From: Siphonodentalium dalli | Lineage: Eukaryota; Mollusca; Scaphopoda; Gadilida; Siphonodentaliidae | Length of the DNA stretch: 64,000 nt | Reading direction: 5' to 3' | Assembly (NCBI GenBank): GCA_032622095.1 | Contig: CP136066.1 | Coordinates: 42,049,835 to 42,113,834, forward strand | Shown here: piece by piece, positions 1 to 64,000 of the stretch | Layout: every line of letters begins with the position of its first letter | How positions within the stretch are numbered: the first letter of the stretch is position 1 | Translations under genes and position numbers: made by a program | The notes under the pieces: generated by a model | What the model was told of the DNA's origin: nothing | Seen by the model: the letters and a program-made list of their open reading frames with translations, nothing else | The model's database searches: none

Positions 1-31
1 CACAGGGCCGTTCTGTTGGGTAAAGGGTTAA
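1..31. mobile_element. Fragment (one end) of TTAA-type MITE family A
   Basis: The first 31 bases match the terminal segment of the roughly 400-bp family A elements seen elsewhere (for example 2217-2616). The match includes the terminal repeat tgttgggtaaaggg followed by TTAA. The rest of the element lies outside the window. Confidence 0.8.
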
Positions 32-575
32 TAGAGGAAGCTCCAAAACATTGTATTATCAACTTATCCGGTCGAATAAATTGTAAACATGTTGTTTTTG
101 TCAAGGTACCGACGTGTGTTCTGTACTTAATTTCGATCTTGTTTGTACTGCCAGTGTAGTATTCACATTGGAAGGGAAATAACTCTGTCTCTTAATTGTG
201 AATTATGATACAAGCTGAGGCAAATAACGGGGAAGTCTTTGAGTGAATCTGAGAATCTCTATCACTTGGTGGACACTTCTTGTAGGCCACAACTGTTCCG
301 TATTCTAGTGGAATATTTATGGTTTAGTTCCTCTTCCAAATGGTATATATTATTGTGTATAATGTGATCTGGGCATTCGAAAATTAAGTGGACCTTTAAT
401 TCTCAAAAGTGTAATATATGTAAATGTTGCAATATTTATGCAGGTGAGATGCTAAGTTTACGAATGATTGAGAAAATTGAGTTCACTGTGCACTGTTCCT
501 GTTCACGCTCCCCGGAATAGTTCCTTGTTACCTGGATGATGTTCCTGTTCCTAGTTCCGTTCGTGTTACCCGGAA
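32..575. other. No gene recognised
   Basis: AT-rich DNA without a convincing ORF. Short copies of a 'cctgttacccggaatag'-like motif occur near 500-575 and again at 845-865, next to the E-box array. Confidence 0.5.
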
Positions 576-794
576 TACAGTAATGCCCTAAATAATCGAC
601 GCCTTAACCACAACATAATTATGGGTAATATTTTTCAGGATTTAGTCGGAAATATGGCTTGTTGCAATTCATCGGAAAGCTCTCACTGATAGCTTTCCGA
701 TGAATGGCAACAAGCCATTATTTCCGACTAAATCCTGAAAAATTACCCATAATTCTGCGTGGTTATGGAGTCGATTATTTAGGGCATTACTGTA
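576..794. mobile_element. TA-flanked foldback MITE, family M, copy 1
   Basis: This is a long inverted repeat with outer ends TA-cagtaatgccctaa and its reverse complement. The arms are about 100 bp and meet at a short loop near the centre. The TA flank and CAGT-type terminus fit a non-autonomous Tc1/mariner-type element. Related copies lie at 22333, 25945, 27428, 34683, 61437 and 63551. Superfamily is inferred from termini only. Confidence 0.8.
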
Positions 795-858
795 TATGCA
801 ACCCCACTTGTTCCAACTTCAAATTGAGTTTATATCTCTGTCCCTGTTCCTGTTACCC

Positions 859-1185
859 GGAATAGTCACATGTTTACTCAGAATAGTCACGTGTTTACTC
901 GGAATAGTCACGTGTTTGGTCGAATATGATCTCAACGGGCGTTCGCCAGATTAGAGAATCATGGCATGATCTAGACTACGAGTAACAGAAAGGGAAACAG
1001 GAATATGAAAAGCTTCCGAGTAAATGCGTGACTATTCCCAGTAAACACGTGACTATTCCGAGTAATCACGTGACTATTCCGAGTAAACACGTGACTGTTC
1101 TGAGTAAACACGTGACTATTCTGAGTAAACACGTGACTATTCCGAGTAAACACGTGACTATTCTGAGTAAACACGCGACTATTCC
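859..1185. repeat. 21-bp tandem repeat with CACGTG cores, in inverted arms
   Basis: Eight consecutive 21-bp units start at 1018, 1039, 1060, 1081, 1102, 1123, 1144 and 1165, each reading roughly gagtaaacacgtgactattc. Six keep the palindromic E-box CACGTG. A second arm at 859-917 carries about three units in the opposite orientation, two with CACGTG. The 100 bp between the arms is non-repetitive. ORFs across it are artefacts of the 21-bp period. Confidence 0.9.
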
Positions 1186-1190
1186 GACTA

Positions 1191-1570
1191 GTACAACACC
1201 TGGAAATTTTTGAAGTATAGACAGGGAACCTTATAAAGTCGAAAAAATAATAAGGGGAATATATGTCTTATATAGTTACTATCTATTCCTTAATAATGTA
1301 ATTCATTGTATGTGAAGGTCCCAACTCGAAAGTTTACGATTTAAGTGACTGTGAGAGATGTTGCTTCTCCTGGGTAATTAATTCAATATGTATGGCGATA
1401 TCGGCTCACAAAAGTCACAGAAAATCATGCGATTTCGAGTTGGGACCTTCACCTACATTGAAGTACATTATTCAGGAAAAGATAATAACTAAGAAATATA
1501 TTCCCCGCGTTATGTTTTCGACTTTATAAAGTTCCCTGTCAAAACTTCAAAAAGTTCCCAGGTTTTGTAC
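1191..1570. mobile_element. Foldback element, family P, copy 1
   Basis: This large imperfect inverted repeat begins near gtacaacacctgg and ends near ccaggttttgtac. The inner arms, around 1318 and 1452, read 'ggtcccaactcgaaa' and its complement. A diverged second copy lies at 20168-20655. No coding capacity is visible and no clear target duplication was found. Confidence 0.7.
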
Positions 1571-2029
1571 TGGTTGAATATGATATCTATATACGGGCGT
1601 TACCCATGCAGGGTAGAGTTTCATGACATAATCTAGTAATAGTCCATCCCAATTATTTAGCATATAATCTCTTTGTTGTAAGATTTGTTGATGGCTGAAC
1701 GGAAATACCACATCGTCATACAACCAATGACCTACTAAAACGCTGTTGCTGGTAGAAGATAGGTAACATGGCGAAATATCAGTTTGTTTCCACATAATTA
1801 TGAAGAGTTTATCTGAAATGCATATACATTCGCTATTTTTGTTTTCATTTAAAAATCGATTCAAATGTCCTGGATTTCTTTGTAACAACGATGATATCCC
1901 ATGTGAATATTCCTTGAGTTTCTGGGCACCCATGGTGGCGTTGACCAGACATATATACGTACAGAAAACACGATTCACATAAGAGCCATAATCACGAAAC
2001 CATGTCACCGTTTTGTGAACAATAGCCAT
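1547..2029 (-). CDS. Unrecognised 160-codon ORF, doubtful
   Basis: This ATG-started ORF is the longest unexplained one in the first 12 kb. The protein has several Cys and aromatic residues, no obvious repeats, no signal peptide and no motif I recognise. Its last residues run into the right arm of the foldback element ending at 1570, so at least the C-terminus is probably not ancestral coding sequence. It could be an exon, transposon-derived sequence or chance. I assign no function. Confidence 0.2.
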   Translation of the reverse strand: MAIVHKTVTWFRDYGSYVNRVFCTYICLVNATMGAQKLKEYSHGISSLLQRNPGHLNRFLNENKNSECICISDKLFIIMWKQTDISPCYLSSTSNSVLVGHWLYDDVVFPFSHQQILQQRDYMLNNWDGLLLDYVMKLYPAWVTPVYRYHIQPVQNLGTF

Positions 2030-2216
2030 TAAAAGTTATATTCTACAGACAAATCCTTCGCAAACTTTGTAACTGCATATGGCTATATTTAGTTCAGTAT
2101 ATAATAATGGTTGTGCCTAAAGCCAGACCTAAGCATTTAGTGTGTGTAACATAGATGACTTTATGGCCGTGAGAGTTCAGCCTTTAATATGTGTAAAATA
2201 ACTGAACTAACATCCT

Positions 2217-2616
2217 TTAACCCTTTACCCAACAGAAGGGCCCTGTGCCAATGCATTCTCTTATATATGCGAGTCGACCATAGGTCGCCTCGCATATATA
2301 AGAGAATGCATTGGCTTAACACATTAAAAATTATAAAATTGTTAAAGAATGTAAGAAAAAATGGTAAAAAGTGTTAAAAAAAGATTTTTTTTAGGCCAAT
2401 GCATTCTCTTATATATGCGAGGCGACCTATGGTCGACTCGCATATATAAGAGAATGCATTGGCACAGGGCATAACTGTAACCATCACAATGTGGTCAATG
2501 AGCCGGTTCCAATGATATCCATATTTGTATGGTTTTATTGAGACAGACCCAAGATAATTTAGGCTTTTGCAGCTTTATTTGGACGTTTTTGGCCGGTTTG
2601 TTGGGTAAAGGGTTAA
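2217..2616. mobile_element. TTAA-type (piggyBac-like) MITE family A, copy 1
   Basis: The element is bounded by TTAA on both sides with terminal inverted repeats ccctttacccaaca. It is 400 bp including TTAA and contains two 69-bp palindromes (2247-2315 and 2395-2463), with opposite loop orientation, separated by an AT-rich spacer. TTAA duplications and CCC-starting ends are hallmarks of piggyBac-type transposition. No transposase is present, so it is non-autonomous. Confidence 0.85.
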
Positions 2617-2757
2617 TAAGTTTAATATGTGTAATATAGCTGAACTTACGGCGAGAGTTCTACCTCCAGGTATTGATCCTTGTCATTCAGGAAGAAAGCT
2701 TCGACAACTGTGAACAAAACAAGTTAGCTGATGAAAATTATGTTACATCAAACAAGA

Positions 2758-2973
2758 TTAACCCTTTCTATACTAAATCATCATTGATGAGTAAATATCC
2801 CATATATAGGAAATGTTCAGATAAAAAGTTTAAACCCTTTCTATACTAAAGCATCATTGATGAGTAAATATCCCATATATAGGAAATGTTCAGATAAAAA
2901 GTTTAACCCTTTCTATGCTAAAGCATCATTGATGAGTAGATATCCCATAGGACATGTTCAGATAATACGTTTA
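2758..2973. repeat. 72-73-bp direct repeat, three copies
   Basis: Three head-to-tail units begin with accctttctat at 2761, 2834 and 2906. Each contains 'catcattgatgagta' and ends in 'gttcagataa'. They are about 90% alike by eye. Related single motifs occur near 29235 and 53065. Confidence 0.85.
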
Positions 2974-3119
2974 AAACACGACCACAGGTCACGTGATGCT
3001 GGTTCACCAAATAGACCCCGGGGATGTTCTGATGTCTGAAGGAAAGAGCGAATTATATTAATAAAGCTATATTTTTTATTACTTTTTCCCCTATCTGTGA
3101 TATGAACAATATTGTTTAC

Positions 3120-3137
3120 CCCCCCCCCCCCCCCCTC
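3120..3137. repeat. Poly-C/G homopolymer tract
   Basis: An uninterrupted run of about 17 C residues on the + strand. Similar C runs occur near 30055 and 32130, and G runs near 33440 and 33770. These are slippage-prone positions where assembly length is uncertain. Confidence 0.9.
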
Positions 3138-3249
3138 CCATTGCCCCCTGCCAACAATAAAATTATTTGAGTCTGTAATGACTCGAAAACAGTCTAGGTA
3201 TGTGTGCATTGTAATTTCAAAGGAATCTCGCTTGATTTAGTCTTCTCGT

Positions 3250-3630
3250 ATCATCTTAAAGACAGATTATGGACTTGTTCGTTAATTAGTACTCATACGC
3301 TATGCCAACTGGGGGAATGTAGCATTCTACTACCATAATCGAAAATCTCAAAGATATGGACCATACCACTCCATGGAAAACATCGTGTTAACTACCCTCA
3401 ATTGTAAATATTTACATCGTGATTCGGGACGCAACTATCAGCGATAAACTAACGCAAATGATGTCGCTATTGAGAGTCATTGCATTTAATTCATATACAA
3501 TAATAACGGTGTGTGTGTGTTGTAAATTTGGATTTATATTCGTAAAAATAACTACATTTGTACTTTGAGCAAGATTATTCTCCATTTCTATTTGGTCACC
3601 CTACCGGAGCGTTTCATATCACTTTAACCC
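3250..3630 (+). repeat. Dispersed repeat family D, copy 1
   Basis: This segment of about 370 bp begins near 'agacagattatggactt' and ends near 'gtttcatatcactttaa'. It recurs at 31013-31386 in the same orientation and at 62934-63286 in the opposite one. The copies share long blocks such as 'taaatatttacat' and 'ttgagcaagattattctcc'. No ORF is conserved. Family not recognised. Confidence 0.8.
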
Positions 3631-3841
3631 CAAACGCGTGGACATATTTTATGCTATATATAGGACATTTAAGCCAGGCCGTGTTCCCACACAAACCTTG
3701 AATTCGATGGGTTCTTTGAAGAGCCAAACTTAGGCTTTGGTTCCAGATGGAAATTTGCATTTGAATTGAATTTCCACATTGGGAACTTATTTCTTAGAGT
3801 GGAAGGTTTGGATTTTATCTGTGTTCAGACCTTATAGACTG

Positions 3842-4200
3842 TTATCCACTGCATGCGATAAACACAAGTTTGGTGTACACTGCATGCATGAATCCGTGTG
3901 AATTGGACACCAATACACACAGGTGCACTTTATAGCCGGGTTTGTACCCTGAGAAATTGGAACAATGTACCCAGCTGGAACCCAGGTGCCATGTACATGG
4001 GTGTAACTGCGTAGGTAAAACCAGGATTATTTGCACCCGTAACACTTGTACCCCAATACACATAGGTCCACTGTACCCAAGTTTGTACCCTGTAAACAGG
4101 GAACTGGAACGATGTACCCAGATGGAACCCATATACATGGGTAAAAGAGGTTTATTTGCACCGGGTACACTTTATCCGGGTTTATACCCGGTATAAATGT
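3842..4200. repeat. Degenerate repeat rich in tgtaccc/gggta motifs
   Basis: Two diverged units of about 130 bp share 'tttgtaccctg', 'atgtacccag' and 'ggaaccca'. Short palindromic pairs of gggtac/gtaccc are scattered through it. Overlapping ORFs on both strands are low-complexity and not believable as genes. Confidence 0.6.
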
Positions 4201-4334
4201 GCGTATGGAAAACTTTCTTGTGGATGGCTGCCAATGTGGCCGCCACAGTTTTATCTAGGCATTGTATAATAATGTCACCTCGATCATAATCTGCAGTGCC
4301 TGACTGTATGGATCAAGATTACAGGCACAGATTA

Positions 4335-5192
4335 TCTATTATATATTTTGAAAGATCTGTGTGTGTGTGTATGTGTTTGTTTGTGTGTTTGAAATCGATG
4401 GACTCGAAAACGACTAAGCCAATTTCGATGAAATTTGGTATTTTAGGGTATTTTCGGCCGGAGACGAACATAGGCATATTTATTTGTCCGTGCGAGGTCA
4501 ACTTTTCACGTGCGGAGGTCAAATCTGTTTTTACGCCGTTTTGCGCTAATATATTTCAGTTCGGTGCTCACAAATCGATACGATATAGCGCGAATAATAA
4601 ATTGCCAGTCATATAATTTGCACGGTTATAATCTGTGTGGCTTCATCTTTCCAACGATATATAATATGTATGTATCCGTTTTAGTTATCTGCCTCAATTA
4701 TTAGGTACAAGTGGTGCGATCTTTTATCAGGATAAAATCAATGCGTAAATTCTATGACGTCGTCAGAGGTCATAAAGTTAGATTACGTTAACTCTCACCC
4801 TGCCGATGCATTTGACTGTGTCGCGTTAACTCATCACCGGCCGAGGTATCCGCAAATGACATTGGGCTATATATCTCTGAAACGGGTGTAGCTATCGACT
4901 TGAAATTTGGTATGTGAATGTATCTTGCCCCGGATACGAATTTTATCGGGTCGCCGAGCACGTGCGACGCCAGCTTCGCGCATGCGCAGACGAGATCTCG
5001 GAAACGGGTTGAGATATCGACTTGAAATTTGGTATGTGGATGTATCTTGCCCCGGATACGAATTTTATCGGGTCGCCGAGCACGTGCGACACCAGCTTCG
5101 CGCATGCGCAGACCAGATCAAGGAAACGGGTGGAGCAATCGACTTGAAATTTGTTTTTTTAATAGCCCGGACGAAGTCGGGTCACCTTCTAG
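4335..5192 (+). mobile_element. Non-autonomous Helitron-like element, copy A
   Basis: It starts TCTATTATATATTTTG directly after an A and ends ...CTAG. A GC-rich hairpin (arms cccggac/gtcggg around 5165-5180) lies about 10 nt before the CTAG. A 5' TC, a 3' CTAR and a subterminal hairpin are Helitron hallmarks. It contains a 122-bp internal repeat from 4879 and 5001. It is immediately followed by copy B. Confidence 0.8.
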
Positions 5193-5916
5193 TCTATTAT
5201 ATATTTTGAAAGATCTGTGTGTTTGTTTGTGTGTTTGAAATCGATGGACTCGAAAACGACTAAGCCAATTTCGATGAAATTTGGTATTTTAGGGTATTTT
5301 CGGCCGGAGACGAACATAGGCATATTTATTTGTCCGTGCGAGGTCAACTTTTCACGTGCGGAGGTCAAATCTGTTTTTACGCCGTTTTGCGCTAATATAT
5401 TTCAGTTCGGTGCTCACAAATCGATACGATATAGCGCGAATAATAAATTGCCAGTCATATAATTTGCACGGTTAGAATCTGTGTGGCTTCATCTTTCCAA
5501 CGATATATAATATGTATGTATCCGTTTTAGTTATCTGCCTCAATTATTAGGTACAAGTGGTGCGATCTTTTATCAGGATAAAATCAATGCGTAAATTCTA
5601 TGACGTCGTCAGAGGTCATAAAGTTAGATTACGTTAACTCTCACCCTGCCGATGCATTTGACTGTGTCGCGTTAACTCATCACCGGCCGAGGTATCCGCA
5701 AATGACATTGGGCTATATATCTCGGAAACGGGTGTAGCTATCGACTTGAAATTTGGTATGTGAATGTATCTTGCCCCGGATACGAATTTTATCGGGTCGC
5801 CGAGCACGTGCGACACCAGCTTCGCGCATGCGCAGACCAGATCTAGGAAACGGGTGGAGCAATCGACTTGAAATTTGGTTTTTGAATAGCCCGGACGAAG
5901 TCGGGTCACCTTCTAG
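5193..5916 (+). mobile_element. Non-autonomous Helitron-like element, copy B, head to tail with copy A
   Basis: It begins with the same TCTATTATATATTTTG directly after the CTAG of copy A and ends with the same hairpin plus CTAG at 5913-5916, followed by T. The A before copy A and the T after copy B give the A|T insertion site expected for a Helitron. Most of copy B matches copy A with few differences. It has one rather than two 122-bp internal units and a shorter GT tract near its 5' end. Confidence 0.8.
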
Positions 5917-6309
5917 TAGGTTATAATTTAGAAATAACGTATACCAAATTTTGAAAATGTCGTGAAGAATATACTAATAGTATATTATAATGTGGTATTA
6001 TCCACAAAACACACTCTGTGTGGGTCGAGCGTTTGTTTATATACAGCACGTAATTAGTGAGCGATAAGCAATACTCCCAAAACCATGGCAATTATTTTAG
6101 GAGAGTGATTCACGGTGACCAATTCAACACCGAAATCTTGAGAGGCGAGGATTAGCGAGCATTATACATCTATGTTGTAAACAACTTAGTGGCATATCTA
6201 ACAAAATTTCATTAGTGGGGTTTCCCGGTGTTGAGTGTTTTGTTTATCGCATACTCTTTACGTACTGTTTGTTTACGTAACATGTCGTTTGTTTACATAA
6301 CACAGAGTA
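5917..6309. other. No gene recognised
   Basis: AT-rich sequence between the Helitron-like pair and a diverged dispersed repeat. No convincing ORF, splice-flanked exon or repeat was seen. Confidence 0.4.
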
Positions 6310-6480
6310 CTAACATGACAATAACATGCAAGTTGTGCGATATTTATGATTGGCATAAGAACAAGGTGTGTCTATAATATAATATTCTTTCTGTTTATGG
6401 CAGTTTTAGCGGATGTGATTATTTTTAAAGAGATATGCCCACCGCCAACGCTCATCGTATCTTTAAGAAACACAACTACA
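6310..6480 (+). repeat. Diverged interspersed sequence also present at 54045-54215
   Basis: The two copies share 'atgac(c)ataac', 'gcgatatt', 'ttctttctgttt', 'ggcagttt' and 'acccaccgccaa' in the same order. Short in-frame similarity across both (a start MTIT and an 'LSV-GSF' stretch), interrupted by stops, hints at a decayed transposon coding region. The family is not identified. Confidence 0.5.
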
Positions 6481-6819
6481 ATATTCTCTTTTCCAGAATA
6501 ACAATTACAAAAGAACATTATTTCCATGCATTTATGTCTTCTTTTCACAAACCATATATTGACAAACAAGCTTGCCCTGTGATTACGAAATTTACTTTTA
6601 TCATCCAGAGAAGATGTGTTTAATAACGATCATATATCTCTTCACTGCTTGGTAAAAGGATAACCAAATATTCCTTCTAGCTATATATAGCTGAAAGTAT
6701 TGATATTGACTCAGACCTATTGTGTATGTTATGCACTAGAGCGTGAAGATGAACAACATTGGATATTTATGGCAAAGATAGCAAGAGGACACTATACTGG
6801 CAAGCGTGGTAGTAATGCT

Positions 6820-7235
6820 GAATTGGTCATTGTCGCATGGTTTCGAGCAAAAAGACACCCAGGATCTCTCCAAAGTGCAAAAAGATACCCAGAATGTCCC
6901 AAACTTGCAAAAAGACAGACAGCATCTCAAAGTCTCACCAAACAACGGGCTTTTAGATTAGTCGTCTCCTATATAATTATTAATATTATATATATTATAA
7001 TAATTATGTTTGTGATCGGAGTGAAATATCAACGGAACTTAAATGGGCATATATACTTTGAGTCTGACTGGCAGCGCAATTCCGTTTTAATACATAGCAG
7101 ACGACTGATCTACATTCCCGTTGTTTGGTGAGACTCAAGATCCTGGTTGTCTTTTCGCACGCTTGAGACATCCTGTGTGTCTTTTTGCACGTCTGTGAGA
7201 TCCCGGTGTCTTTTTGCTCGAAACTATGCGACAAT
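6820..7235. mobile_element. Foldback element with tandem sub-repeats in each arm
   Basis: The left arm (6820-6955) and right arm (7100-7235) are inverted copies. Each holds three sub-repeats of about 30 bp built on 'gcaaaaagacacccag' or its complement. The arms end in 'cattgtcgca' and its complement and enclose an AT-rich core. No coding sequence. Confidence 0.75.
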
Positions 7236-7295
7236 GAACAATTCCGCGTTAGTATATCTCCCACATACGACTTTCAATCTGGAAGTCGTGTCTGG

Positions 7296-7685
7296 AATAA
7301 GGTCAGGGGCGCCGGAAGAGGGGGGCAGAGGGGGCAGCTGACCCCCCTGCCCTTGACCAAGGGGGCGAGCGGGGGCAGGACTTGCCCTTTTTCTGGGGAC
7401 AGAAAATGCTTTTTGTGTGTTTAATCTCGTGTTTTTATAGCAAAATGTGACTTTTTGGGTCCAAATACCACCAATTTCACAAGGAATATTAATTTTTTGT
7501 CAATTTTATCACAAAACGGCCATAAAAACCGACAAATACCATTAAAATGGGGATTTTTGCCACAATGAATTTATGGTTATTTTCCCGAGTTTGCGGAGAA
7601 AATGCCCTTTTTTGCGAAAAGTGCCCTTTTTGTAGGCTCTGCCCCCCCCCTGCCCTTGTATGCTTCCGGCGCCCCTGAATAAGGT
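7296..7685. mobile_element. hAT-type MITE with exact 8-bp target duplication
   Basis: The element proper is 7304-7677. It has terminal inverted repeats caggggcgccggaag / cttccggcgcccctg and is flanked on both sides by aataaggt (7296-7303 and 7678-7685). An 8-bp duplication and CAGGGGC-type ends are typical of hAT elements. The 374-bp body is G/C-biased near the ends and has no coding potential. The perfect duplication suggests a fairly recent insertion. Confidence 0.9.
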
Positions 7686-8696
7686 GTCACACTAACGCAT
7701 ATTATGAAAAATACCGTGTGACTCATCCAAATACAGTTTCTTTATGTGAGGGAGTTACCCGACGAATTGGGCAAAATATATGATTTTTCTATGTTATCAG
7801 ATAAATTCAGTTGAAAATGTTTAACTCTCTTCGTCTGGATAGCTTGCTGAACAAACAGTATCGCCCTGATCAGACGATGAACTCGCATCGTCAGGACATA
7901 GTCTCTTGTTGCGTCGATCCAACGTCGTGCGACGGTCATTTAATTATGGAAGTTGCGTTAGGCACCGAGCAGCATTGGTGTCCCCACTGGGAGCGATAGT
8001 GTTCGTGCGACATAATTCAGTACGCAATTTAGTCAACTCATTCGATAACTCTTACCGTATAACCTGTCAATTAGCGAATGTTCGCCTTTGCGAACACGAG
8101 GGGGTTGGGTAACCTCGACAACAGGTGAATCGGATTGACTCGAATCTGATATTTCAATGGAAAAAGGGGCGATATCCTTAGCAATGTGTCCGTCGCTAAC
8201 GCCCAGGAAAAATATAGGACGTTTGAGGGTCAACACAAAGTACGTCACACGATATTTCGGACTGCCGATTTATATATGTAGAGTAATATATGCGATAGCG
8301 GGTGCTACAGGGAGAATATCCATAACAAATGGTATCAGGTAAGTAACTAATTTAAAGAAAAAACATTGGTGATGAGTCGGTTTTGTCATATTATAGGTAG
8401 AGTGTTTCAGCCCTACTGTTAAAAAACATGAAATGTGTTGCTATTGTTGACAATTTTCCAATAAGAGGGTGTCTATAGTAAACAACCCTCATCTTTCAAC
8501 TGAAGTATGGGTTGGTTGCTATGGCAACAGTTTTTTCATCTATTCTACCACAGATTGTTTTGCCTACCGCTTTTTACAACTGGAGAATATCATAGATTAA
8601 GTGGACACATTTTTAAAAATGTATTCATAACGTGCAATCCGCTCCACTATATTGTGGTACATGATAATGCTCATAACTATATTTGATTTAAAATAC
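7686..8696. other. No confirmed gene; one protein-like ORF on the - strand
   Basis: No repeat family was recognised. A 71-codon ORF (complement of 8033-8248) has a non-repetitive, charged and Ser/Pro-rich composition, but it has no recognisable domain and no clear splice context. It could be a decayed transposon piece or an exon of the gene starting at 8889. I could not link it in phase. Confidence 0.3.
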
Positions 8697-8889
8697 CTTC
8701 GTAATCCCATAGTCCCGGGTATGGCTCGCCAGGCTTGATTGAAGGAGGGGGTTCATCTTTGTGGTACGGACACTGAACATTTATCACAATGCCAGCTGAT
8801 TCTTGACTTTGCAACTTCATTGTCACGGCAGCCTCCGGTGAATCTTCCCCATCCCAAGAGTGGTTGATTGTGAACTGTAATAAGCTCAT
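8697..8889 (-). CDS. First coding exon of a UPF0462 (C4orf33-like) protein gene
   Basis: The exon encodes 64 residues from ATG at 8889 and ends in codon phase 1 before a GTATTT donor (intron starts at 8696). The sequence has the UPF0462 hallmarks: an N-terminal 'HSWDG', an acidic segment, a proline run 'PPPS' and a terminal 'PGEPYPGLWDYE', which I recall from human C4orf33 and relatives. The family has no established biochemical function. Downstream exons should lie at lower coordinates, but I found no convincing one before the window edge. The gene is divergent from NAA20, whose start codon is 7 kb away. Identity rests on remembered family motifs, not a search. Confidence 0.72.
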
Positions 8890-11048
8890 CTTAGTGGAGA
8901 TTCGGTTGTATTTACTTCTCTCTACAATAAACTACAAGATTCACTTACAGATATAGCACCACCGTAAACCAGGTATCACATACCTGGATGATGTCAATAA
9001 TACATCAGAATGAATGGGAGGAATTCTCATGTAGATAATATGATAAATTTTATGTTTCTCGTCTTAATATGAGACAATTGAGACAACGATGGTGTGTCAA
9101 TACAAAGCAGGAATGTTTACACACCTTATGTCAGTCGGTGCTCCTATATATGTCAACCGACTCGACCCATTTCCCCATTTTTAGAGAGTTAATTGGATCT
9201 TCTTCTTTTTTTTGTTGCTTTTTTTTGTTTGGTTTTCCTAAATCAAATGTATTCACTGGTATAAAACTACACGCATGCATGATCTCGATCCCCACTGCCA
9301 AAATTGTTGCCAGTATATAGCTAAATATCTCGCTGAAGTATATGCTTAACAGCGTTAAAAAAACGGGTCAGTTTCAATATGCGCGCGATATTTGGTGTGA
9401 CCACTGTCCGCACAGAGATTTTTTTTTAAATTCACCAAGGCATATGATGTCATGAACAGCGGAGCTTATGTGCTGTAAATGTTCGTGGTACTGATATAGG
9501 GTTCATCGTGATTTTCGCGTGTTTCCGCTTGTAACTGAGACTGCAGATTGACTACAAATCTCATCTGAGATTATCGATTCATGGAATGTGTGCGAAAAAT
9601 GGTATACATATCTAAAATAAATGGAATAATTGACAAATCTACTCAGCTGTCATCATTTTGGGCACTGAAAATGGTGCATGGATTATAGAAAATAAGAACT
9701 ACATGAGTTTATTTAATATTTACTATATCATATTACCGAATATAGCATTGATTAATCAATCAATCATATATTCGGTAATATGCTACTGTAGATATTAAAG
9801 ATGGATTATATCTTTAAATAACAAATTTTAAATAGCTGCGTGGGTATAAAATAATAAATATGAATTGAAGACCCATGTGCGGAAAGGCTTCTATCAATTA
9901 ATATTGATTTTATTTCGAATATTTTATTGGGACCGTTCATTTGTCTATTTTTAGAACACACCATTCGGGTGATACCATATAGCGATAGAGAGCATTAGGC
10001 TGTTCCTATGGCTACGTACCGAACGTCAAATGTCCCAGATTGATTGGTTGTATTGTTTATTCCATAGTTATAAGCGATAATGAGTATAATTAATGTTTAT
10101 TTGTGAAAAAATTACACCATAAAATTGATGGTCTCTGTTAAGAGTAACCACTATTGTTCGTTAGCTAAACAACAACACCTTTTAAGACCAGAAAATATTC
10201 GAAATAAAATGAATATTAATCGATCGAAGCATTTCCGGACAGGAGTCTTCGATTCATATCTAATATTTTATACCCCAGTAACTATAATACATGTTTACAA
10301 AGAGATAATCCACCTTTAAATAAAATCGGGAATATTGTAAAAAATACAAACGGAAGTTCCACCGGAGAACGGAATTTTATCTCTGCTCAAAAACCGTGCT
10401 AGTGAAATTTCTTTGCCTCGAGTGGTTTTTTCTCTGGTGTAACCTCCGGTGATAATGACGATAAACTCCGCTCTATATTGCCAGAAATTTCTGCGCAATC
10501 TCTGCTGTTGTGAAAGTGGAAACTAAATTAAATTGAGCAGAATAAAATATAGTTGTGTGCGATGTTCCTGTGATAAATATCCCGTTTTATTTCCATTTAT
10601 TTCAACGGAATACAATTGTCACACACAATGCAAACACAGCCTATTGCCAATCATACTGAAATTTAAAGTAGAGTTCCAAGATTATGGAATCTGTCCTGAC
10701 CTCTGTTATGCAAGCTTATAGAAAATAGGTCCCAAATAAATCACTGCTTAATTGTGTTTTTCTTTTATTCACATAACCATTTATTTGTGAATGAAACAAG
10801 GTGTAGTAATTATGCTAAATATTGACCTAATTTACGAAAAGCGCAGCGTTTTACAAAAATTGGTCAAGTGCAGACTGCACTATACACAATGTTTTCCTTC
10901 TCAGAATTTATCATAAAATCAAAAGGCAAACGCAAGGTAGCGACATATATGTAAATAAACAAGAAAGAAATGATATAATGACAACAAGCTCTGTTCTGGT
11001 AATGCTATATTGCTATTGATGTGACATACTATTGCGTGATCTCCTCAT
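8890..11048. other. AT-rich intergenic DNA, no gene recognised
   Basis: ORFs here are short and not protein-like. Around 9731-9785 lies a small palindrome centred on 'attaccgaatat' and its complement. Nothing else was supported. Confidence 0.5.
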
Positions 11049-12000
11049 TTAGAAATGCGTGGGCAATTTACTACGTAAGATTTATGATACAATCGTAGTA
11101 AAATCCTTATTTGGTTTGTGATGTAATTATATATGTTAATAAGTCATTTATTACATATCTATCAACGTAATTCGCATGATCGCACAAGTTTCCAGGCGTG
11201 TGATAATTCTCAGAATCGCACTAGTGCAATCTGTCGACGGAACTATTTCATTCAGTGTTGTTAGACTGGTTCTCGCCGTTACTATTTCTACTTTTTCAAT
11301 CACGACAATAAGGAAACAATAAGCGATCAAACGATGAGATGATTCATTCAAGTAGTTTCATTTCAAGAATATGTTTGTCAAGGCACAGAATTTAATTTCA
11401 AACGCATCATTAAAGATGGGTCAAGGTCACTCGCGGATAGACGGGCTCCCTGTCTGATTGTTGCGTTAACCCTAAAATGCCGTTAAAACTCAATTCAATT
11501 CACATTTTCTGTACCGGAGATGTTCGATTCTGAGTCAACTTACTATGATACGGAGATATGTAGTAAAAATAGAACCGCATGAGTGTCTGGATTTTTACGA
11601 ATTATCGCACTCGATTTGTTGGCGGAACGCGATACATCTCGGTCCCGCACTCGAAGTATTGCTCCGCCAACAAATCTCGTGCGATAATTTCGTCAAAATC
11701 CAGACACTCGTGCGGTTCTATCTATTTAGAACACGCGCACACAATTTACTACGTACAATTTATATTACAATCGTAGTAAAATCCTTATTTGGTTTGTGAT
11801 GTAATTATATATGTTAATAAGTCATTTAGAACACGCGCACACAATTTACTACGTACAAATTACAATACAATCGGAATAAAATCCTTATTTGGTTTGTGAT
11901 GTAATTATATATGTTAATAAGTCATTTAGAACACGCGCACACAATTTACTACGTACAAATTACAATACAATCCTTATTTGGCGTGTGATGTAATTTGTTA
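11049..12000. repeat. 100-bp tandem repeat with an embedded foldback
   Basis: Units beginning 'atttagaacacgcgcac' start at 11724, 11824 and 11924, a period of exactly 100 bp. A related block (aatttactacgtaagattt, then 'ccttatttggtttgtgatg') lies at 11060-11150. Between these, 11571-11722 is a near-perfect inverted repeat with arms containing 'agtgtctggattttta' and 'ttgttggcgga'. No coding sequence is plausible. Confidence 0.8.
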
Positions 12001-12289
12001 GATTGGGTGAAGAATTCAAATTAGTTGTCATTTTAATGCTTCTGGTCGCCATTCTGGTCGCCATCTTTGAAAAATCAGCTCTTTTCTTATATATTATGCC
12101 TTATATATGTCATCAGCATAATTATTACTGGTATAGTGTGATCCTGATAACAAATTATATCCACTCCGGTGTCGTGTGAACGGGATGTTTAAAATGCTAT
12201 TTATGCACATTTATTTAAAAACAAAAATTAATTTACGCATAATATTATGTTCTACTTATGAGAATATATCATCTTCAGTATGGAAGTTT

Positions 12290-12595
12290 TGTCCCTTACT
12301 CTAATTGTCTCATGTAAATTTACCCTGGTATTTTTAACAGAATTCACAATGGTATTTTTCCTCCGCTATTTGTTGTGATTTCACCATGGTATTTTTCACC
12401 CTGGTGATTTCAGCTTTGTATTTTCACCCTGGATTATTTACCCCAGTAATTTCAGCCTTGTGTGTCCATCGTGTCCACGATGGTGATGTCAACCTTGTAT
12501 TTCACAGAACCACCTGGAACCATGGTGAATTTAGTCATGTGTTTCACTCTTGTGATTTGGCATACGCAATTATATAGTAGTTTTACCCTGGTGTA
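12290..12595. repeat. Degenerate short tandem repeat (caccctggtgattt-like)
   Basis: Loosely repeated 30-40-bp units contain 'caccctgg', 'tggtatttttc' and 'gatttcagc'. The repetition is strongly diverged and the ORF through it is low complexity. Confidence 0.5.
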
Positions 12596-12659
12596 CCACG
12601 GTAGCTTTTAAATTGCTTAACATTTTAGTCAACTAATTGGGGGTCATGGGTCATTTAAT

Positions 12660-15450
12660 TACCTAAGACGCGATCCTATCAACCGAAGTATTCCCACCAT
12701 CATACCATGCCTTGAGAAATGATAGAGGATCAGTCGGGGGCGGCGTATTCATTGCATGTCATGAAAACATAATTATCACAGAACAAACAGAATTCATCAC
12801 CGACTGTGAAATTGAATGGGCAAAGATATCACTCACAGGTAACAAAGACATCTACGTTGCCAGTTTTTACATGCCCCATAGGAAACTTGAAGTAGTAAAG
12901 AGCCTCGATAAATCAGTCAAGAAACTGGCAGCTAAAAGAGACCACAACTACATAATTGGTGGAGACTTCAACTGCCCAGATATAGACTGGGAGAAGATGA
13001 CAGTCAAAGAAGAAGCTCAAGACAGAGAGGTACAAACAGCTCTGCTAGATGTATGCATCAGGCATGGTCTATCACAGATGAATGAAGAGCCAACTAGGGA
13101 AAACAACATTTTGGACCTAGTACTGACAAACAACCCTTCGATAATGAAGAACTCCATTACAGTACCTGGGATATCAGACCATGCCATGATAGTAACAGAT
13201 TGTTACCCGAGACCTAAGAACCACAATAGGAAGAAGAAGAAAAACTACGTATTCAGCAAGGCAAACTGGACTATAATTAGTGAAGACGTAGAAAAGGTCA
13301 CCAAAGAGGTCACAACTAGAGCGGATACAAAAAAGGAATCGGTGGAATCGATATGGAAATACTTCCGAGACGAAATAAAGGAAATCATAGACAAAAGGGT
13401 ACCAACAGCCTCAAGTAGAAGAAGAGAACAACTCCCATGGATAAACAGGAAACTATCACGCATGCTTAGGAGGAAAGGGAAACTCTATCGTAAAGCGAAG
13501 ACATCGATGAAATGTGCAGGAACGAAATGAGGAAGGCAGAACGATCACACATACAAGAGATCATCAAAGAAAGCTCGGAGAAAAAGAACAGCAAACCATT
13601 CTGGAAATTCTTGAAGTCCAAGAAGAGAGACACCACTGGGATACCACCTCTCAAAAAGGGTACCACACTCACGGACAACAGCGCAGAGAAAGCAGCATTA
13701 TTGAATGAACAGTTTCAATCAGTATTCAACAAAGATCTAAAGAATACACCCACTGCAAAACCATCAAGCAGTATACCAGACATTGCAGATATCAACATCA
13801 AAGAGGTAGGGGTTTACAAACTCCTAAAAGATATAAAAACATCTAAAGCCCTAGGCCCAGACGGTATACCAAACCAAGTTCTCAAGATTTGCGCTAACCA
13901 CATAGCTCCTGCTCTAACAGCCATCTTCCAGCTATCACTGGACACAGGAGAACTCCCAACTGACTGGCGCAGTGCAAATATATCTCCCATCTACAAAAAA
14001 GGTGACGTACACAACCCAGAGAACTACCGCCCTGTCTCACTCACATCAGTACCCTGCAAAATTCTAGAACACATCATCTGCAGGCACATCAGAGACCACC
14101 TGGATGAACACAAAATACTGACCGACAAAAACCACGGATTCAGATATGGCCACTCATGCGTCACACAGCTAGTCAATGTCACAGAGGATCTCCTACAAAA
14201 CCTGGACAAAAACAAACAAACAGATATAGCCATCCTTGACTTCTCAATTTCTCAAAGGCCTTCGATACAGTGCCACACAAGGGCCTCCTATACAAGCTGC
14301 AGAACTATGGCATAAATGTCACAACACACAAATGGCTGGAAAATTTCCTCACAAAAAGAGAGATGAGAGTGGTACTCGAAGGAGAAGCGTCACAAAACGT
14401 ACCAGTGGAGTCCGGAGTACCACAGGGAAAAGTACTGGGACCATTACTATTCCTTTGCCATGTGAACGACCTACCGAAAGCCGTAACCTCAGAGGTAAAA
14501 TTATTTGCGGACGATTGCCTCCTCTATAGAGAAATCAGAGACCAGTCAGACCACCATGCACTACAGAAAGACCTCTCCTCGCTAGAAATATGGGCTGACC
14601 AATGGGGGATGCGCTTCAACGCTAAAAAATGTTACATCATGTCTACAAAGGGCAAATCAACCCACATGTACCAGCTAGACAATCACATCCTTCAGTCGGT
14701 AGATGAAACACCATATCTAGGACTGACTTTTACCAACAATCTAACCTGGTCATCCCATATAAATAAAATTGTCAAAAGAGCCAACAGCACCCTGGGATTC
14801 CTTAAAAGAAACATCAGCAAAGCCGATAAAAAACACAAGAAACTGGCTTACGAGTCCATGGTAAGATCTACACTCGAATACGGGGCAGAAATATGGGATC
14901 CATACTTGCAGAAGGACATAGACAACATCGAAAGAGTACAGAAAAAAGCTGCAAGATTCATCACCAGCAATTACAAGAACAGAGAAAAGGGTGCAGTTAC
15001 CGAAATGATGGAAATAGAAGGACTGACACCAATGAAGATAAGAAGAGAAGTGAAAAGGATGACACTGTTTAGGAAGATAGTAGAGGGGTTGGTTCCGGCT
15101 ATACATACACATAACCTATTAACACCAAGGAGCAAGGACAAACGAAAAATAACTGCCAAAAAATTCCCAGGATTTGAAACAACAAACATTATTGAGTCGC
15201 ACGAGTGTACTAACTCGCTTTCTTACGAAATAATAAGGACAAATACAGCTCAATATAAGAACTCATTCTTTGTGAAAACAATCATCGAATGGAACCACCT
15301 GGAGGATACGGACAGCGCATGTGATTCAACATCGATACCAACATTAACAGCAAATTAAGTCGTCCAACGGTGCACCTACAGCCAAATCAAGGCTACTACA
15401 CCGAACTACATACAGATACAGAACCGAAACAAGAGTTATTTCTTAAATAA
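12660..15450 (+). mobile_element. 5'-truncated non-LTR retrotransposon (CR1/jockey-like)
   Basis: One strand encodes an endonuclease segment followed by a reverse transcriptase and its C-terminal region, the order of APE-type LINEs. The open frame begins at 12667, already inside the endonuclease, as expected from incomplete target-primed reverse transcription. The 3' boundary is approximate, about 90 bp after the last stop at 15358. No poly-A tail or target duplication was identified. It lies in the same orientation as NAA20 and ends about 0.5 kb before the NAA20 start codon. Confidence 0.9.
12667..15358 (+). pseudogene. Endonuclease/reverse transcriptase of a LINE, two frameshifts
   Basis: Frame 1 (12667-13530) has APE endonuclease motifs 'IIGGDFNCPDIDW' and 'ISDHAMI'. 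Frame 2 (from about 13512 to 14250) has the RT entry region 'ALGPDGIPNQVLK' and 'NYRPVSLTS'. Frame 3 (about 14245 to 15358) has motif A 'KAFDTVPHK', 'PQGKVLGPLL', the catalytic 'FADDC' and a C-terminal 'ARFIT' region. The first shift is near 13505-13512. The second coincides with an 8-bp tandem duplication (ttctcaat/ttctcaaa) at 14241-14256, inside the motif A codons. Lys replaces the usual Ser/Thr in PQG-x-VLGP. The copy cannot make an intact enzyme. Family placement is from motif style only. Confidence 0.9.
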
Positions 15451-15917
15451 CTATGACAACTTGTATTAACTGTTCGTATTTTAGTCATAACTGAATAGAG
15501 TGTACTCAGGATTCTAAATGGAGTAGACCCGAACGTTGTAAGCTAAAAACTGCACGTTTAATACTCCGGTCTGCAGATATAGCTATGTGGCAAAATACCT
15601 TATCGCAATAATAAATAGCTCAAAAATCACTTAAATAGTTCAAAAACCACCCGAAGTGTGTGTCAATTTGAATAGTAAAGTAAAACCATTCCAACCCCCA
15701 AACACACACCGCATATTGAAACTTATTGTTTACCTTAAAAGTCGACAAGTCGTCACGTGATGAGAGATTATAACCCGGCTGATCTCGGGCCTTTAGCTTA
15801 CAGCAACTCTCCGTCGCTACCGATTTGGGAATCGAGTGCACCTTTTTATCCAGACAAGCATGTTTTTGTCGTAAAAATGATCCGCTGCACGCTTTGTGCG
15901 AAGTCTCACAAAGCGAT
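15451..15917 (+). other. Presumed NAA20 upstream/5' UTR region
   Basis: This is the only sequence between the LINE remnant and the NAA20 start codon. No TATA box at a convincing distance and no repeat was recognised. The transcription start cannot be fixed from sequence. A longer antisense ORF (complement of 15620-16057) overlaps NAA20 exon 1 and is treated as a shadow. Confidence 0.4.
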
Positions 15918-15970
15918 ATGACCACCATCCGACCTTTCACATGTGAAGATTTGTTCAAGTTCAACAATGT
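15918..15970 (+). CDS. NAA20: NAA20 exon 1 (start codon)
   Basis: It encodes residues 1-17 plus two bases of Val18 ([17 protein letters not shown]), followed by a consensus donor GTAAGT at 15971. The match to the NAA20 N-terminus fixes the start. Codon 18 is completed by the first base of exon 2. Confidence 0.93.
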
Positions 15971-18900
15971 GTAAGTTACCATTATAATTATTTCTCTTTT
16001 TGAAGTTAAACTAAAAGTAGCCCATTTTCGTGCAAAATAGATCGTGCACACATCCAAAACTGCCTACGACTACGTAGTCCGTTTTGTCTATTATAGACGG
16101 TGGGCAAATCTTGAAAAAGCAAGATTCACTGAGGAATTGTTTCCAGACATTAAATGCTCCCAGCAAACAATAAAAGAATACATTCATTAGAGACATTACT
16201 AGTACCTCCCTCGAAATGTCGCTCGTAAGCTGACTTCCGTTATTCTAAAAAAGGCAATCAGACCATGGACCTGGAGCGGTGTGTTGCATTCTATTGAATC
16301 ACATGACGATCGATCTTTCGAGATGTATTTGGATGTTGCCCTAAAATGAAACCCGAATAAATAAGCTGTCGTTTAGTGTTCAAATTAGAGGTGCCACGAT
16401 TATTGATTTTGATAATCGATAATCGGTTGTCAATAATCGACTATAATCGATTAATCGTACCTAATAACTTCAGTGGAAGATTTCCGTAATATGGCCTATT
16501 GGCTGGGGGCTGGTTAAATGCACTGTCGCTGATTGTGGCATCGGCTGATGTAATTTTTTACATTAATAAAGTGCATCATAAACCACTGTTAATGACAAAT
16601 GAACACAATGTATTGAATACCACCACAGTTCTCGGCGATGTTATGATTATAATATTTGTGAGTTCATTTGAACGAACATTGCGATTGATTTCAGTTATGA
16701 ATAGCCAAACATACAAACAATATAAAAGTAGGAAAGTTAGAAACTATAAGTTTCATCAAACATCCAGTGCGTGGTTAACAATCACAAACGTGTGCCCCCA
16801 CCCGCAAATTACAGGACTTAGAACAAGTTAAGTATGATACACGATAACCTGTATTAGTAACATCTAAGGTGACAGTCGGCACATTTCAAAGCCATAGTGC
16901 CACCTGTCAAGTTTAAATTTATATACAACGACGTCGCCATAAGTTCAAAGCTGCAGTGCCACCGATTTGTAGAATATACAATGGGCCGAAGAGTAACCAT
17001 GTCGCATCATCAAATGAACTGCCGAGTGTTTGCAACATAAGTTAGTAGTACTCATGTTGTCGGAATCTCTTTGATTAAATTGATGTTGTTAACCCTTCGG
17101 TTGTAGATTAAACTGTGTAAAAGAAACACCGTATTCAATAATACCCGGCATTTTCCGACCTCTGAAATAAATAACGCAGATTAATCGACTATGGCAATGG
17201 TAATCGATTATCGGCTTTATCAATGGTTCATCGATTATACGATTAATCGTGGCACCCCTAGTTCAAATAAATTGCCGCGATCAATTATTCTGGAACCTGC
17301 TTAAAGAATTTTTCGAAAATTAGTCAGACACAGTAATTGGTCAATAACGAGAAACGCTGGATAAAAACTTATCTTTTAGACAGAAAAAAATTTATTTACT
17401 CTCGTGTCTGGAATAAAAGTGCAGTCTGGAATATAAGTGCAGGGTGGAAAAACCGACCAGAATTAATATAAGTGCAGACTTGAATATAAGTGCAGGGTGG
17501 AAATTTTTATGGAAATGCAGGATATCAAAATTGTGTTTCTAAATTGTGTTAATATAATTTAATTAGCAAATTGGCCGGTTTCACATCGAAATATGTGATA
17601 CAAAATCCCAGTACTGCGAACAACAATCATATGTTCATTAGCAATACACCGATAGCCGGTCGGTATTAGCAGAATTAATAGCACAATTTGGATTACCCCC
17701 CTGGATTGCATTGCTAAAGTTGTATCTACATAATGACGTAGTGTCACGGGATTCCGGCACGTGGTTATCGATTTTTCTGTATGACGTATGTGCGCGCGGT
17801 ACAAATGCATACTTCCATTGGTTAATTTATAGCGGAATCCCGGTTCCTGCATATTGATTTGTTTTGGTCCTTCACACGGCACATGGGCATGTCTGCGGAT
17901 TAAATATACCGATTAGGATCGGAATTTAATCCCCGTGGTAATTCATAGCAAGCTCTGAATTGCTGCGTGATTTATCTTCAAAAATACTGCAAATGTATTT
18001 GTAATCGAGAGCATTGCGCTCTGCATGTTTTAAATCCATGTTCCCACCGGCACCTATGTTTCGGGAGTCCCGCGGAACTTCGACTCATTCAATCGGCTCC
18101 CTGTCAACAATATTACTATTCTGTTGACACTTACTAGTACCGTGCAGAGATTTTATAAACAACACTCGATCAAGATTTGTTGTGGGGGAAAACAAAATCG
18201 CCTGTCAAGACCTGTCTTCCAAAATCACAATAGACACAATACACAAAATTAAATAAACGTGCAGACTGGAATAAGCTTCGTGCAGGGTGGAAAATCTTCC
18301 GAGATTTAATAAACGTGCATGCACGTTTATTCCAGACACGAGAGTACCTGCCGCACTGTAACAGGCTCTCCGGGGCCCGGTCGGATTAATGCGGAATTAG
18401 AGTAATGGCTTAATAAAAATTATAGCGGCTTTAAATAGACAAATTAGTATGACAAGTGGAATAATTCACTGAATAGTTTTCACTTCCGCTTTTGAAATCC
18501 TGAAGTAAACCACGTTCATGACCGGGACGCTTTTAACGAAGCAAAAGCTATATTAATTGAATATTAACAATATATTTCACTTGTTTATTTTGTGGTAGGT
18601 GAAGCTAAACATTGAATACGTATATTCTGAGTGCCATGACCTTGTTCCCATTGTCTACGACACAACTTATCAATTGTTGTCATTACAGTTATCAGTTTCA
18701 CACCTGAGTACAGGTCTGGTCAAAACAGCTGATCGCTACAGGTGTTTGATTAGATTTTATTTTGATAGCATTCATATACATGTTGAAAGTGTAATGTTAC
18801 ACAAAATAGTATAACATTATGTGTATATGAACTGTATGTATAACATAACTAAAATTGGTTTCTATATATTATACTGTGATGTACAGTATAATATATGTAA

Positions 18901-21900
18901 TAATCTCATTTAAAGCTGTGATGCGTAAAAGTATAGTTGTGACAGTACAGAATATTGAAAATCAGTTGCGTGCACTCACATTCTTGGAGTTCGAAAGAAT
19001 TGAAAGGCAATATTATCACATCAAGGACATTCAATCTTGAGTTTAATTCATATAATTTAACTGCATCATCATTCTGCATTTCAGATATATATACATTCTT
19101 CGCAAAATGTTGCAATTATCTTTTGATTTTTAATGTTTGTCTCACTTGTCTGCCACTTGCCCCTCATGGCACATTCATAACTGACAATTAATTTCATCAT
19201 ATTTCAGCAGAACATAACCTTAAGTAAGACAAAGACACAATATTACCTACATGTAACTAAATGAATCCTGGTGTGTTCTATATCATGGGTTTGACTTTGG
19301 AGCATTTCTCGAAATATGAATTTCTCAAGTATTAAAAGTTTTTAAAAACTGAAATTGTTTCAAAGTCAAATTTTCTAACTTAGACCAATTCTAAGTTAGG
19401 AAACTCAATCAAATGGTTATGTTTATGTTCTAAATTACTAGAATTTGCAAAATATACCAAAAAATCTCAAAAACGAAAAAGCATGTTATGTTGCTTCATA
19501 CATGAACAGAACAAAACTCAACAACAGATAAACAGTTACTAGTATTCCGTTATAACAGTAGTGAATAAAGTATTATTGTAGAAAATTGTAAATGAGAAAA
19601 CACAGTACCAGAGCTCTCATTCAACTTATAGTGAAGAACGGAAGACAACAACAACAATTATAGACTGATTGACATACATTTTAGTATGATTTAAACAGTT
19701 ATCGATTACGGCAATACCACGGACAAAGCGAATTTTGAATTGTCTTTTATTAGTTGTATCTGTAGATATTGCTGTGCAGGAACCTTTCAGGTATATAGAC
19801 TCACTGGTCCAGGTGCTACCGCGGCCGAGTGACTTTATAATCCTGTGGTGACTCCAGTAGCATTATTTAACATGCACACACTGAGGCGAGTACACCTTAG
19901 CCATTATTCTGACAAACTTGTTATTTGATTTCATTGGTTAAATCATTAAGCTGTAAATTCGCGAAAAAAATAATGCGCCCTTTTTTATCACAATTGTTCT
20001 GACAAGTTGAAGCAAGACGTCCGATTTTTGTTGATTTTGATTTGAAAGTCCTCAATATAAGAGGCAATCTTTTTCAAGCCAATAACAGCTCCCGGTTGAC
20101 CTACATCATGCCATGAATCTCTACTAACTATGGCTAACACCCGTAGAGTGGATCATTTTCCACCAGTACAAAACCTGAGAATTTTTTAAGTCGAAAAAAT
20201 AGCATGGGGAATATATTTCTTAGTTATTACTGGTTCCTTAATATGTACTTCACTATAGGTGAAGATCCAAACTCGAAAATCTGGGTAATTAATTTAATGT
20301 TTATTGCGATATCGGCTCACAAAAGTCACAGAAAAACTTGCAATTTCAAACTGGGACCACCTCCTAATGTGAATTAGATTATTGAGGAACAAGTAACTCG
20401 AAATTGGACGATTTAAGTGACTTTGTGAGCGATTTAGTTTTATGGAATTTCTCCTGGGTAATTAATTCAATGTTTATTGCGATATCGGCTCACTAAAGTC
20501 CAAGAAAAACATGCAATTTCAAACTGGGACCACCCCCTAATGTGAAGTAGATTATTGAGGAACAAGTAGTAACAAAGATACATATTCCCTGCCTTGTTTG
20601 TTCAATGTTATAAAGTTCCCTGTCAAAACTGGTCAGAACATCAAAAAGTTTCAAGGTTTTGTACTGTGCAATATGATCTCTATGGGTGTTAGAATGATCA
20701 ACCGTTGACTGGAATATAGTCATGTGAGAATTGAATTGTAAATTGAAAATGGGTCACTCTTAAGGAATACTGTTGAAGACCGGCGGATTAGAAATAATGC
20801 TGGACGAACGTGCCGTTCATCGCCTGTCCTCTTTTACATGTAGGGGGACCTGGTATTGGTGATGTCTTTTCCTCACTGTCTGTAGGGACCAGATCAAAGA
20901 CATCTTAGTGAAAATATAACATCGAAAATGACTGATAATATGAGAAGAGGGCATCCTATATAGTATGATAATTTTGACATCGGATTCATGTTTCTCATAA
21001 TTAGCACCTATTGAAGTATACAATAGTGGTAAAATGTCATATTTGAAAACTCTTGCACGGTGGCCGGTGGGGAATCACATGGTTTCGAGGTTGGTATCAC
21101 AAATTGAAAATGGCCGAGGTGAGTGCAAACATACAAAAACATAATATACATGTACATGTATGAGAAACTATCACAAAGTGACAAAACAGCAATTTGACTG
21201 TTTTTAAAACAAGTTGAAATACTCAGTAGTTTTCTATAACATTCTGACCAAAGTCAGATTCATGGAATACACCTGTCCATACATCACGATACATCTAGGT
21301 GAATCTTTCGTCTGACAACATTGTTCAGATTAGTGCAAACAACTGAATTTGAACACAAATGTGGTGTCAGCTTGTTTGAAAAATAGTATGCCATACATGA
21401 ATGCTCGTAGCTGCCAAACTACTATGTAATATATCATTATCCTAGTTTATTACCCTTTTCCTAATGCGTGAATGTGTGATGCTCTTCTACTTGAAAGGCT
21501 GCAATTGAAAAACAGGTCGCACCAAAATTTTATGTAGGTCTCTTGATAACTGATTCTCACCTTAATTACATGTATTGCTCAATCAAGTCCCAAAATGAGA
21601 CATTTAAAATTATCAGTTCAATGAGTTGTCCATCTGTGACCTGCCATATCAAATCCAATCGGAAGTCGGGATGTTTTACCCTGTGCCAATGCATTCTCTT
21701 ATATATGCGAGTCGACCATAGGTCGCCTCGCATATATAAGAGAATGCATTGGCCTTACAATATTTTACAATTTTAATAATTTTTTCTTGTATTCTTTAAC
21801 AATTTTATAATTTCACCCATACAGAGCCCCAGACAAACATGAGCAGACGACACTCTTCTATTTGCTTCTATATATGTATGGGGCTCCCTGCAGGGTAATG

Positions 21901-24900
21901 GATGTTTTTTATTTTATGTCCTAAAAATTGTCAGAAACATTTATTTAAAAAAAATGATAAAAAATTGTTAGGCCAATGCATTCTGTTATATATGCGAGGC
22001 GACCTATGGTCGACTCGCATATATAAGAGAATGCATTGGCACAGGGTAAAAAAATCCCGACTTCCGACTGGATTTGATATGGCGGGTCACATATGTAGTT
22101 GTTAGTATCAGTTGTAGTCATTATAAGTTTTACCTACACTTCTGCTAACCTACATGTATGGGTTACCTAAAGCACAAACCAGGTGTAACAAAAATCAGTT
22201 ACGGTACACATAATTTTGAAATCTGCAGGCCTGGATTTAATACATGTACATATATATGCAAGCTTTGCTCTCTGGTCCACACCCAGGTAATATTGCATGT
22301 GGAAGCTAGAAGAAACTTAGGATATAGTATTATACAGTAATGCCCTAAGTAATCGACCCCTTAACCACAGCAGAATTATGGGTAACTTTTCAGGATTTAG
22401 TTGGAAATATGGCAACAAGCCATATTTCCGACTAAATCCTGAAAAGTTACCCATAATTCTGCTGTGGTTAAGGGGTTGATTACTTACATGTTGAGCATTA
22501 CTGTAAACAAGAATGGTAGAGATCTTTGTTTGAATTAAATTTCAATATTAAAATTAATTTCTACTGCAATCACATGGAATGTGTTCAGTATGTGAAGTTT
22601 TAGGAGCAACGTGATTGTCAATTTGCATGATTTCAGAAACCTACTAGTACATTGAAATATGGAAGATAAAATTCTCAACCACATGTCAGACGGTTGGCGG
22701 TTGTCGCAATACGACAGGGGAACAATGTGTCCATAACATAACTATCACAAGTACATGTATATCATACTCTGGAAACTACTTACATATGTAGCTCAAATTT
22801 CATGCATAAGAAATTTTAATGAAATTTGGTATGTGAGTTTACTAGCCCAAAATACGGGTCAAGTTCAAATTTGGGTTAAGCTCGGCAATTTTCACTTGGG
22901 TTATGGCATATTTTGCCATGCCATAGTGGTGCTCTTGTTATGAAAAGAAATAATAAAGTATTTTAGAGCACTTCTTTGGAATTTAAGCAATACAAAACTG
23001 TTAGTTATTTATTTATTAACCCTTTACCCAACAGAACGGCCCTGTGCCAATGCATTCTCTTATATATGTGAGTCGACCATAGGTCGTCTCGCATATATAA
23101 GAGAATGCATTGGCTTAACACATTAAAAATTATAAAATTGTTAAAGAATGTAAGAAAAAATGGTAAAAAGTGTTAAAAAAAGATTTTTTTTAGGCCAATG
23201 CATTCTCTTATATATACGAGGCGACCTATGGTCGACTCGCATATATAAGAGAATGCATTGGCACAGGGCATAACTGTAACCATCACAATGTGGTCAAGGA
23301 GCCGGTTCCAATGATATCCATATTTGTATGGTTCTATTGAGACAGACCGAAGATATTTTAGGCTGTTGAAGCTTTATTTGGCCGTTTTGTTGGGTAAAGG
23401 GTTAAACATACATAGAATGAAAAATAAATTCAAATTCATACCATTTTTTCCGTGAAACTTTGGCCAGGCAAGCAAGATACAAAAAATTTATAATATCCGA
23501 GTACAAACATTGGACTGTTCCCCTATCATATAATAATCGGCAACCGTGTCAGACCAGAACAGCTGCCAATTGGAAGTACACATTCTCAATGTGATGTGTC
23601 AATTGACACTAATCAGACTTTCAAATAATCGTGGATTGTCCCCCTTGGCCACAATGACATATTGAATTGTACAGATTATTCTACTCATTCATTGCTTAAT
23701 ATTTATTTCAGGAACTTGGATCCGCTCACAGAAACTGTATCCTTAAACGGACATGGCTCAATCGAGCTTCAATATTTTGTCTATTTGGAAGGACGTATAA
23801 GATAGGAAATATTGCTATACCAGCTTCATACTCTCTGAAAAATACTTGTCATGGTCTCAGCAGTTTTACAGATGTTTTCAACTTTTCTCATTGAAGACAA
23901 ACAAATGCTCTTTGTGTCTACCATATCAGGAATAGACTAACCCTGAACGCTGAATGCAAATTGTTGTTTGTGATTGGGAACCAAACACCGTGTTTAAGGT
24001 TGTACTACGTGGCTTTAATACATACCGGTACCGGACTTAAAATTCGTACGAGAATCAGAATCGATTCTCACAAATGATTCTCGCGTACATACATGTATCT
24101 CTGCTTTGTTATATGAAGACATCATATCATAGCTATTAGGCCAGGGTGTTTTTTTAAATTGGCCAACAAAATCTTTCAAAGCTATGCATGTACAATAAAT
24201 ATTGCAATTCTACATTCCTGTCGCATTCACATCAACTCATTTGACTGAAGATACAGGGAGAGGGTAAACTTTTTTTAAGATTTAAAAGTAAGATATTACT
24301 GTTGAGAAATTGACTCAGTGCGTTGAATTTTCAAAACTTTCCCAGGGGATGCCCTTCAAACTATCTCTAACATGGAATGAGCGATGCACCTTACCCCACT
24401 CCCAACCAACATAATGTGGCATAATCATGATCTGATTTTGATTCTCATACCCTCAAACTGGTGAATTCAGCTTTGATTCTCATACCCTCAAACTGGTGAA
24501 TTCAGCTTTGATTCTCATACCCTCAAACTGGTGAATTCAGCTTTGATTCACATACCCTCAAACTGGTGAATTCAGCTTTGATTCACATACCCTCAAACTG
24601 GTGAATTCAGCTTTGATTCTCATACCCTCAAACTGGTGAATTCAGCTTTGATTCTCATACCCTCAAACTGGTGAATTCAGCTTTGATTCTCATACCCTCA
24701 AACTGGTGAATTCAGCTTTGATTCTCACACCCTCAAACTGGTGAATTCAGCTTTGATTCTCATACCCCCAAACTGGTGAATTCAGCTTTGATTCTCATAC
24801 CCTCAAACTGGTGAATTCAGCTTTGATTCTCATACCCTCAAACTGGTGAATTCAGCTTTGATTCTCATACCCTCAAACTGGTGAATTCAGCTTTGATTAT

Positions 24901-27900
24901 CATACCCTCAAACTGGTGAATTCAGCTTTGATTCTCATACCCTCAAACTGGTGAATTCAGCTTTGATTCTCATACCCTCAAACTGGTGAATTCAGCTTTG
25001 ATTCTCATACCCTCAAACTGGTGAATTCAGCTTTGATTCTCATACCCTCAAACTGGTGAATTCAGCTTTGATTCACATACCCTCAAACTGGTGAATTCAG
25101 CTTTGATTCTCATACCATCAAACTGGTGAATTCAGCTTTGATTCTCATACCATCAAACTGGTGAATTCAGCTTTGATTCTCATACCCTCAAACTGGTGAA
25201 TTCAGCTTTGATTCTCATACCCTCAAACTGGTGAATTCAGCTTTGATTCTCATACCCTCAAACTGGTGAATTCAGCTTTGATTCTCATACCCTCAAACTG
25301 GTGAATTCAGCTTTGATTCTCATACCCTCAAACTGGTGAATTCAGCTTTGATTCTCATACCCTCAAACTGGTGAATTCAGCTTTGATTCTCATACCCTCA
25401 AACTGGTGAATTCAGCTTTGATTCTCATACCCTCAAACTGGTGAATTCAGCTTTGATTCTCATACCCTCAAACTGGTGAATTCAGCTTTGATTCTCATAC
25501 CCTCAAACTGGTGAATTCAGCTTTGATTCTCATACCCTCAAACTGGTGAATTCAGCTTTGATTCTCATACCCTCAAACTGGTGAATTCAGCTTTGATTCT
25601 CATACCCTCAAACTGGTGAATTCAGCTTTGATTCTCATACCCTCAAACTGGTGAATTCAGCTTTGATTCTCATACCCTCAAACTGGTGAATTCAGCTTTG
25701 ATTCTCATACCCTCAAACTGGTGAATTCAGCTTTGATTCTCATACCCTCAAACTGGTGAATTCAGCTTTGATTCTCATACCCTCAAACTGGTGAATTCAG
25801 CTTTGATTCTCATACCCTCAAACTGGTGAATTCAGCTTTGATTCTCTCAAAAATGGATGGATTTTAAGGCCTGCCGGTAGTAGTATTTATTTACAACTTT
25901 GCTCTAAATTAATAGTCTAGATGTTGTTTTGTCATATGTCCATGTACCGTAATGCTCTAATTAATCGACCTCTTAACCAAAGCAGAATTATGAGTAACTT
26001 TTCAGGATTTAGTCGGAAATATGGCTTGTTGCCATTCATCGGAAAGCTCTCGGGGAGAGCTTTCCGATGAATGGCAACAAGCCATATTTCCGACTAAATC
26101 CTGAAAAGTTACCCATAATTCTGCTTTGGTTAAGAGGTCGATTAATTAGAGCATTACTGTATGTACTATTTGGTTTATGTAAAATTATCTTTAGTGTACT
26201 GACTGTACTCGTTGGAACTTTCAAAGCTTTCGTAATGAGTTGTCACAGTATTATGTCATTTTAAAATTATATACGGGGCACATGCAAATTTTTTAGTCCA
26301 AAAAAAATAGATTTGGTTGCACTTTCCCTACGGACCATATTTTAAACCCCCTGCCCTAATTTTTTGTTCATGGTTTCCCAGAAGATATGTTTGAAATTGT
26401 TTGTAATATAAATAATAAAACACAAAAAAAAACAACAACACCTTTCAATGTCTCAAATTGTTTTCAGCTAAATATATTATTTTCATGCTCATTTGCATCA
26501 ATTGGTTTTCAAGTATGAATTCTCAGTTTAACCCTTTGAGTGCCAGGTCGATTTTTGTATCAACCCATATACCCTGTGCCAATGCATTCTCTTATATATG
26601 CGAGTCGACCATAGGTCGCCTCGCATATATAAGAGAATGCATTGGCCTAACAATTTTTGTTTTTTTTTGTTTTACAATTTATTTACAATTTTAATAATTT
26701 ATTCTTATATTCTTTAACAGACTTATTTTGTAGGTTTAGGGCCGATGAGATCGGCTCCTGGCACTCAAAGGGTTAATTGTTTACAGAATTTGGCCATTGT
26801 AAAATGTACTAGAGATCCTTAATAGTCTTTCAGTATGGACTGCCGTTCTACATGCAGTATTTGGCCCATTGGCCAGAATACTTCCAGGTGGCCGAGACTC
26901 CAACTGGAGAAATCATGGGATACAGTAAGTTTATTAATATGCCCACACCCCCGAGGTGGTTTGGGGTATATTGTCTAGGGCTTCGTCCGTCAGTCTGTCC
27001 ATCAGTCCAAACATATCACCTTATAACTCGGGGTGTTAATTAACGGATTTTGTTGTCCTTTGGCATGGTGATAGCACAGCTTGGGGGAAGTATACCCACA
27101 TGCTATGGGTTTTGTTCATTCATTTTTACCAGAGTTACTGTCCTTACGGACCTTTTTGATTCGGACATTTACAAATTTTGTGTCCGTACAAACATTCGGC
27201 TTGTAACTTTGGCATGGATCATCAGATTTGGTTGTGCTTTGATATGGTGATAGCACATGTTGTGGGGAAACCATACTTACTAGAGTTACGGTCCTTTTTT
27301 GACATGGAAATTTGTTAATTTTGTGTCCGAAAGAACATTTCAGCTTGTAACTTGGGCAAGTATAATCGGATTCTGATGTGCTTTGTTATGGTGATAGCAA
27401 AGCTCGGGGGAAATGATACCGACTTACTACAATAATGCCCTAAGTAATCGACTCTTTAACTACAGCAGAATTATTGGTAACTTTTCAGGATTTAGTCGGA
27501 AATATGGCTTGTTGCCATACATCGGAAAGCTCTCGGGGAGAGCTTACCGATTAATGGCAACAAGCCATATTTCCGACTAAATCCTGAAATGTTACCCATA
27601 ATTCTGCTGTAGTTAAAGAGTCGATTACTTAGGGCATTACTGTACATGTTATATCAGATGTCCATTTAATGTCAAAGCTACAAGATTTATAAGTAAATAG
27701 AGCCTTGTTTACCAGAGAATTTTATTTGTTGCGTTATCAGAAAATGTAAACATTAAACAATTGTCAATATACTAAATGATCGTATAATCACTTTACCTTT
27801 TTCTATCACGATAAATTATATATCATTTTGAAGACTTATTAATCGCAGACATGTCAGATGATTACTGTTATAGAAGAGTAACGGGATGTGACTTGGTCCA

Positions 27901-30900
27901 AAACAGCATCCACCCAACTGATATCCCAAGCTGTTACAGCATCAACCTAACTGATATCCCAAGCTGTTACAGCATCAACCTAACTGATATCCCAAGCTGT
28001 TATAGCATCAACCCAACTGATATCCCAAGCTGAACCCAACTGATATCCCAAGCTGTTACAGCATCAACCTAACTGATATCCCAAGCTGTTACAGCATCAA
28101 CCCAACTGATATCCCAAGCTGTTACAGCATCAACCCAACTGATATCCCAAGCTGAACCCAACTGATATCCCAAGCTGTTACAGCATCAACCCAACTGATA
28201 TCCCAAGCTGAACCCAACTGATATCCCAAGCTGTTACAGCATCAACCCAACTGATATCCCAAGCTGAACCCAACTGATATCCCAAGCTGTTACAGCATCA
28301 ACCCAACTGATATCCCAAGCTGTTACAGCATCAACCCAACTGATATCCCAAGCTGAACCCAACTGATATCCCAAGCTGAACCCAACTGATATCCCAAGCT
28401 GAACCCAACTGATATCCCAAGCTGAACCCAACTGACATCCCAAGCTGAACCCAACTGATATCCCAAGCTGTTGTGGGCAGAGAAGACTTGGTCTACACTA
28501 AAAGCAATGGAACTCTGCATGCTTTTCACAATATTTTTCAAACATTATGTTTAACCCTTTACCCAACAAACCGGCCAAAACCGGCCAAATAAAGATTCAA
28601 CAGCCTAAAATATCTTCGGTCTGTCTCAATAGAACCATACACATATGGATATCATTGGAACCGGCTCCTTGACCACACTGTGATAGTTACAGTTATGCCC
28701 TGTGCCAATGCATTCTCTTATATATGCGAGTCGACCATAGGTCGCCTCGCATATATAAGAGAATGCATTGGCCTAAAACAAATCTTTTTTTAACACTTTT
28801 TACCATTTTTTCTTACATTCTTTAACAATTTTATAATTTTTAATGTGTTAAGCCAATGCATTCTCTTATATATGGGAGGCGACCTATGGTCGACTCGCAT
28901 ATATAAGAGAATGCATTGGCACAGGGCCCTTCTGTTGGGTAAAGGGTTAATTAAAAGTATAAAAATAAATTGAGATATTCAAATAGTACAGTTTAAAATA
29001 TACATCAACTTTTTTCCCCTCCCAAATATTTGTAAACCAGGAAATGATATTGTGAGTGGCCTACATGTATTTTTTATTTTTTTCAGTCATGGGGAAAGCT
29101 GAGGGCACATCGGAGCTGTGGCATGGGCATGTGACGGCTCTTACTGTAGCCCCAGAGTTCCGCAGACTCGGCCTAGCCGGCACATTGATGAAAAATCTGG
29201 AAGAGATCTCAGAGAGGTGCTTATCTCGGTCACAGTTTAACCCCTTCTTTACTAAATGGATTCTCCCATTCAGTTATAAAAGTACTAGTATATACACAGA
29301 ACGACACGATGTGTAAATGGGTTTGTCGATATGGCACGAGTGCTGTCGTGGAAGGTTAGAACGAGAGGCGCTTGTGCCTCGAGTTCTATCCTTCCGCGAC
29401 AGCACGAGTGCCGTATCGACAAACCCATTTACACATCGTGTCGTTCTGTGTTTATTACACGCTTCGCGTCCTAGAATCCGTGCATTAAAAATACAGGATT
29501 AGAAGGTTTGTTTAGGCTCATACAGGGCGTGTTTGTCATCTGTGATGATTCTTTTATTTAAATAATTCCAGTTTCATGGTTGAGGCGAACATCATGTACG
29601 TCATTTTACGTCAACGAGATATGTATGGAACGTACGTTCCATACGGATTTGTAAATATGGAACAGCAATAACACTGTACTTCTAGGAACAAGCGTGTAAT
29701 AAAAGTTAGAATGGTCTGTTATTCATCTGGAGTGATGGATTCTCCCATTCAGTTATACTTATGTACATGTACCTATGAAGTTATGAACAACAATGCAAAA
29801 TTAAACAACTTAAGTATCACCGTAACATATTCCTGTACCAAATTAAGCAGTATTCACACCCGATATTTCTTTGACCACCTAAAAATAGTGTCAATTTCCA
29901 CATTATTGCTGATAACATATACCTCACGATCTTGAAAAATATACAGGTATTGCAAGATGATCAAGCAGGTCACAGCATGAAGACATTAAGATAATCATAT
30001 TGACTACTCAGTTAAAGCATAAAAAATTACTACAGTCTCCATCTCACACCCTGACCCCCCCCCCCCCCCACCTAACCCCATGCCCCCAACCCTTCTTGCC
30101 CATGTATATACGGAACTACACACATTGTGAGTGAATACCCACATGCACAATGCATCCTCAATTATACGTAAACATTATACTTTATCATTATAATCGCATA
30201 ACGGCACTGCCAGAAGTTAAACTTTATGTGGGGTCCTGTTCTTGTAAATCAAATATATTGTTTGAATATCAATTAAATTTCATTCAATCTTGATAAAAGC
30301 AAGCCTTGATATAGTGAGCCTGTCATTTGCAGAATGAGGTCCCCAGAGGGTGAATTTGGTGATGCTAGCCCACTATGCGGGGTAGCATCACTAAATTCAC
30401 CCTCTGGGGACCTCATTCTGCAAATGATAGGCTCACTATTTCAAGGCTTGGATAAAAGTATACATTGGAATGGTTTGTTATTCATCTGGAGGGATGTTCA
30501 GGAAATAGAAGAAGACTTATTATTATCCATACCTTAACTAACATTCTTTCTGATTGGGTCAAAGCCGCCACGTGATAATCTGGGAAAAAGTCATATTGGA
30601 CTCCCGAATGTCATATTGGACTCCCAAATGTTCAATATGACTTTTTTATCGGGACTCTGTGATGTCATGAATTAACTCTATCATGATATGAATCGGTGGA
30701 ATTGTGATGCGCGCGCAACACTGGTGGATATAGCAGACGTTTAACTTCCGCATTGAGTTGCGGTGAAAAAGTCATATTGGACTCGACACTGCGTGTCTCG
30801 TCCAATATGACTTTTCTCCACAACCTGGACTCGTACAAGAAAGACACATACTGTACACAACATTGTATAATAGGAACTACTTGTACTTATCAATGAGTAT

Positions 30901-33900
30901 TTAGTACAGAAAGAGGTGCAGATTTATGCCTAAATTTAAAGATGTACATTGTACATGTGTTCAGGATTCCAATCTTATTTTAGCAACAAAAACAAATCTT
31001 ATTATTTAAAGACATATTATGGACTTGTCTGGATGCGTGAAGCTGATAAGTTAGTACTCAGGTGCTATGCCAACTGTGGGAATATACCATTTTACTAACA
31101 TCGCCGAAAATATCAAAGAAATCCAGCATACCACTCCATAGATATCATGGTCTGAACTACGCATAATTGTAAATATTTACATCTCGATTCGGGGCGCAAC
31201 AATCGGCGATAAACTAATGCAATTGATTTCGCCATCAAGAGTCATTGCATTTAATTAATATACCGGTATAAGAATGGCCGTGTGTGTGCTGTAAACTTGG
31301 GTTAATATTCGTAAAAATAACTACTTTGAGCAAGATTATTCTCCATTTCTATTTGATCACCCAACCGGAGTGTTTCACATCACTTTAAACCTTTCTATAC
31401 TAAATACTACCCCCTGCAACGAGTTGTGGGGGGGGGTATACTGATATCAACTTGTCTGTCCGTCTGTCGAGCCGTCTGTCCGTCCGTCCGTCAACTTTTT
31501 TTTAAACATCTTCTCCTCTGAAACCATCATACCGAATTGGTTCATATTTGGTGTGGATGTTCCCTAGGTGACTCTCATTCAGATTTGTTCATATGAGGTC
31601 ACTGGGTCAAATAGTTGCGAAACCAGGGCCATAACTCTATTCCTCCATAGTAATTCTTACAACAACTTCTTGTCCATAACCATTCTGCTGATTTAGCTAA
31701 TATTTGGTATGGAGGGTCCTTGGGTGACTGGTGTTCAGATTTGTTCAAATGAGGTCACCCGGTCAATTAGTTGAGAAACCAGGGCCATAACTCATAGTAA
31801 TTCTTACAATGACTTCTTCTAAAAAAAAATATTGGGCCGATTTAGCTTATATTTGGTACTGAGGGTCCTTGGGGGGACAGTGGTTCAGATTTGTTCAAAT
31901 GAGGTCACTGTGTCGAATGTGGGCGGAGCCAGTGACATAACTCAAAAAAACAAAAAACCCACACAAAAAAAATTCAGATTGAACTCATTGCTCAATTTAA
32001 CACACAAAATTTGTTTTAATTTTTTTTTATAACATGTTATAAAATTTGAAAAACTCACATAATTATAACATCCTCTGAGTTATGAAACTTCAGTCTTTAA
32101 TGAAATCACAGAAACTTTCCATCACCCACCCCCCCCCCCCCCCCACCCTCACATGACCCAGGCCCCCACCCTGCCAACAGCCCCTTTACCCATATCATAT
32201 CTCTCCAGAAGCACTTATTATATCTGCCAATATTATATCTACCAGAGGACTGGGCTTCAGAGAGACAGCCAGGTCATTAATTGAGATCAGAATGACAGAT
32301 TAGAGATTAGAATGTTATTGGACAGGTTTGTGTAAACACTGTGCTAGCAATGGTGCTTGTTGTTATTATCAAATTCAAACATAATTATTTTCTCAAGCCT
32401 GAATTTAGTGTGTCTGACATTTGCAGAATGAGGTCCCCAGAGGGTGAATTTAGTGTTGCTACCCTGTACAGCAGGCTAGAATCACCAAATACACCCTCCA
32501 GGGACCTCATTCTGCTTAGGCCTCATCTTCTGGGAAGTATCTTGAGTGTAAAATTAGAAATTTTTGTTTTAGTTACTTTTTGACTTTTTCCATTCTGTTC
32601 AGTTTCTATGTCCCCTAATTTGCAAAAGATAAAATGCATAATTGAGGTGCTCAATGGGTGTGCATAACCAACTTCAACAGTAGAACTTCAGTCTGTTTCT
32701 AGGTTTCCCATGGCAGTTGAGGCCTAATCAGACTGAGTGTGAATTCGGTGATGCTAGCCTGCCTTGCGGAATAGTGTCATTAAATTCACCTTTTGGGGAC
32801 CTCATTCTGCAAATGTCAGACACTAAATTCAGGCTTGGCTGTTTCATATTATTTTCTTAACCACCACTTATCCAGGTGAAGACAAATTGGGGGGGTATAT
32901 TGGATTGAATTTGTCTTCTGTCTGTCAGGCAGTCCTTCTATCCATCTATCTGTTGGGATGTCTATCCATCTGTCTTTCAACAATTGTTTTCTTCTCCATA
33001 TTAAAGACCGAATGTGTTTATATATTTTGGTGTGCATGTTCCCTAGGTGACTCACAATCAGATTTGTTCAAATAAGTTCATCAGATCAAATAGGTGCAAA
33101 GCCAGGACCATAACTGTTTCCTTCCATAGTAATTCTTAAAACAATTTCTTCTCAAGAACCATTGGGCCTATATAGCTTATATTTGGTATGGAGGGGCCTT
33201 GGGTGACCGGGGTTCAGATTTGTTCAAATGTGGTCATTTTTAGGAAAAGAGGCCCCCAGAGGGTGAGGTGAATTTAGTGATGCTAGCCCACCTTGCGGAA
33301 TAGTGTCATTAAATCCGCCATTTGGGGACCTCATTCTGCAAAGGTCAGACACACTAAATACAGGCTTGGCTGTTCCAAAATTATTTTCTTAACCACCACT
33401 TATCCAGGTGAAATCATACCCTGATTTTTCAAAGAAAAATGGGGGGGGGGGTATATTGATATTGATATTACTAGATAAATGGATCTCATAGATGGAGATT
33501 CACATTTGTTCTAATAGGGGCAGAGATAAGAGATTTAACTCTCCTCTACACTGTTTGGTACTGGTATAATAATATTGATTTCTTAGTAAGGCAGCCTGGG
33601 TGAGGGCAATGTTTGAGGCAATGGGTAGTGAGTGTAGAGGGGGTGGAGTTTTGACCCCCTACTTTAATCAAAAATTTAAACAGTTGAAAATTTCATGCCT
33701 GATACAATATTATTTTCTTAACCACCACTTACCAGATTAAATCATGCCCTTATTTTTCAAAGAAAATTGGGGGGGGGGGGGGTATATTGGATATTGGGGG
33801 GTATATTGATATTACTAGATGAATGGATCTCATAGTTGGGGATTCACATTTGGCAATGGGGAGGGAGAGTAGAGGGGGTGGAGTTTTGACCCCCTACCTT

Positions 33901-36900
33901 GGTCAAATCACCAGTCCATATATGTTCCTACTTCAGGTTAAACTGTTGGACAGATCTAGAATTGGCCACAAATTTTAACTTTATGGGGGTGTCAGGTTGG
34001 TAATTTTCAAATGGGGTCACCTTGTCAAATAGGGGCCAAGCGAAGGACAGTTTTCCTCTTAATATGCTTCCTTCACAAGGACCATCAGGTCTATTTTACT
34101 GATATTTAGAATGAAGGGTTCTTTGGTGTATGGGATTCAAATTTATTCAGATGGGGTCACCAGGTTAAATGGGGTGGGACCAGGGACATAACTGTATGTC
34201 TCTATAGTAATACTTAATATGTCTTCTCAAGAGAGGTTGGACTATTTAGCTTACATATAGCATGGAGGATCCTTTAGTGTCTCAGATTCAGATTTGTTAA
34301 CATGAGGTCAACCTGTTAAGAAATGACGGGGCTATGGGGACTTAACACTTTTGCGTCTAATAAAATCATTAAAATACAAAATTCATTAAAACATCTACCT
34401 TGGAACTACCTGACTGATTAATCTGACATACATGTATGGTGTTTTGGGTCCATGGATAATTGGGCTTCAAACATGTCTAAATGGTTTTATAAAAAGGCGC
34501 TTGTGAGATTGGAAATTTCCAACAATTGAGAAAGTTTGAGATGTCGGTTGTGAAATTCCAACCTATTAGACTTGGGAGTCTGGAGCCCGGTCGGGAGGGG
34601 ATTTGTTGAGCTGGAGGAGGGGGGGTGGGGTGATCAGTAGTGTACAGTTGGTAATTTCAAGGTAGATATTCACCGATCTACATACAGTAATGCTCTAAGT
34701 AAGCGACTTCTTAACCACAGCAGAATTATGGGTAACTTTTCAGGATTTAGTCGGAAATATGGCTTGTTGCCATTCATCGGAAAACTTTCATCGGAAAGCT
34801 CTCACCGAGAGCTTTCCGATGAATGGCAACAAGCCATATTTCCGACTAAATCCTGAAAAGTTACCCATAATTCTGCTGTGGTTAAGAAGTCGCTTACTTA
34901 GAGCATTACTGTACATGAAGCCTCTCTAGCCACATATCCTGTTTAGATCTACTTCTTTTAAAATGATTATGAAAAGTTCTGACTGTTGTGGTCTCCAGAG
35001 TCCCAGTCTTATCAGTCTTTGCAGTCTGGTGAGCGACCCCACAGTCTTTGACTGTCTTGTTTGGTATGGAGCCACCATGTCAAATAGGGACAGAGCCCAG
35101 GACCAAACTATTTTCTTCAAATTTACTTACTTTAAGTCTTAACACGTTGATTGCCAACTACGAGTTACATGTATCTCATACTTTTTGCTTGTAATTGAAT
35201 GGGAGCCGGCACTCAACGTGTTAATATGTTTTTTTTCACAAAACCATCAGGTCTATTTTGCTGACATTTACATGGAGTAGGAAGATGACCTGGATTAAAA
35301 TTTATTCAGTTAGGGTCACATGGTGAAATAGGGCGAGACCAGGGACATACCGCTAACTCTTTCCCTCTATAGTAACTCTTAAAACTTCTTCTAACCCTTT
35401 ACCCAACAGAAGGGCCCTGTGCCAATGCATTCTCTTATATATGCGAGTCGACCATAGGTCGCCTCGCATATATAAGAGAATGCATTGGCTTAACACATTA
35501 AAAATTATAAAATTGTTAAAGATTGTAAGAAAAAATGGTAAAAAGTGTTAAAAAATGATTTTTTTTAGGCCAATGCATTCTCTTATATATGCGAGGCGAC
35601 CTATGGTCGACTCGCATATATAAGAGAATGCATTGGCACAGGGTATAACTATAACCATCACAATGTGGTCAATGAGCCGGTTCCAATGATATCCATATTT
35701 GTATGGTTTTATTGAGACAGACCGAAGATATTTTAGGCTGTTGAAGCTTTATTTGGCCGGTTTTGGCCGGTTTGTTGGGTAAAGGGCTAAAGAACCATTG
35801 GACTATTTAGCATATTATATCAGTTCCTTCTCAGTGCTCGCATCATGAATGGCTTTGGGCTGTGCGTGACTCCGAGGGACCCCTCCACCGGTGGGGGATG
35901 TATTCCATCAGCAGGCAGTAGGTTATAGTTCTGTAGTAGAGCTGACAAGAACAGGTAGAATTCCATTTTAGCAAGAGACTCTCCTGGACACAGACGTCTT
36001 CCTGCAATGAAACGTCAACAATTTCTTTTAGCACACCCTGCAGGTCACCTCTCTCATCTCTCATGGTGACCTCTAGATGGGAGCCATCATTTTTTTTTTT
36101 TTACGAAATTCATTCAAATGCATGGTCGCCAGCAACTTTGTTGGATTTAAAATTTGAGTCCATCAGCACATTCTGCAGCACACATTGGAGAAATATTTTT
36201 AAAATTTACAGGCATTTTTAGGATCACTTCTAGATGGGAGCTATCAAATTTGAATGATTTTCGATGAAAACATTGGATTTTATTCTTCGCATTGGATTTT
36301 ATTCTTCGCATCTGTTTGTATGACTAAATAATTTCAGCTTGTTGACCTCTGGTATTGCTTAAACATTTAAACTTTCCGCAGGCATGTTTAGGATCATCTC
36401 GATGAAAAACATGGCCACCATCAGCCATCTTCCATTTTACACTTTGTATGACTAAATCCTTTGGCACACCCAACAGATAACATCCCTTCTCCGATCGTCA
36501 CCAGACTGGATATGGATCGTTGGGGTGACCACTAGATTGGAGCTATCAAATTGTTCCAAAAGCGGCATCTTGGATTTTACTCTTAGCATGACTAAATCAT
36601 TCGGCCCACTCTACAGGTGACATCTCTCATGCTGAATCCCAAACTTTATATACATGTATCTCTTCATGTTAACATCTAGAATTACTTGGACATTTCAACT
36701 TTACGCATTCCTAATCGCTATTGACAAACATGAAATTATCCCCTCTCCAATGAACTACAGTGTCCTTGACACTTCCATATACCATTGATTTTGACTTATG
36801 TTCGTTTATGTTTGTTTGTGCTTTTACGTTTTTAGTTAGGACCGTTGGACATAGGCCAATAGAATAGATTGAATAGCATATAGATCAAAAAGAGAGAGAA

Positions 36901-39900
36901 GCATCTGATTTCAGGGATAAGAACTTTCTTGTCCCTTGATTACAGTCTACCTACCAATTGAGAATGCAACAAATTCCTCTGGGATAATTTTCTTCCCCTT
37001 CTCATCAATGAATCTGGATGGCAGATACTTTGTGGGCTCTGGAAAATGAGTTTCGTCAAACAGTACCGAATGTATATTGTGTAAAAGAAGAGCATCTTGT
37101 GGTATGGTATAGCCATGGAATTGGGTCTCTTTAGACACGCAATGTGGAAAACCAATCGGTACAATACCAGAAATCCGTAATGTTTCCAAAACAGTTGCAT
37201 TCATGAGGGGCAAGGCAGATCTATCAGCCATTGATGGTTTGCGGTCGCTTTGGATGGCTGAATCAAGTTCTTCATGAAGTTGTCGTTGAAGAGTGGGATC
37301 TTGTAGAATGTATAAAAGGCAGAAACTCAAAGCTGAGGCTGTTGTGTTAGTTCCTGCTTCAAACAGTTCTTGCACAAACCTCGCAAGTTCGTCCTCTGAA
37401 ATGTATGAATGAAGAGACAGTTTTTTCTAAATAAATCATGGGGAGAAGTGCAAAGGAGAAAATACATGTAGGTAGCAGTATCCTAGATTGGATATTTGGT
37501 TTACCTGAAAAATTAAATCGAAGTGGTAAGTCGAGGAATTCGAATTCGAGTGAATGAAAATGGGCGCGAAAAGCTTTTATACCAAGGGTTAGTATTATGG
37601 GCTATCCAAGAGAATCATGGGAAGTTCAAAGGTCACTATAGTTTTGTCAAACAGAAACATACCGGTATAGAGTAATATTTATATAGTCTGTTGAGTATTA
37701 TTTCCGGTTTAGTAATTACAAATTTTGTAAACAAAATAGCCCCATTGTCACATATCAATGAAAAACAATTTTGTTTGTAGTGTCTAGGTGGAGGGGCCCT
37801 GGGGTAACAGTTGATAAGATGCATTGGACATTAATAGCCTTATTTAGGTCAACATAAGCCATTAATGTATAATATGTGAATGTTTCCATTATTCAAAGAA
37901 GCGTCTTTGCATGACTAAATCCTTTGGTACACCCTACAGTCCACATCCCTCAACCGATCATCACCAAACTTCATATGGCTCTTTGGGATGACCTCCTGAT
38001 GGGAGTCATAATTTTTTTTCCGAATTTCTTTAAAAAAACATGCTCTTTGCATGACTAGATCCTTTGCCAAATCCTACAGTCAACATCCCTCATCTGATCG
38101 TCACCAAACTTCATTTTATCTTCGGGGTTACCACTAGATGGGAGCTATACATTTTTTTTTAATTTCATTGGAAAATATGTCCGCCAGTGGCATTCTTGGA
38201 ATTTACTTTATATATATGTTTTCATGTTGACATCTAGTATTTAATACTTAGACATTTCAACTTTCCGCATTTCTTATCACTCCATTGACTGTAAGACATG
38301 AAATTATCCCACCTCCAAGTTAAGTTACAGTGTCATTGACACTTTCGTTAACCCTTTACCCAACAGAAGGGCCCTGTGCCAATGCATTCTCTTATATATG
38401 CGAGTCGACCTATCATTGGCTTAACACATTTAAATTATAAAATTGTTAAAGAATGTAAGAAAAATTAACTATAACCATCACAATGTGGTCAATGAGCCGG
38501 TTCCAATGATATCCATATTTGTATGGTTTTATTGAGACAGACCCAAGATATTTTAGGCTGTTGAAGCTTTATTTGGCTGGTTTTGGCCAGTTTGTTGGGT
38601 AAAGGGTTAAGGATATCCCCATAGGTGAAGTGGTTGGGTCATGTATGGATAAGATCGTCACAGTCTGGGCTAGACGAGGTTGGCACAGGTTGAAATCCCG
38701 ACTTGGGCAAATCATATCAGGACCTATTTTCGAGCTTAATAAAAAAAATGAGAAACTGTCCATGCTCACTGAAGCGTGCAAGCACATTTGAAGCAATGCA
38801 CATGCACTCATACTATAAAGTCTTTGTTTCATAAATCTGTTAGATATAAGAACCATTTATTTAGCAATAGCAAACAGCGATTCAATGATGGTTTCGTTAA
38901 CACAAGCTCAATGATCTAACTATAAACATCTAAATTTATAAAAAATTTATATTGAAAGTTATTCATAACTTATTCACATGTATATATTTTATTAATTCGC
39001 CGAGTACCGTGTATCGGGATTACGCGAACACTCAGCACTGTGAAAATTGACTGAGTACCTATGGGATGGACCGGTACTGGTTCCATTGAGAAGCCTGAAC
39101 CAAATCAATTAACCAATCTAGGTGGGGAATTCATGAGATATAGCAGTAGCCAGGATGTCATGGATTTCTTTAACCCTTTACCCAACAAACCGGCCAAAAC
39201 CGGCCAAATAAAGCTTCAACAGCCTAAAATATCTTCGGTCTGTCTCAATAGAACCATACAAATATGGATATCATTGGAACCGGCTCCTTGACCACATTGT
39301 GATAGTTATAGTTATGCCCTGTGCCAATGCATTCTCTTATATATGCGAGTCGACCATAGGTCGCCTCGCATATATAAGAGAATGCATTGGCCTAAAAAAA
39401 ATCTTTTTTTAACACTTTTTACCATTTTTTCTTACATTCTTTAACAATTTTTTAATTTTTAATGTGTTAAGCCAATGCATTCTCTTATATATGCGAGGCG
39501 ACCTATGGTCGACTCGCATACATAAGAGGATGCATTGGCACAGGGCCCTTCTGTTGGGTAAAGGGTTAAACCAAAATATCTTACTTTCTCTCAACCTGTT
39601 GCTCTCAAAATGATCTTCTCGCCTTAATTGTTTGTATGTGTACTACTAGTATTTAATAAATAGAGCATGGTTTGGAGTTGGCTATGCAGATATAGTGCCC
39701 AGTGGGGTGGGTATAGTTCACAACGCGTAGCACTATATATATGAATTCAAGTTCAATAATCTGAAATGCACAGTAATTAGGTTTTGTTTTGAATGCATGA
39801 ACACCCGAAACTGTATTACAAGGTGAATTCAACTGAATGTTGCCACTTTGCAAGTTGATGTCTTTCCTGTAAAAACACTTTTCACAGTAATGTTTTATTT

Positions 39901-42900
39901 TCATTTGGACACGCCTTAGTAAACTGGTGGACACATATATGTATATCTGTTTTCGAGATCGTTGCCTCTGTTCATATGGCTTTTTGCATGCCAGTTTAGT
40001 ATCGTAGTGTGCTTTGTTTAGCAAGATACTATACAAGTATAGTAGTGTGCTAAATTTAGCACAACACTACACATTATAGAACATAGCTCTCGACCAATCA
40101 GAAGGCACCATTTCTGGGAGAGGTGAAATATTATGGAATCACTGAACTAAATGGTTTCCCATAGGCGACAGTGTTAACGTTTCGGCCAAATTCACTGAAT
40201 TGAAGCCTGCAGGCAACTCCAGAAAAATCATAGGTCATGTGTTTACTTTTTAAAATAAATCCCCAAGTGTACGACAGGGCTATACCACAGCCAAATTTGA
40301 TCTGGAAAAACCCAGAACTACAGCAGCCAGTTAAATAAATTTCCCACTCACAAAAATTCATTCCCCCATTAATTCACCAGTTTAAATTATTAGATATGAT
40401 GTACAAATCAAATAAACACGATGTCATCATTTAATAACGTGCCACATGTATCAGGTGAAGGTCATTCTTCAGTTACCTTCACCTTTAGCATTCAAAGTTG
40501 CACTCGCTCCCCGACTCTGGAACACATTTAGCTCCCTGATTCCTTATGGTATATCTGTCGTGTACAAAATATTTAATCTAAAATTACCACTGGAATGTAT
40601 ATCACTTGTCTTTTCCTGATTGTTTTTGGAAATGTCCTTTCTCCATTTCTCTATGTATGCATCAATGAAGTCGTTGACCACACCAGGCTGATGGTCTTGT
40701 AAATGCCTTTTCACCTCACTGATAATAAATGAACTCTGCATGTCCATATTTTTCTTTATTTTCTTTATTTTGAAGACATCTCCTGGCATGAATCTCATAA
40801 TTGGATGGAGGAAGAGAATAAGTTCAGATCCCGAGAGACTCTCGTCCATTCTTGTTAGATATTCTTGGAATGTTTTGTCATCATATTCATATCGTCTTCC
40901 GAAAGTAATTAAACAAATGACATTACTGATAGCATTCCTTATCAGGGGCGTGACATTGAATGGTCTCCCCTCGTATCGATCCACTTCCATGAGAAAGCTT
41001 TCTATCTCTGAATGTATCTTGGTTTGCAGAAGATTTTTTCCCATTCCAAAATCTCGCAGAGTGTGGATACAGAATCTTCTGTTATTTTTCCATAATTGCC
41101 CGTTTGCCCACATCAGTGCTGAAAGATAGGATGTGATATAATTGTTTTGATATTTGTTTCCGGGTATCAACTGGCAACTTTGTAACTTTCTGTGCCAGAT
41201 TTTAACAAATCACCATTATGAGATTCATTCTTTAATAGTTGCATTTGATGTCAGCTTGGATAAAATAAAGCTTCAGTAGTAAAATCTTGACTTAGTCAGG
41301 GATGGTGGGGGAGGGGGTTGCAAACATTTCCAGGATACAACATTTGGGTGGATCTGAGCACCGATCGCAGATTTTTCCAATGCCATGTAAATATTTTACC
41401 AAATACATGTTTAATGACTACTAAAATGATTTTAAATGTTCATTCTTATAAACTGGACCAAAATTAATAGAGCATAAATTCAAAAGAAGGGGGCTCCTAG
41501 TTTAAATATTTACCCAATATTTGTTCTTTTATAACACAATATCATGTGGTGGGTCCCACTTCTTAAAAGGAAAAAATAGCACTGAAAATAAAAGTAATTC
41601 CATGAGATTCCATCAGTTCTCACAGGTTTACATTGTTGCTTTTGACATTGAATTATCCGTGTGGTGCAAACATCAGCTCATTTAATACTTCTGGTGCTTT
41701 AAATGGTATGACTATTGAAAGATATACAGATTTCTTTTATTATTGTATGATGTTCATCCTTGGGCAAATGGGACCTTTGATTTATGGCACTTACCGATAT
41801 AATGAAAAACTGAGTAATGGAACATAACATGCTAATTATTATGCATTTGACTCTTGGGGGTATATAGTGGAAACCTTTGTCTGTCCATGCTTCCATCCCT
41901 CCATCCTTCTGTCCTTCCATCCATCCTTCTGTCCTTCCATTTGTCTGTCCGTAAAAATATGTCACAACACAGCTCAAGTATCGATAGTCCAACTTGGTTG
42001 TCCTTTGGTTTGCCGGTAGACCAGCATTGTGGAAATGATCTCCACATATTGCGTGGTCGATCCGTCCGTCAACAATTTCCTTTGGCTCCCCCTACAGGCC
42101 GCGTCCCTCATCCTATCATCACCAAACTTCATATGGATCTTGAGGGTGATCTCTAGATGGGAGCCATCAATTTTTTCCCACGAAATAAACAAAAAAACAT
42201 GGCCACCAGCAGCCATTTTTGATTTGAAATTTGAATCCATCGACACACTCTGCAGCCTGCATTTATTGGAGAAATGTTTTGAAAATTTACAGGCATGTTT
42301 ATGATCATCTCTAGATGAGAGCTATCAAATTTTAGCGATTTTATTAGTCTTTGTATGACTAAATTCTGTGGCACATCCTCATCTGATCATCACCAAACTT
42401 TATATGGATCTTCATGGTGACTTTCAGATGGGGGCCCATGATTTTTTCCCCTTAATTTGTAGAAAAACATGGCTTCTAGCAGCCATCATTGATTTTACTC
42501 TTTGCATGACTAAATGCTTCAGCACACACTACAGGCCACATCCCTCATCCGATCATCACCAAATTTCATATGGATCTTTTGGGTGACCTCTAGATTGGAA
42601 CCGTCGATTATTTCTGAAATTCTTTATAAAACATGGCTGTTTGAAACCATCCGCATGCATTGCAGCCTACATTTATTGGTGAAATGTTTGAAATGAACAT
42701 ACAGGTAATTTCACCTACACAATACAAGACCTTTACTATAACTTTTTGGCTTCCTTCATTATTATTCTATTCATTCATTGCTCAGCAAAAATAAACTCCT
42801 TCCCAAGTTGAGTTACAATGTCATTGACACTTTCATTAAAAATCAAACTTTTGGGGGTGTGTCAACAATTTCCCTTGGAAAAAAAACTTGCTTTGGAAAT

Positions 42901-45900
42901 GTGGGTGTCAGAGATTATAGATAGGAAAAAAAATGCGTTCACGGGGTGATGTGTCCCGAAAATTAAAAAAAAATAAACATTCCACCTTGTATCCAGCTGT
43001 TGTATTCTGGAATGTTTTCCAAACCCCCCTGACTTTGATAACAATTAAATTATATGTATTGTATAGAACCTGCATACGAACAAATTTAATAGTGGATGTG
43101 AGGGTTTCGGTAGAATCAGGCCCAAAACATTTGGGGCAGGGGTAAGTTGGTTGTAGGATGTAGGTTTCAAGTGTAATTTCCAACATTGGACAGAGGTGCA
43201 TTTGTTACCTCCTGGCTACCTCCCTGCTTTCTGCTGTGCATTATAAATAGCTCATTTTCAGGTACTGGTATTTAAGGGTATTTCAATGAATTTCTGTTGT
43301 TACTTAGTATATAATTTTTAACAATTCTATAACACCCTTGCTTTAAGCAATCTATAGGGTGAAGACAAACCTTTGGCTGGACCAATCATGTAATCAGCCA
43401 TCAGATTTTGAGGGCGATTAGCAACCAGGTCACCATATTCAACAAACATCTCCTTCAATGTTTTGTATCCATTGAAAACAATAAATGTTGTTCCAAGGAT
43501 TTTGATTGTGAAAACATCACCATAATCCTTTCGGAATTCTTGGAAAACAGTTCGGATGTCACGTCCCATTATCTGAAATATATTTCCCAGCCAAGGCAGC
43601 CTCGGAGGTCCTGGTGGCAAATTCAAACATCTCTTGTTAAAGTACCAGTAACCAAACAATACTAGAATGAGAAATGTTACAAATATCTGAAGATCTTTAT
43701 CACTTAGGAAGTCCATGATGCAATCACTTTAACACTGAAGTGTAAATTGCATGGACATATGTACATAGGCCATGTAGTAAGATAATTATTTTATATCTAT
43801 TCAGATCTATTGGTATACTTTTATTATCTCATTTGTTGATTTGGAGCAGCAAACAAATCTAATCCTAATATATTCAGGTCATGGTCAAATAGGGTGGTGG
43901 TGTATTGTTGGTGTATTATTAATAGGGTGGTGGTGTATTGTTGGTGTATTATTAATAGGGTGGTGGTGTATTGTTGGTGTATTATTAATAGGGTGGTGGT
44001 GTATTGTTGGTGTATTATTAATAGGGTGGTGGTGTATTGTTGGTGTATTATTAATAGGGTGGTGGTGTATTGTTGGTGTATTATTAATAGGGTGGTGGTG
44101 TATTGTTGGTGTATTATTAATAGGGTGGTGGTGTATTGTTGGTGTATTATTAATAGGGTGGTGGTGTATTGTTGGTGTATTATTAATAGGGTGGTGGTGT
44201 ATTGTTGGTGTATTATTAATAGGGTGGTGGTGTATTGTTGGTGTATTATTAATAGGGTGGTGGTGTATTGTTGGTGTATTATTAATAGGGTGGTGGTGTA
44301 TTGTTGGTGTATTATTAATAGGGTGGTGGTGTATTGTTGGTGTATTATTAATAGGGTGGTGGTGTATTGTTGGTGTATTATTAATAGGGTGGTGGTGTAT
44401 TGTTGGTGTATTATTAATAGGGTGGTGGTGTATTGTTGGTGTATTATTAATAGGGTGGTGGTGTATTGTTGGTGTATTATTAATAGGGTGTTGGTGTATT
44501 ATTAATAGGGTGGTGGTGTATTGTTGGTGTATTATTAATAGGGTGGTGGTGTATTGTTGGTGTATTATTAATAGGGTGGTGGTGTATTGTTGGTGTATTA
44601 TTAATAGGGTGTTGGTGTATTGTTGGTGTATTATTAATAGGGTGGTGGTGTATTATTGGTGTATTATTAATAGGGTGTTGGTGTATTGTTGGTGTATTAT
44701 TAATAGGGTGGTGGTGTATTGTTGGTGTATTATTAATAGGGTGTTGGTGTATTGTTGGTGTATTATTAATAGGGTGGTGGTGTATTGTTGGTGTATTATT
44801 AATAGGGTGGTGGTGTATTGTTGGTGTATTATTAATAGGGTGTTGGTGTATTGTTGGTGTATTATTAATAGGGTTGTGGTGTATTGTTGGTGTATTATTA
44901 ATAGGGTGTTGGTGTATTGTTGGTGTATTATTAATAGGGTGGTGGTGTATTGTTGGTGTATTATTAATAGGGTGGTGGTGTATTGTTGGTGTATTATTAA
45001 TAGGGTGTTGGTGTATTATTAATAGGGTGGTGGTGTATTGTTGGTGTATTATTAATAGGGTGGTGGTGTATTGTTGGTGTATTATCAATAGGGTGGTGGT
45101 GTATTGTTGGTGTATTATTAATAGGGTGTTGGTGTATTGTTGGTGTATTATTAATAGGGTGGTGGTGTATTATTGGTGTATTATTAATAGGGTGTTGGTG
45201 TATTGTTGGTGTATTATTAATAGGGTGGTGGTGTATTGTTGGTGTATTATTAATAGGGTGTTGGTGTATTGTTGGTGTATTATTAATAGGGTGGTGGTGT
45301 ATTGTTGGTGTATTATTAATAGGGTGGTGGTGTATTGTTGGTGTATTATTAATAGGGTGTTGGTGTATTGTTGGTGTATTATTAATAGGGTTGTGGTGTA
45401 TTGTTGGTGTATTATTAATAGGGTGTTGGTGTATTATTAATAGGGTGGTGGTGTATTGTTGGTGTATTATTAATAGGGTGGTGGTGTATTGTTGGTGTAT
45501 TATTAATAGGGTGGTGGTGTATTGTTGGTGTATTATTAATAGGGTGGTGGTGTATTGTTGGTGTATTATTAATAGGGTGGTGGTGTATTATTGGTGTATT
45601 ATTAATAGGGTGTTGGTGTATTGTTGGTGTATTATTAATAGGGTGGTGGTGTATTGTTGGTGTATTATTAATAGGGTGGTGGTGTATTGTTGGTGTATTA
45701 TTAATAGGGTGTTGGTGTATTGTTGGTGTATTATTAATAGGGTGGTGGTGTATTGTTGGTGTATTATTAATAGGGTGGTGGTGTATTGTTGGTGTATTAT
45801 TAATAGGGTGGTGGTGTATTGTTGGTGTATTATTAATTGGTGTATTGTTGGTGTATTATTAATTTGATGACAAAACCTTTGTTCAGGCCAGGCTTAGAAA

Positions 45901-48900
45901 TTTGACAAAGTAGCTGAAAGCACTAACATAAACATTAACCCTTTGAGTGCCAGGGGCCGATCTTATCGGCCCTAAACCTACAAAATACGTCTGTTAATGA
46001 ATATAAGAATAAATTAATAAAATTGTAAAAAAAATTGTAAAAAAAAATAAAAAATAAAAAATTGTTAGGCCAATGCATTCTCTTATATATGCGAGGCGAC
46101 CTATGGTCGACTCGCATATATAAGAGAATGCATTGGCACAGGGTATATGGGTTGATACAAAAATCGACCTGGCACTCAAAGGGTTAAACAACAGCATACA
46201 GAAAATAGATTTACAATTTGAGAATGCGCCAAAATATAAGAAAATATAGAGTTATCACTCTTTGTCTACCATAGATTCATGTATAGAGCTGCTATGGATT
46301 GGACGACACAAACCTGGCAGATGCCATAGCTACATGTTTTAGGCATTCAACATCGAGAGGTGGTATTTCCCACACATTTAACCCTTTGATGACTGTTGTA
46401 TCCATTGATTAGTAGCTCACTATGTGAATGATCAGATAATAAGTTAAAAAATTACCTAAGGCTGTTTTTTAACTTATTTATATCTGAAATTTCCTCTAAA
46501 TGACCAGCTACATGTAGGTATCATATGCTTTCGCCACTTTCATTATTAAAACACTGCTCGAAATGAATAATAGACCATTCCAATGTATCTCTTTATTCAT
46601 GAGTGGGGAAAATCCATTCAGTAACAAAAGGGTTAACCCTTTACCCAACAGAACGGCCAAAACCGGCCAAATAAAGCTTCAACAGCCTAAAATATCTTCG
46701 GTCTGTCTCAATAGAACCATACAAATATGGATATCATTGGAACCGGCTCCTTGACCACATTGTGATAGTTACAGTTATGCCCTGTGCCAATGCATTCTCT
46801 TATATATATGCGAGTCGACCATAGGTCGCCTCGCATATATAAGAGAATGCATTGGCCTAACAAAAATCTTTTTTTAACACTTTTTACCATTTTTTCTTAC
46901 ATTCTTTAACAATTTTATAATTTTTAATGTGTTAAGCCAATGCATTCTCTTATATATGCGAGGCGACCTATGGTCGACTCGCATATTTAAGAGAATGCAT
47001 TGGCACAGGGCCCTTCTGTTGGGTAAAGGGTTAAGGGATAGTGACAGTCTCTTTAGAAATCATGCCTTTTACCAAGCTCTTTCCAACACGATCTTCTATT
47101 ACTAGTACAAAAATTTGCATATAAAGTGTACATTCTCTAATTATTGAAACAGGACGCTACCACAAACCCCGTAAACTGGATGAAGATGACCAAATTTATT
47201 TCCACTGTCCGAACAGGAGAAAGGAAGATGAGAAACACATTTCTCCTGTATATCAAAATTTAAGAAACAAACATAAAGAATTATTCTTAAGCAAAACTGA
47301 AGATACAAATATTTGTTCCCTTCTCAATCACACATCATTAAATGTGTCTTTAATAGGCAAGCAAGAACAGTTTTATCTGAGGCCCTGAAGGTTCGAAAAG
47401 AAAAGCTACATGGCAATACACAAATTGATGGCAGAAAATTCATTTATGTTTTTGAATAATTATTCTTCATTGTTTTATTGATGTTACTAGTCCAAGTCTT
47501 CTCGTACTAAAACTAGCTAAGATTTTGGGATGGAGATGCTAGTATTTAGTCCGAGTTCCAGGCCCATGCATTCCTATGACACGACTTAAGCGTTAGTGAC
47601 CCGCTCAAATAAAACCACAATTATATGAAATAAAATATCACAATTGCGACAATAAACGGATATTTTCCGCAGAAGACTAGCTATTTTATCTGAAACCCAC
47701 ATCGTTTGTGAATTGAAAGCCGTAATTTAATGTGAAAAGAGACATTTGCCGCAGTGTTTACATATTTTTAAAAGTATGCGAACTCAGTTGACCTTGCGAA
47801 CTGCGTTCGGCATTTTCCGGTGAAAATATTCCGTAGATTTTCAATCAACCACGCACGATGAATTCTCCATTGTAATCGTAATTATACGTGACAATAAATA
47901 AATGAATACATAGATTAAATAAATATTGAAGATATAAATGTAATACATTTAATAAATTACGGGAATTACAACCATCTCACAGTTTAAAACAGTGTAAACA
48001 CAATGAGCATTAGAATATCATGGGGGCCGCCATTTTGTTTGTATCGAAATTCGTCTCGGCCAAAACAAACACCGGACAATGCCGAAGTTCTTCGGAACCT
48101 GAGTTCGGCTTTCAGTTAAGTAAACAAACAGAAAAAACAACGATGTTTGTGGCAATCAACCGGAATATTCTATGTGTAATTTAACATTAAAGTTAGATTA
48201 TTATACACCATTATGACCATAATATGTCACTCTTTCCGATGTATATAGCATCATGTATTGCTTTGTTAGGTAAATCGAGTAAAATACACCACAGATTTGC
48301 TACAGATCCTGGGCGTAACTCGTGTCATAGGAATGCATGGGCCTGGAACTCGGACTAAATACTAGCATCTCCATCCCAAAATCTTAGCTAGTTTTAGTAC
48401 GAGAAGACTTGGACTATGATGTTACATGCTCTTTATTGTTCGATTTGTGGGATGACGCAAATATGTTATGTCATGTGCATATATCCAATAAATGGTTTGA
48501 TAAAAAAAATAATAACTAAGGTTTAACCTAGACAATATTTGTACAGAAATGGTCTTAACTATTTTTTGAAGCATTGTGCAATTGCATTGAACATTAAAAC
48601 AGTTTGCTATTAAAGTGATCTGTTTGCAACTTTCCGCAATTGCATATTTTTTTGCGGTTCCCAAAATTGGCAAATTTTGCGATTGATTGAAGGAGTAGGA
48701 TTAAGGCGTTTCCATGCCAGGAGGTGGAAAGTTTAGATGAACCTACACAGAAAACTACTTAATTGTTAAGCTAGTACACCACATGAAGGAATCTATGCTA
48801 TCTATTAAAAGACCACAGTCTATTTAAAAAGCTGACAATTTTTTTGCAATATTTACAATATAAATCTCATTCATAATCAGTTACTGAATTGATGGGATTT

Positions 48901-51900
48901 CCTCCATTTCATTAACCCTTTACCCAACAGAACGGCCCTGTGCCAATGCATTCTCTTATATATGCAAGTCGACCATAGGTCGCCTCGCATATATAAGAGA
49001 ATGCATTGGCTTAACACATTACAAATTATAAAATTGTTAAAGAATGTAAGAAAAAATGGTAAAAAGTGTTAAAAAAAGATTTTTTTTAGGCCAATGCATT
49101 CTCTTATATATGCGAGGCGACCTATGGTCGACTCGCATATATAAGAGAATGCACTGGCACAGGGCATAACTGTAACTATCACAATGTGGTCAATGAACCG
49201 GTTCCAATGATATCCATATTTGTATGGTTCTATTGAGACAGACCGAAGATATTTTAGGCTGTTGAAGCTTTATTTGGCCGGTTTTGGCCGGTTTGTTGGG
49301 TAAAGGGTTAAAGAGTGGCGATGCATTGGTTTATGGCATAACGGATCACTTCACAGATCAGAGGTCAATGACATGTTGACAAGTTTCCATATATATAGCA
49401 CTCCATATTTGGAAATGGTTTATTACGTCATGTTGGGAATGCCACGCCGTTGTAGAAATCAAATTTAGTGGACACTTCTAGAGACGTACACACGTTAGGA
49501 TTATCGTCGTCTTTTTGAGGGCCTGTGGCCCTGGCACAAAGGTGCCGCAGACCCATAGAGTATTAGGGACCTGTATGCGCTTCGTACACATTTGGACCTA
49601 AATATTCGCATAGGATCATATTCGATTTACTTGATTCTGAAATAAGCCAAGCCCATAGTGGACATATACCCATTATTCTGTTGGATGGTGCAGGCCACAG
49701 TGAAAACACATATATATTAAAAGAGCATACATCTGGTCTGAAAATAGGATCATATTGAACCTAAATATTCAGTTTTGATTCTGAAATACCCCCATAGTGA
49801 GCTTATTTTAATTTGTATGTTTTTAGCTCACCTGAGACGAAGTCTCCGGTGGAGCTATAGTCATCACTCCTCGTCCGTCGTCCGTCCGTGCGGGCGTCTG
49901 TCCGTCCGTGGACACAATTTTGTCCGGAGTTTTTCTCAGTCGTTTTATGATTATTTTCCTCAGTCGTTTTATGATTATTTTCCGTGAAACTTGGCACAGA
50001 CCACCCTGGGAACCTGTGCACCTGCGATTATGACGTCTGTCAGACTTTTTTTGGTGGAGTTGTCCCCCTTTTTCGACTTAGAAATTTTTCGCAACATGTA
50101 TAATTTTGTCCGAGCTTTTATTCCTACATTTTTAGGTAAATATTTTTAAAACTTAGCACAGATATTTAGTACCATGGGAACCTGTGCACCTGCGATTATG
50201 ACGTCTGTCCGACATTTTTTGGTGGAGTTATCTCCCTTTTTCGACTTAGAAATATTTTTGCAAGATGCATAATTTTGTCCGAGCTTTTATTCCTACATTT
50301 TTGGGTCAATTGTTTTTAAACTTGGCACAGATATTTAGTACCATGGGAACCTGTGCACCTGCGTTTATGACGTCTGTCCGACATTTTTTGGTGGAGTTAT
50401 CCCCCTTTTTCGACTTAGAATTTTTTTCGCAACATGCATAAATTTGTCCCAGCTTTTATTTAGTCAATAAATTTAGGATTAGAGTTAGGAGTTAGGGTTA
50501 GGGGGTTTAGGGTTAGGGTTACCTGTTGACATAATTTCAGTGCCAAATATATGGTAATGGCTACTTCATTCAAATAACATTTTGAATACGGGGGGTATTA
50601 CTTAGTCCCATCTGGGACAAGCCCATCTCTAGTTGAATTTATTATGTGAATATTTTACCCTCCAATTAACACCACTCCTTCTGTTCTTTTACTATTTTGT
50701 TGTCCGGATGATAACTTAACTCTTTCAGTGCCAAGTCCGATTTTTGTATCAACCCATATTTCCTTGATCATTTTTCAAATTTATTGATTATAATAATGTC
50801 ATACATTGATGGAAAGAGCTCTTAGAATTTGCTTACTATTTTGACAGAATTTTATGAAACTTGTTATGTGGTCGTCATATAAGAAAGAACCGATGGAGAA
50901 CACAACAAAGATGAGCTATATATATTTTTTACCCTGTGCCAATGCATTCTCTTATATATGCGAGTCGACCATAGGTCGCCTCGCATATATAAGAGAATGC
51001 ATTGGCCTAACAATTTTTTATCATGTTTTTTAAATAAATGTTTCTTACAATTTTTAGGACATAAAATAAAAAACATCTATTAACCTGCAGGGAGCGCCAC
51101 ACATATATAGAAGCATAGAAGAGTGTCGTCTGCTCATGTTTGTCTGGGGCTCTGTATGGGTGAAATTATAAATTTGTTTATAATTTACAAGAACAAATTA
51201 TTAAAATTGTTAGGCCAATGAATTCTCTTATATATGCGAGGCGACCTATGGTCGACTCGCATATATAAGAGAATGCATTGGCACAGGGTAAAAAAATCCT
51301 GACTTACGACTGGATTTGATATGGCGGGTCACATATAGAATAGAAATAAACCGCGCAATTCAAAAGAGTCCGAACTCAAGTAAACAAAATGATTGCAAAC
51401 TGATTGATGCTCTAACTGTACTGAAGAAAATGAAAACTAAAATGGCATATTCTGTTCAGTATAAAAGGAGATGGTCCCATAAATGGCCGAATTTAACCCT
51501 TTAAAAATACCCCTTTAACTAATCAATAAGGCCAAAAAACCCACACAAAAAAATGTTGGTTCTCAGGCCCCGCTGCATTGAATAAAAAGGGCCGCACTAG
51601 GCCTTTTTATTGCAATGCCTGATGTTATGACAAAAAAACTTACGAAAAAATAAATTTAAAAAAAAAAAAAAAAAAGTTTTTTGGGATTTTATCAACATGT
51701 CCATAGCAGATATGTGTTGAATATTAGTGTGCATTGAGCTCTAACATCTAATGTGTTAAAAAGTGACTTGCAGGCTTACAACATGAAGTAGATGACTACA
51801 ATTAAGAAAATGATTAGCTGATCCTCATGCTCTTCTTACAATTAGTCATTGTGAACAACTTACACTAATTGTAAATTTATACAATTGAAAGGCACAGGAC

Positions 51901-54900
51901 TAAATTCAGGATCACATATTAGAATGGGGAGGTATCAGTTTTTAGACAACAATAACAGTAGTTAATGTCAGGGGCATTATATATTGTTAGGTAATCCCAG
52001 TCATACACTGGTAGTACAAAGTCATTTTTATATAAGACTAAATGAGTTTATATGCATAACAGTTCCCTCTACCTTTCTGGTTATTACTAGACAGAGGAAG
52101 GTATCTTTGTCCATGCTTACTATGCGCAGAAAAAAATTAAAAATAAAAATAAAACCATCCCTCCCTCATTGATTTGAAAACAAAATTGCCCGAGAACCAA
52201 AACACTTTTTTTTTTGGCCTAATAAGTATTAGTATTTATGTGTACCCATACCATAGTATGATATACATTGTGTCGATGTCCGGAATATTTCCCACCAATA
52301 AGAAGGAATCCTTCTGCAATTGCATTAAATGTTCTGTTGTCTGCTTATATTTCATGACAAATAATAGGCCATTTCAATAGATTTTATGTGTACCCATACC
52401 ATAGTATGGTACACATAGTGTCGACATTCGTCCATCCGCCTGTCTGTCTGGTAGACACTTTACTCATAATGCGATAAGTCAAACATTTTCTATACGATCG
52501 GAACCAAAATTTGTATATGAGTTTCTCAGATCGAGTTCTAATACGGGTTTGATCCGAGTTTGTTTTACAGAGTTATGGCCCTTTTATGCATGCTGCAATA
52601 ACTAAAAACAAATTTATCTGATCGAAACCAAATTTGGTATCTGAGTTTCTCAGCCCAAAATATAGATCGAGTTCGAATATGGGTTTGATCTGATTTTTTT
52701 AACAGAGATATGCCCCTTTTTAAAAAAAAATTTAGTATCCAAGCTGAAAATGGTCAATAACTAAACATCTGCCGATCGTGATCGCCCTCTCTTTTTTCAC
52801 AATTTTGCAAAAAAACATTCTAGGATGGGGATTGTAAATTGTTCTTGCCTGAGGATGAATTTATAAATACCGGTATGCCTCATTTTACAATTGCAGGAAA
52901 AAGTGCTTTTTCGTTGACTTATTCGTGAGAGTATCAAACAAGGTAGCGGTGGACATGTACAACCGACTGGGTTACACCGTTTATCGGCGGGTTCTCGACT
53001 ACTACTCCGGAGAAGTGGACGAGGATGCTTTCGGTGAGTAGTGTGTATTTATGTGCATTTATTAACCCTTTCTTTACAAAATGGATTCTTCCATCAGTAA
53101 TAGCACTATATATTGGGATGATCTACTATTCATCTGGAGGGGTGTTCATGAAATGTAAGCAGATGTCAGACAGGTGAAATGACAATACAAGTACAGAAGG
53201 AGTCCTATATAGTGGAGGGAAATGTTCAGATAATAAGTTCAACAGAAGACCTATGGTTGTTTGTTGAACTTATTTTCTGAACATTACCTAAGGGAACTAC
53301 TTTTCAAAGACAATTTGGTATAGAAAGGGTTAATTGTCCCACAGAGTTGGTGGAGCCACTGTGGAGGCTTTAGAAATGTGTTCCGTCCGTTCATCCATCC
53401 ATAACAATTTTGGAGCTCTCTATCCAGGTCTCTAAATTTACCCGAATTCAAACCGGAAAAAGGTGTGCCCAAAATATGGAATTGTGCACAAATTTGCATA
53501 TGAATACATTCTTTCTTCATGTATATAAATGCAAATGTCATAATTCACAAATTTATCATTTGAGGGGAAGGAAACAACCATTTTTAAAGGTATCTTCAGG
53601 AATTGAGCTCCCAGAAGCAAAGAAATTGCTTCTTTGGTGTCAACATTCAAACTTTTATTCCACCGGGCTATACCACCAGGCATGTGGGGTGCCTAAATTA
53701 AAGGCACGTGCGGCCTTAATTGTCGAAAATATTCATATTTGTTCCAAACACTGTAAACAGAAAAACATTAAAACGCATACAGTTCCGTTCATATATACCA
53801 TGACCATCGCGTAAACAGCATGTTATCATAAAGACCTACTATATTTTACCTAAGCAAGAGCCTGATTGTGTTACAGAAGACAGCACAATGCTACTGGCTA
53901 ATCACACACAAATGGCATAAATGCTCTTTATTAGTTCCATATCAGGTATTCACCAACAAAGAACGCTCTTTATGTTTACCATCATAATATAAACAAACAC
54001 CAGAAAAGTAACTTATTATTCTTTTGTTTACATAACAATGGTCAAACAAATGACCATAACATACTGTTTATGCGATATTTCTTATTTGTATACGGACAAA
54101 GTCTATCTACATTTTGATGTTCTTTCTGTTTGTGGCAGTTTTTGACGGGTGGAGATATTTTCACAGGATACCCACCGCCAAGGCCAACCGTGTCTTTAAT
54201 GATTTGAATGATTTTTTGTATACTCATAAACAAGCATGGGCGATATCAACAAGGAATGGGTTAGTCTATTCATTTTTTTGCTGAGTTATTGGCCTTTAGC
54301 ATGAAAAATGCAACCATGCCAACTATTAATCTCTATATCTCTGTCATGTTAGCTAATGTTTGAATTCTCTCAGGTATACTTGTGAGGGAGCATGGGGTAC
54401 AATATAACCCATAACCTATGCTGATCATTCTAGACTGGTATTCTGATACATTCATGTTGTTGGGGTCAGTATATTTCCTAAACAGCACACAAATCTTCAT
54501 AGTAATGTGATACATACATGTATATATATGTACCTGATATATCTCCAACTGACTATCCTTTTAAGACTGGACAGTCTTCGTAATTGAAACCATCATAAGT
54601 ATTTGGGACCACTATGGAAATAAGAGGGATTTCTTTCCTTCTTTCAGAGTTATCCCTGGTAATGATATATTTAATTATAGAGGTTGACCAGTATTAATAT
54701 TAAAATCCATTAATATTAATATCTCTGTATAACCATCTTTTAAAACTTTATTGGTTAAATCTCTTTTTGATTATAAATCTAAACAGTGAGCCCTTTTTAT
54801 CACTCACTTTCAGCTTACAGCTATATTTTAATGTCGACCACAGTTCCATCCATAATCATATAACATTTTAAAACTTTATTGGTTAAATCTCTTTTTGATT

Positions 54901-57900
54901 ATAAATCTAAACAGTGAGCCCTTTTTATCACTCACTTTCAGCTTACAGCTATATTTTAATGTCGACCACAGTTCCATCCATAATCATATAACATTACTCC
55001 TTCAATTTGTAGTCATGTGACATCTTTGTATAAAATTGTATATAGATATTTGTATTATTGCCAATAAATAATCTAATCTAATCTAATAATCTAATATTTT
55101 GAGGTTAGGTGAGACCAATTTAATTAAAGGTACTCAATCTGATCAGACGCTCCTAAATTACTATTTCTTTGGCTTCAAGGAACCCACCCGTCAAAGCTCA
55201 GATTGATCAAATATAGATTTTTGAAGTTTGTGATTTCAATTGTTTGATTACCAGAAACACGAGGTCAAACGGACGGTCTTGCAGATAAAGATGGATAACT
55301 CTAAAATCAAGTGGTTATTATTACAACTTGATTTTAGAGTTATCCATCTTTATCTGCAAGACCGTCCATTTGACCCTCGTGCTTCAATCAGTTTGTGGCC
55401 CACAAACAATAGAAACCGCAAAGTTCAAACATCAATATCAAATCACTCTGAGCTTTGATGGGTGGGTTCCTCGACTCGAATCAAATATTTTTTACCCCCG
55501 AAGCCAAAGAAATAGTAATTTAGGAGCGTCTGATCGGATTGAGTACCTTTAATTGGTTAAGAACCAGTCAACAACTTTGTTTATTGAAAATGCAAAAATA
55601 AAATAATTATTTTTTTTTTTTGCTCATGGTGTTTAGTTTTTATAAGACTTCTCACCAAACGATTCTATTGGTCTTAACTCTTTCGCTGCCAAACGCGCAT
55701 AAATGCGAACTTCGTAGACGCTGCCAATCGCGCATTTTTGCGAATTTGGTATGTAGTCTAATGTATGGGATATAACTCTATTCTTTCCGGCATGTTTGAC
55801 AGTGTACAATGTATTTATCTGTAGTACTGTTGAGCGCGAACAATTTAAAGCGACAATGTCCTCAAGGTCATGCTATTTCTGACGTTATGGAGGTACAGTC
55901 AGAGCCGGAATATTGCGTCATTGTAATTAGCACGTGGTTATCAGTCGAAAATGGCTGCTCGCAAAAGACTCAGGACTGAAGAAGTTATTGTTATTACCTC
56001 TATACTCTAATGATCGAGGGGCGCCTGTGGCGCATAAGTTACTTATACCTATTATTTGTGTGGGCAGTAGCCTCTATTATAGGGGCGCCTGCGGCGCGGA
56101 AGATACTAGGGTGGCGGGATGGGGTGGTGGGTGGGTAACTAACCTCTATACTCTAATGATCGAGGGGCGCCTGCGGCGCATAAGATACTTATACCTATTA
56201 TTTATAATACACCTTTACTGGTTTGAACAACCCTTGTCTATTGTGTCGTTTTCCAGTGGTGATAACAGGCCACTAAATTAATTATGCTGGTGAGTTGACC
56301 ATGCGTACGCCCGCGTGACCCATATAATTCACATAAATCATCGTAAAACCCAATTTTCCTGAAATTCAAGATGGCCGTCAAGATCACGTGACTTATAAGG
56401 GGCGGAGCAGGGTCATATGTTACCTGCAGGTATATATACATATGGGTATGGTTATCTCATATATATTTTGAAGACCTCTGTCTGTCTGTCTGTTTGTTTG
56501 TCTGTCTGTCTGTCATTAATACAAATCTACGATTCTCGACCGATCGGGACGAAACTTGGTACGTGTGTGTAGTTTGACCAGGCGGTTGTCGTTGTCGTAT
56601 TGGCGAGCCCGTGCGACGCCCGCTTCGCGCATGCGCAGACGAGATCTCGGAAACGGGTGGAGCTATCGACTTGAAATTTGCTATGTGAATGTATCTTGCC
56701 CCGGATACGAATTTTATCGTGTCGCCGAGCCTGTGCGACGCCAGCTTCGCGCATGCGCAGACGAGATCTCGGAAACGGGTGGAGCCAAAGAAATAGTAAT
56801 TTAGGAGCGTCTGATCGGATTGAGTACCTTTAATTGGTTAAGAACCAGTCAACAACTTTGTTTATTGAAAATGCAAAAATAAAATTAAAAATTTTTTTTT
56901 TTGCTCATGGTGTTTAGTTTTTAGCTCACCTGAGACGAAGTCTCCGGTGGAGCTATAGTCATCACTCCTCGTCCGTCGTCCGTCCGTCCATCCGTCCATT
57001 CGTCCGTCCGTCAACAATTCTTTGAACATCTTCTCCTCTGGAACCGTAAGACCAAATGGGTTCATATTTGGTGTGGATGTTCCCTAGGTGACTCTCATTC
57101 CGATTTGTTCAAATGAGGTCACTGGGTCAAATAGTTGCGAAGCCAGGGCCATAACTCTGTAATTCTTACAACAACTTCTTCTCAAATTTCATTGGTCCGA
57201 ATGGGTTCATATTTGGTACAAAGGGTCTTTGGGGGACTGTTATTCAGATTTGTTCAAATGAGGTCACTGGGTCGAATGTGGGCAGAGCCAGTGACATAAC
57301 TAAAAAAAAAAAGCATGTTATAAAATTTGAAAAAGTGACACCATTATAACATCTGCAGATTTATGAAACTTTAATCTTTAATCTTCTGAAATTACAGAAA
57401 TATTCCATTACCCATCCCCCTCCCACATGGCCCAGATGCACCCCCACCCTGCAGTGGCCTACACCCAACCAACATCCCTTCCAATGGATATCATTTCCAG
57501 CTTCCAACATTTATACCTGTTCTATTAAAGTTGCAGATATCTCTTTGTGGATAGACAGAGAGAAACACAGGTCATTAATCAAGGAATACAATGTCACTGA
57601 CAGCTTGTATAAACATACTGCTAGCAATTTAAACAAACTGCCTGAATTTAGTGTGTCTGACATTTGCAAGTCAGAGAATCATTAATAAGAGGTACAATCT
57701 ATCATGTATTGTTCAACATGGCAAATAGGAGGTCTGTCATTTGCAGAATGAGGTCCCCAGAGGGTGAATTTAGTGATGCTATCCCACACAGTTGTTAGTT
57801 ACATTTCCCTTCTAGGAAGTTTCTATATCCCCTAATTTGCAGAATATAAAATTCATAATTGAGGTGCTGTCCAATGGGTGAACATCAACTTCAACTGGGG

Positions 57901-60900
57901 AACTTCAATCTTATCCTAGGTCTGCCATAGCAGTTGAGGGCCTTAGCAGAATGAGGTCCCCAGAGGGTGAATTTAGTGATGCTAGCCCACTGTGCAGGAT
58001 AGCGTTACTAAAGTCACCCTCTGGGGGACCTCATTCCGCAAATGACAGACACACTATCACACTATTTCAAGGCTTGATTGTATAATACATTGTGTTGCTT
58101 GAGGCCAGGCACATACAATGTAGGAATAGGTGCACTATTTGCAGGCTTGCTCCTTTGGTGATTGTGGTTCAGATTTGTTCTATCAGGGTCACCAGGTCAC
58201 GTAGGTGCAAGGCCAGCTACATTACTCTTTCTCTACATAGTAATTCATGATGTGTCTTCTATGCAATAATCAAATGGCCTATTTTGCTTATATTTGGTAT
58301 GAAATTACCTTTGTGAAAATGGGATCACAAAGTCAAATAAGGGCAGAGCCAGAGACTATTTCACTACATAGTAATTCTTAAAATATGTTTGCAAGAACTG
58401 GTTGGCTTATTTAGCATGGAATGTTCTTCCTTGACTGCAATTCAGATTTTTTTTAAATGGGGTCACTTGGTCAAATAGGGGCCAAACGAAGAACAGTTTC
58501 CCTCTTAATATGCTTCCTTCACAAGGACCATCAGGTCTATTTTACTGATATTTATCATATGTATGAAGGGTTCTTTGGTGTCTGGGATTTAAATTTATTC
58601 AGATGGGGTCACCAGGTTAAATAGGGTGGGACCAGGGACATAACTATATGTCTCTATAGTAATTCTTAAAATGTCTTCTCAAGAGAGGTTGGACTATTTA
58701 GCTTACATATAGTATGGAGCAATCAGGAGGATCCTTAAGTGACTGAGATTCAGATTTGTTAAAATGAGGTCAATTTGTCAAGAAATGGTGGGGCTATGGG
58801 GAGTTAACACTTTTGTGTCTAATAAAATCATTGAAATGCCAAATTCATTAAAACATCTACCTTGGAACCACCTGACTGATTAATCTGACTTACATGTATT
58901 GTGTTTTGGATCCATGGATAATTGGGCTTCAAACATGTCTAAATGGTTTTGGAAAAAGGCGCTTGTGAGATTGGAAATTTCCAACAATTGAGAAAGTTTG
59001 AGGTGTCAGTTGTGAAATTCCAACCTAAGACTTGGGAGTCTGTATACCGGTCAAAGGGGACTTGTTGACCTGGAGGAGGAGGGGGTGATCAGTAGTGTAC
59101 AGTTGGCAATTTCAAGGTGGTTTTTTACCAAGCTACATACTTGAAGTCTCTCTAGCCACATATCCTGTTTAAATCTACTTCTTTTAAAGTGATTATGAAA
59201 AGTGCTCACTGTTTTGGTCTCCAGAGTCCCAGTCTTATCAGTCTTTGTAGTCTGGTGAGCGACCCCACAGTCATTGACTGTCTTGTTATAAGACTTCTCA
59301 CCAACCGATTCTATTGGTCTTAACTCTTTCGCTGCCAAACGCGCATAAATGCGAACTTCGTAGACGCTGCCAATCGCGCATTTTTGCGAATTTGGTATGT
59401 AGTCTAATGTATGGGATATAACTCTATTCTTTCCGGCATGTTTGACAGTGTACAATGTATTTATCTGTAGTACTGTTGCGCGCGAACAATTTAAAGCGAC
59501 AATGTCCTCAAGGTCATGCTATTTCTGACGTTATGGAGGTACAGTCAGAGCCGGAATATTGCGTCATTGTTATTAGCACGTGGTTATCAGTCGAAAATGG
59601 CTGCTCGCAAAAGACTCAGGACTGAAGAAGTTATTGTTATTACCTCTATACTCTAATGATCGAGGGGCGCCTGTGGCGCATAAGTTACTTATACCTATTA
59701 TTTGTGTGGGCAGTAGCCTCTATTATAGGGGCGCCTGCGGCGCGGAAGATACTAGGGTGGCGGGATAGGGTGGTGGGTGGGTAACTAACCTCTATACTCT
59801 AATGATCGAGGGGCGCCTGCGGCGCATAAGATACTTATACCTATTATGTATGTGGGCAGTAGCCTCTATAGGGGCGCCTGCGGCGCATAAGATACTATGG
59901 GTGGCGGGATGGGGTGGTGGGTGGGTAACTAACCTCTATACTCTAATGATCGAGGGGCGCCTGCGGCGCATAAGATACTTATACCTATTATTTATAATAC
60001 ACCTTTACTGGTTTTGAACAACCCTTGTCTATTGTGTCGTTTTCCAGTGGTGATAACAGGCCACTAAATTAATTATGCTGGTGAGTTGACCATGCGTACG
60101 CCCGCGTGACCCATATAATTCACATAAATCATCGTAAAACCCAATTTTCCTGAAATTCAAGATGGCCGTCAAGATCACGTGACTTATAAGGGGCGGAGCA
60201 GGGTCATATGTCCCCTGCAGGTATATATACATATGGGTATGGTTATCTCATATATATTTTGAAGACCTCTGTCTGTCTGTCTGTTTGTTTGTCTGTCTGT
60301 CTGTCGTTAATACAAATCTACGATTCTCGACCGATCGGGACGAAACTTGGTACGTGTGTGTAGTTTGACCAGGCGGTTGTCGTTGTCGTATTGGCGAGCC
60401 CGTGCGACACCCGCTTTGCGCAGACGAGATCTCGGAAACGGGTGGAGCTATCGACTTGAAATTTGCTATGTGAATGTATCTTGCCCCGGATACGAATTTT
60501 ATCGGGTCGCCGAGCCTGTGCGACACCAGCTTCGCGCATGCGCAGACGAGATCTCGGAAATGGGTGGAGCTATCGACTTGAAATTTTGTATGTGAATGTA
60601 TCTTGCCCCGGATACAAATTTTATCGGGTCGCCGAGCCCGTGCGACGCCAGCTTCGCGCATGCGCAGACCATATCTCGGAAACGGGTAGAGCTATCAACT
60701 TGAAATTTGGTTTTTGAATAGCCCGGACAACGTCGGGCTGGGTAGAGCTATCGACTTGAAATTTGGTTTTTGAATAGCCCGGACAACGTCGGGCTCATCG
60801 GCTAGTATTATATATATCTATATTTGGAATTGTACCTATCAGGGAATATTCAAGCAACCAAAGCACGAACTCGACAAAGTGCGCCATTGTATCCCATTTT

Positions 60901-63388
60901 GCTACAAATAGGTGGCAACTTGCATAAATCCAAGATGGACGTCAAGGTCACGTGACCTATTTTATGTCCAAAGTGGGTTCATATAGGTTACTCCTGTGTA
61001 CCTTACTGTTGGACATCGTATAATTGGGTTGAATATTAGAAAGCAAACAACACACCCATTCATACCCACACAAACTGTACATATACAGGCAAATAGCCAC
61101 TAATCCAAGATGGCCGCCAATGTCGCGTGACCTTGGTGGGCGTGTCCACGGCGGCATTCGACAGGGTATACCTATGTCTATATAAATGTGAAGTTTCAAC
61201 TAATTATATTAGAAACTGCTTGAGATATAATGTATTACCCATATATACCTGAAATACATGGATATATGTACAGGATGCTTGGCACTGGGGGCTACGTCTG
61301 TGGTGGCGGGTGGCAGCAAAAGAGTTAATGCCATAAAAAATGTGAAAATACGGGATTTACATTCACCGGGATTGAGTGGAATAATCTGTGCCCCCCTCCA
61401 TCTAGATATTTTTTCCCTTGTTTTTCGTAAACTAACTACAGTAATGCCCTAAGTAATCGACCCCTTAACCACAGCAGAATTAAGGGTCACTTTTCAGGAT
61501 TTAGTCGGAAATATGGCTTGTTGCCATTCATCGGAAAGCTCTCCCTGAGAGCATTCCGATGAATGGCAACAAGCCATATTTCCGACTAAATCCTGAAAAT
61601 TTACCCATAATTCTGCTGTAGTTGGGTAACTTTTCAGGATTTAGTCGGAAATATGGCTTGTTGCCATTCATCGGAAAGCTCTCCCTGAGAGCATTCCGAT
61701 GAATGGCAACAAGCCATATTTCCGACTAAATCCTGAAAAGTTACCCATAATTCTGCTGTAGTTAAAGAGTCCATTACTTAGGGCATTACTGTACATGTAC
61801 TGGATTCACTTTTGTCAGTCTGTCCATCTGTCTGGCAATTTATCTCAGCCATCATCATGGGTAACAGGGTTTGAATGAAATTTGGTATGGAAGTTTGCCA
61901 TCCCGAGTACTGTAAAAAGAGGGGCCAATGACATTCTTACATTTTCTTTTCTAGAATTATCCTTCTTTGTTAATCTGGAAATATTGTTTATGTCCGCTCA
62001 CCTTTTAGGGGATATGGCATCTACTGGACCTGGTTGGGCCTCACCAAATAGATGCTTACAGGCAAGGCTGGTTACAGTGTGTCTGACATTTGCAGAATGA
62101 GGTCCCCAGAGGGTGAATTTAGTGATGCTATCCCACCCAGTGGGCTAGCATCACCATATTCACCCTCTGGGAACCTCATTCTGCTTTGTCCTCAACTGCT
62201 TATGGAGACCTAGTTCCCCAGTTGAAATTGGTGATGTTCACCCATTAGTCATCTTGATTATGCAACATATCTTTTGCAAATTAGGGGATATAGAAACTGA
62301 ACAGAAGGGGAAAAGTAACTAAAACAATGTTAATTGGAGACTATAGATTATAGACTAGCAGAATGAGGTCCTCAGAGGGTGAAATTGGTGATGCTAGCCT
62401 TCTATAAGGGTTAGTACATGTATAACTAAATTCACCCTCCGGGGACCCCATTCTGTAAATGTCAGGCACTCTATGTCCAGGCTTGCTTACATATACATGT
62501 TTAAAGGTACTCAATCCGATCAGAGGGTCCCCATCTCAACAGATTTTATCAAAGGTCACTTTAGTTATCAGAATCGATTAATTATCCAAAAATAATGCTA
62601 ACGACTGTGAACTATCGTATATATAATTGCCCAAAATGTGTTGTGTAGCAACATTTTATTCAATGGAATTTAGTATCGAGAGTATGTCGGTCGGCTTTTT
62701 CGGTAAACTTCTGGGACAGAAAGTATTCCCGATAATGAAAAATAATAGATGTCTAAAATCGATATCTAATAAATCTGAGCTTTGATGGGTGGATTCCTCG
62801 ACTCGAATCAAATATTTTTGACCCCCGAAGCCATTGAAAAAGTAATTGTTGGAGTTTTATCGGATTGAGTACCTTTAAATGAGTCCACTACTCCACTAGC
62901 TACATATTCTATATTTAAATTGATGTGAAGCACTCCGGTAGAGCGATCAAATAGTGGAGAATAATCTTGCTCAAAATAACCGTAGTTATTTTTACAAATA
63001 TTATATCCGAATTGACAACACAGACCATCATTCTTATATATTAATTAAATACAGTGACGCTCCATGGCGAAATCGTTTTCGTTAGTTTACCACCGATAGA
63101 TGCGTCCCGAATCGAGTAGTAAATATTTACAATTGAGCGCAGTTCAGATGATGTTTTCTATGGAGTGGTACGGTTTATTTGCTTCAAAAATTTTGGCGAC
63201 GTTAGTAGAATGTTACATTCCTCCAGTTGGCATAGCGCCTGAATACTAACACATCAGTATCACGCAGCCGAACAGGTACATAATATGTCTTTAATTATTC
63301 AGATATGAGGAAGGCGTTATCACACGATGTAGATAAGAAGTCAATTATTCCGCTACCACACCCTGTACGTCCAGAGGAGTTGGACTAA
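15918..63388 (+). CDS. NAA20: NAA20, NatB catalytic N-terminal acetyltransferase (six exons, span)
   Basis: Joining 15918-15970, 23712-23736, 26834-26924, 29087-29216, 52897-53033 and 63303-63388 gives 522 nt, 174 codons with stop and 173 residues, with GT-AG at every intron and matching phases. The protein is a GNAT-fold acetyltransferase. It begins [13 protein letters not shown], has the acetyl-CoA binding motif R82-R83-L84-G85-L86-A87, and ends in the conserved '[14 protein letters not shown]'. With NAA25 it forms NatB, which acetylates nascent proteins starting Met-Asp/Glu/Asn/Gln at the ribosome. Human NAA20 has 178 residues; the five-residue difference is in two loops (near residues 64-67 and 136-139) and the C-terminus. 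Intron 4 (23.7 kb) contains a whole P450 gene on the other strand. Identity is very secure. Confidence 0.96.
15971..16377 (+). other. NAA20 intron 1, first part; no other feature
   Basis: Short non-repetitive intron sequence before the hAT-type element at 16378. Nothing coding was recognised on the + strand. Confidence 0.5.
16378..17268. mobile_element. hAT-like non-autonomous element with 8-bp target duplication
   Basis: The element 16386-17260 (875 bp) is bounded by tagaggtgccacgatta and taatcgtggcacccct and flanked by gttcaaat on both sides (16378-16385 and 17261-17268). Subterminal regions are packed with 'aatcgatta' motifs. The 110-codon ORF inside (16499-16831) resembles no transposase I know. 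It lies in NAA20 intron 1. Confidence 0.88.
17397..18346. mobile_element. TA-flanked TIR element, about 950 bp
   Basis: The outer ends are ctctcgtgtctggaataa and its exact complement, each next to TA. Near both ends the motif 'gtgcagggtggaaa' or 'aagtgcag' recurs as subterminal repeats. A TA flank suggests a Tc1/mariner-type mechanism. The 107-codon ORF on the - strand (17559-17882) is not recognised. It lies in NAA20 intron 1. Confidence 0.8.
18347..20167 (+). other. NAA20 intron 1, no feature recognised
   Basis: AT-rich intron sequence. Several 60-80-codon ORFs exist (for example 18599-18814), but none has a recognisable domain or exon-like flanks. Confidence 0.5.
20168..20655. mobile_element. 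Foldback element, family P, copy 2
   Basis: It is a diverged relative of 1191-1570, with ends 'agtacaaaacctg' and 'caaggttttgtact'. Inner blocks with 'ctgggtaattaatt' and 'gcgatatcggctcac' are present twice in the same orientation (around 20283 and 20453), pointing to internal rearrangement. Confidence 0.65.
20656..21634 (+). other. NAA20 intron 1, no feature recognised
   Basis: Non-repetitive AT-rich sequence by eye. It contains tacatgta-type motifs near 21150 but no gene. Confidence 0.45.
21635..22091. mobile_element. Palindrome-bearing MITE family C, copy 1
   Basis: Terminal inverted repeats begin tgtgacctgccatatcaaat and its near-complement. Two 69-bp palindromes (21685-21753 and 21972-22040) are identical in kind to those in family A, but the terminal repeats differ. 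The spacer includes 'acagagccccagacaaac'. A second, left-truncated copy is at 50938-51331. Confidence 0.8.
22333..22505. mobile_element. TA-flanked foldback MITE, family M, copy 2 (short)
   Basis: It has the same outer ends as 576-794 but lacks the inner 'ttcatcggaaagctc' part of each arm, so the hairpin is about 45 bp shorter. This is a clean internal deletion derivative. Confidence 0.85.
22506..23015 (+). other. NAA20 intron 1, no gene recognised
   Basis: The segment around 22800-22940 has 'gaaatttggtatgtgagtt', resembling the motif at 52510-52650. It probably belongs to the same widespread molluscan repeat. Confidence 0.45.
23016..23405. mobile_element. TTAA-type MITE family A, copy 2
   Basis: A full-length TTAA-bounded copy with palindromes at 23046-23114 and 23194-23262. 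It ends about 300 bp before NAA20 exon 2. Confidence 0.85.
23712..23736 (+). CDS. NAA20: NAA20 exon 2 (25-nt microexon)
   Basis: After acceptor TTATTTCAG the exon reads one base completing Val18, then NLDPLTET (residues 19-26). It is followed by donor GTATCC, which is weak after the second position. The residues are invariant in NAA20 proteins I know, so the call is secure despite the length. Confidence 0.93.
23737..24439 (+). other. NAA20 intron 2, first part
   Basis: No gene recognised. The segment 23880-23945 ('aaatgctctttgtgtctacc') resembles 53925-53985, suggesting another decayed dispersed repeat. Confidence 0.4.
24440..25846. repeat. 35-bp minisatellite, 40 copies
   Basis: Forty exact-length 35-bp units run from 24440 to 25839, followed by 7 bases of a 41st. 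Each unit contains 'ctcataccctcaaactggtg' and 'aattcagctttgatt'. The units are nearly identical. Rare variants are ctcat to cacat (three units), ccctc to ccatc (two adjacent units), a ccccc form and a tatcat form. It lies inside NAA20 intron 2. There are no spacers, so it is not a CRISPR array. Confidence 0.97.
25945..26161. mobile_element. TA-flanked foldback MITE, family M, copy 3
   Basis: Full-length hairpin with ends taccgtaatgctctaatt and the complement of tacagtaatgctctaatt. It has the standard core 'tttccgatgaatggcaac'. Confidence 0.85.
26528..26776. mobile_element. TTAA-type MITE family B, copy 1
   Basis: Bounded by TTAA with terminal repeats ccctttgagtgccagg / cctggcactcaaaggg. It holds a single 69-bp palindrome (26578-26646). 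Its right part has an extra short hairpin around 'gccgatgagatcggc'. It lies just before NAA20 exon 3. Confidence 0.85.
26834..26924 (+). CDS. NAA20: NAA20 exon 3
   Basis: It encodes residues 27-56 ([17 protein letters not shown]... to ...EIMGY) plus one base of Ile57. The acceptor is TCTTTCAG and the donor a consensus GTAAGT. This part covers the substrate-side helices and first strands of the GNAT fold. Confidence 0.95.
26925..27427 (+). other. NAA20 intron 3, molluscan 'tccgtcagtctgtccatc' type repeat
   Basis: A degenerate internal repeat contains 'gtgatagcacagcttggggg' and 'gttactgtcctt', seen two to three times in about 130-bp steps. It is the same style as the segments near 49990, 52390 and 57000. 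No gene. Confidence 0.5.
27428..27644. mobile_element. TA-flanked foldback MITE, family M, copy 4
   Basis: Full-length hairpin with the 'ttgccat(a/t)catcggaaagct' core and TA at both ends. A few arm mismatches are present. Confidence 0.85.
27897..28474. repeat. Minisatellite with two unit lengths (33 bp and 23 bp)
   Basis: All units share 'ctgatatcccaagctg'. Long units add 'ttacagcatcaacccaa' and short ones add 'aacccaa'. The order read left to right is L L L S L L L S L S L S L L S S S S S, then a terminal partial unit ending in 'ttgtgggcag'. It lies in NAA20 intron 3. Antisense ORFs here are periodic artefacts. Confidence 0.92.
28551..28950. mobile_element. TTAA-type MITE family A, copy 3
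   Basis: Full-length and inverted relative to copy 1. Palindromes are at 28704-28772 and 28852-28920. The left end includes the 'aaaccggccaaaaccggcc' segment that copy 2 has lost. Confidence 0.88.
29087..29216 (+). CDS. NAA20: NAA20 exon 4 (acetyl-CoA binding motif)
   Basis: It completes Ile57 and encodes residues 58-99, with two bases of Arg100. It carries '[20 protein letters not shown]', which contains the R-x-x-G-x-A acetyl-CoA loop, and 'LEEISE'. The acceptor is TTTTTTCAG. The donor is GTGCTT, a weaker GT site. Confidence 0.96.
29217..29294 (+). other. Start of NAA20 intron 4 (23.7 kb)
   Basis: The intron runs from 29217 to 52896 and hosts the P450 gene plus most of the mobile elements of the window. 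Confidence 0.8.
29295..29450. mobile_element. 156-bp near-perfect hairpin element
   Basis: It starts cacagaacgacacgatgtg and ends in the exact complement. The arms continue almost to the centre ('gctgtcg' and 'cgacagc', loop near 'gcgcttgtgcc'). An adjacent pair ttattacacgctt / aagcgtgtaataa (29452 and 29690) may bound a second small element. Confidence 0.75.
29451..30299. other. NAA20 intron 4, no gene recognised
   Basis: Non-coding. 'ttctcccattcagttat' occurs at 29265 and 29740, flanking the hairpin region. A C run lies near 30055. Confidence 0.45.
30300..30450. mobile_element. Foldback family E, copy 1
   Basis: A 151-bp hairpin from caagccttgatatagtgag to its near-complement, with arms through 'gaatgaggtccccagagg'. 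Related copies or half-copies lie near 32394-32525, 32700-32838, 33246-33370, 57735-57790, 57948-58077, 62070-62200 and 62356-62485. Confidence 0.8.
30580..30830. repeat. Inverted and direct copies of gtcatattggactc
   Basis: The motif occurs in direct orientation at about 30591, 30609 and 30769. Its complement occurs near 30637 and 30800. Together they form nested small hairpins of unknown class. Confidence 0.6.
31013..31386 (+). repeat. Dispersed repeat family D, copy 2
   Basis: Matches 3250-3630 over its whole length, including 'taaatatttacat' and 'gagcaagattattctcc'. The left end is 'aaagacatattatgg' and the right end 'tcactttaaa'. Confidence 0.8.
31430..35070 (+). repeat. Long composite dispersed repeat F, copy 1
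   Basis: Blocks in this 3.6-kb stretch recur in the same order at 57010-59290: 'catcttctcctctg', the 'gggtcaaatagttgcga' segment, C-rich tracts, 'gcgcttgtgagattgg' and 'agccacatatcctgttta' near the end. Foldback family E units are embedded in both copies. The opening has the molluscan 'gtccgtccgtcc' motif. No coding sequence was found. It has extra internal segments compared with copy 2. Confidence 0.7.
34683..34913. mobile_element. TA-flanked foldback MITE, family M, copy 5
   Basis: Full-length, with a small extra duplication 'aactttcatcggaaagctc' at the loop. TA is present at both ends. It is inserted within long repeat F (absent from the 57-59 kb copy), so it is younger than that duplication. 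Confidence 0.85.
35139..35224. mobile_element. 86-bp TTAA-bounded mini-element
   Basis: The ends are TTAA-cacgttgattgcc and ggcactcaacgtg-TTAA. No palindrome module is present. It fits the smallest piggyBac-type MITE, but the two terminal repeats match only partly. Confidence 0.55.
35391..35790. mobile_element. TTAA-type MITE family A, copy 4, at the P450 3' end
   Basis: Palindromes are at 35421-35489 and 35569-35637. The right boundary is mutated to ctaa. It ends 29 bp from the P450 stop codon (35820-35822). Read on the - strand it supplies AATAAA at 35753-35748, the first such hexamer downstream of the P450 ORF. Confidence 0.85.
35748..35753 (-). promoter_or_regulatory. Candidate polyadenylation signal for the P450 gene, inside a MITE
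   Basis: AATAAA on the - strand, 66 nt after the stop codon. No AATAAA or ATTAAA occurs in the 29 bp of non-MITE sequence between stop and element. Use of the site is inferred. Confidence 0.45.
35820..36001 (-). CDS. P450 exon 4 (haem-binding loop, stop)
   Basis: After acceptor TTTCATTGCAG it completes Gly440 and encodes R441-N499. This contains R442, the haem-ligand Cys444, Gly446 and the C-terminal 'KPFMMRA' segment. TGA occupies 35822-35820. Confidence 0.94.
35820..43716 (-). CDS. Cytochrome P450, CYP2 clan, complete (four exons, span)
   Basis: Joining complement 43716-43371, 41118-40588, 37395-36955 and 36001-35820 gives 1500 nt, 499 residues plus stop, with GT-AG introns all in phase 1. 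The protein is a microsomal haem monooxygenase. It has an N-terminal membrane anchor (about residues 10-26), a proline hinge 'LPPGPPRLP', C-helix W125-xxx-R129, I-helix 'EAGTNTT' (306-311), K-helix E363-T-L-R366, 'PSRF' (418-421) and haem loop FSIGRRLCPG with Cys444 as the expected iron ligand. Such enzymes oxidise lipids or xenobiotics using electrons from NADPH-P450 reductase; the substrate cannot be told. Asn309 replaces the usual acidic residue next to Thr310. The gene lies wholly inside NAA20 intron 4, antisense. Confidence 0.95.
36060..36700. repeat. Degenerate molluscan repeat in P450 intron 3
   Basis: Diverged units contain 'tctagatgggagc', 'aaaaacatggc', 'tgactaaatc' and 'ggcacaccc'. 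The same unit type fills 37900-38330 and 41850-42700, so the three blocks are parts of one dispersed family. Confidence 0.6.
36955..37395 (-). CDS. P450 exon 3 (I-helix to K-helix and meander)
   Basis: It encodes residues 293-439 between acceptor CATTTCAG and donor GTAGGT. It holds the oxygen-activation I-helix with A306-G307-T308-N309-T310-T311, the E363/R366 pair, 'FHGYTIPQD' and 'PSRF'. Confidence 0.95.
38348..38610. mobile_element. TTAA-type MITE family A, copy 5, internally deleted
   Basis: Both TTAA-bounded ends are intact, but the first palindrome is broken after 'cgagtcgacctat' and the second is missing entirely. About 137 bp are lost relative to copy 4. The breakpoints fall within the palindromes, as expected of hairpin-driven deletion. 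Confidence 0.85.
39170..39569. mobile_element. TTAA-type MITE family A, copy 6
   Basis: Full-length, same orientation as copy 3. Palindromes are at 39323-39391 and 39471-39539. Confidence 0.87.
40588..41118 (-). CDS. P450 exon 2
   Basis: It completes Ala116 and encodes residues 117-292, between acceptor CTATCTTTCAG and donor GTAATT. It contains the C-helix W125-xxx-R129 that contacts a haem propionate, and the variable F-G region. Confidence 0.94.
41119..43370. other. P450 intron 1 (2.25 kb)
   Basis: About 41850-42700 is a degenerate repeat of the 'gatgggagccatcaa'/'catatggatctt' type, opening with a 'tccatccttctgtccttcc' tract. The remainder shows no gene. Confidence 0.6.
43371..43716 (-). 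CDS. P450 exon 1 (start, membrane anchor)
   Basis: It encodes residues 1-115 plus one base of Ala116. The ATG at 43716 is followed by a hydrophobic anchor '[16 protein letters not shown]' and the PPGPP hinge, the standard start of microsomal P450s. The donor is GTTTGT. Confidence 0.94.
43789..43795 (-). promoter_or_regulatory. Possible TATA box of the P450 gene
   Basis: TATAAAA on the - strand, about 73 bp upstream of the start codon and about 100 bp from the minisatellite. Position and sequence fit a core promoter, but AT-rich background makes chance matches likely. Confidence 0.3.
43893..45862. repeat. 33-bp minisatellite, about 60 units, just upstream of the P450 gene
   Basis: The consensus unit contains 'gggtggtggtgtattgttgg' then 'tgtattattaata' (33 bp). 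The first roughly 18 units are identical. After about 44480, units with ggtgttgg and rare 22-bp shortened units alternate. A block of about 500 bp at 44490-45010 recurs in the same order at 45010-45430, indicating higher-order duplication. Because 33 is a multiple of 3, long repetitive ORFs appear on both strands. They are not considered genes. Confidence 0.96.
45935..46187. mobile_element. TTAA-type MITE family B, copy 2
   Basis: Inverted relative to 26528-26776, with the same ends and one palindrome (46069-46137). The 'gccgatcttatcggc' mini-hairpin is kept near its left end. Confidence 0.85.
46188..46632 (+). other. NAA20 intron 4, no feature recognised
   Basis: AT-rich, non-coding by eye. 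Confidence 0.45.
46633..47034. mobile_element. TTAA-type MITE family A, copy 7
   Basis: Full-length. Palindromes are at 46786-46856 (with a 2-bp TA expansion in one arm) and 46936-47004 (one T mismatch). The left end lacks one 'aaaccggcc' unit. Confidence 0.87.
47125..47388 (+). pseudogene. Fragment of a LINE-type polyprotein C-terminus
   Basis: The open stretch reads '...[13 protein letters not shown]' followed by acidic residues and a '[14 protein letters not shown]' segment, then stops at 47386. An 'ETGRY...R.L...C..C...EDE.H' pattern is common at the C-terminus of invertebrate non-LTR retrotransposon proteins. No upstream RT is present. It is a short orphan fragment in NAA20 intron 4. 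Confidence 0.6.
47479..48425. mobile_element. MULE-type non-autonomous element, 9-bp target duplication
   Basis: The element 47488-48416 (929 bp) has terminal inverted repeats of about 98 bp with almost no mismatches, starting tagtccaagtcttctcg. It is flanked by tgatgttac at 47479-47487 and 48417-48425. Long terminal repeats with a 9-bp duplication are the Mutator-like signature. The interior has 'gccgaagttcttcgg'-type motifs but no ORF. It lies in NAA20 intron 4. Confidence 0.88.
48426..48911 (+). other. NAA20 intron 4, no feature recognised
   Basis: AT-rich, non-coding by eye. Confidence 0.45.
48912..49311. mobile_element. TTAA-type MITE family A, copy 8
   Basis: Full-length, same orientation as copies 1 and 4. 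Palindromes are at 48942-49010 and 49090-49158, each with one arm substitution. Confidence 0.87.
49312..49826 (+). other. NAA20 intron 4, no gene recognised
   Basis: A partly GC-rich patch lies around 49500-49560. No repeat family or ORF was recognised. Confidence 0.4.
49827..50472. repeat. Molluscan 'agctcacctgagacgaag' repeat with 169-bp tandem units
   Basis: It opens with agctcacctgagacgaagt and a 'ccgtcgtccgtccgt' tract, then has three units of 168-170 bp (marker cctgcgattatgacgtctgt at 50021, 50189 and 50359). A second copy of the opening lies at 56925-57010. This opening is a very common dispersed sequence in bivalves and other molluscs (from memory). Confidence 0.75.
50473..50522. repeat. 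Short interstitial telomere-like tract
   Basis: About 50 bp of imperfect ttaggg-type units (ggttagggttaggg, with interruptions) on the + strand, in the sense of the metazoan telomere repeat. Confidence 0.7.
50938..51331. mobile_element. Palindrome-bearing MITE family C, copy 2 (left end lost or replaced)
   Basis: Palindromes are at 50938-51006 and 51214-51282. The right end 'ggatttgatatggcgggtca' matches copy 1. On the left, 50715-50760 instead carries a family B-like start ('ctctttcagtgccaagt' then 'tttttgtatcaaccc'), so this locus is a B/C mosaic. Confidence 0.75.
51332..52383 (+). other. NAA20 intron 4, no gene recognised
   Basis: Contains a poly-A tract at about 51655-51675 and short AT-rich segments only. 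Confidence 0.45.
52384..52760. repeat. Dispersed molluscan repeat with 'tctgagtttctcag' units
   Basis: It starts with 'gtgtacccataccatagtat' (also present once at 52240-52262) and contains two diverged units around 'ccaaatttggtatctgagtt' and 'cgagttcgaatatgggttt'. It ends about 130 bp before NAA20 exon 5. Confidence 0.55.
52897..53033 (+). CDS. NAA20: NAA20 exon 5
   Basis: It completes Arg100 and encodes residues 101-145, including '[11 protein letters not shown]', '[10 protein letters not shown]' and 'EVDEDAF', with one base of Asp146. The acceptor is ACAATTGCAG and the donor a consensus GTGAGT. It covers the C-terminal half of the GNAT core. Confidence 0.96.
53034..54738 (+). other. NAA20 intron 5, first part
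   Basis: No gene recognised. 54045-54215 is the second copy of the diverged sequence at 6310-6480. A 134-codon ORF at 53410-53814 and its antisense partner have no recognisable domain. Confidence 0.5.
54739..54995. repeat. 128-bp direct duplication
   Basis: Two adjacent units starting ttttaaaactttattgg (markers taaaacttta at 54741 and 54869) are identical by eye over almost the whole unit, so the duplication is recent. Confidence 0.92.
54996..55095 (+). repeat. Probable LINE 3' tail with (aatct)n
   Basis: 'ttgtattattgccaataaat' is followed by four to five aatct units. An AATAAA next to a short pentamer tail is the usual look of a non-LTR retrotransposon 3' end. The duplicated 128-bp block just upstream may be its 3' UTR. 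Confidence 0.5.
55130..55552. mobile_element. Foldback family G, copy 1
   Basis: A large inverted repeat from ggtactcaatctgatcag to its complement. The inner arms contain 'ttttagagttatccatc' and meet near 55316. The outer ends read aaaggtactcaatc. A second, shorter copy is at 62505-62880. Confidence 0.8.
55641..56783. repeat. Segmental duplication S, copy 1
   Basis: Nearly identical to 59286-60550 over about 1.1 kb, beginning 32 bp upstream of a TTAA-ctctttcgctgcc end. It includes units of 'gaggggcgcctgcggcgc' and a truncated Helitron-like element. Copies of 'gccaaagaaatagtaattt' through 'gctcatggtgtttag' flank it on both sides (55504 and 56784). Confidence 0.88.
56455..56783 (+). mobile_element. 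Helitron-like element, copy C, 3'-truncated
   Basis: Starts TCTCATATATATTTTG after A and contains about two 122-bp-type units (diverged from copies A/B). It stops abruptly at 'cgggtggag', joined to another repeat, so the hairpin and CTAG are missing. Confidence 0.75.
56925..59290 (+). repeat. Long composite dispersed repeat F, copy 2 (with molluscan opening)
   Basis: Opens with 'agctcacctgagacgaagt' and then follows 31490-35070 in order, ending at 'gactgtcttgtt'. Several internal blocks of copy 1, and its family M insertion, are missing. No coding sequence was found. Confidence 0.7.
59286..60550. repeat. Segmental duplication S, copy 2
   Basis: Matches 55641-56783 with few substitutions. 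It has one more 'cctctataggggcgcctgcg' internal unit (around 59850-59945). The shared flank upstream of TTAA shows that it arose by duplication of DNA, not by two separate insertions. Confidence 0.88.
59330..61328. mobile_element. TTAA-bounded composite element, about 2 kb
   Basis: The left end is TTAA-ctctttcgctgcca and the right end tggcagcaaaagag-TTAA. Between them lie minisatellite-like 'gaggggcgcctgcggcgc' units, a complete Helitron-like element (60246-60805) and four 'caagatgg(c/a)cgtcaagg' type motifs. The ends resemble other TTAA elements here. No transposase ORF. Confidence 0.6.
60246..60805 (+). mobile_element. Helitron-like element, copy D, complete
   Basis: TC start after A at 60245. 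It has three 122-bp-type units, a strong hairpin agcccggacaacgtcgggct, then CTAG at 60802-60805 followed by T. The 3' end piece with the hairpin is partly duplicated (from about 60725). Confidence 0.82.
61437..61793. mobile_element. TA-flanked foldback MITE, family M, copy 6, internally duplicated
   Basis: Outer ends as in the family. The hairpin core is present twice head to tail (61488-61625 and 61626-61760), both sharing the same change 'gagcattccgatg', so the duplication followed that mutation. Confidence 0.87.
61794..62504 (+). repeat. Two foldback family E copies (62070-62200 and 62356-62485)
   Basis: Both contain 'gaatgaggtcc(c/t)cagaggg' and its complement around a short loop. The sequence between them is an inverted relative of 57830-57950. 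The leading 280 bp has 'cagtctgtccatctgtc' and no gene. Confidence 0.7.
62505..62880. mobile_element. Foldback family G, copy 2
   Basis: Ends ttaaaggtactcaatccgat and its complement. The right part shares 'ctttgatgggtgg' and 'ttcctcgactcgaatcaaat' with copy 1. The left arm is diverged. Confidence 0.75.
62934..63286 (-). repeat. Dispersed repeat family D, copy 3
   Basis: Inverted relative to copies 1 and 2. It ends about 15 bp before the acceptor of NAA20 exon 6, so it probably contains the branch-point region of intron 5. Confidence 0.8.
63303..63388 (+). CDS. NAA20: NAA20 exon 6 (C-terminus)
   Basis: It completes Asp146 and encodes 147-173, reading [20 protein letters not shown] and then VRPEELD before TAA at 63386-63388. 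The '[14 protein letters not shown]' tail is diagnostic for NAA20. The acceptor is TTATTCAG. Confidence 0.96.
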
Positions 63389-63417
63389 CACGGGCTCAGG
63401 TTCTTTACGGAGATAAC

Positions 63418-63546
63418 ATGACGTTCTATCTCAACCTACTGGTTATTGTTCTTACAACACTGATTGCTGTTGTCATCACATTTATTATACTGACGGCCAG
63501 ATCATCGAAGAAATACCACATCCATGTTCCTGACAGAGAACTATAG
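63418..63546 (+). CDS. 42-residue single-pass membrane micropeptide, candidate
   Basis: The ATG lies 29 nt after the NAA20 stop, in another frame, with A at -3. The protein starts MTFYLNLLVIVLTTL, has one uninterrupted hydrophobic segment at about residues 5-26 (Ile/Val/Leu/Thr), then a basic patch 'RSSKKYHIH' and an acidic end 'DREL'. The topology predicts a C-terminus in the cytosol by the positive-inside rule. It is not repeat-derived: the next element starts 4 bp after its stop. It could be a second cistron of the NAA20 mRNA, the last exon of another transcript, or chance. I do not recognise a family. Confidence 0.5.
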   Translation: MTFYLNLLVIVLTTLIAVVITFIILTARSSKKYHIHVPDREL

Positions 63547-63550
63547 TTTG

Positions 63551-63764
63551 TACAGAATGTCCTAAATAATCGACTATTAACCACAGCAGAATTATGGGTA
63601 ATTTTTCAGGACTTAGTCGGAAATATGGCTTGTTGCCATTTATCGGAAAACTCTCAGTGAGAGCTTTCCAATGAATGGCAAGAAGCCATATTTCCGACTA
63701 AATCCTGAAAAATACCCATAATTCTGCCGTAGTTAAGGAGTCGATTATTTAGGGCATTACTGCA
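63551..63764. mobile_element. TA-flanked foldback MITE, family M, copy 7, in the presumed NAA20 3' UTR
   Basis: Starts TA-cagaatgtcctaa and ends near 'gggcattactgca', so its right TA is mutated. Arms of about 95 bp with several mismatches would fold into one long hairpin in the transcript. Confidence 0.85.
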
Positions 63765-63934
63765 GTCCAAGTTTCCTGCTACGTAATCCAGCTTGTGATA
63801 TCGGTAATGCTAGATGTTGGTTTTTTTCACATTATATTGCCATTTTAAGTTGACGACTCAATGTGGAGTTTAGAACAAATATGTATTTTATGGAATAAGC
63901 CAGTTACTTTCACAATTTTTAATTTTTAACCCAT

Positions 63935-63940
63935 ATTAAA
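63935..63940 (+). promoter_or_regulatory. Possible NAA20 polyadenylation signal (ATTAAA)
   Basis: The first AATAAA/ATTAAA-type hexamer seen after the NAA20 stop on the + strand, about 550 nt downstream. If used, both the micropeptide ORF and the hairpin element would be in the mRNA. Confidence 0.35.
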
Positions 63941-64000
63941 GATATCAGCAGGTGTTTTGTTATACCCATGATATATTAGCAGTGGTTATGTTATACCCAT

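Follow-up and report, generated by a model that had tools for sequence, protein, structure and literature searches.

A 69-bp hairpin common to short transposable elements with different ends in a 64-kb stretch of DNA, and its probable passage between them as part of a larger core

The window analysed in this work, i.e. the whole stretch of 64 kb, contains a 69-bp hairpin in 20 intact copies and a broken one (at 38378), and all 21 sit within short transposable elements of three families: A (eight elements, 15 copies), B (two elements, two copies) and C (two elements, four copies). Since elements whose ends differ carry the same hairpin in a fixed orientation, it is concluded that it passed between lineages; its copies in the window are not confined to a single lineage of terminal inverted repeats (TIRs). 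The hairpin probably belongs to a chimeric MITE core which was acquired by different transposon ends through exchange between elements. The sample behind this reading is one 64-kb stretch, with families B and C represented by two elements each.

The start positions given in the original prediction were correct for all 21 copies. The 17-bp arm, with up to two mismatches allowed, gave 41 matches in the window in comparison to 0.01 expected from 100 shuffles, which refutes a chance origin of the palindrome, and the elements differ from each other in flanks and in point mutations, which speaks against an assembly artefact; an explanation by either of the two is hardly conceivable. Nineteen of the 20 intact copies are 69 bp long and the one at 46786 has 71 bp, with a 2-bp insertion. 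The consensus corresponds to the sequence of the copy at 2247; ten intact copies are identical to it and nine carry 1–2 substitutions. The three families have the same majority sequence of the module. The near-perfect palindrome was predicted correctly but not its details: instead of 26 bp followed by a 6–7-bp stem, the computed fold of the 2247 copy comprises 27 perfect base pairs, one T/C mismatch, 5 bp and a 3-nt loop. The folding energy of this copy is −54.3 kcal/mol as RNA (z −14.3) and −35.4 kcal/mol as DNA (z −15.6), in each case stronger than that of all 200 shuffles. The Rfam scan of the window returned no matches at the gathering score. The flanks of the module had been described as constant, and this holds for the outer CCCTGT, present next to 21 of 21 copies and preceded by G in 14 (family A) and by A in seven (the right module of A4 and those of B and C), but not for the inner TAAC: the inner flank reads YTAA in 20 of 21 copies and YTAAC in 14 of 21.

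Family A comprises eight elements of 390–402 bp, except for the deleted A5 (263 bp). Both ends are TTAACCCTTTACCCAACA (inverted) in seven of the eight, with one base different per end in A4. The flanking tetranucleotide is TTAA in seven of the eight, and A4 is flanked on both sides by CTAA as a direct repeat; the tetranucleotide is therefore a target duplication placed outside the inverted repeat. A1 (2217–2616, plus strand), a piggyBac-type MITE with TTAA on both sides, carries the left module at 2247–2315 (plus) and the right one, inverted, at 2395–2463 (minus). In the other plus-strand elements with two modules, A2 (23016–23405), A4 (35391–35790, with the CTAA repeat as its 4-bp target duplication) and A8 (48912–49311), the left modules (plus) are located at 23046–23114, 35421–35489 and 48942–49010, and the right ones (minus) at 23194–23262, 35569–35637 and 49090–49158, respectively. 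In the minus-strand elements A3 (28551–28950), A6 (39170–39569) and A7 (46633–47034) the right modules (plus) occupy 28704–28772, 39323–39391 and 46786–46856 (the 71-bp copy), and the left ones (minus) 28852–28920, 39471–39539 and 46936–47004, respectively. In A5 (38348–38610, plus) the second module is gone and the first one was partly lost with a cut at the loop, leaving a remnant at 38378–38420 (plus). Palindromes are unstable, and the loss in A5 is consistent with such instability. Positions 1–31 (minus) belong to one more A element, A0, of which the left end is retained, the window edge lying one base inside the module. In three elements (A0, A2 and A8) the left end agrees with the right end of A7 up to and including ACGGCC, beyond which it turns into CCCTGT. 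The dinucleotide CC is common to both sequences at this point, and the switch would be compatible with a microhomology junction. A repeat at 46378–46636, CCCTT-ended and TTAA-flanked, which has no module, stands back to back with A7 and has one TTAA in common with it.

The two elements of family B measure 249 and 253 bp; each is bounded by TTAACCCTTTGAGTGCCA at either end and flanked on either side by TTAA. Both piggyBac-type MITEs, B1 (26528–26776, plus, ends CCCTTTGAGTGCCAG) and B2 (45935–46187, minus), contain one module, at 26578–26646 (plus) and 46069–46137 (minus), respectively. A B-like end of 44 bp was also found at 50716–50759 (plus). It resembles B with three mismatches and one insertion, diverges at the core junction and continues without the module. 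Since the divergence coincides with the position of the core in B, this type of end does not have the core as an intrinsic part. No far end matching it was found with up to three mismatches allowed. The distance between the B-like end and the changed side of C2 is approximately 220 bp (50716–50937), which may mean that C2 was inserted into a degenerate B-like element or fused to one.

The elements of family C have 43–44-bp inverted ends starting with GTGACC. C1 (21636–22090, plus, ends GTGACCYGCCATATC) carries two modules, the left at 21685–21753 (plus) and the right at 21972–22040 (minus); there is no TTAA at its ends and no target duplication was identified for the family. C2 (50925–51332, minus) keeps the GTGACC-type end on one side only, the outer end being absent on the low-coordinate side; its modules are placed at 50938–51006 (plus, low-coordinate side) and 51214–51282 (minus, high-coordinate side). 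The arrangement expected beforehand, an inverted pair of modules in A and C and one copy in B, was thus seen in C1, C2, both B elements and seven of the eight A elements, but not in the deleted A5.

A and B are piggyBac-type MITEs with a TTAA-type target and CCCTTT at both ends (8/8 A and 2/2 B elements), short and non-coding. Their sizes are 249–402 bp with both TTAA counted, and the longest stop-free stretch does not exceed 82 codons in any of the ten; none of the 12 A, B and C elements contains a stop-free stretch above this length. In a study on coral MITEs, CC(C/T)T at the start of the TIR is given as a hallmark (PMC2872659). A and B are similar to MITEs of the piggyBac superfamily in the TTAA target, the CCCT start, short inverted ends and the lack of coding capacity, and differ from them by an interior common to families with different ends. 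Assignment of C to the piggyBac-type MITEs was tried and rejected, as the ends are GTGACC, with neither TTAA nor CCYT at C1. The claim that the ends of the three families are unrelated is therefore valid for C, which differs throughout, whereas A and B share TTAA followed by CCCTTT and differ only beyond it.

No transposase was detected in the Pfam scan of 22 of the 27 window ORFs of at least 100 aa; the remaining five overlap one another within a single minisatellite. Two sub-threshold matches among the scanned ORFs (7tm_6 and PH-GRAM) were taken as chance. Among the frames scanned, three matched P450, and a LINE was recognised by endonuclease and reverse-transcriptase matches; the surroundings, as judged by such content, are eukaryotic and animal-like. 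The P450-matching frames lie on the minus strand at 36950–37375, 40547–41170 and 43330–43716 (region 36947–43716) and are perhaps exons of one gene, in which case A5 and A6 would be intronic.

Other repeats were also noted in the window. Another MITE-like family, up to approximately 240 bp, is near-palindromic over the full length, with TACAGTAATGCYCTAA ends in the copies read (572–798, 22323–22505, 25938–26169, 27418–27649, 34672–34917, 61431–61801 and 63542–63768); within one copy (61437–61797) a 140-bp stretch is tandemly duplicated. At 35139–35224 there may be an 86-bp mini-element, TTAA-flanked and with TTAACACGTTGAKTGCC ends. Two minisatellites were found, at 24437–25846 (35-bp units, 40 copies, 99 % matches) and at 43888–45863 (33-bp units, 61 copies, 94 % matches), B2 starting approximately 70 bp beyond the latter. 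The pairs 55637–56785/59283–60570 and 4335–5041/5193–5887 are duplications of approximately 0.7–1.3 kb, 97–99 % identical in the aligned pieces.

The similarity between the families extends beyond the hairpin, since the AT-rich stretch lying inside of it is also common to A, B and C. Some 137–150 bp in the three families, more than the 69 bp, descend from one core, whose layout is CCCTGT, the 69-bp hairpin, YTAA and an AT-rich stretch ending with TTCTTRYATTCTTTAACA. The outer edge of the core is fixed at CCCTGT and the inner one is variable. The core is represented by 2328–2469 in A1 (minus; AT-rich inner flank, module and CCCTGT), 21677–21813 in C1 (plus; TACCCTGT, module and AT-rich inner flank) and 26570–26719 in B1 (plus).

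The homology of the inner flanks was assessed by aligning 14 flank pairs and comparing the scores with 1000 dinucleotide shuffles, with A1 as the sole representative of family A. The flank of the left C1 module matched that of the right A1 module in 44 of 51 aligned columns and that of B1 in 44 of 48, the score being reached by none of the 1000 shuffles in either case. For A1-right and B1 (34 of 42 columns) it was reached by 10 of 1000 shuffles. B2 gave 0/1000 with C1-left and 16/1000 with A1-right, and C2-right gave 0/1000 with B1 and 1/1000 with A1-right. The C1-right flank was weakly similar to A1-right (10/1000), B1 (25/1000) and C1-left (57/1000), and C2-left was related to C1-right, its counterpart on the same side in the same family (0/1000). 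The A1-left flank, read inward from the module, showed no likeness to C1-left (288/1000) or B1 (957/1000), as would be expected if it were the far end of the same stretch; its comparison with A1-right gave 46/1000. The module had been proposed to be a portable unit, and its passage between lineages is borne out by these data, but the unit is not the 69 bp alone, as the homology continues 42–51 columns inward.

The fixed outer edge could have a different origin. The core, CCCTGT-hairpin...hairpin-ACAGGG, could itself be a small transposon with hairpin-bearing inverted-repeat ends and perhaps a TA target, which was inserted into unrelated hosts and copied along with them. The original prediction had likewise considered a tiny element that entered others. 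In agreement with this, all 21 copies have their outer edge at CCCTGT although the sequence beyond it varies (A-left, A-right, B, C1 and the changed side of C2). Outer junctions all placed at CCCTGT are predicted by a defined element end, unlike by random template switching. The B-like end at 50716, which has no core at the junction, also fits, and the core junctions in C1, TTTTA-CCCTGT and ACAGGG-TAAAA, are compatible with a TA duplication, but they lie in surroundings that form an inverted repeat and the TA is therefore ambiguous. No direct repeat surrounds the core in A, where the left side reads ACGG or AGGG and the right one CATAAC or TATAAC, and in B one side only is available for such a comparison. 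Solo copies were not found either: no 11-mer of the 81-bp unit occurs on either strand elsewhere in the 64-kb window, i.e. outside the zones from 30 bases before to 100 bases after each of the 21 starts. Insertion of the core as a transposon in its own right is thus considered rather unlikely.

According to the preferred reading, exchange of the core between elements, A and B would have been moved in trans by piggyBac transposases acting on the CCCTTT ends and TTAA, and the hairpin would have ridden along. At least two transfers of the core to a new set of ends would have taken place, through recombination between elements or through template switching; the repair of an excision gap is one possible occasion for such an exchange. 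In the suggested order of events the fuller form would be a C-like core with two hairpins, from which A could be derived by loss of the middle and B by a cut after TTCTTTAACA. No donor or recombination intermediate was seen in the 64-kb window.

On this reading, which we place first, the hairpin may be a mere passenger. Alternatively, it could be a functional part under selection in active elements, acting for instance as a transposition enhancer, a cruciform in gap repair or a source of small RNA. A 3-nt loop is, however, very tight for a microRNA precursor. In favour of a function, the fold is far stronger than that of the shuffled sequences, and the majority module is identical in the three families while the inner flanks differ between them by 8–19 %, gaps counted; identical modules are also explicable by a recent transfer of the core. 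Fewer differences were found in the modules than in their surroundings in the two families with two elements each. B1 and B2 differ at 0 of 69 positions in the module versus 13 of 180 outside (p 0.022), and C1 and C2 at 2 of 138 versus 18 of 268 (p 0.027). For B and C pooled the numbers were 2/207 and 31/448 (p 0.0008), and with the AT-rich parts omitted 2/207 and 12/243 (p 0.026). In family A, for which seven of the eight elements were used (A5 left out), the difference was not significant: 9/966 in the module versus 34/1824 elsewhere (p 0.07), with subfamily variants held in common counted repeatedly. Pooling of all three families gave 11/1173 versus 65/2272 (p 0.0002), a crude test that mixes differences from the consensus (A) with pairwise ones (B and C). 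Compensatory changes in the stem were absent, as none of the 32 pairs was changed on both sides among 11 distinct rows, which indicates that fixed copies decay freely, without compensation. Moreover, other TTAA-flanked, CCCTT-ended repeats do without the module, namely the neighbour of A7 described above and the one at 53062–53333. A selected function of the hairpin seems improbable. It is more doubtful still that selection maintains the core with its hairpin as a portable cassette which raises the copy number of any transposon ends that acquire it, irrespective of the transposase superfamily; one way would be a stalling of repair synthesis, after which another copy serves to refill the excision gap.

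The closest parallel is provided by the CMITEs of the coral Acropora, TTAA-flanked piggyBac-type MITEs with different TIRs and approximately 75 bp of the interior in common (PMC2872659). According to that paper, the ends usually serve to distinguish MITE families and the interiors usually differ, the CMITE interior is more conserved between families than the ends and all the CMITE families keep the CC(C/T)T motif; its authors suggested a role in transposition and considered the acquisition of a host sequence as a possible origin, which they called unknown (PMC2872659). The elements described here are similar in having an interior that is common to families with different ends and better conserved than the TIRs. 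They differ in that a near-perfect palindrome of 69 bp, which often occurs as a pair, makes up the interior, and in that the core is also present in family C, whose ends are not CCCTTT. The published 60-base consensus of the CMITE interior forms no strong hairpin (z −0.65). It was also tried as a relative of the hairpin and rejected: blastn against the window gave two 11-base matches (E 0.61) outside A, B and C.

In Galileo, copies have been described to exchange segments, chiefly those of the inverted repeats, and this could yield new subfamilies (PMC3573991). The likeness to this Foldback-like element concerns the exchange; Galileo differs in belonging to the P superfamily and in its long, internally repetitive TIRs (PMC3573991). 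Made1, a short MITE, is reported to be the source of the hsa-mir-548 hairpin microRNA genes (PMC1784062); the two cases are alike in combining a short MITE with a hairpin.

Searches of IMG/VR with four patterns and of phage records with A1 gave no match. The one hit in bacterial and archaeal genomes, a hairpin in Omnitrophica, has the two 11-base arm tips that the search pattern demanded, with a different middle and flanks, and was taken as chance. All these collections consist of prokaryotic or viral DNA and have little bearing on animals. Six sequence words of the module and the ends occurred in no full text within the open-access literature searched. Repbase or Dfam may already contain entries for A, B or C.

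The sharing of interiors among MITEs is already known from the coral CMITEs, and what is added here is the strong hairpin and a third family of non-piggyBac type. If the pattern were to hold genome-wide, it could be tested directly whether the success of MITEs is driven by a cassette in the interior and not by the ends alone.
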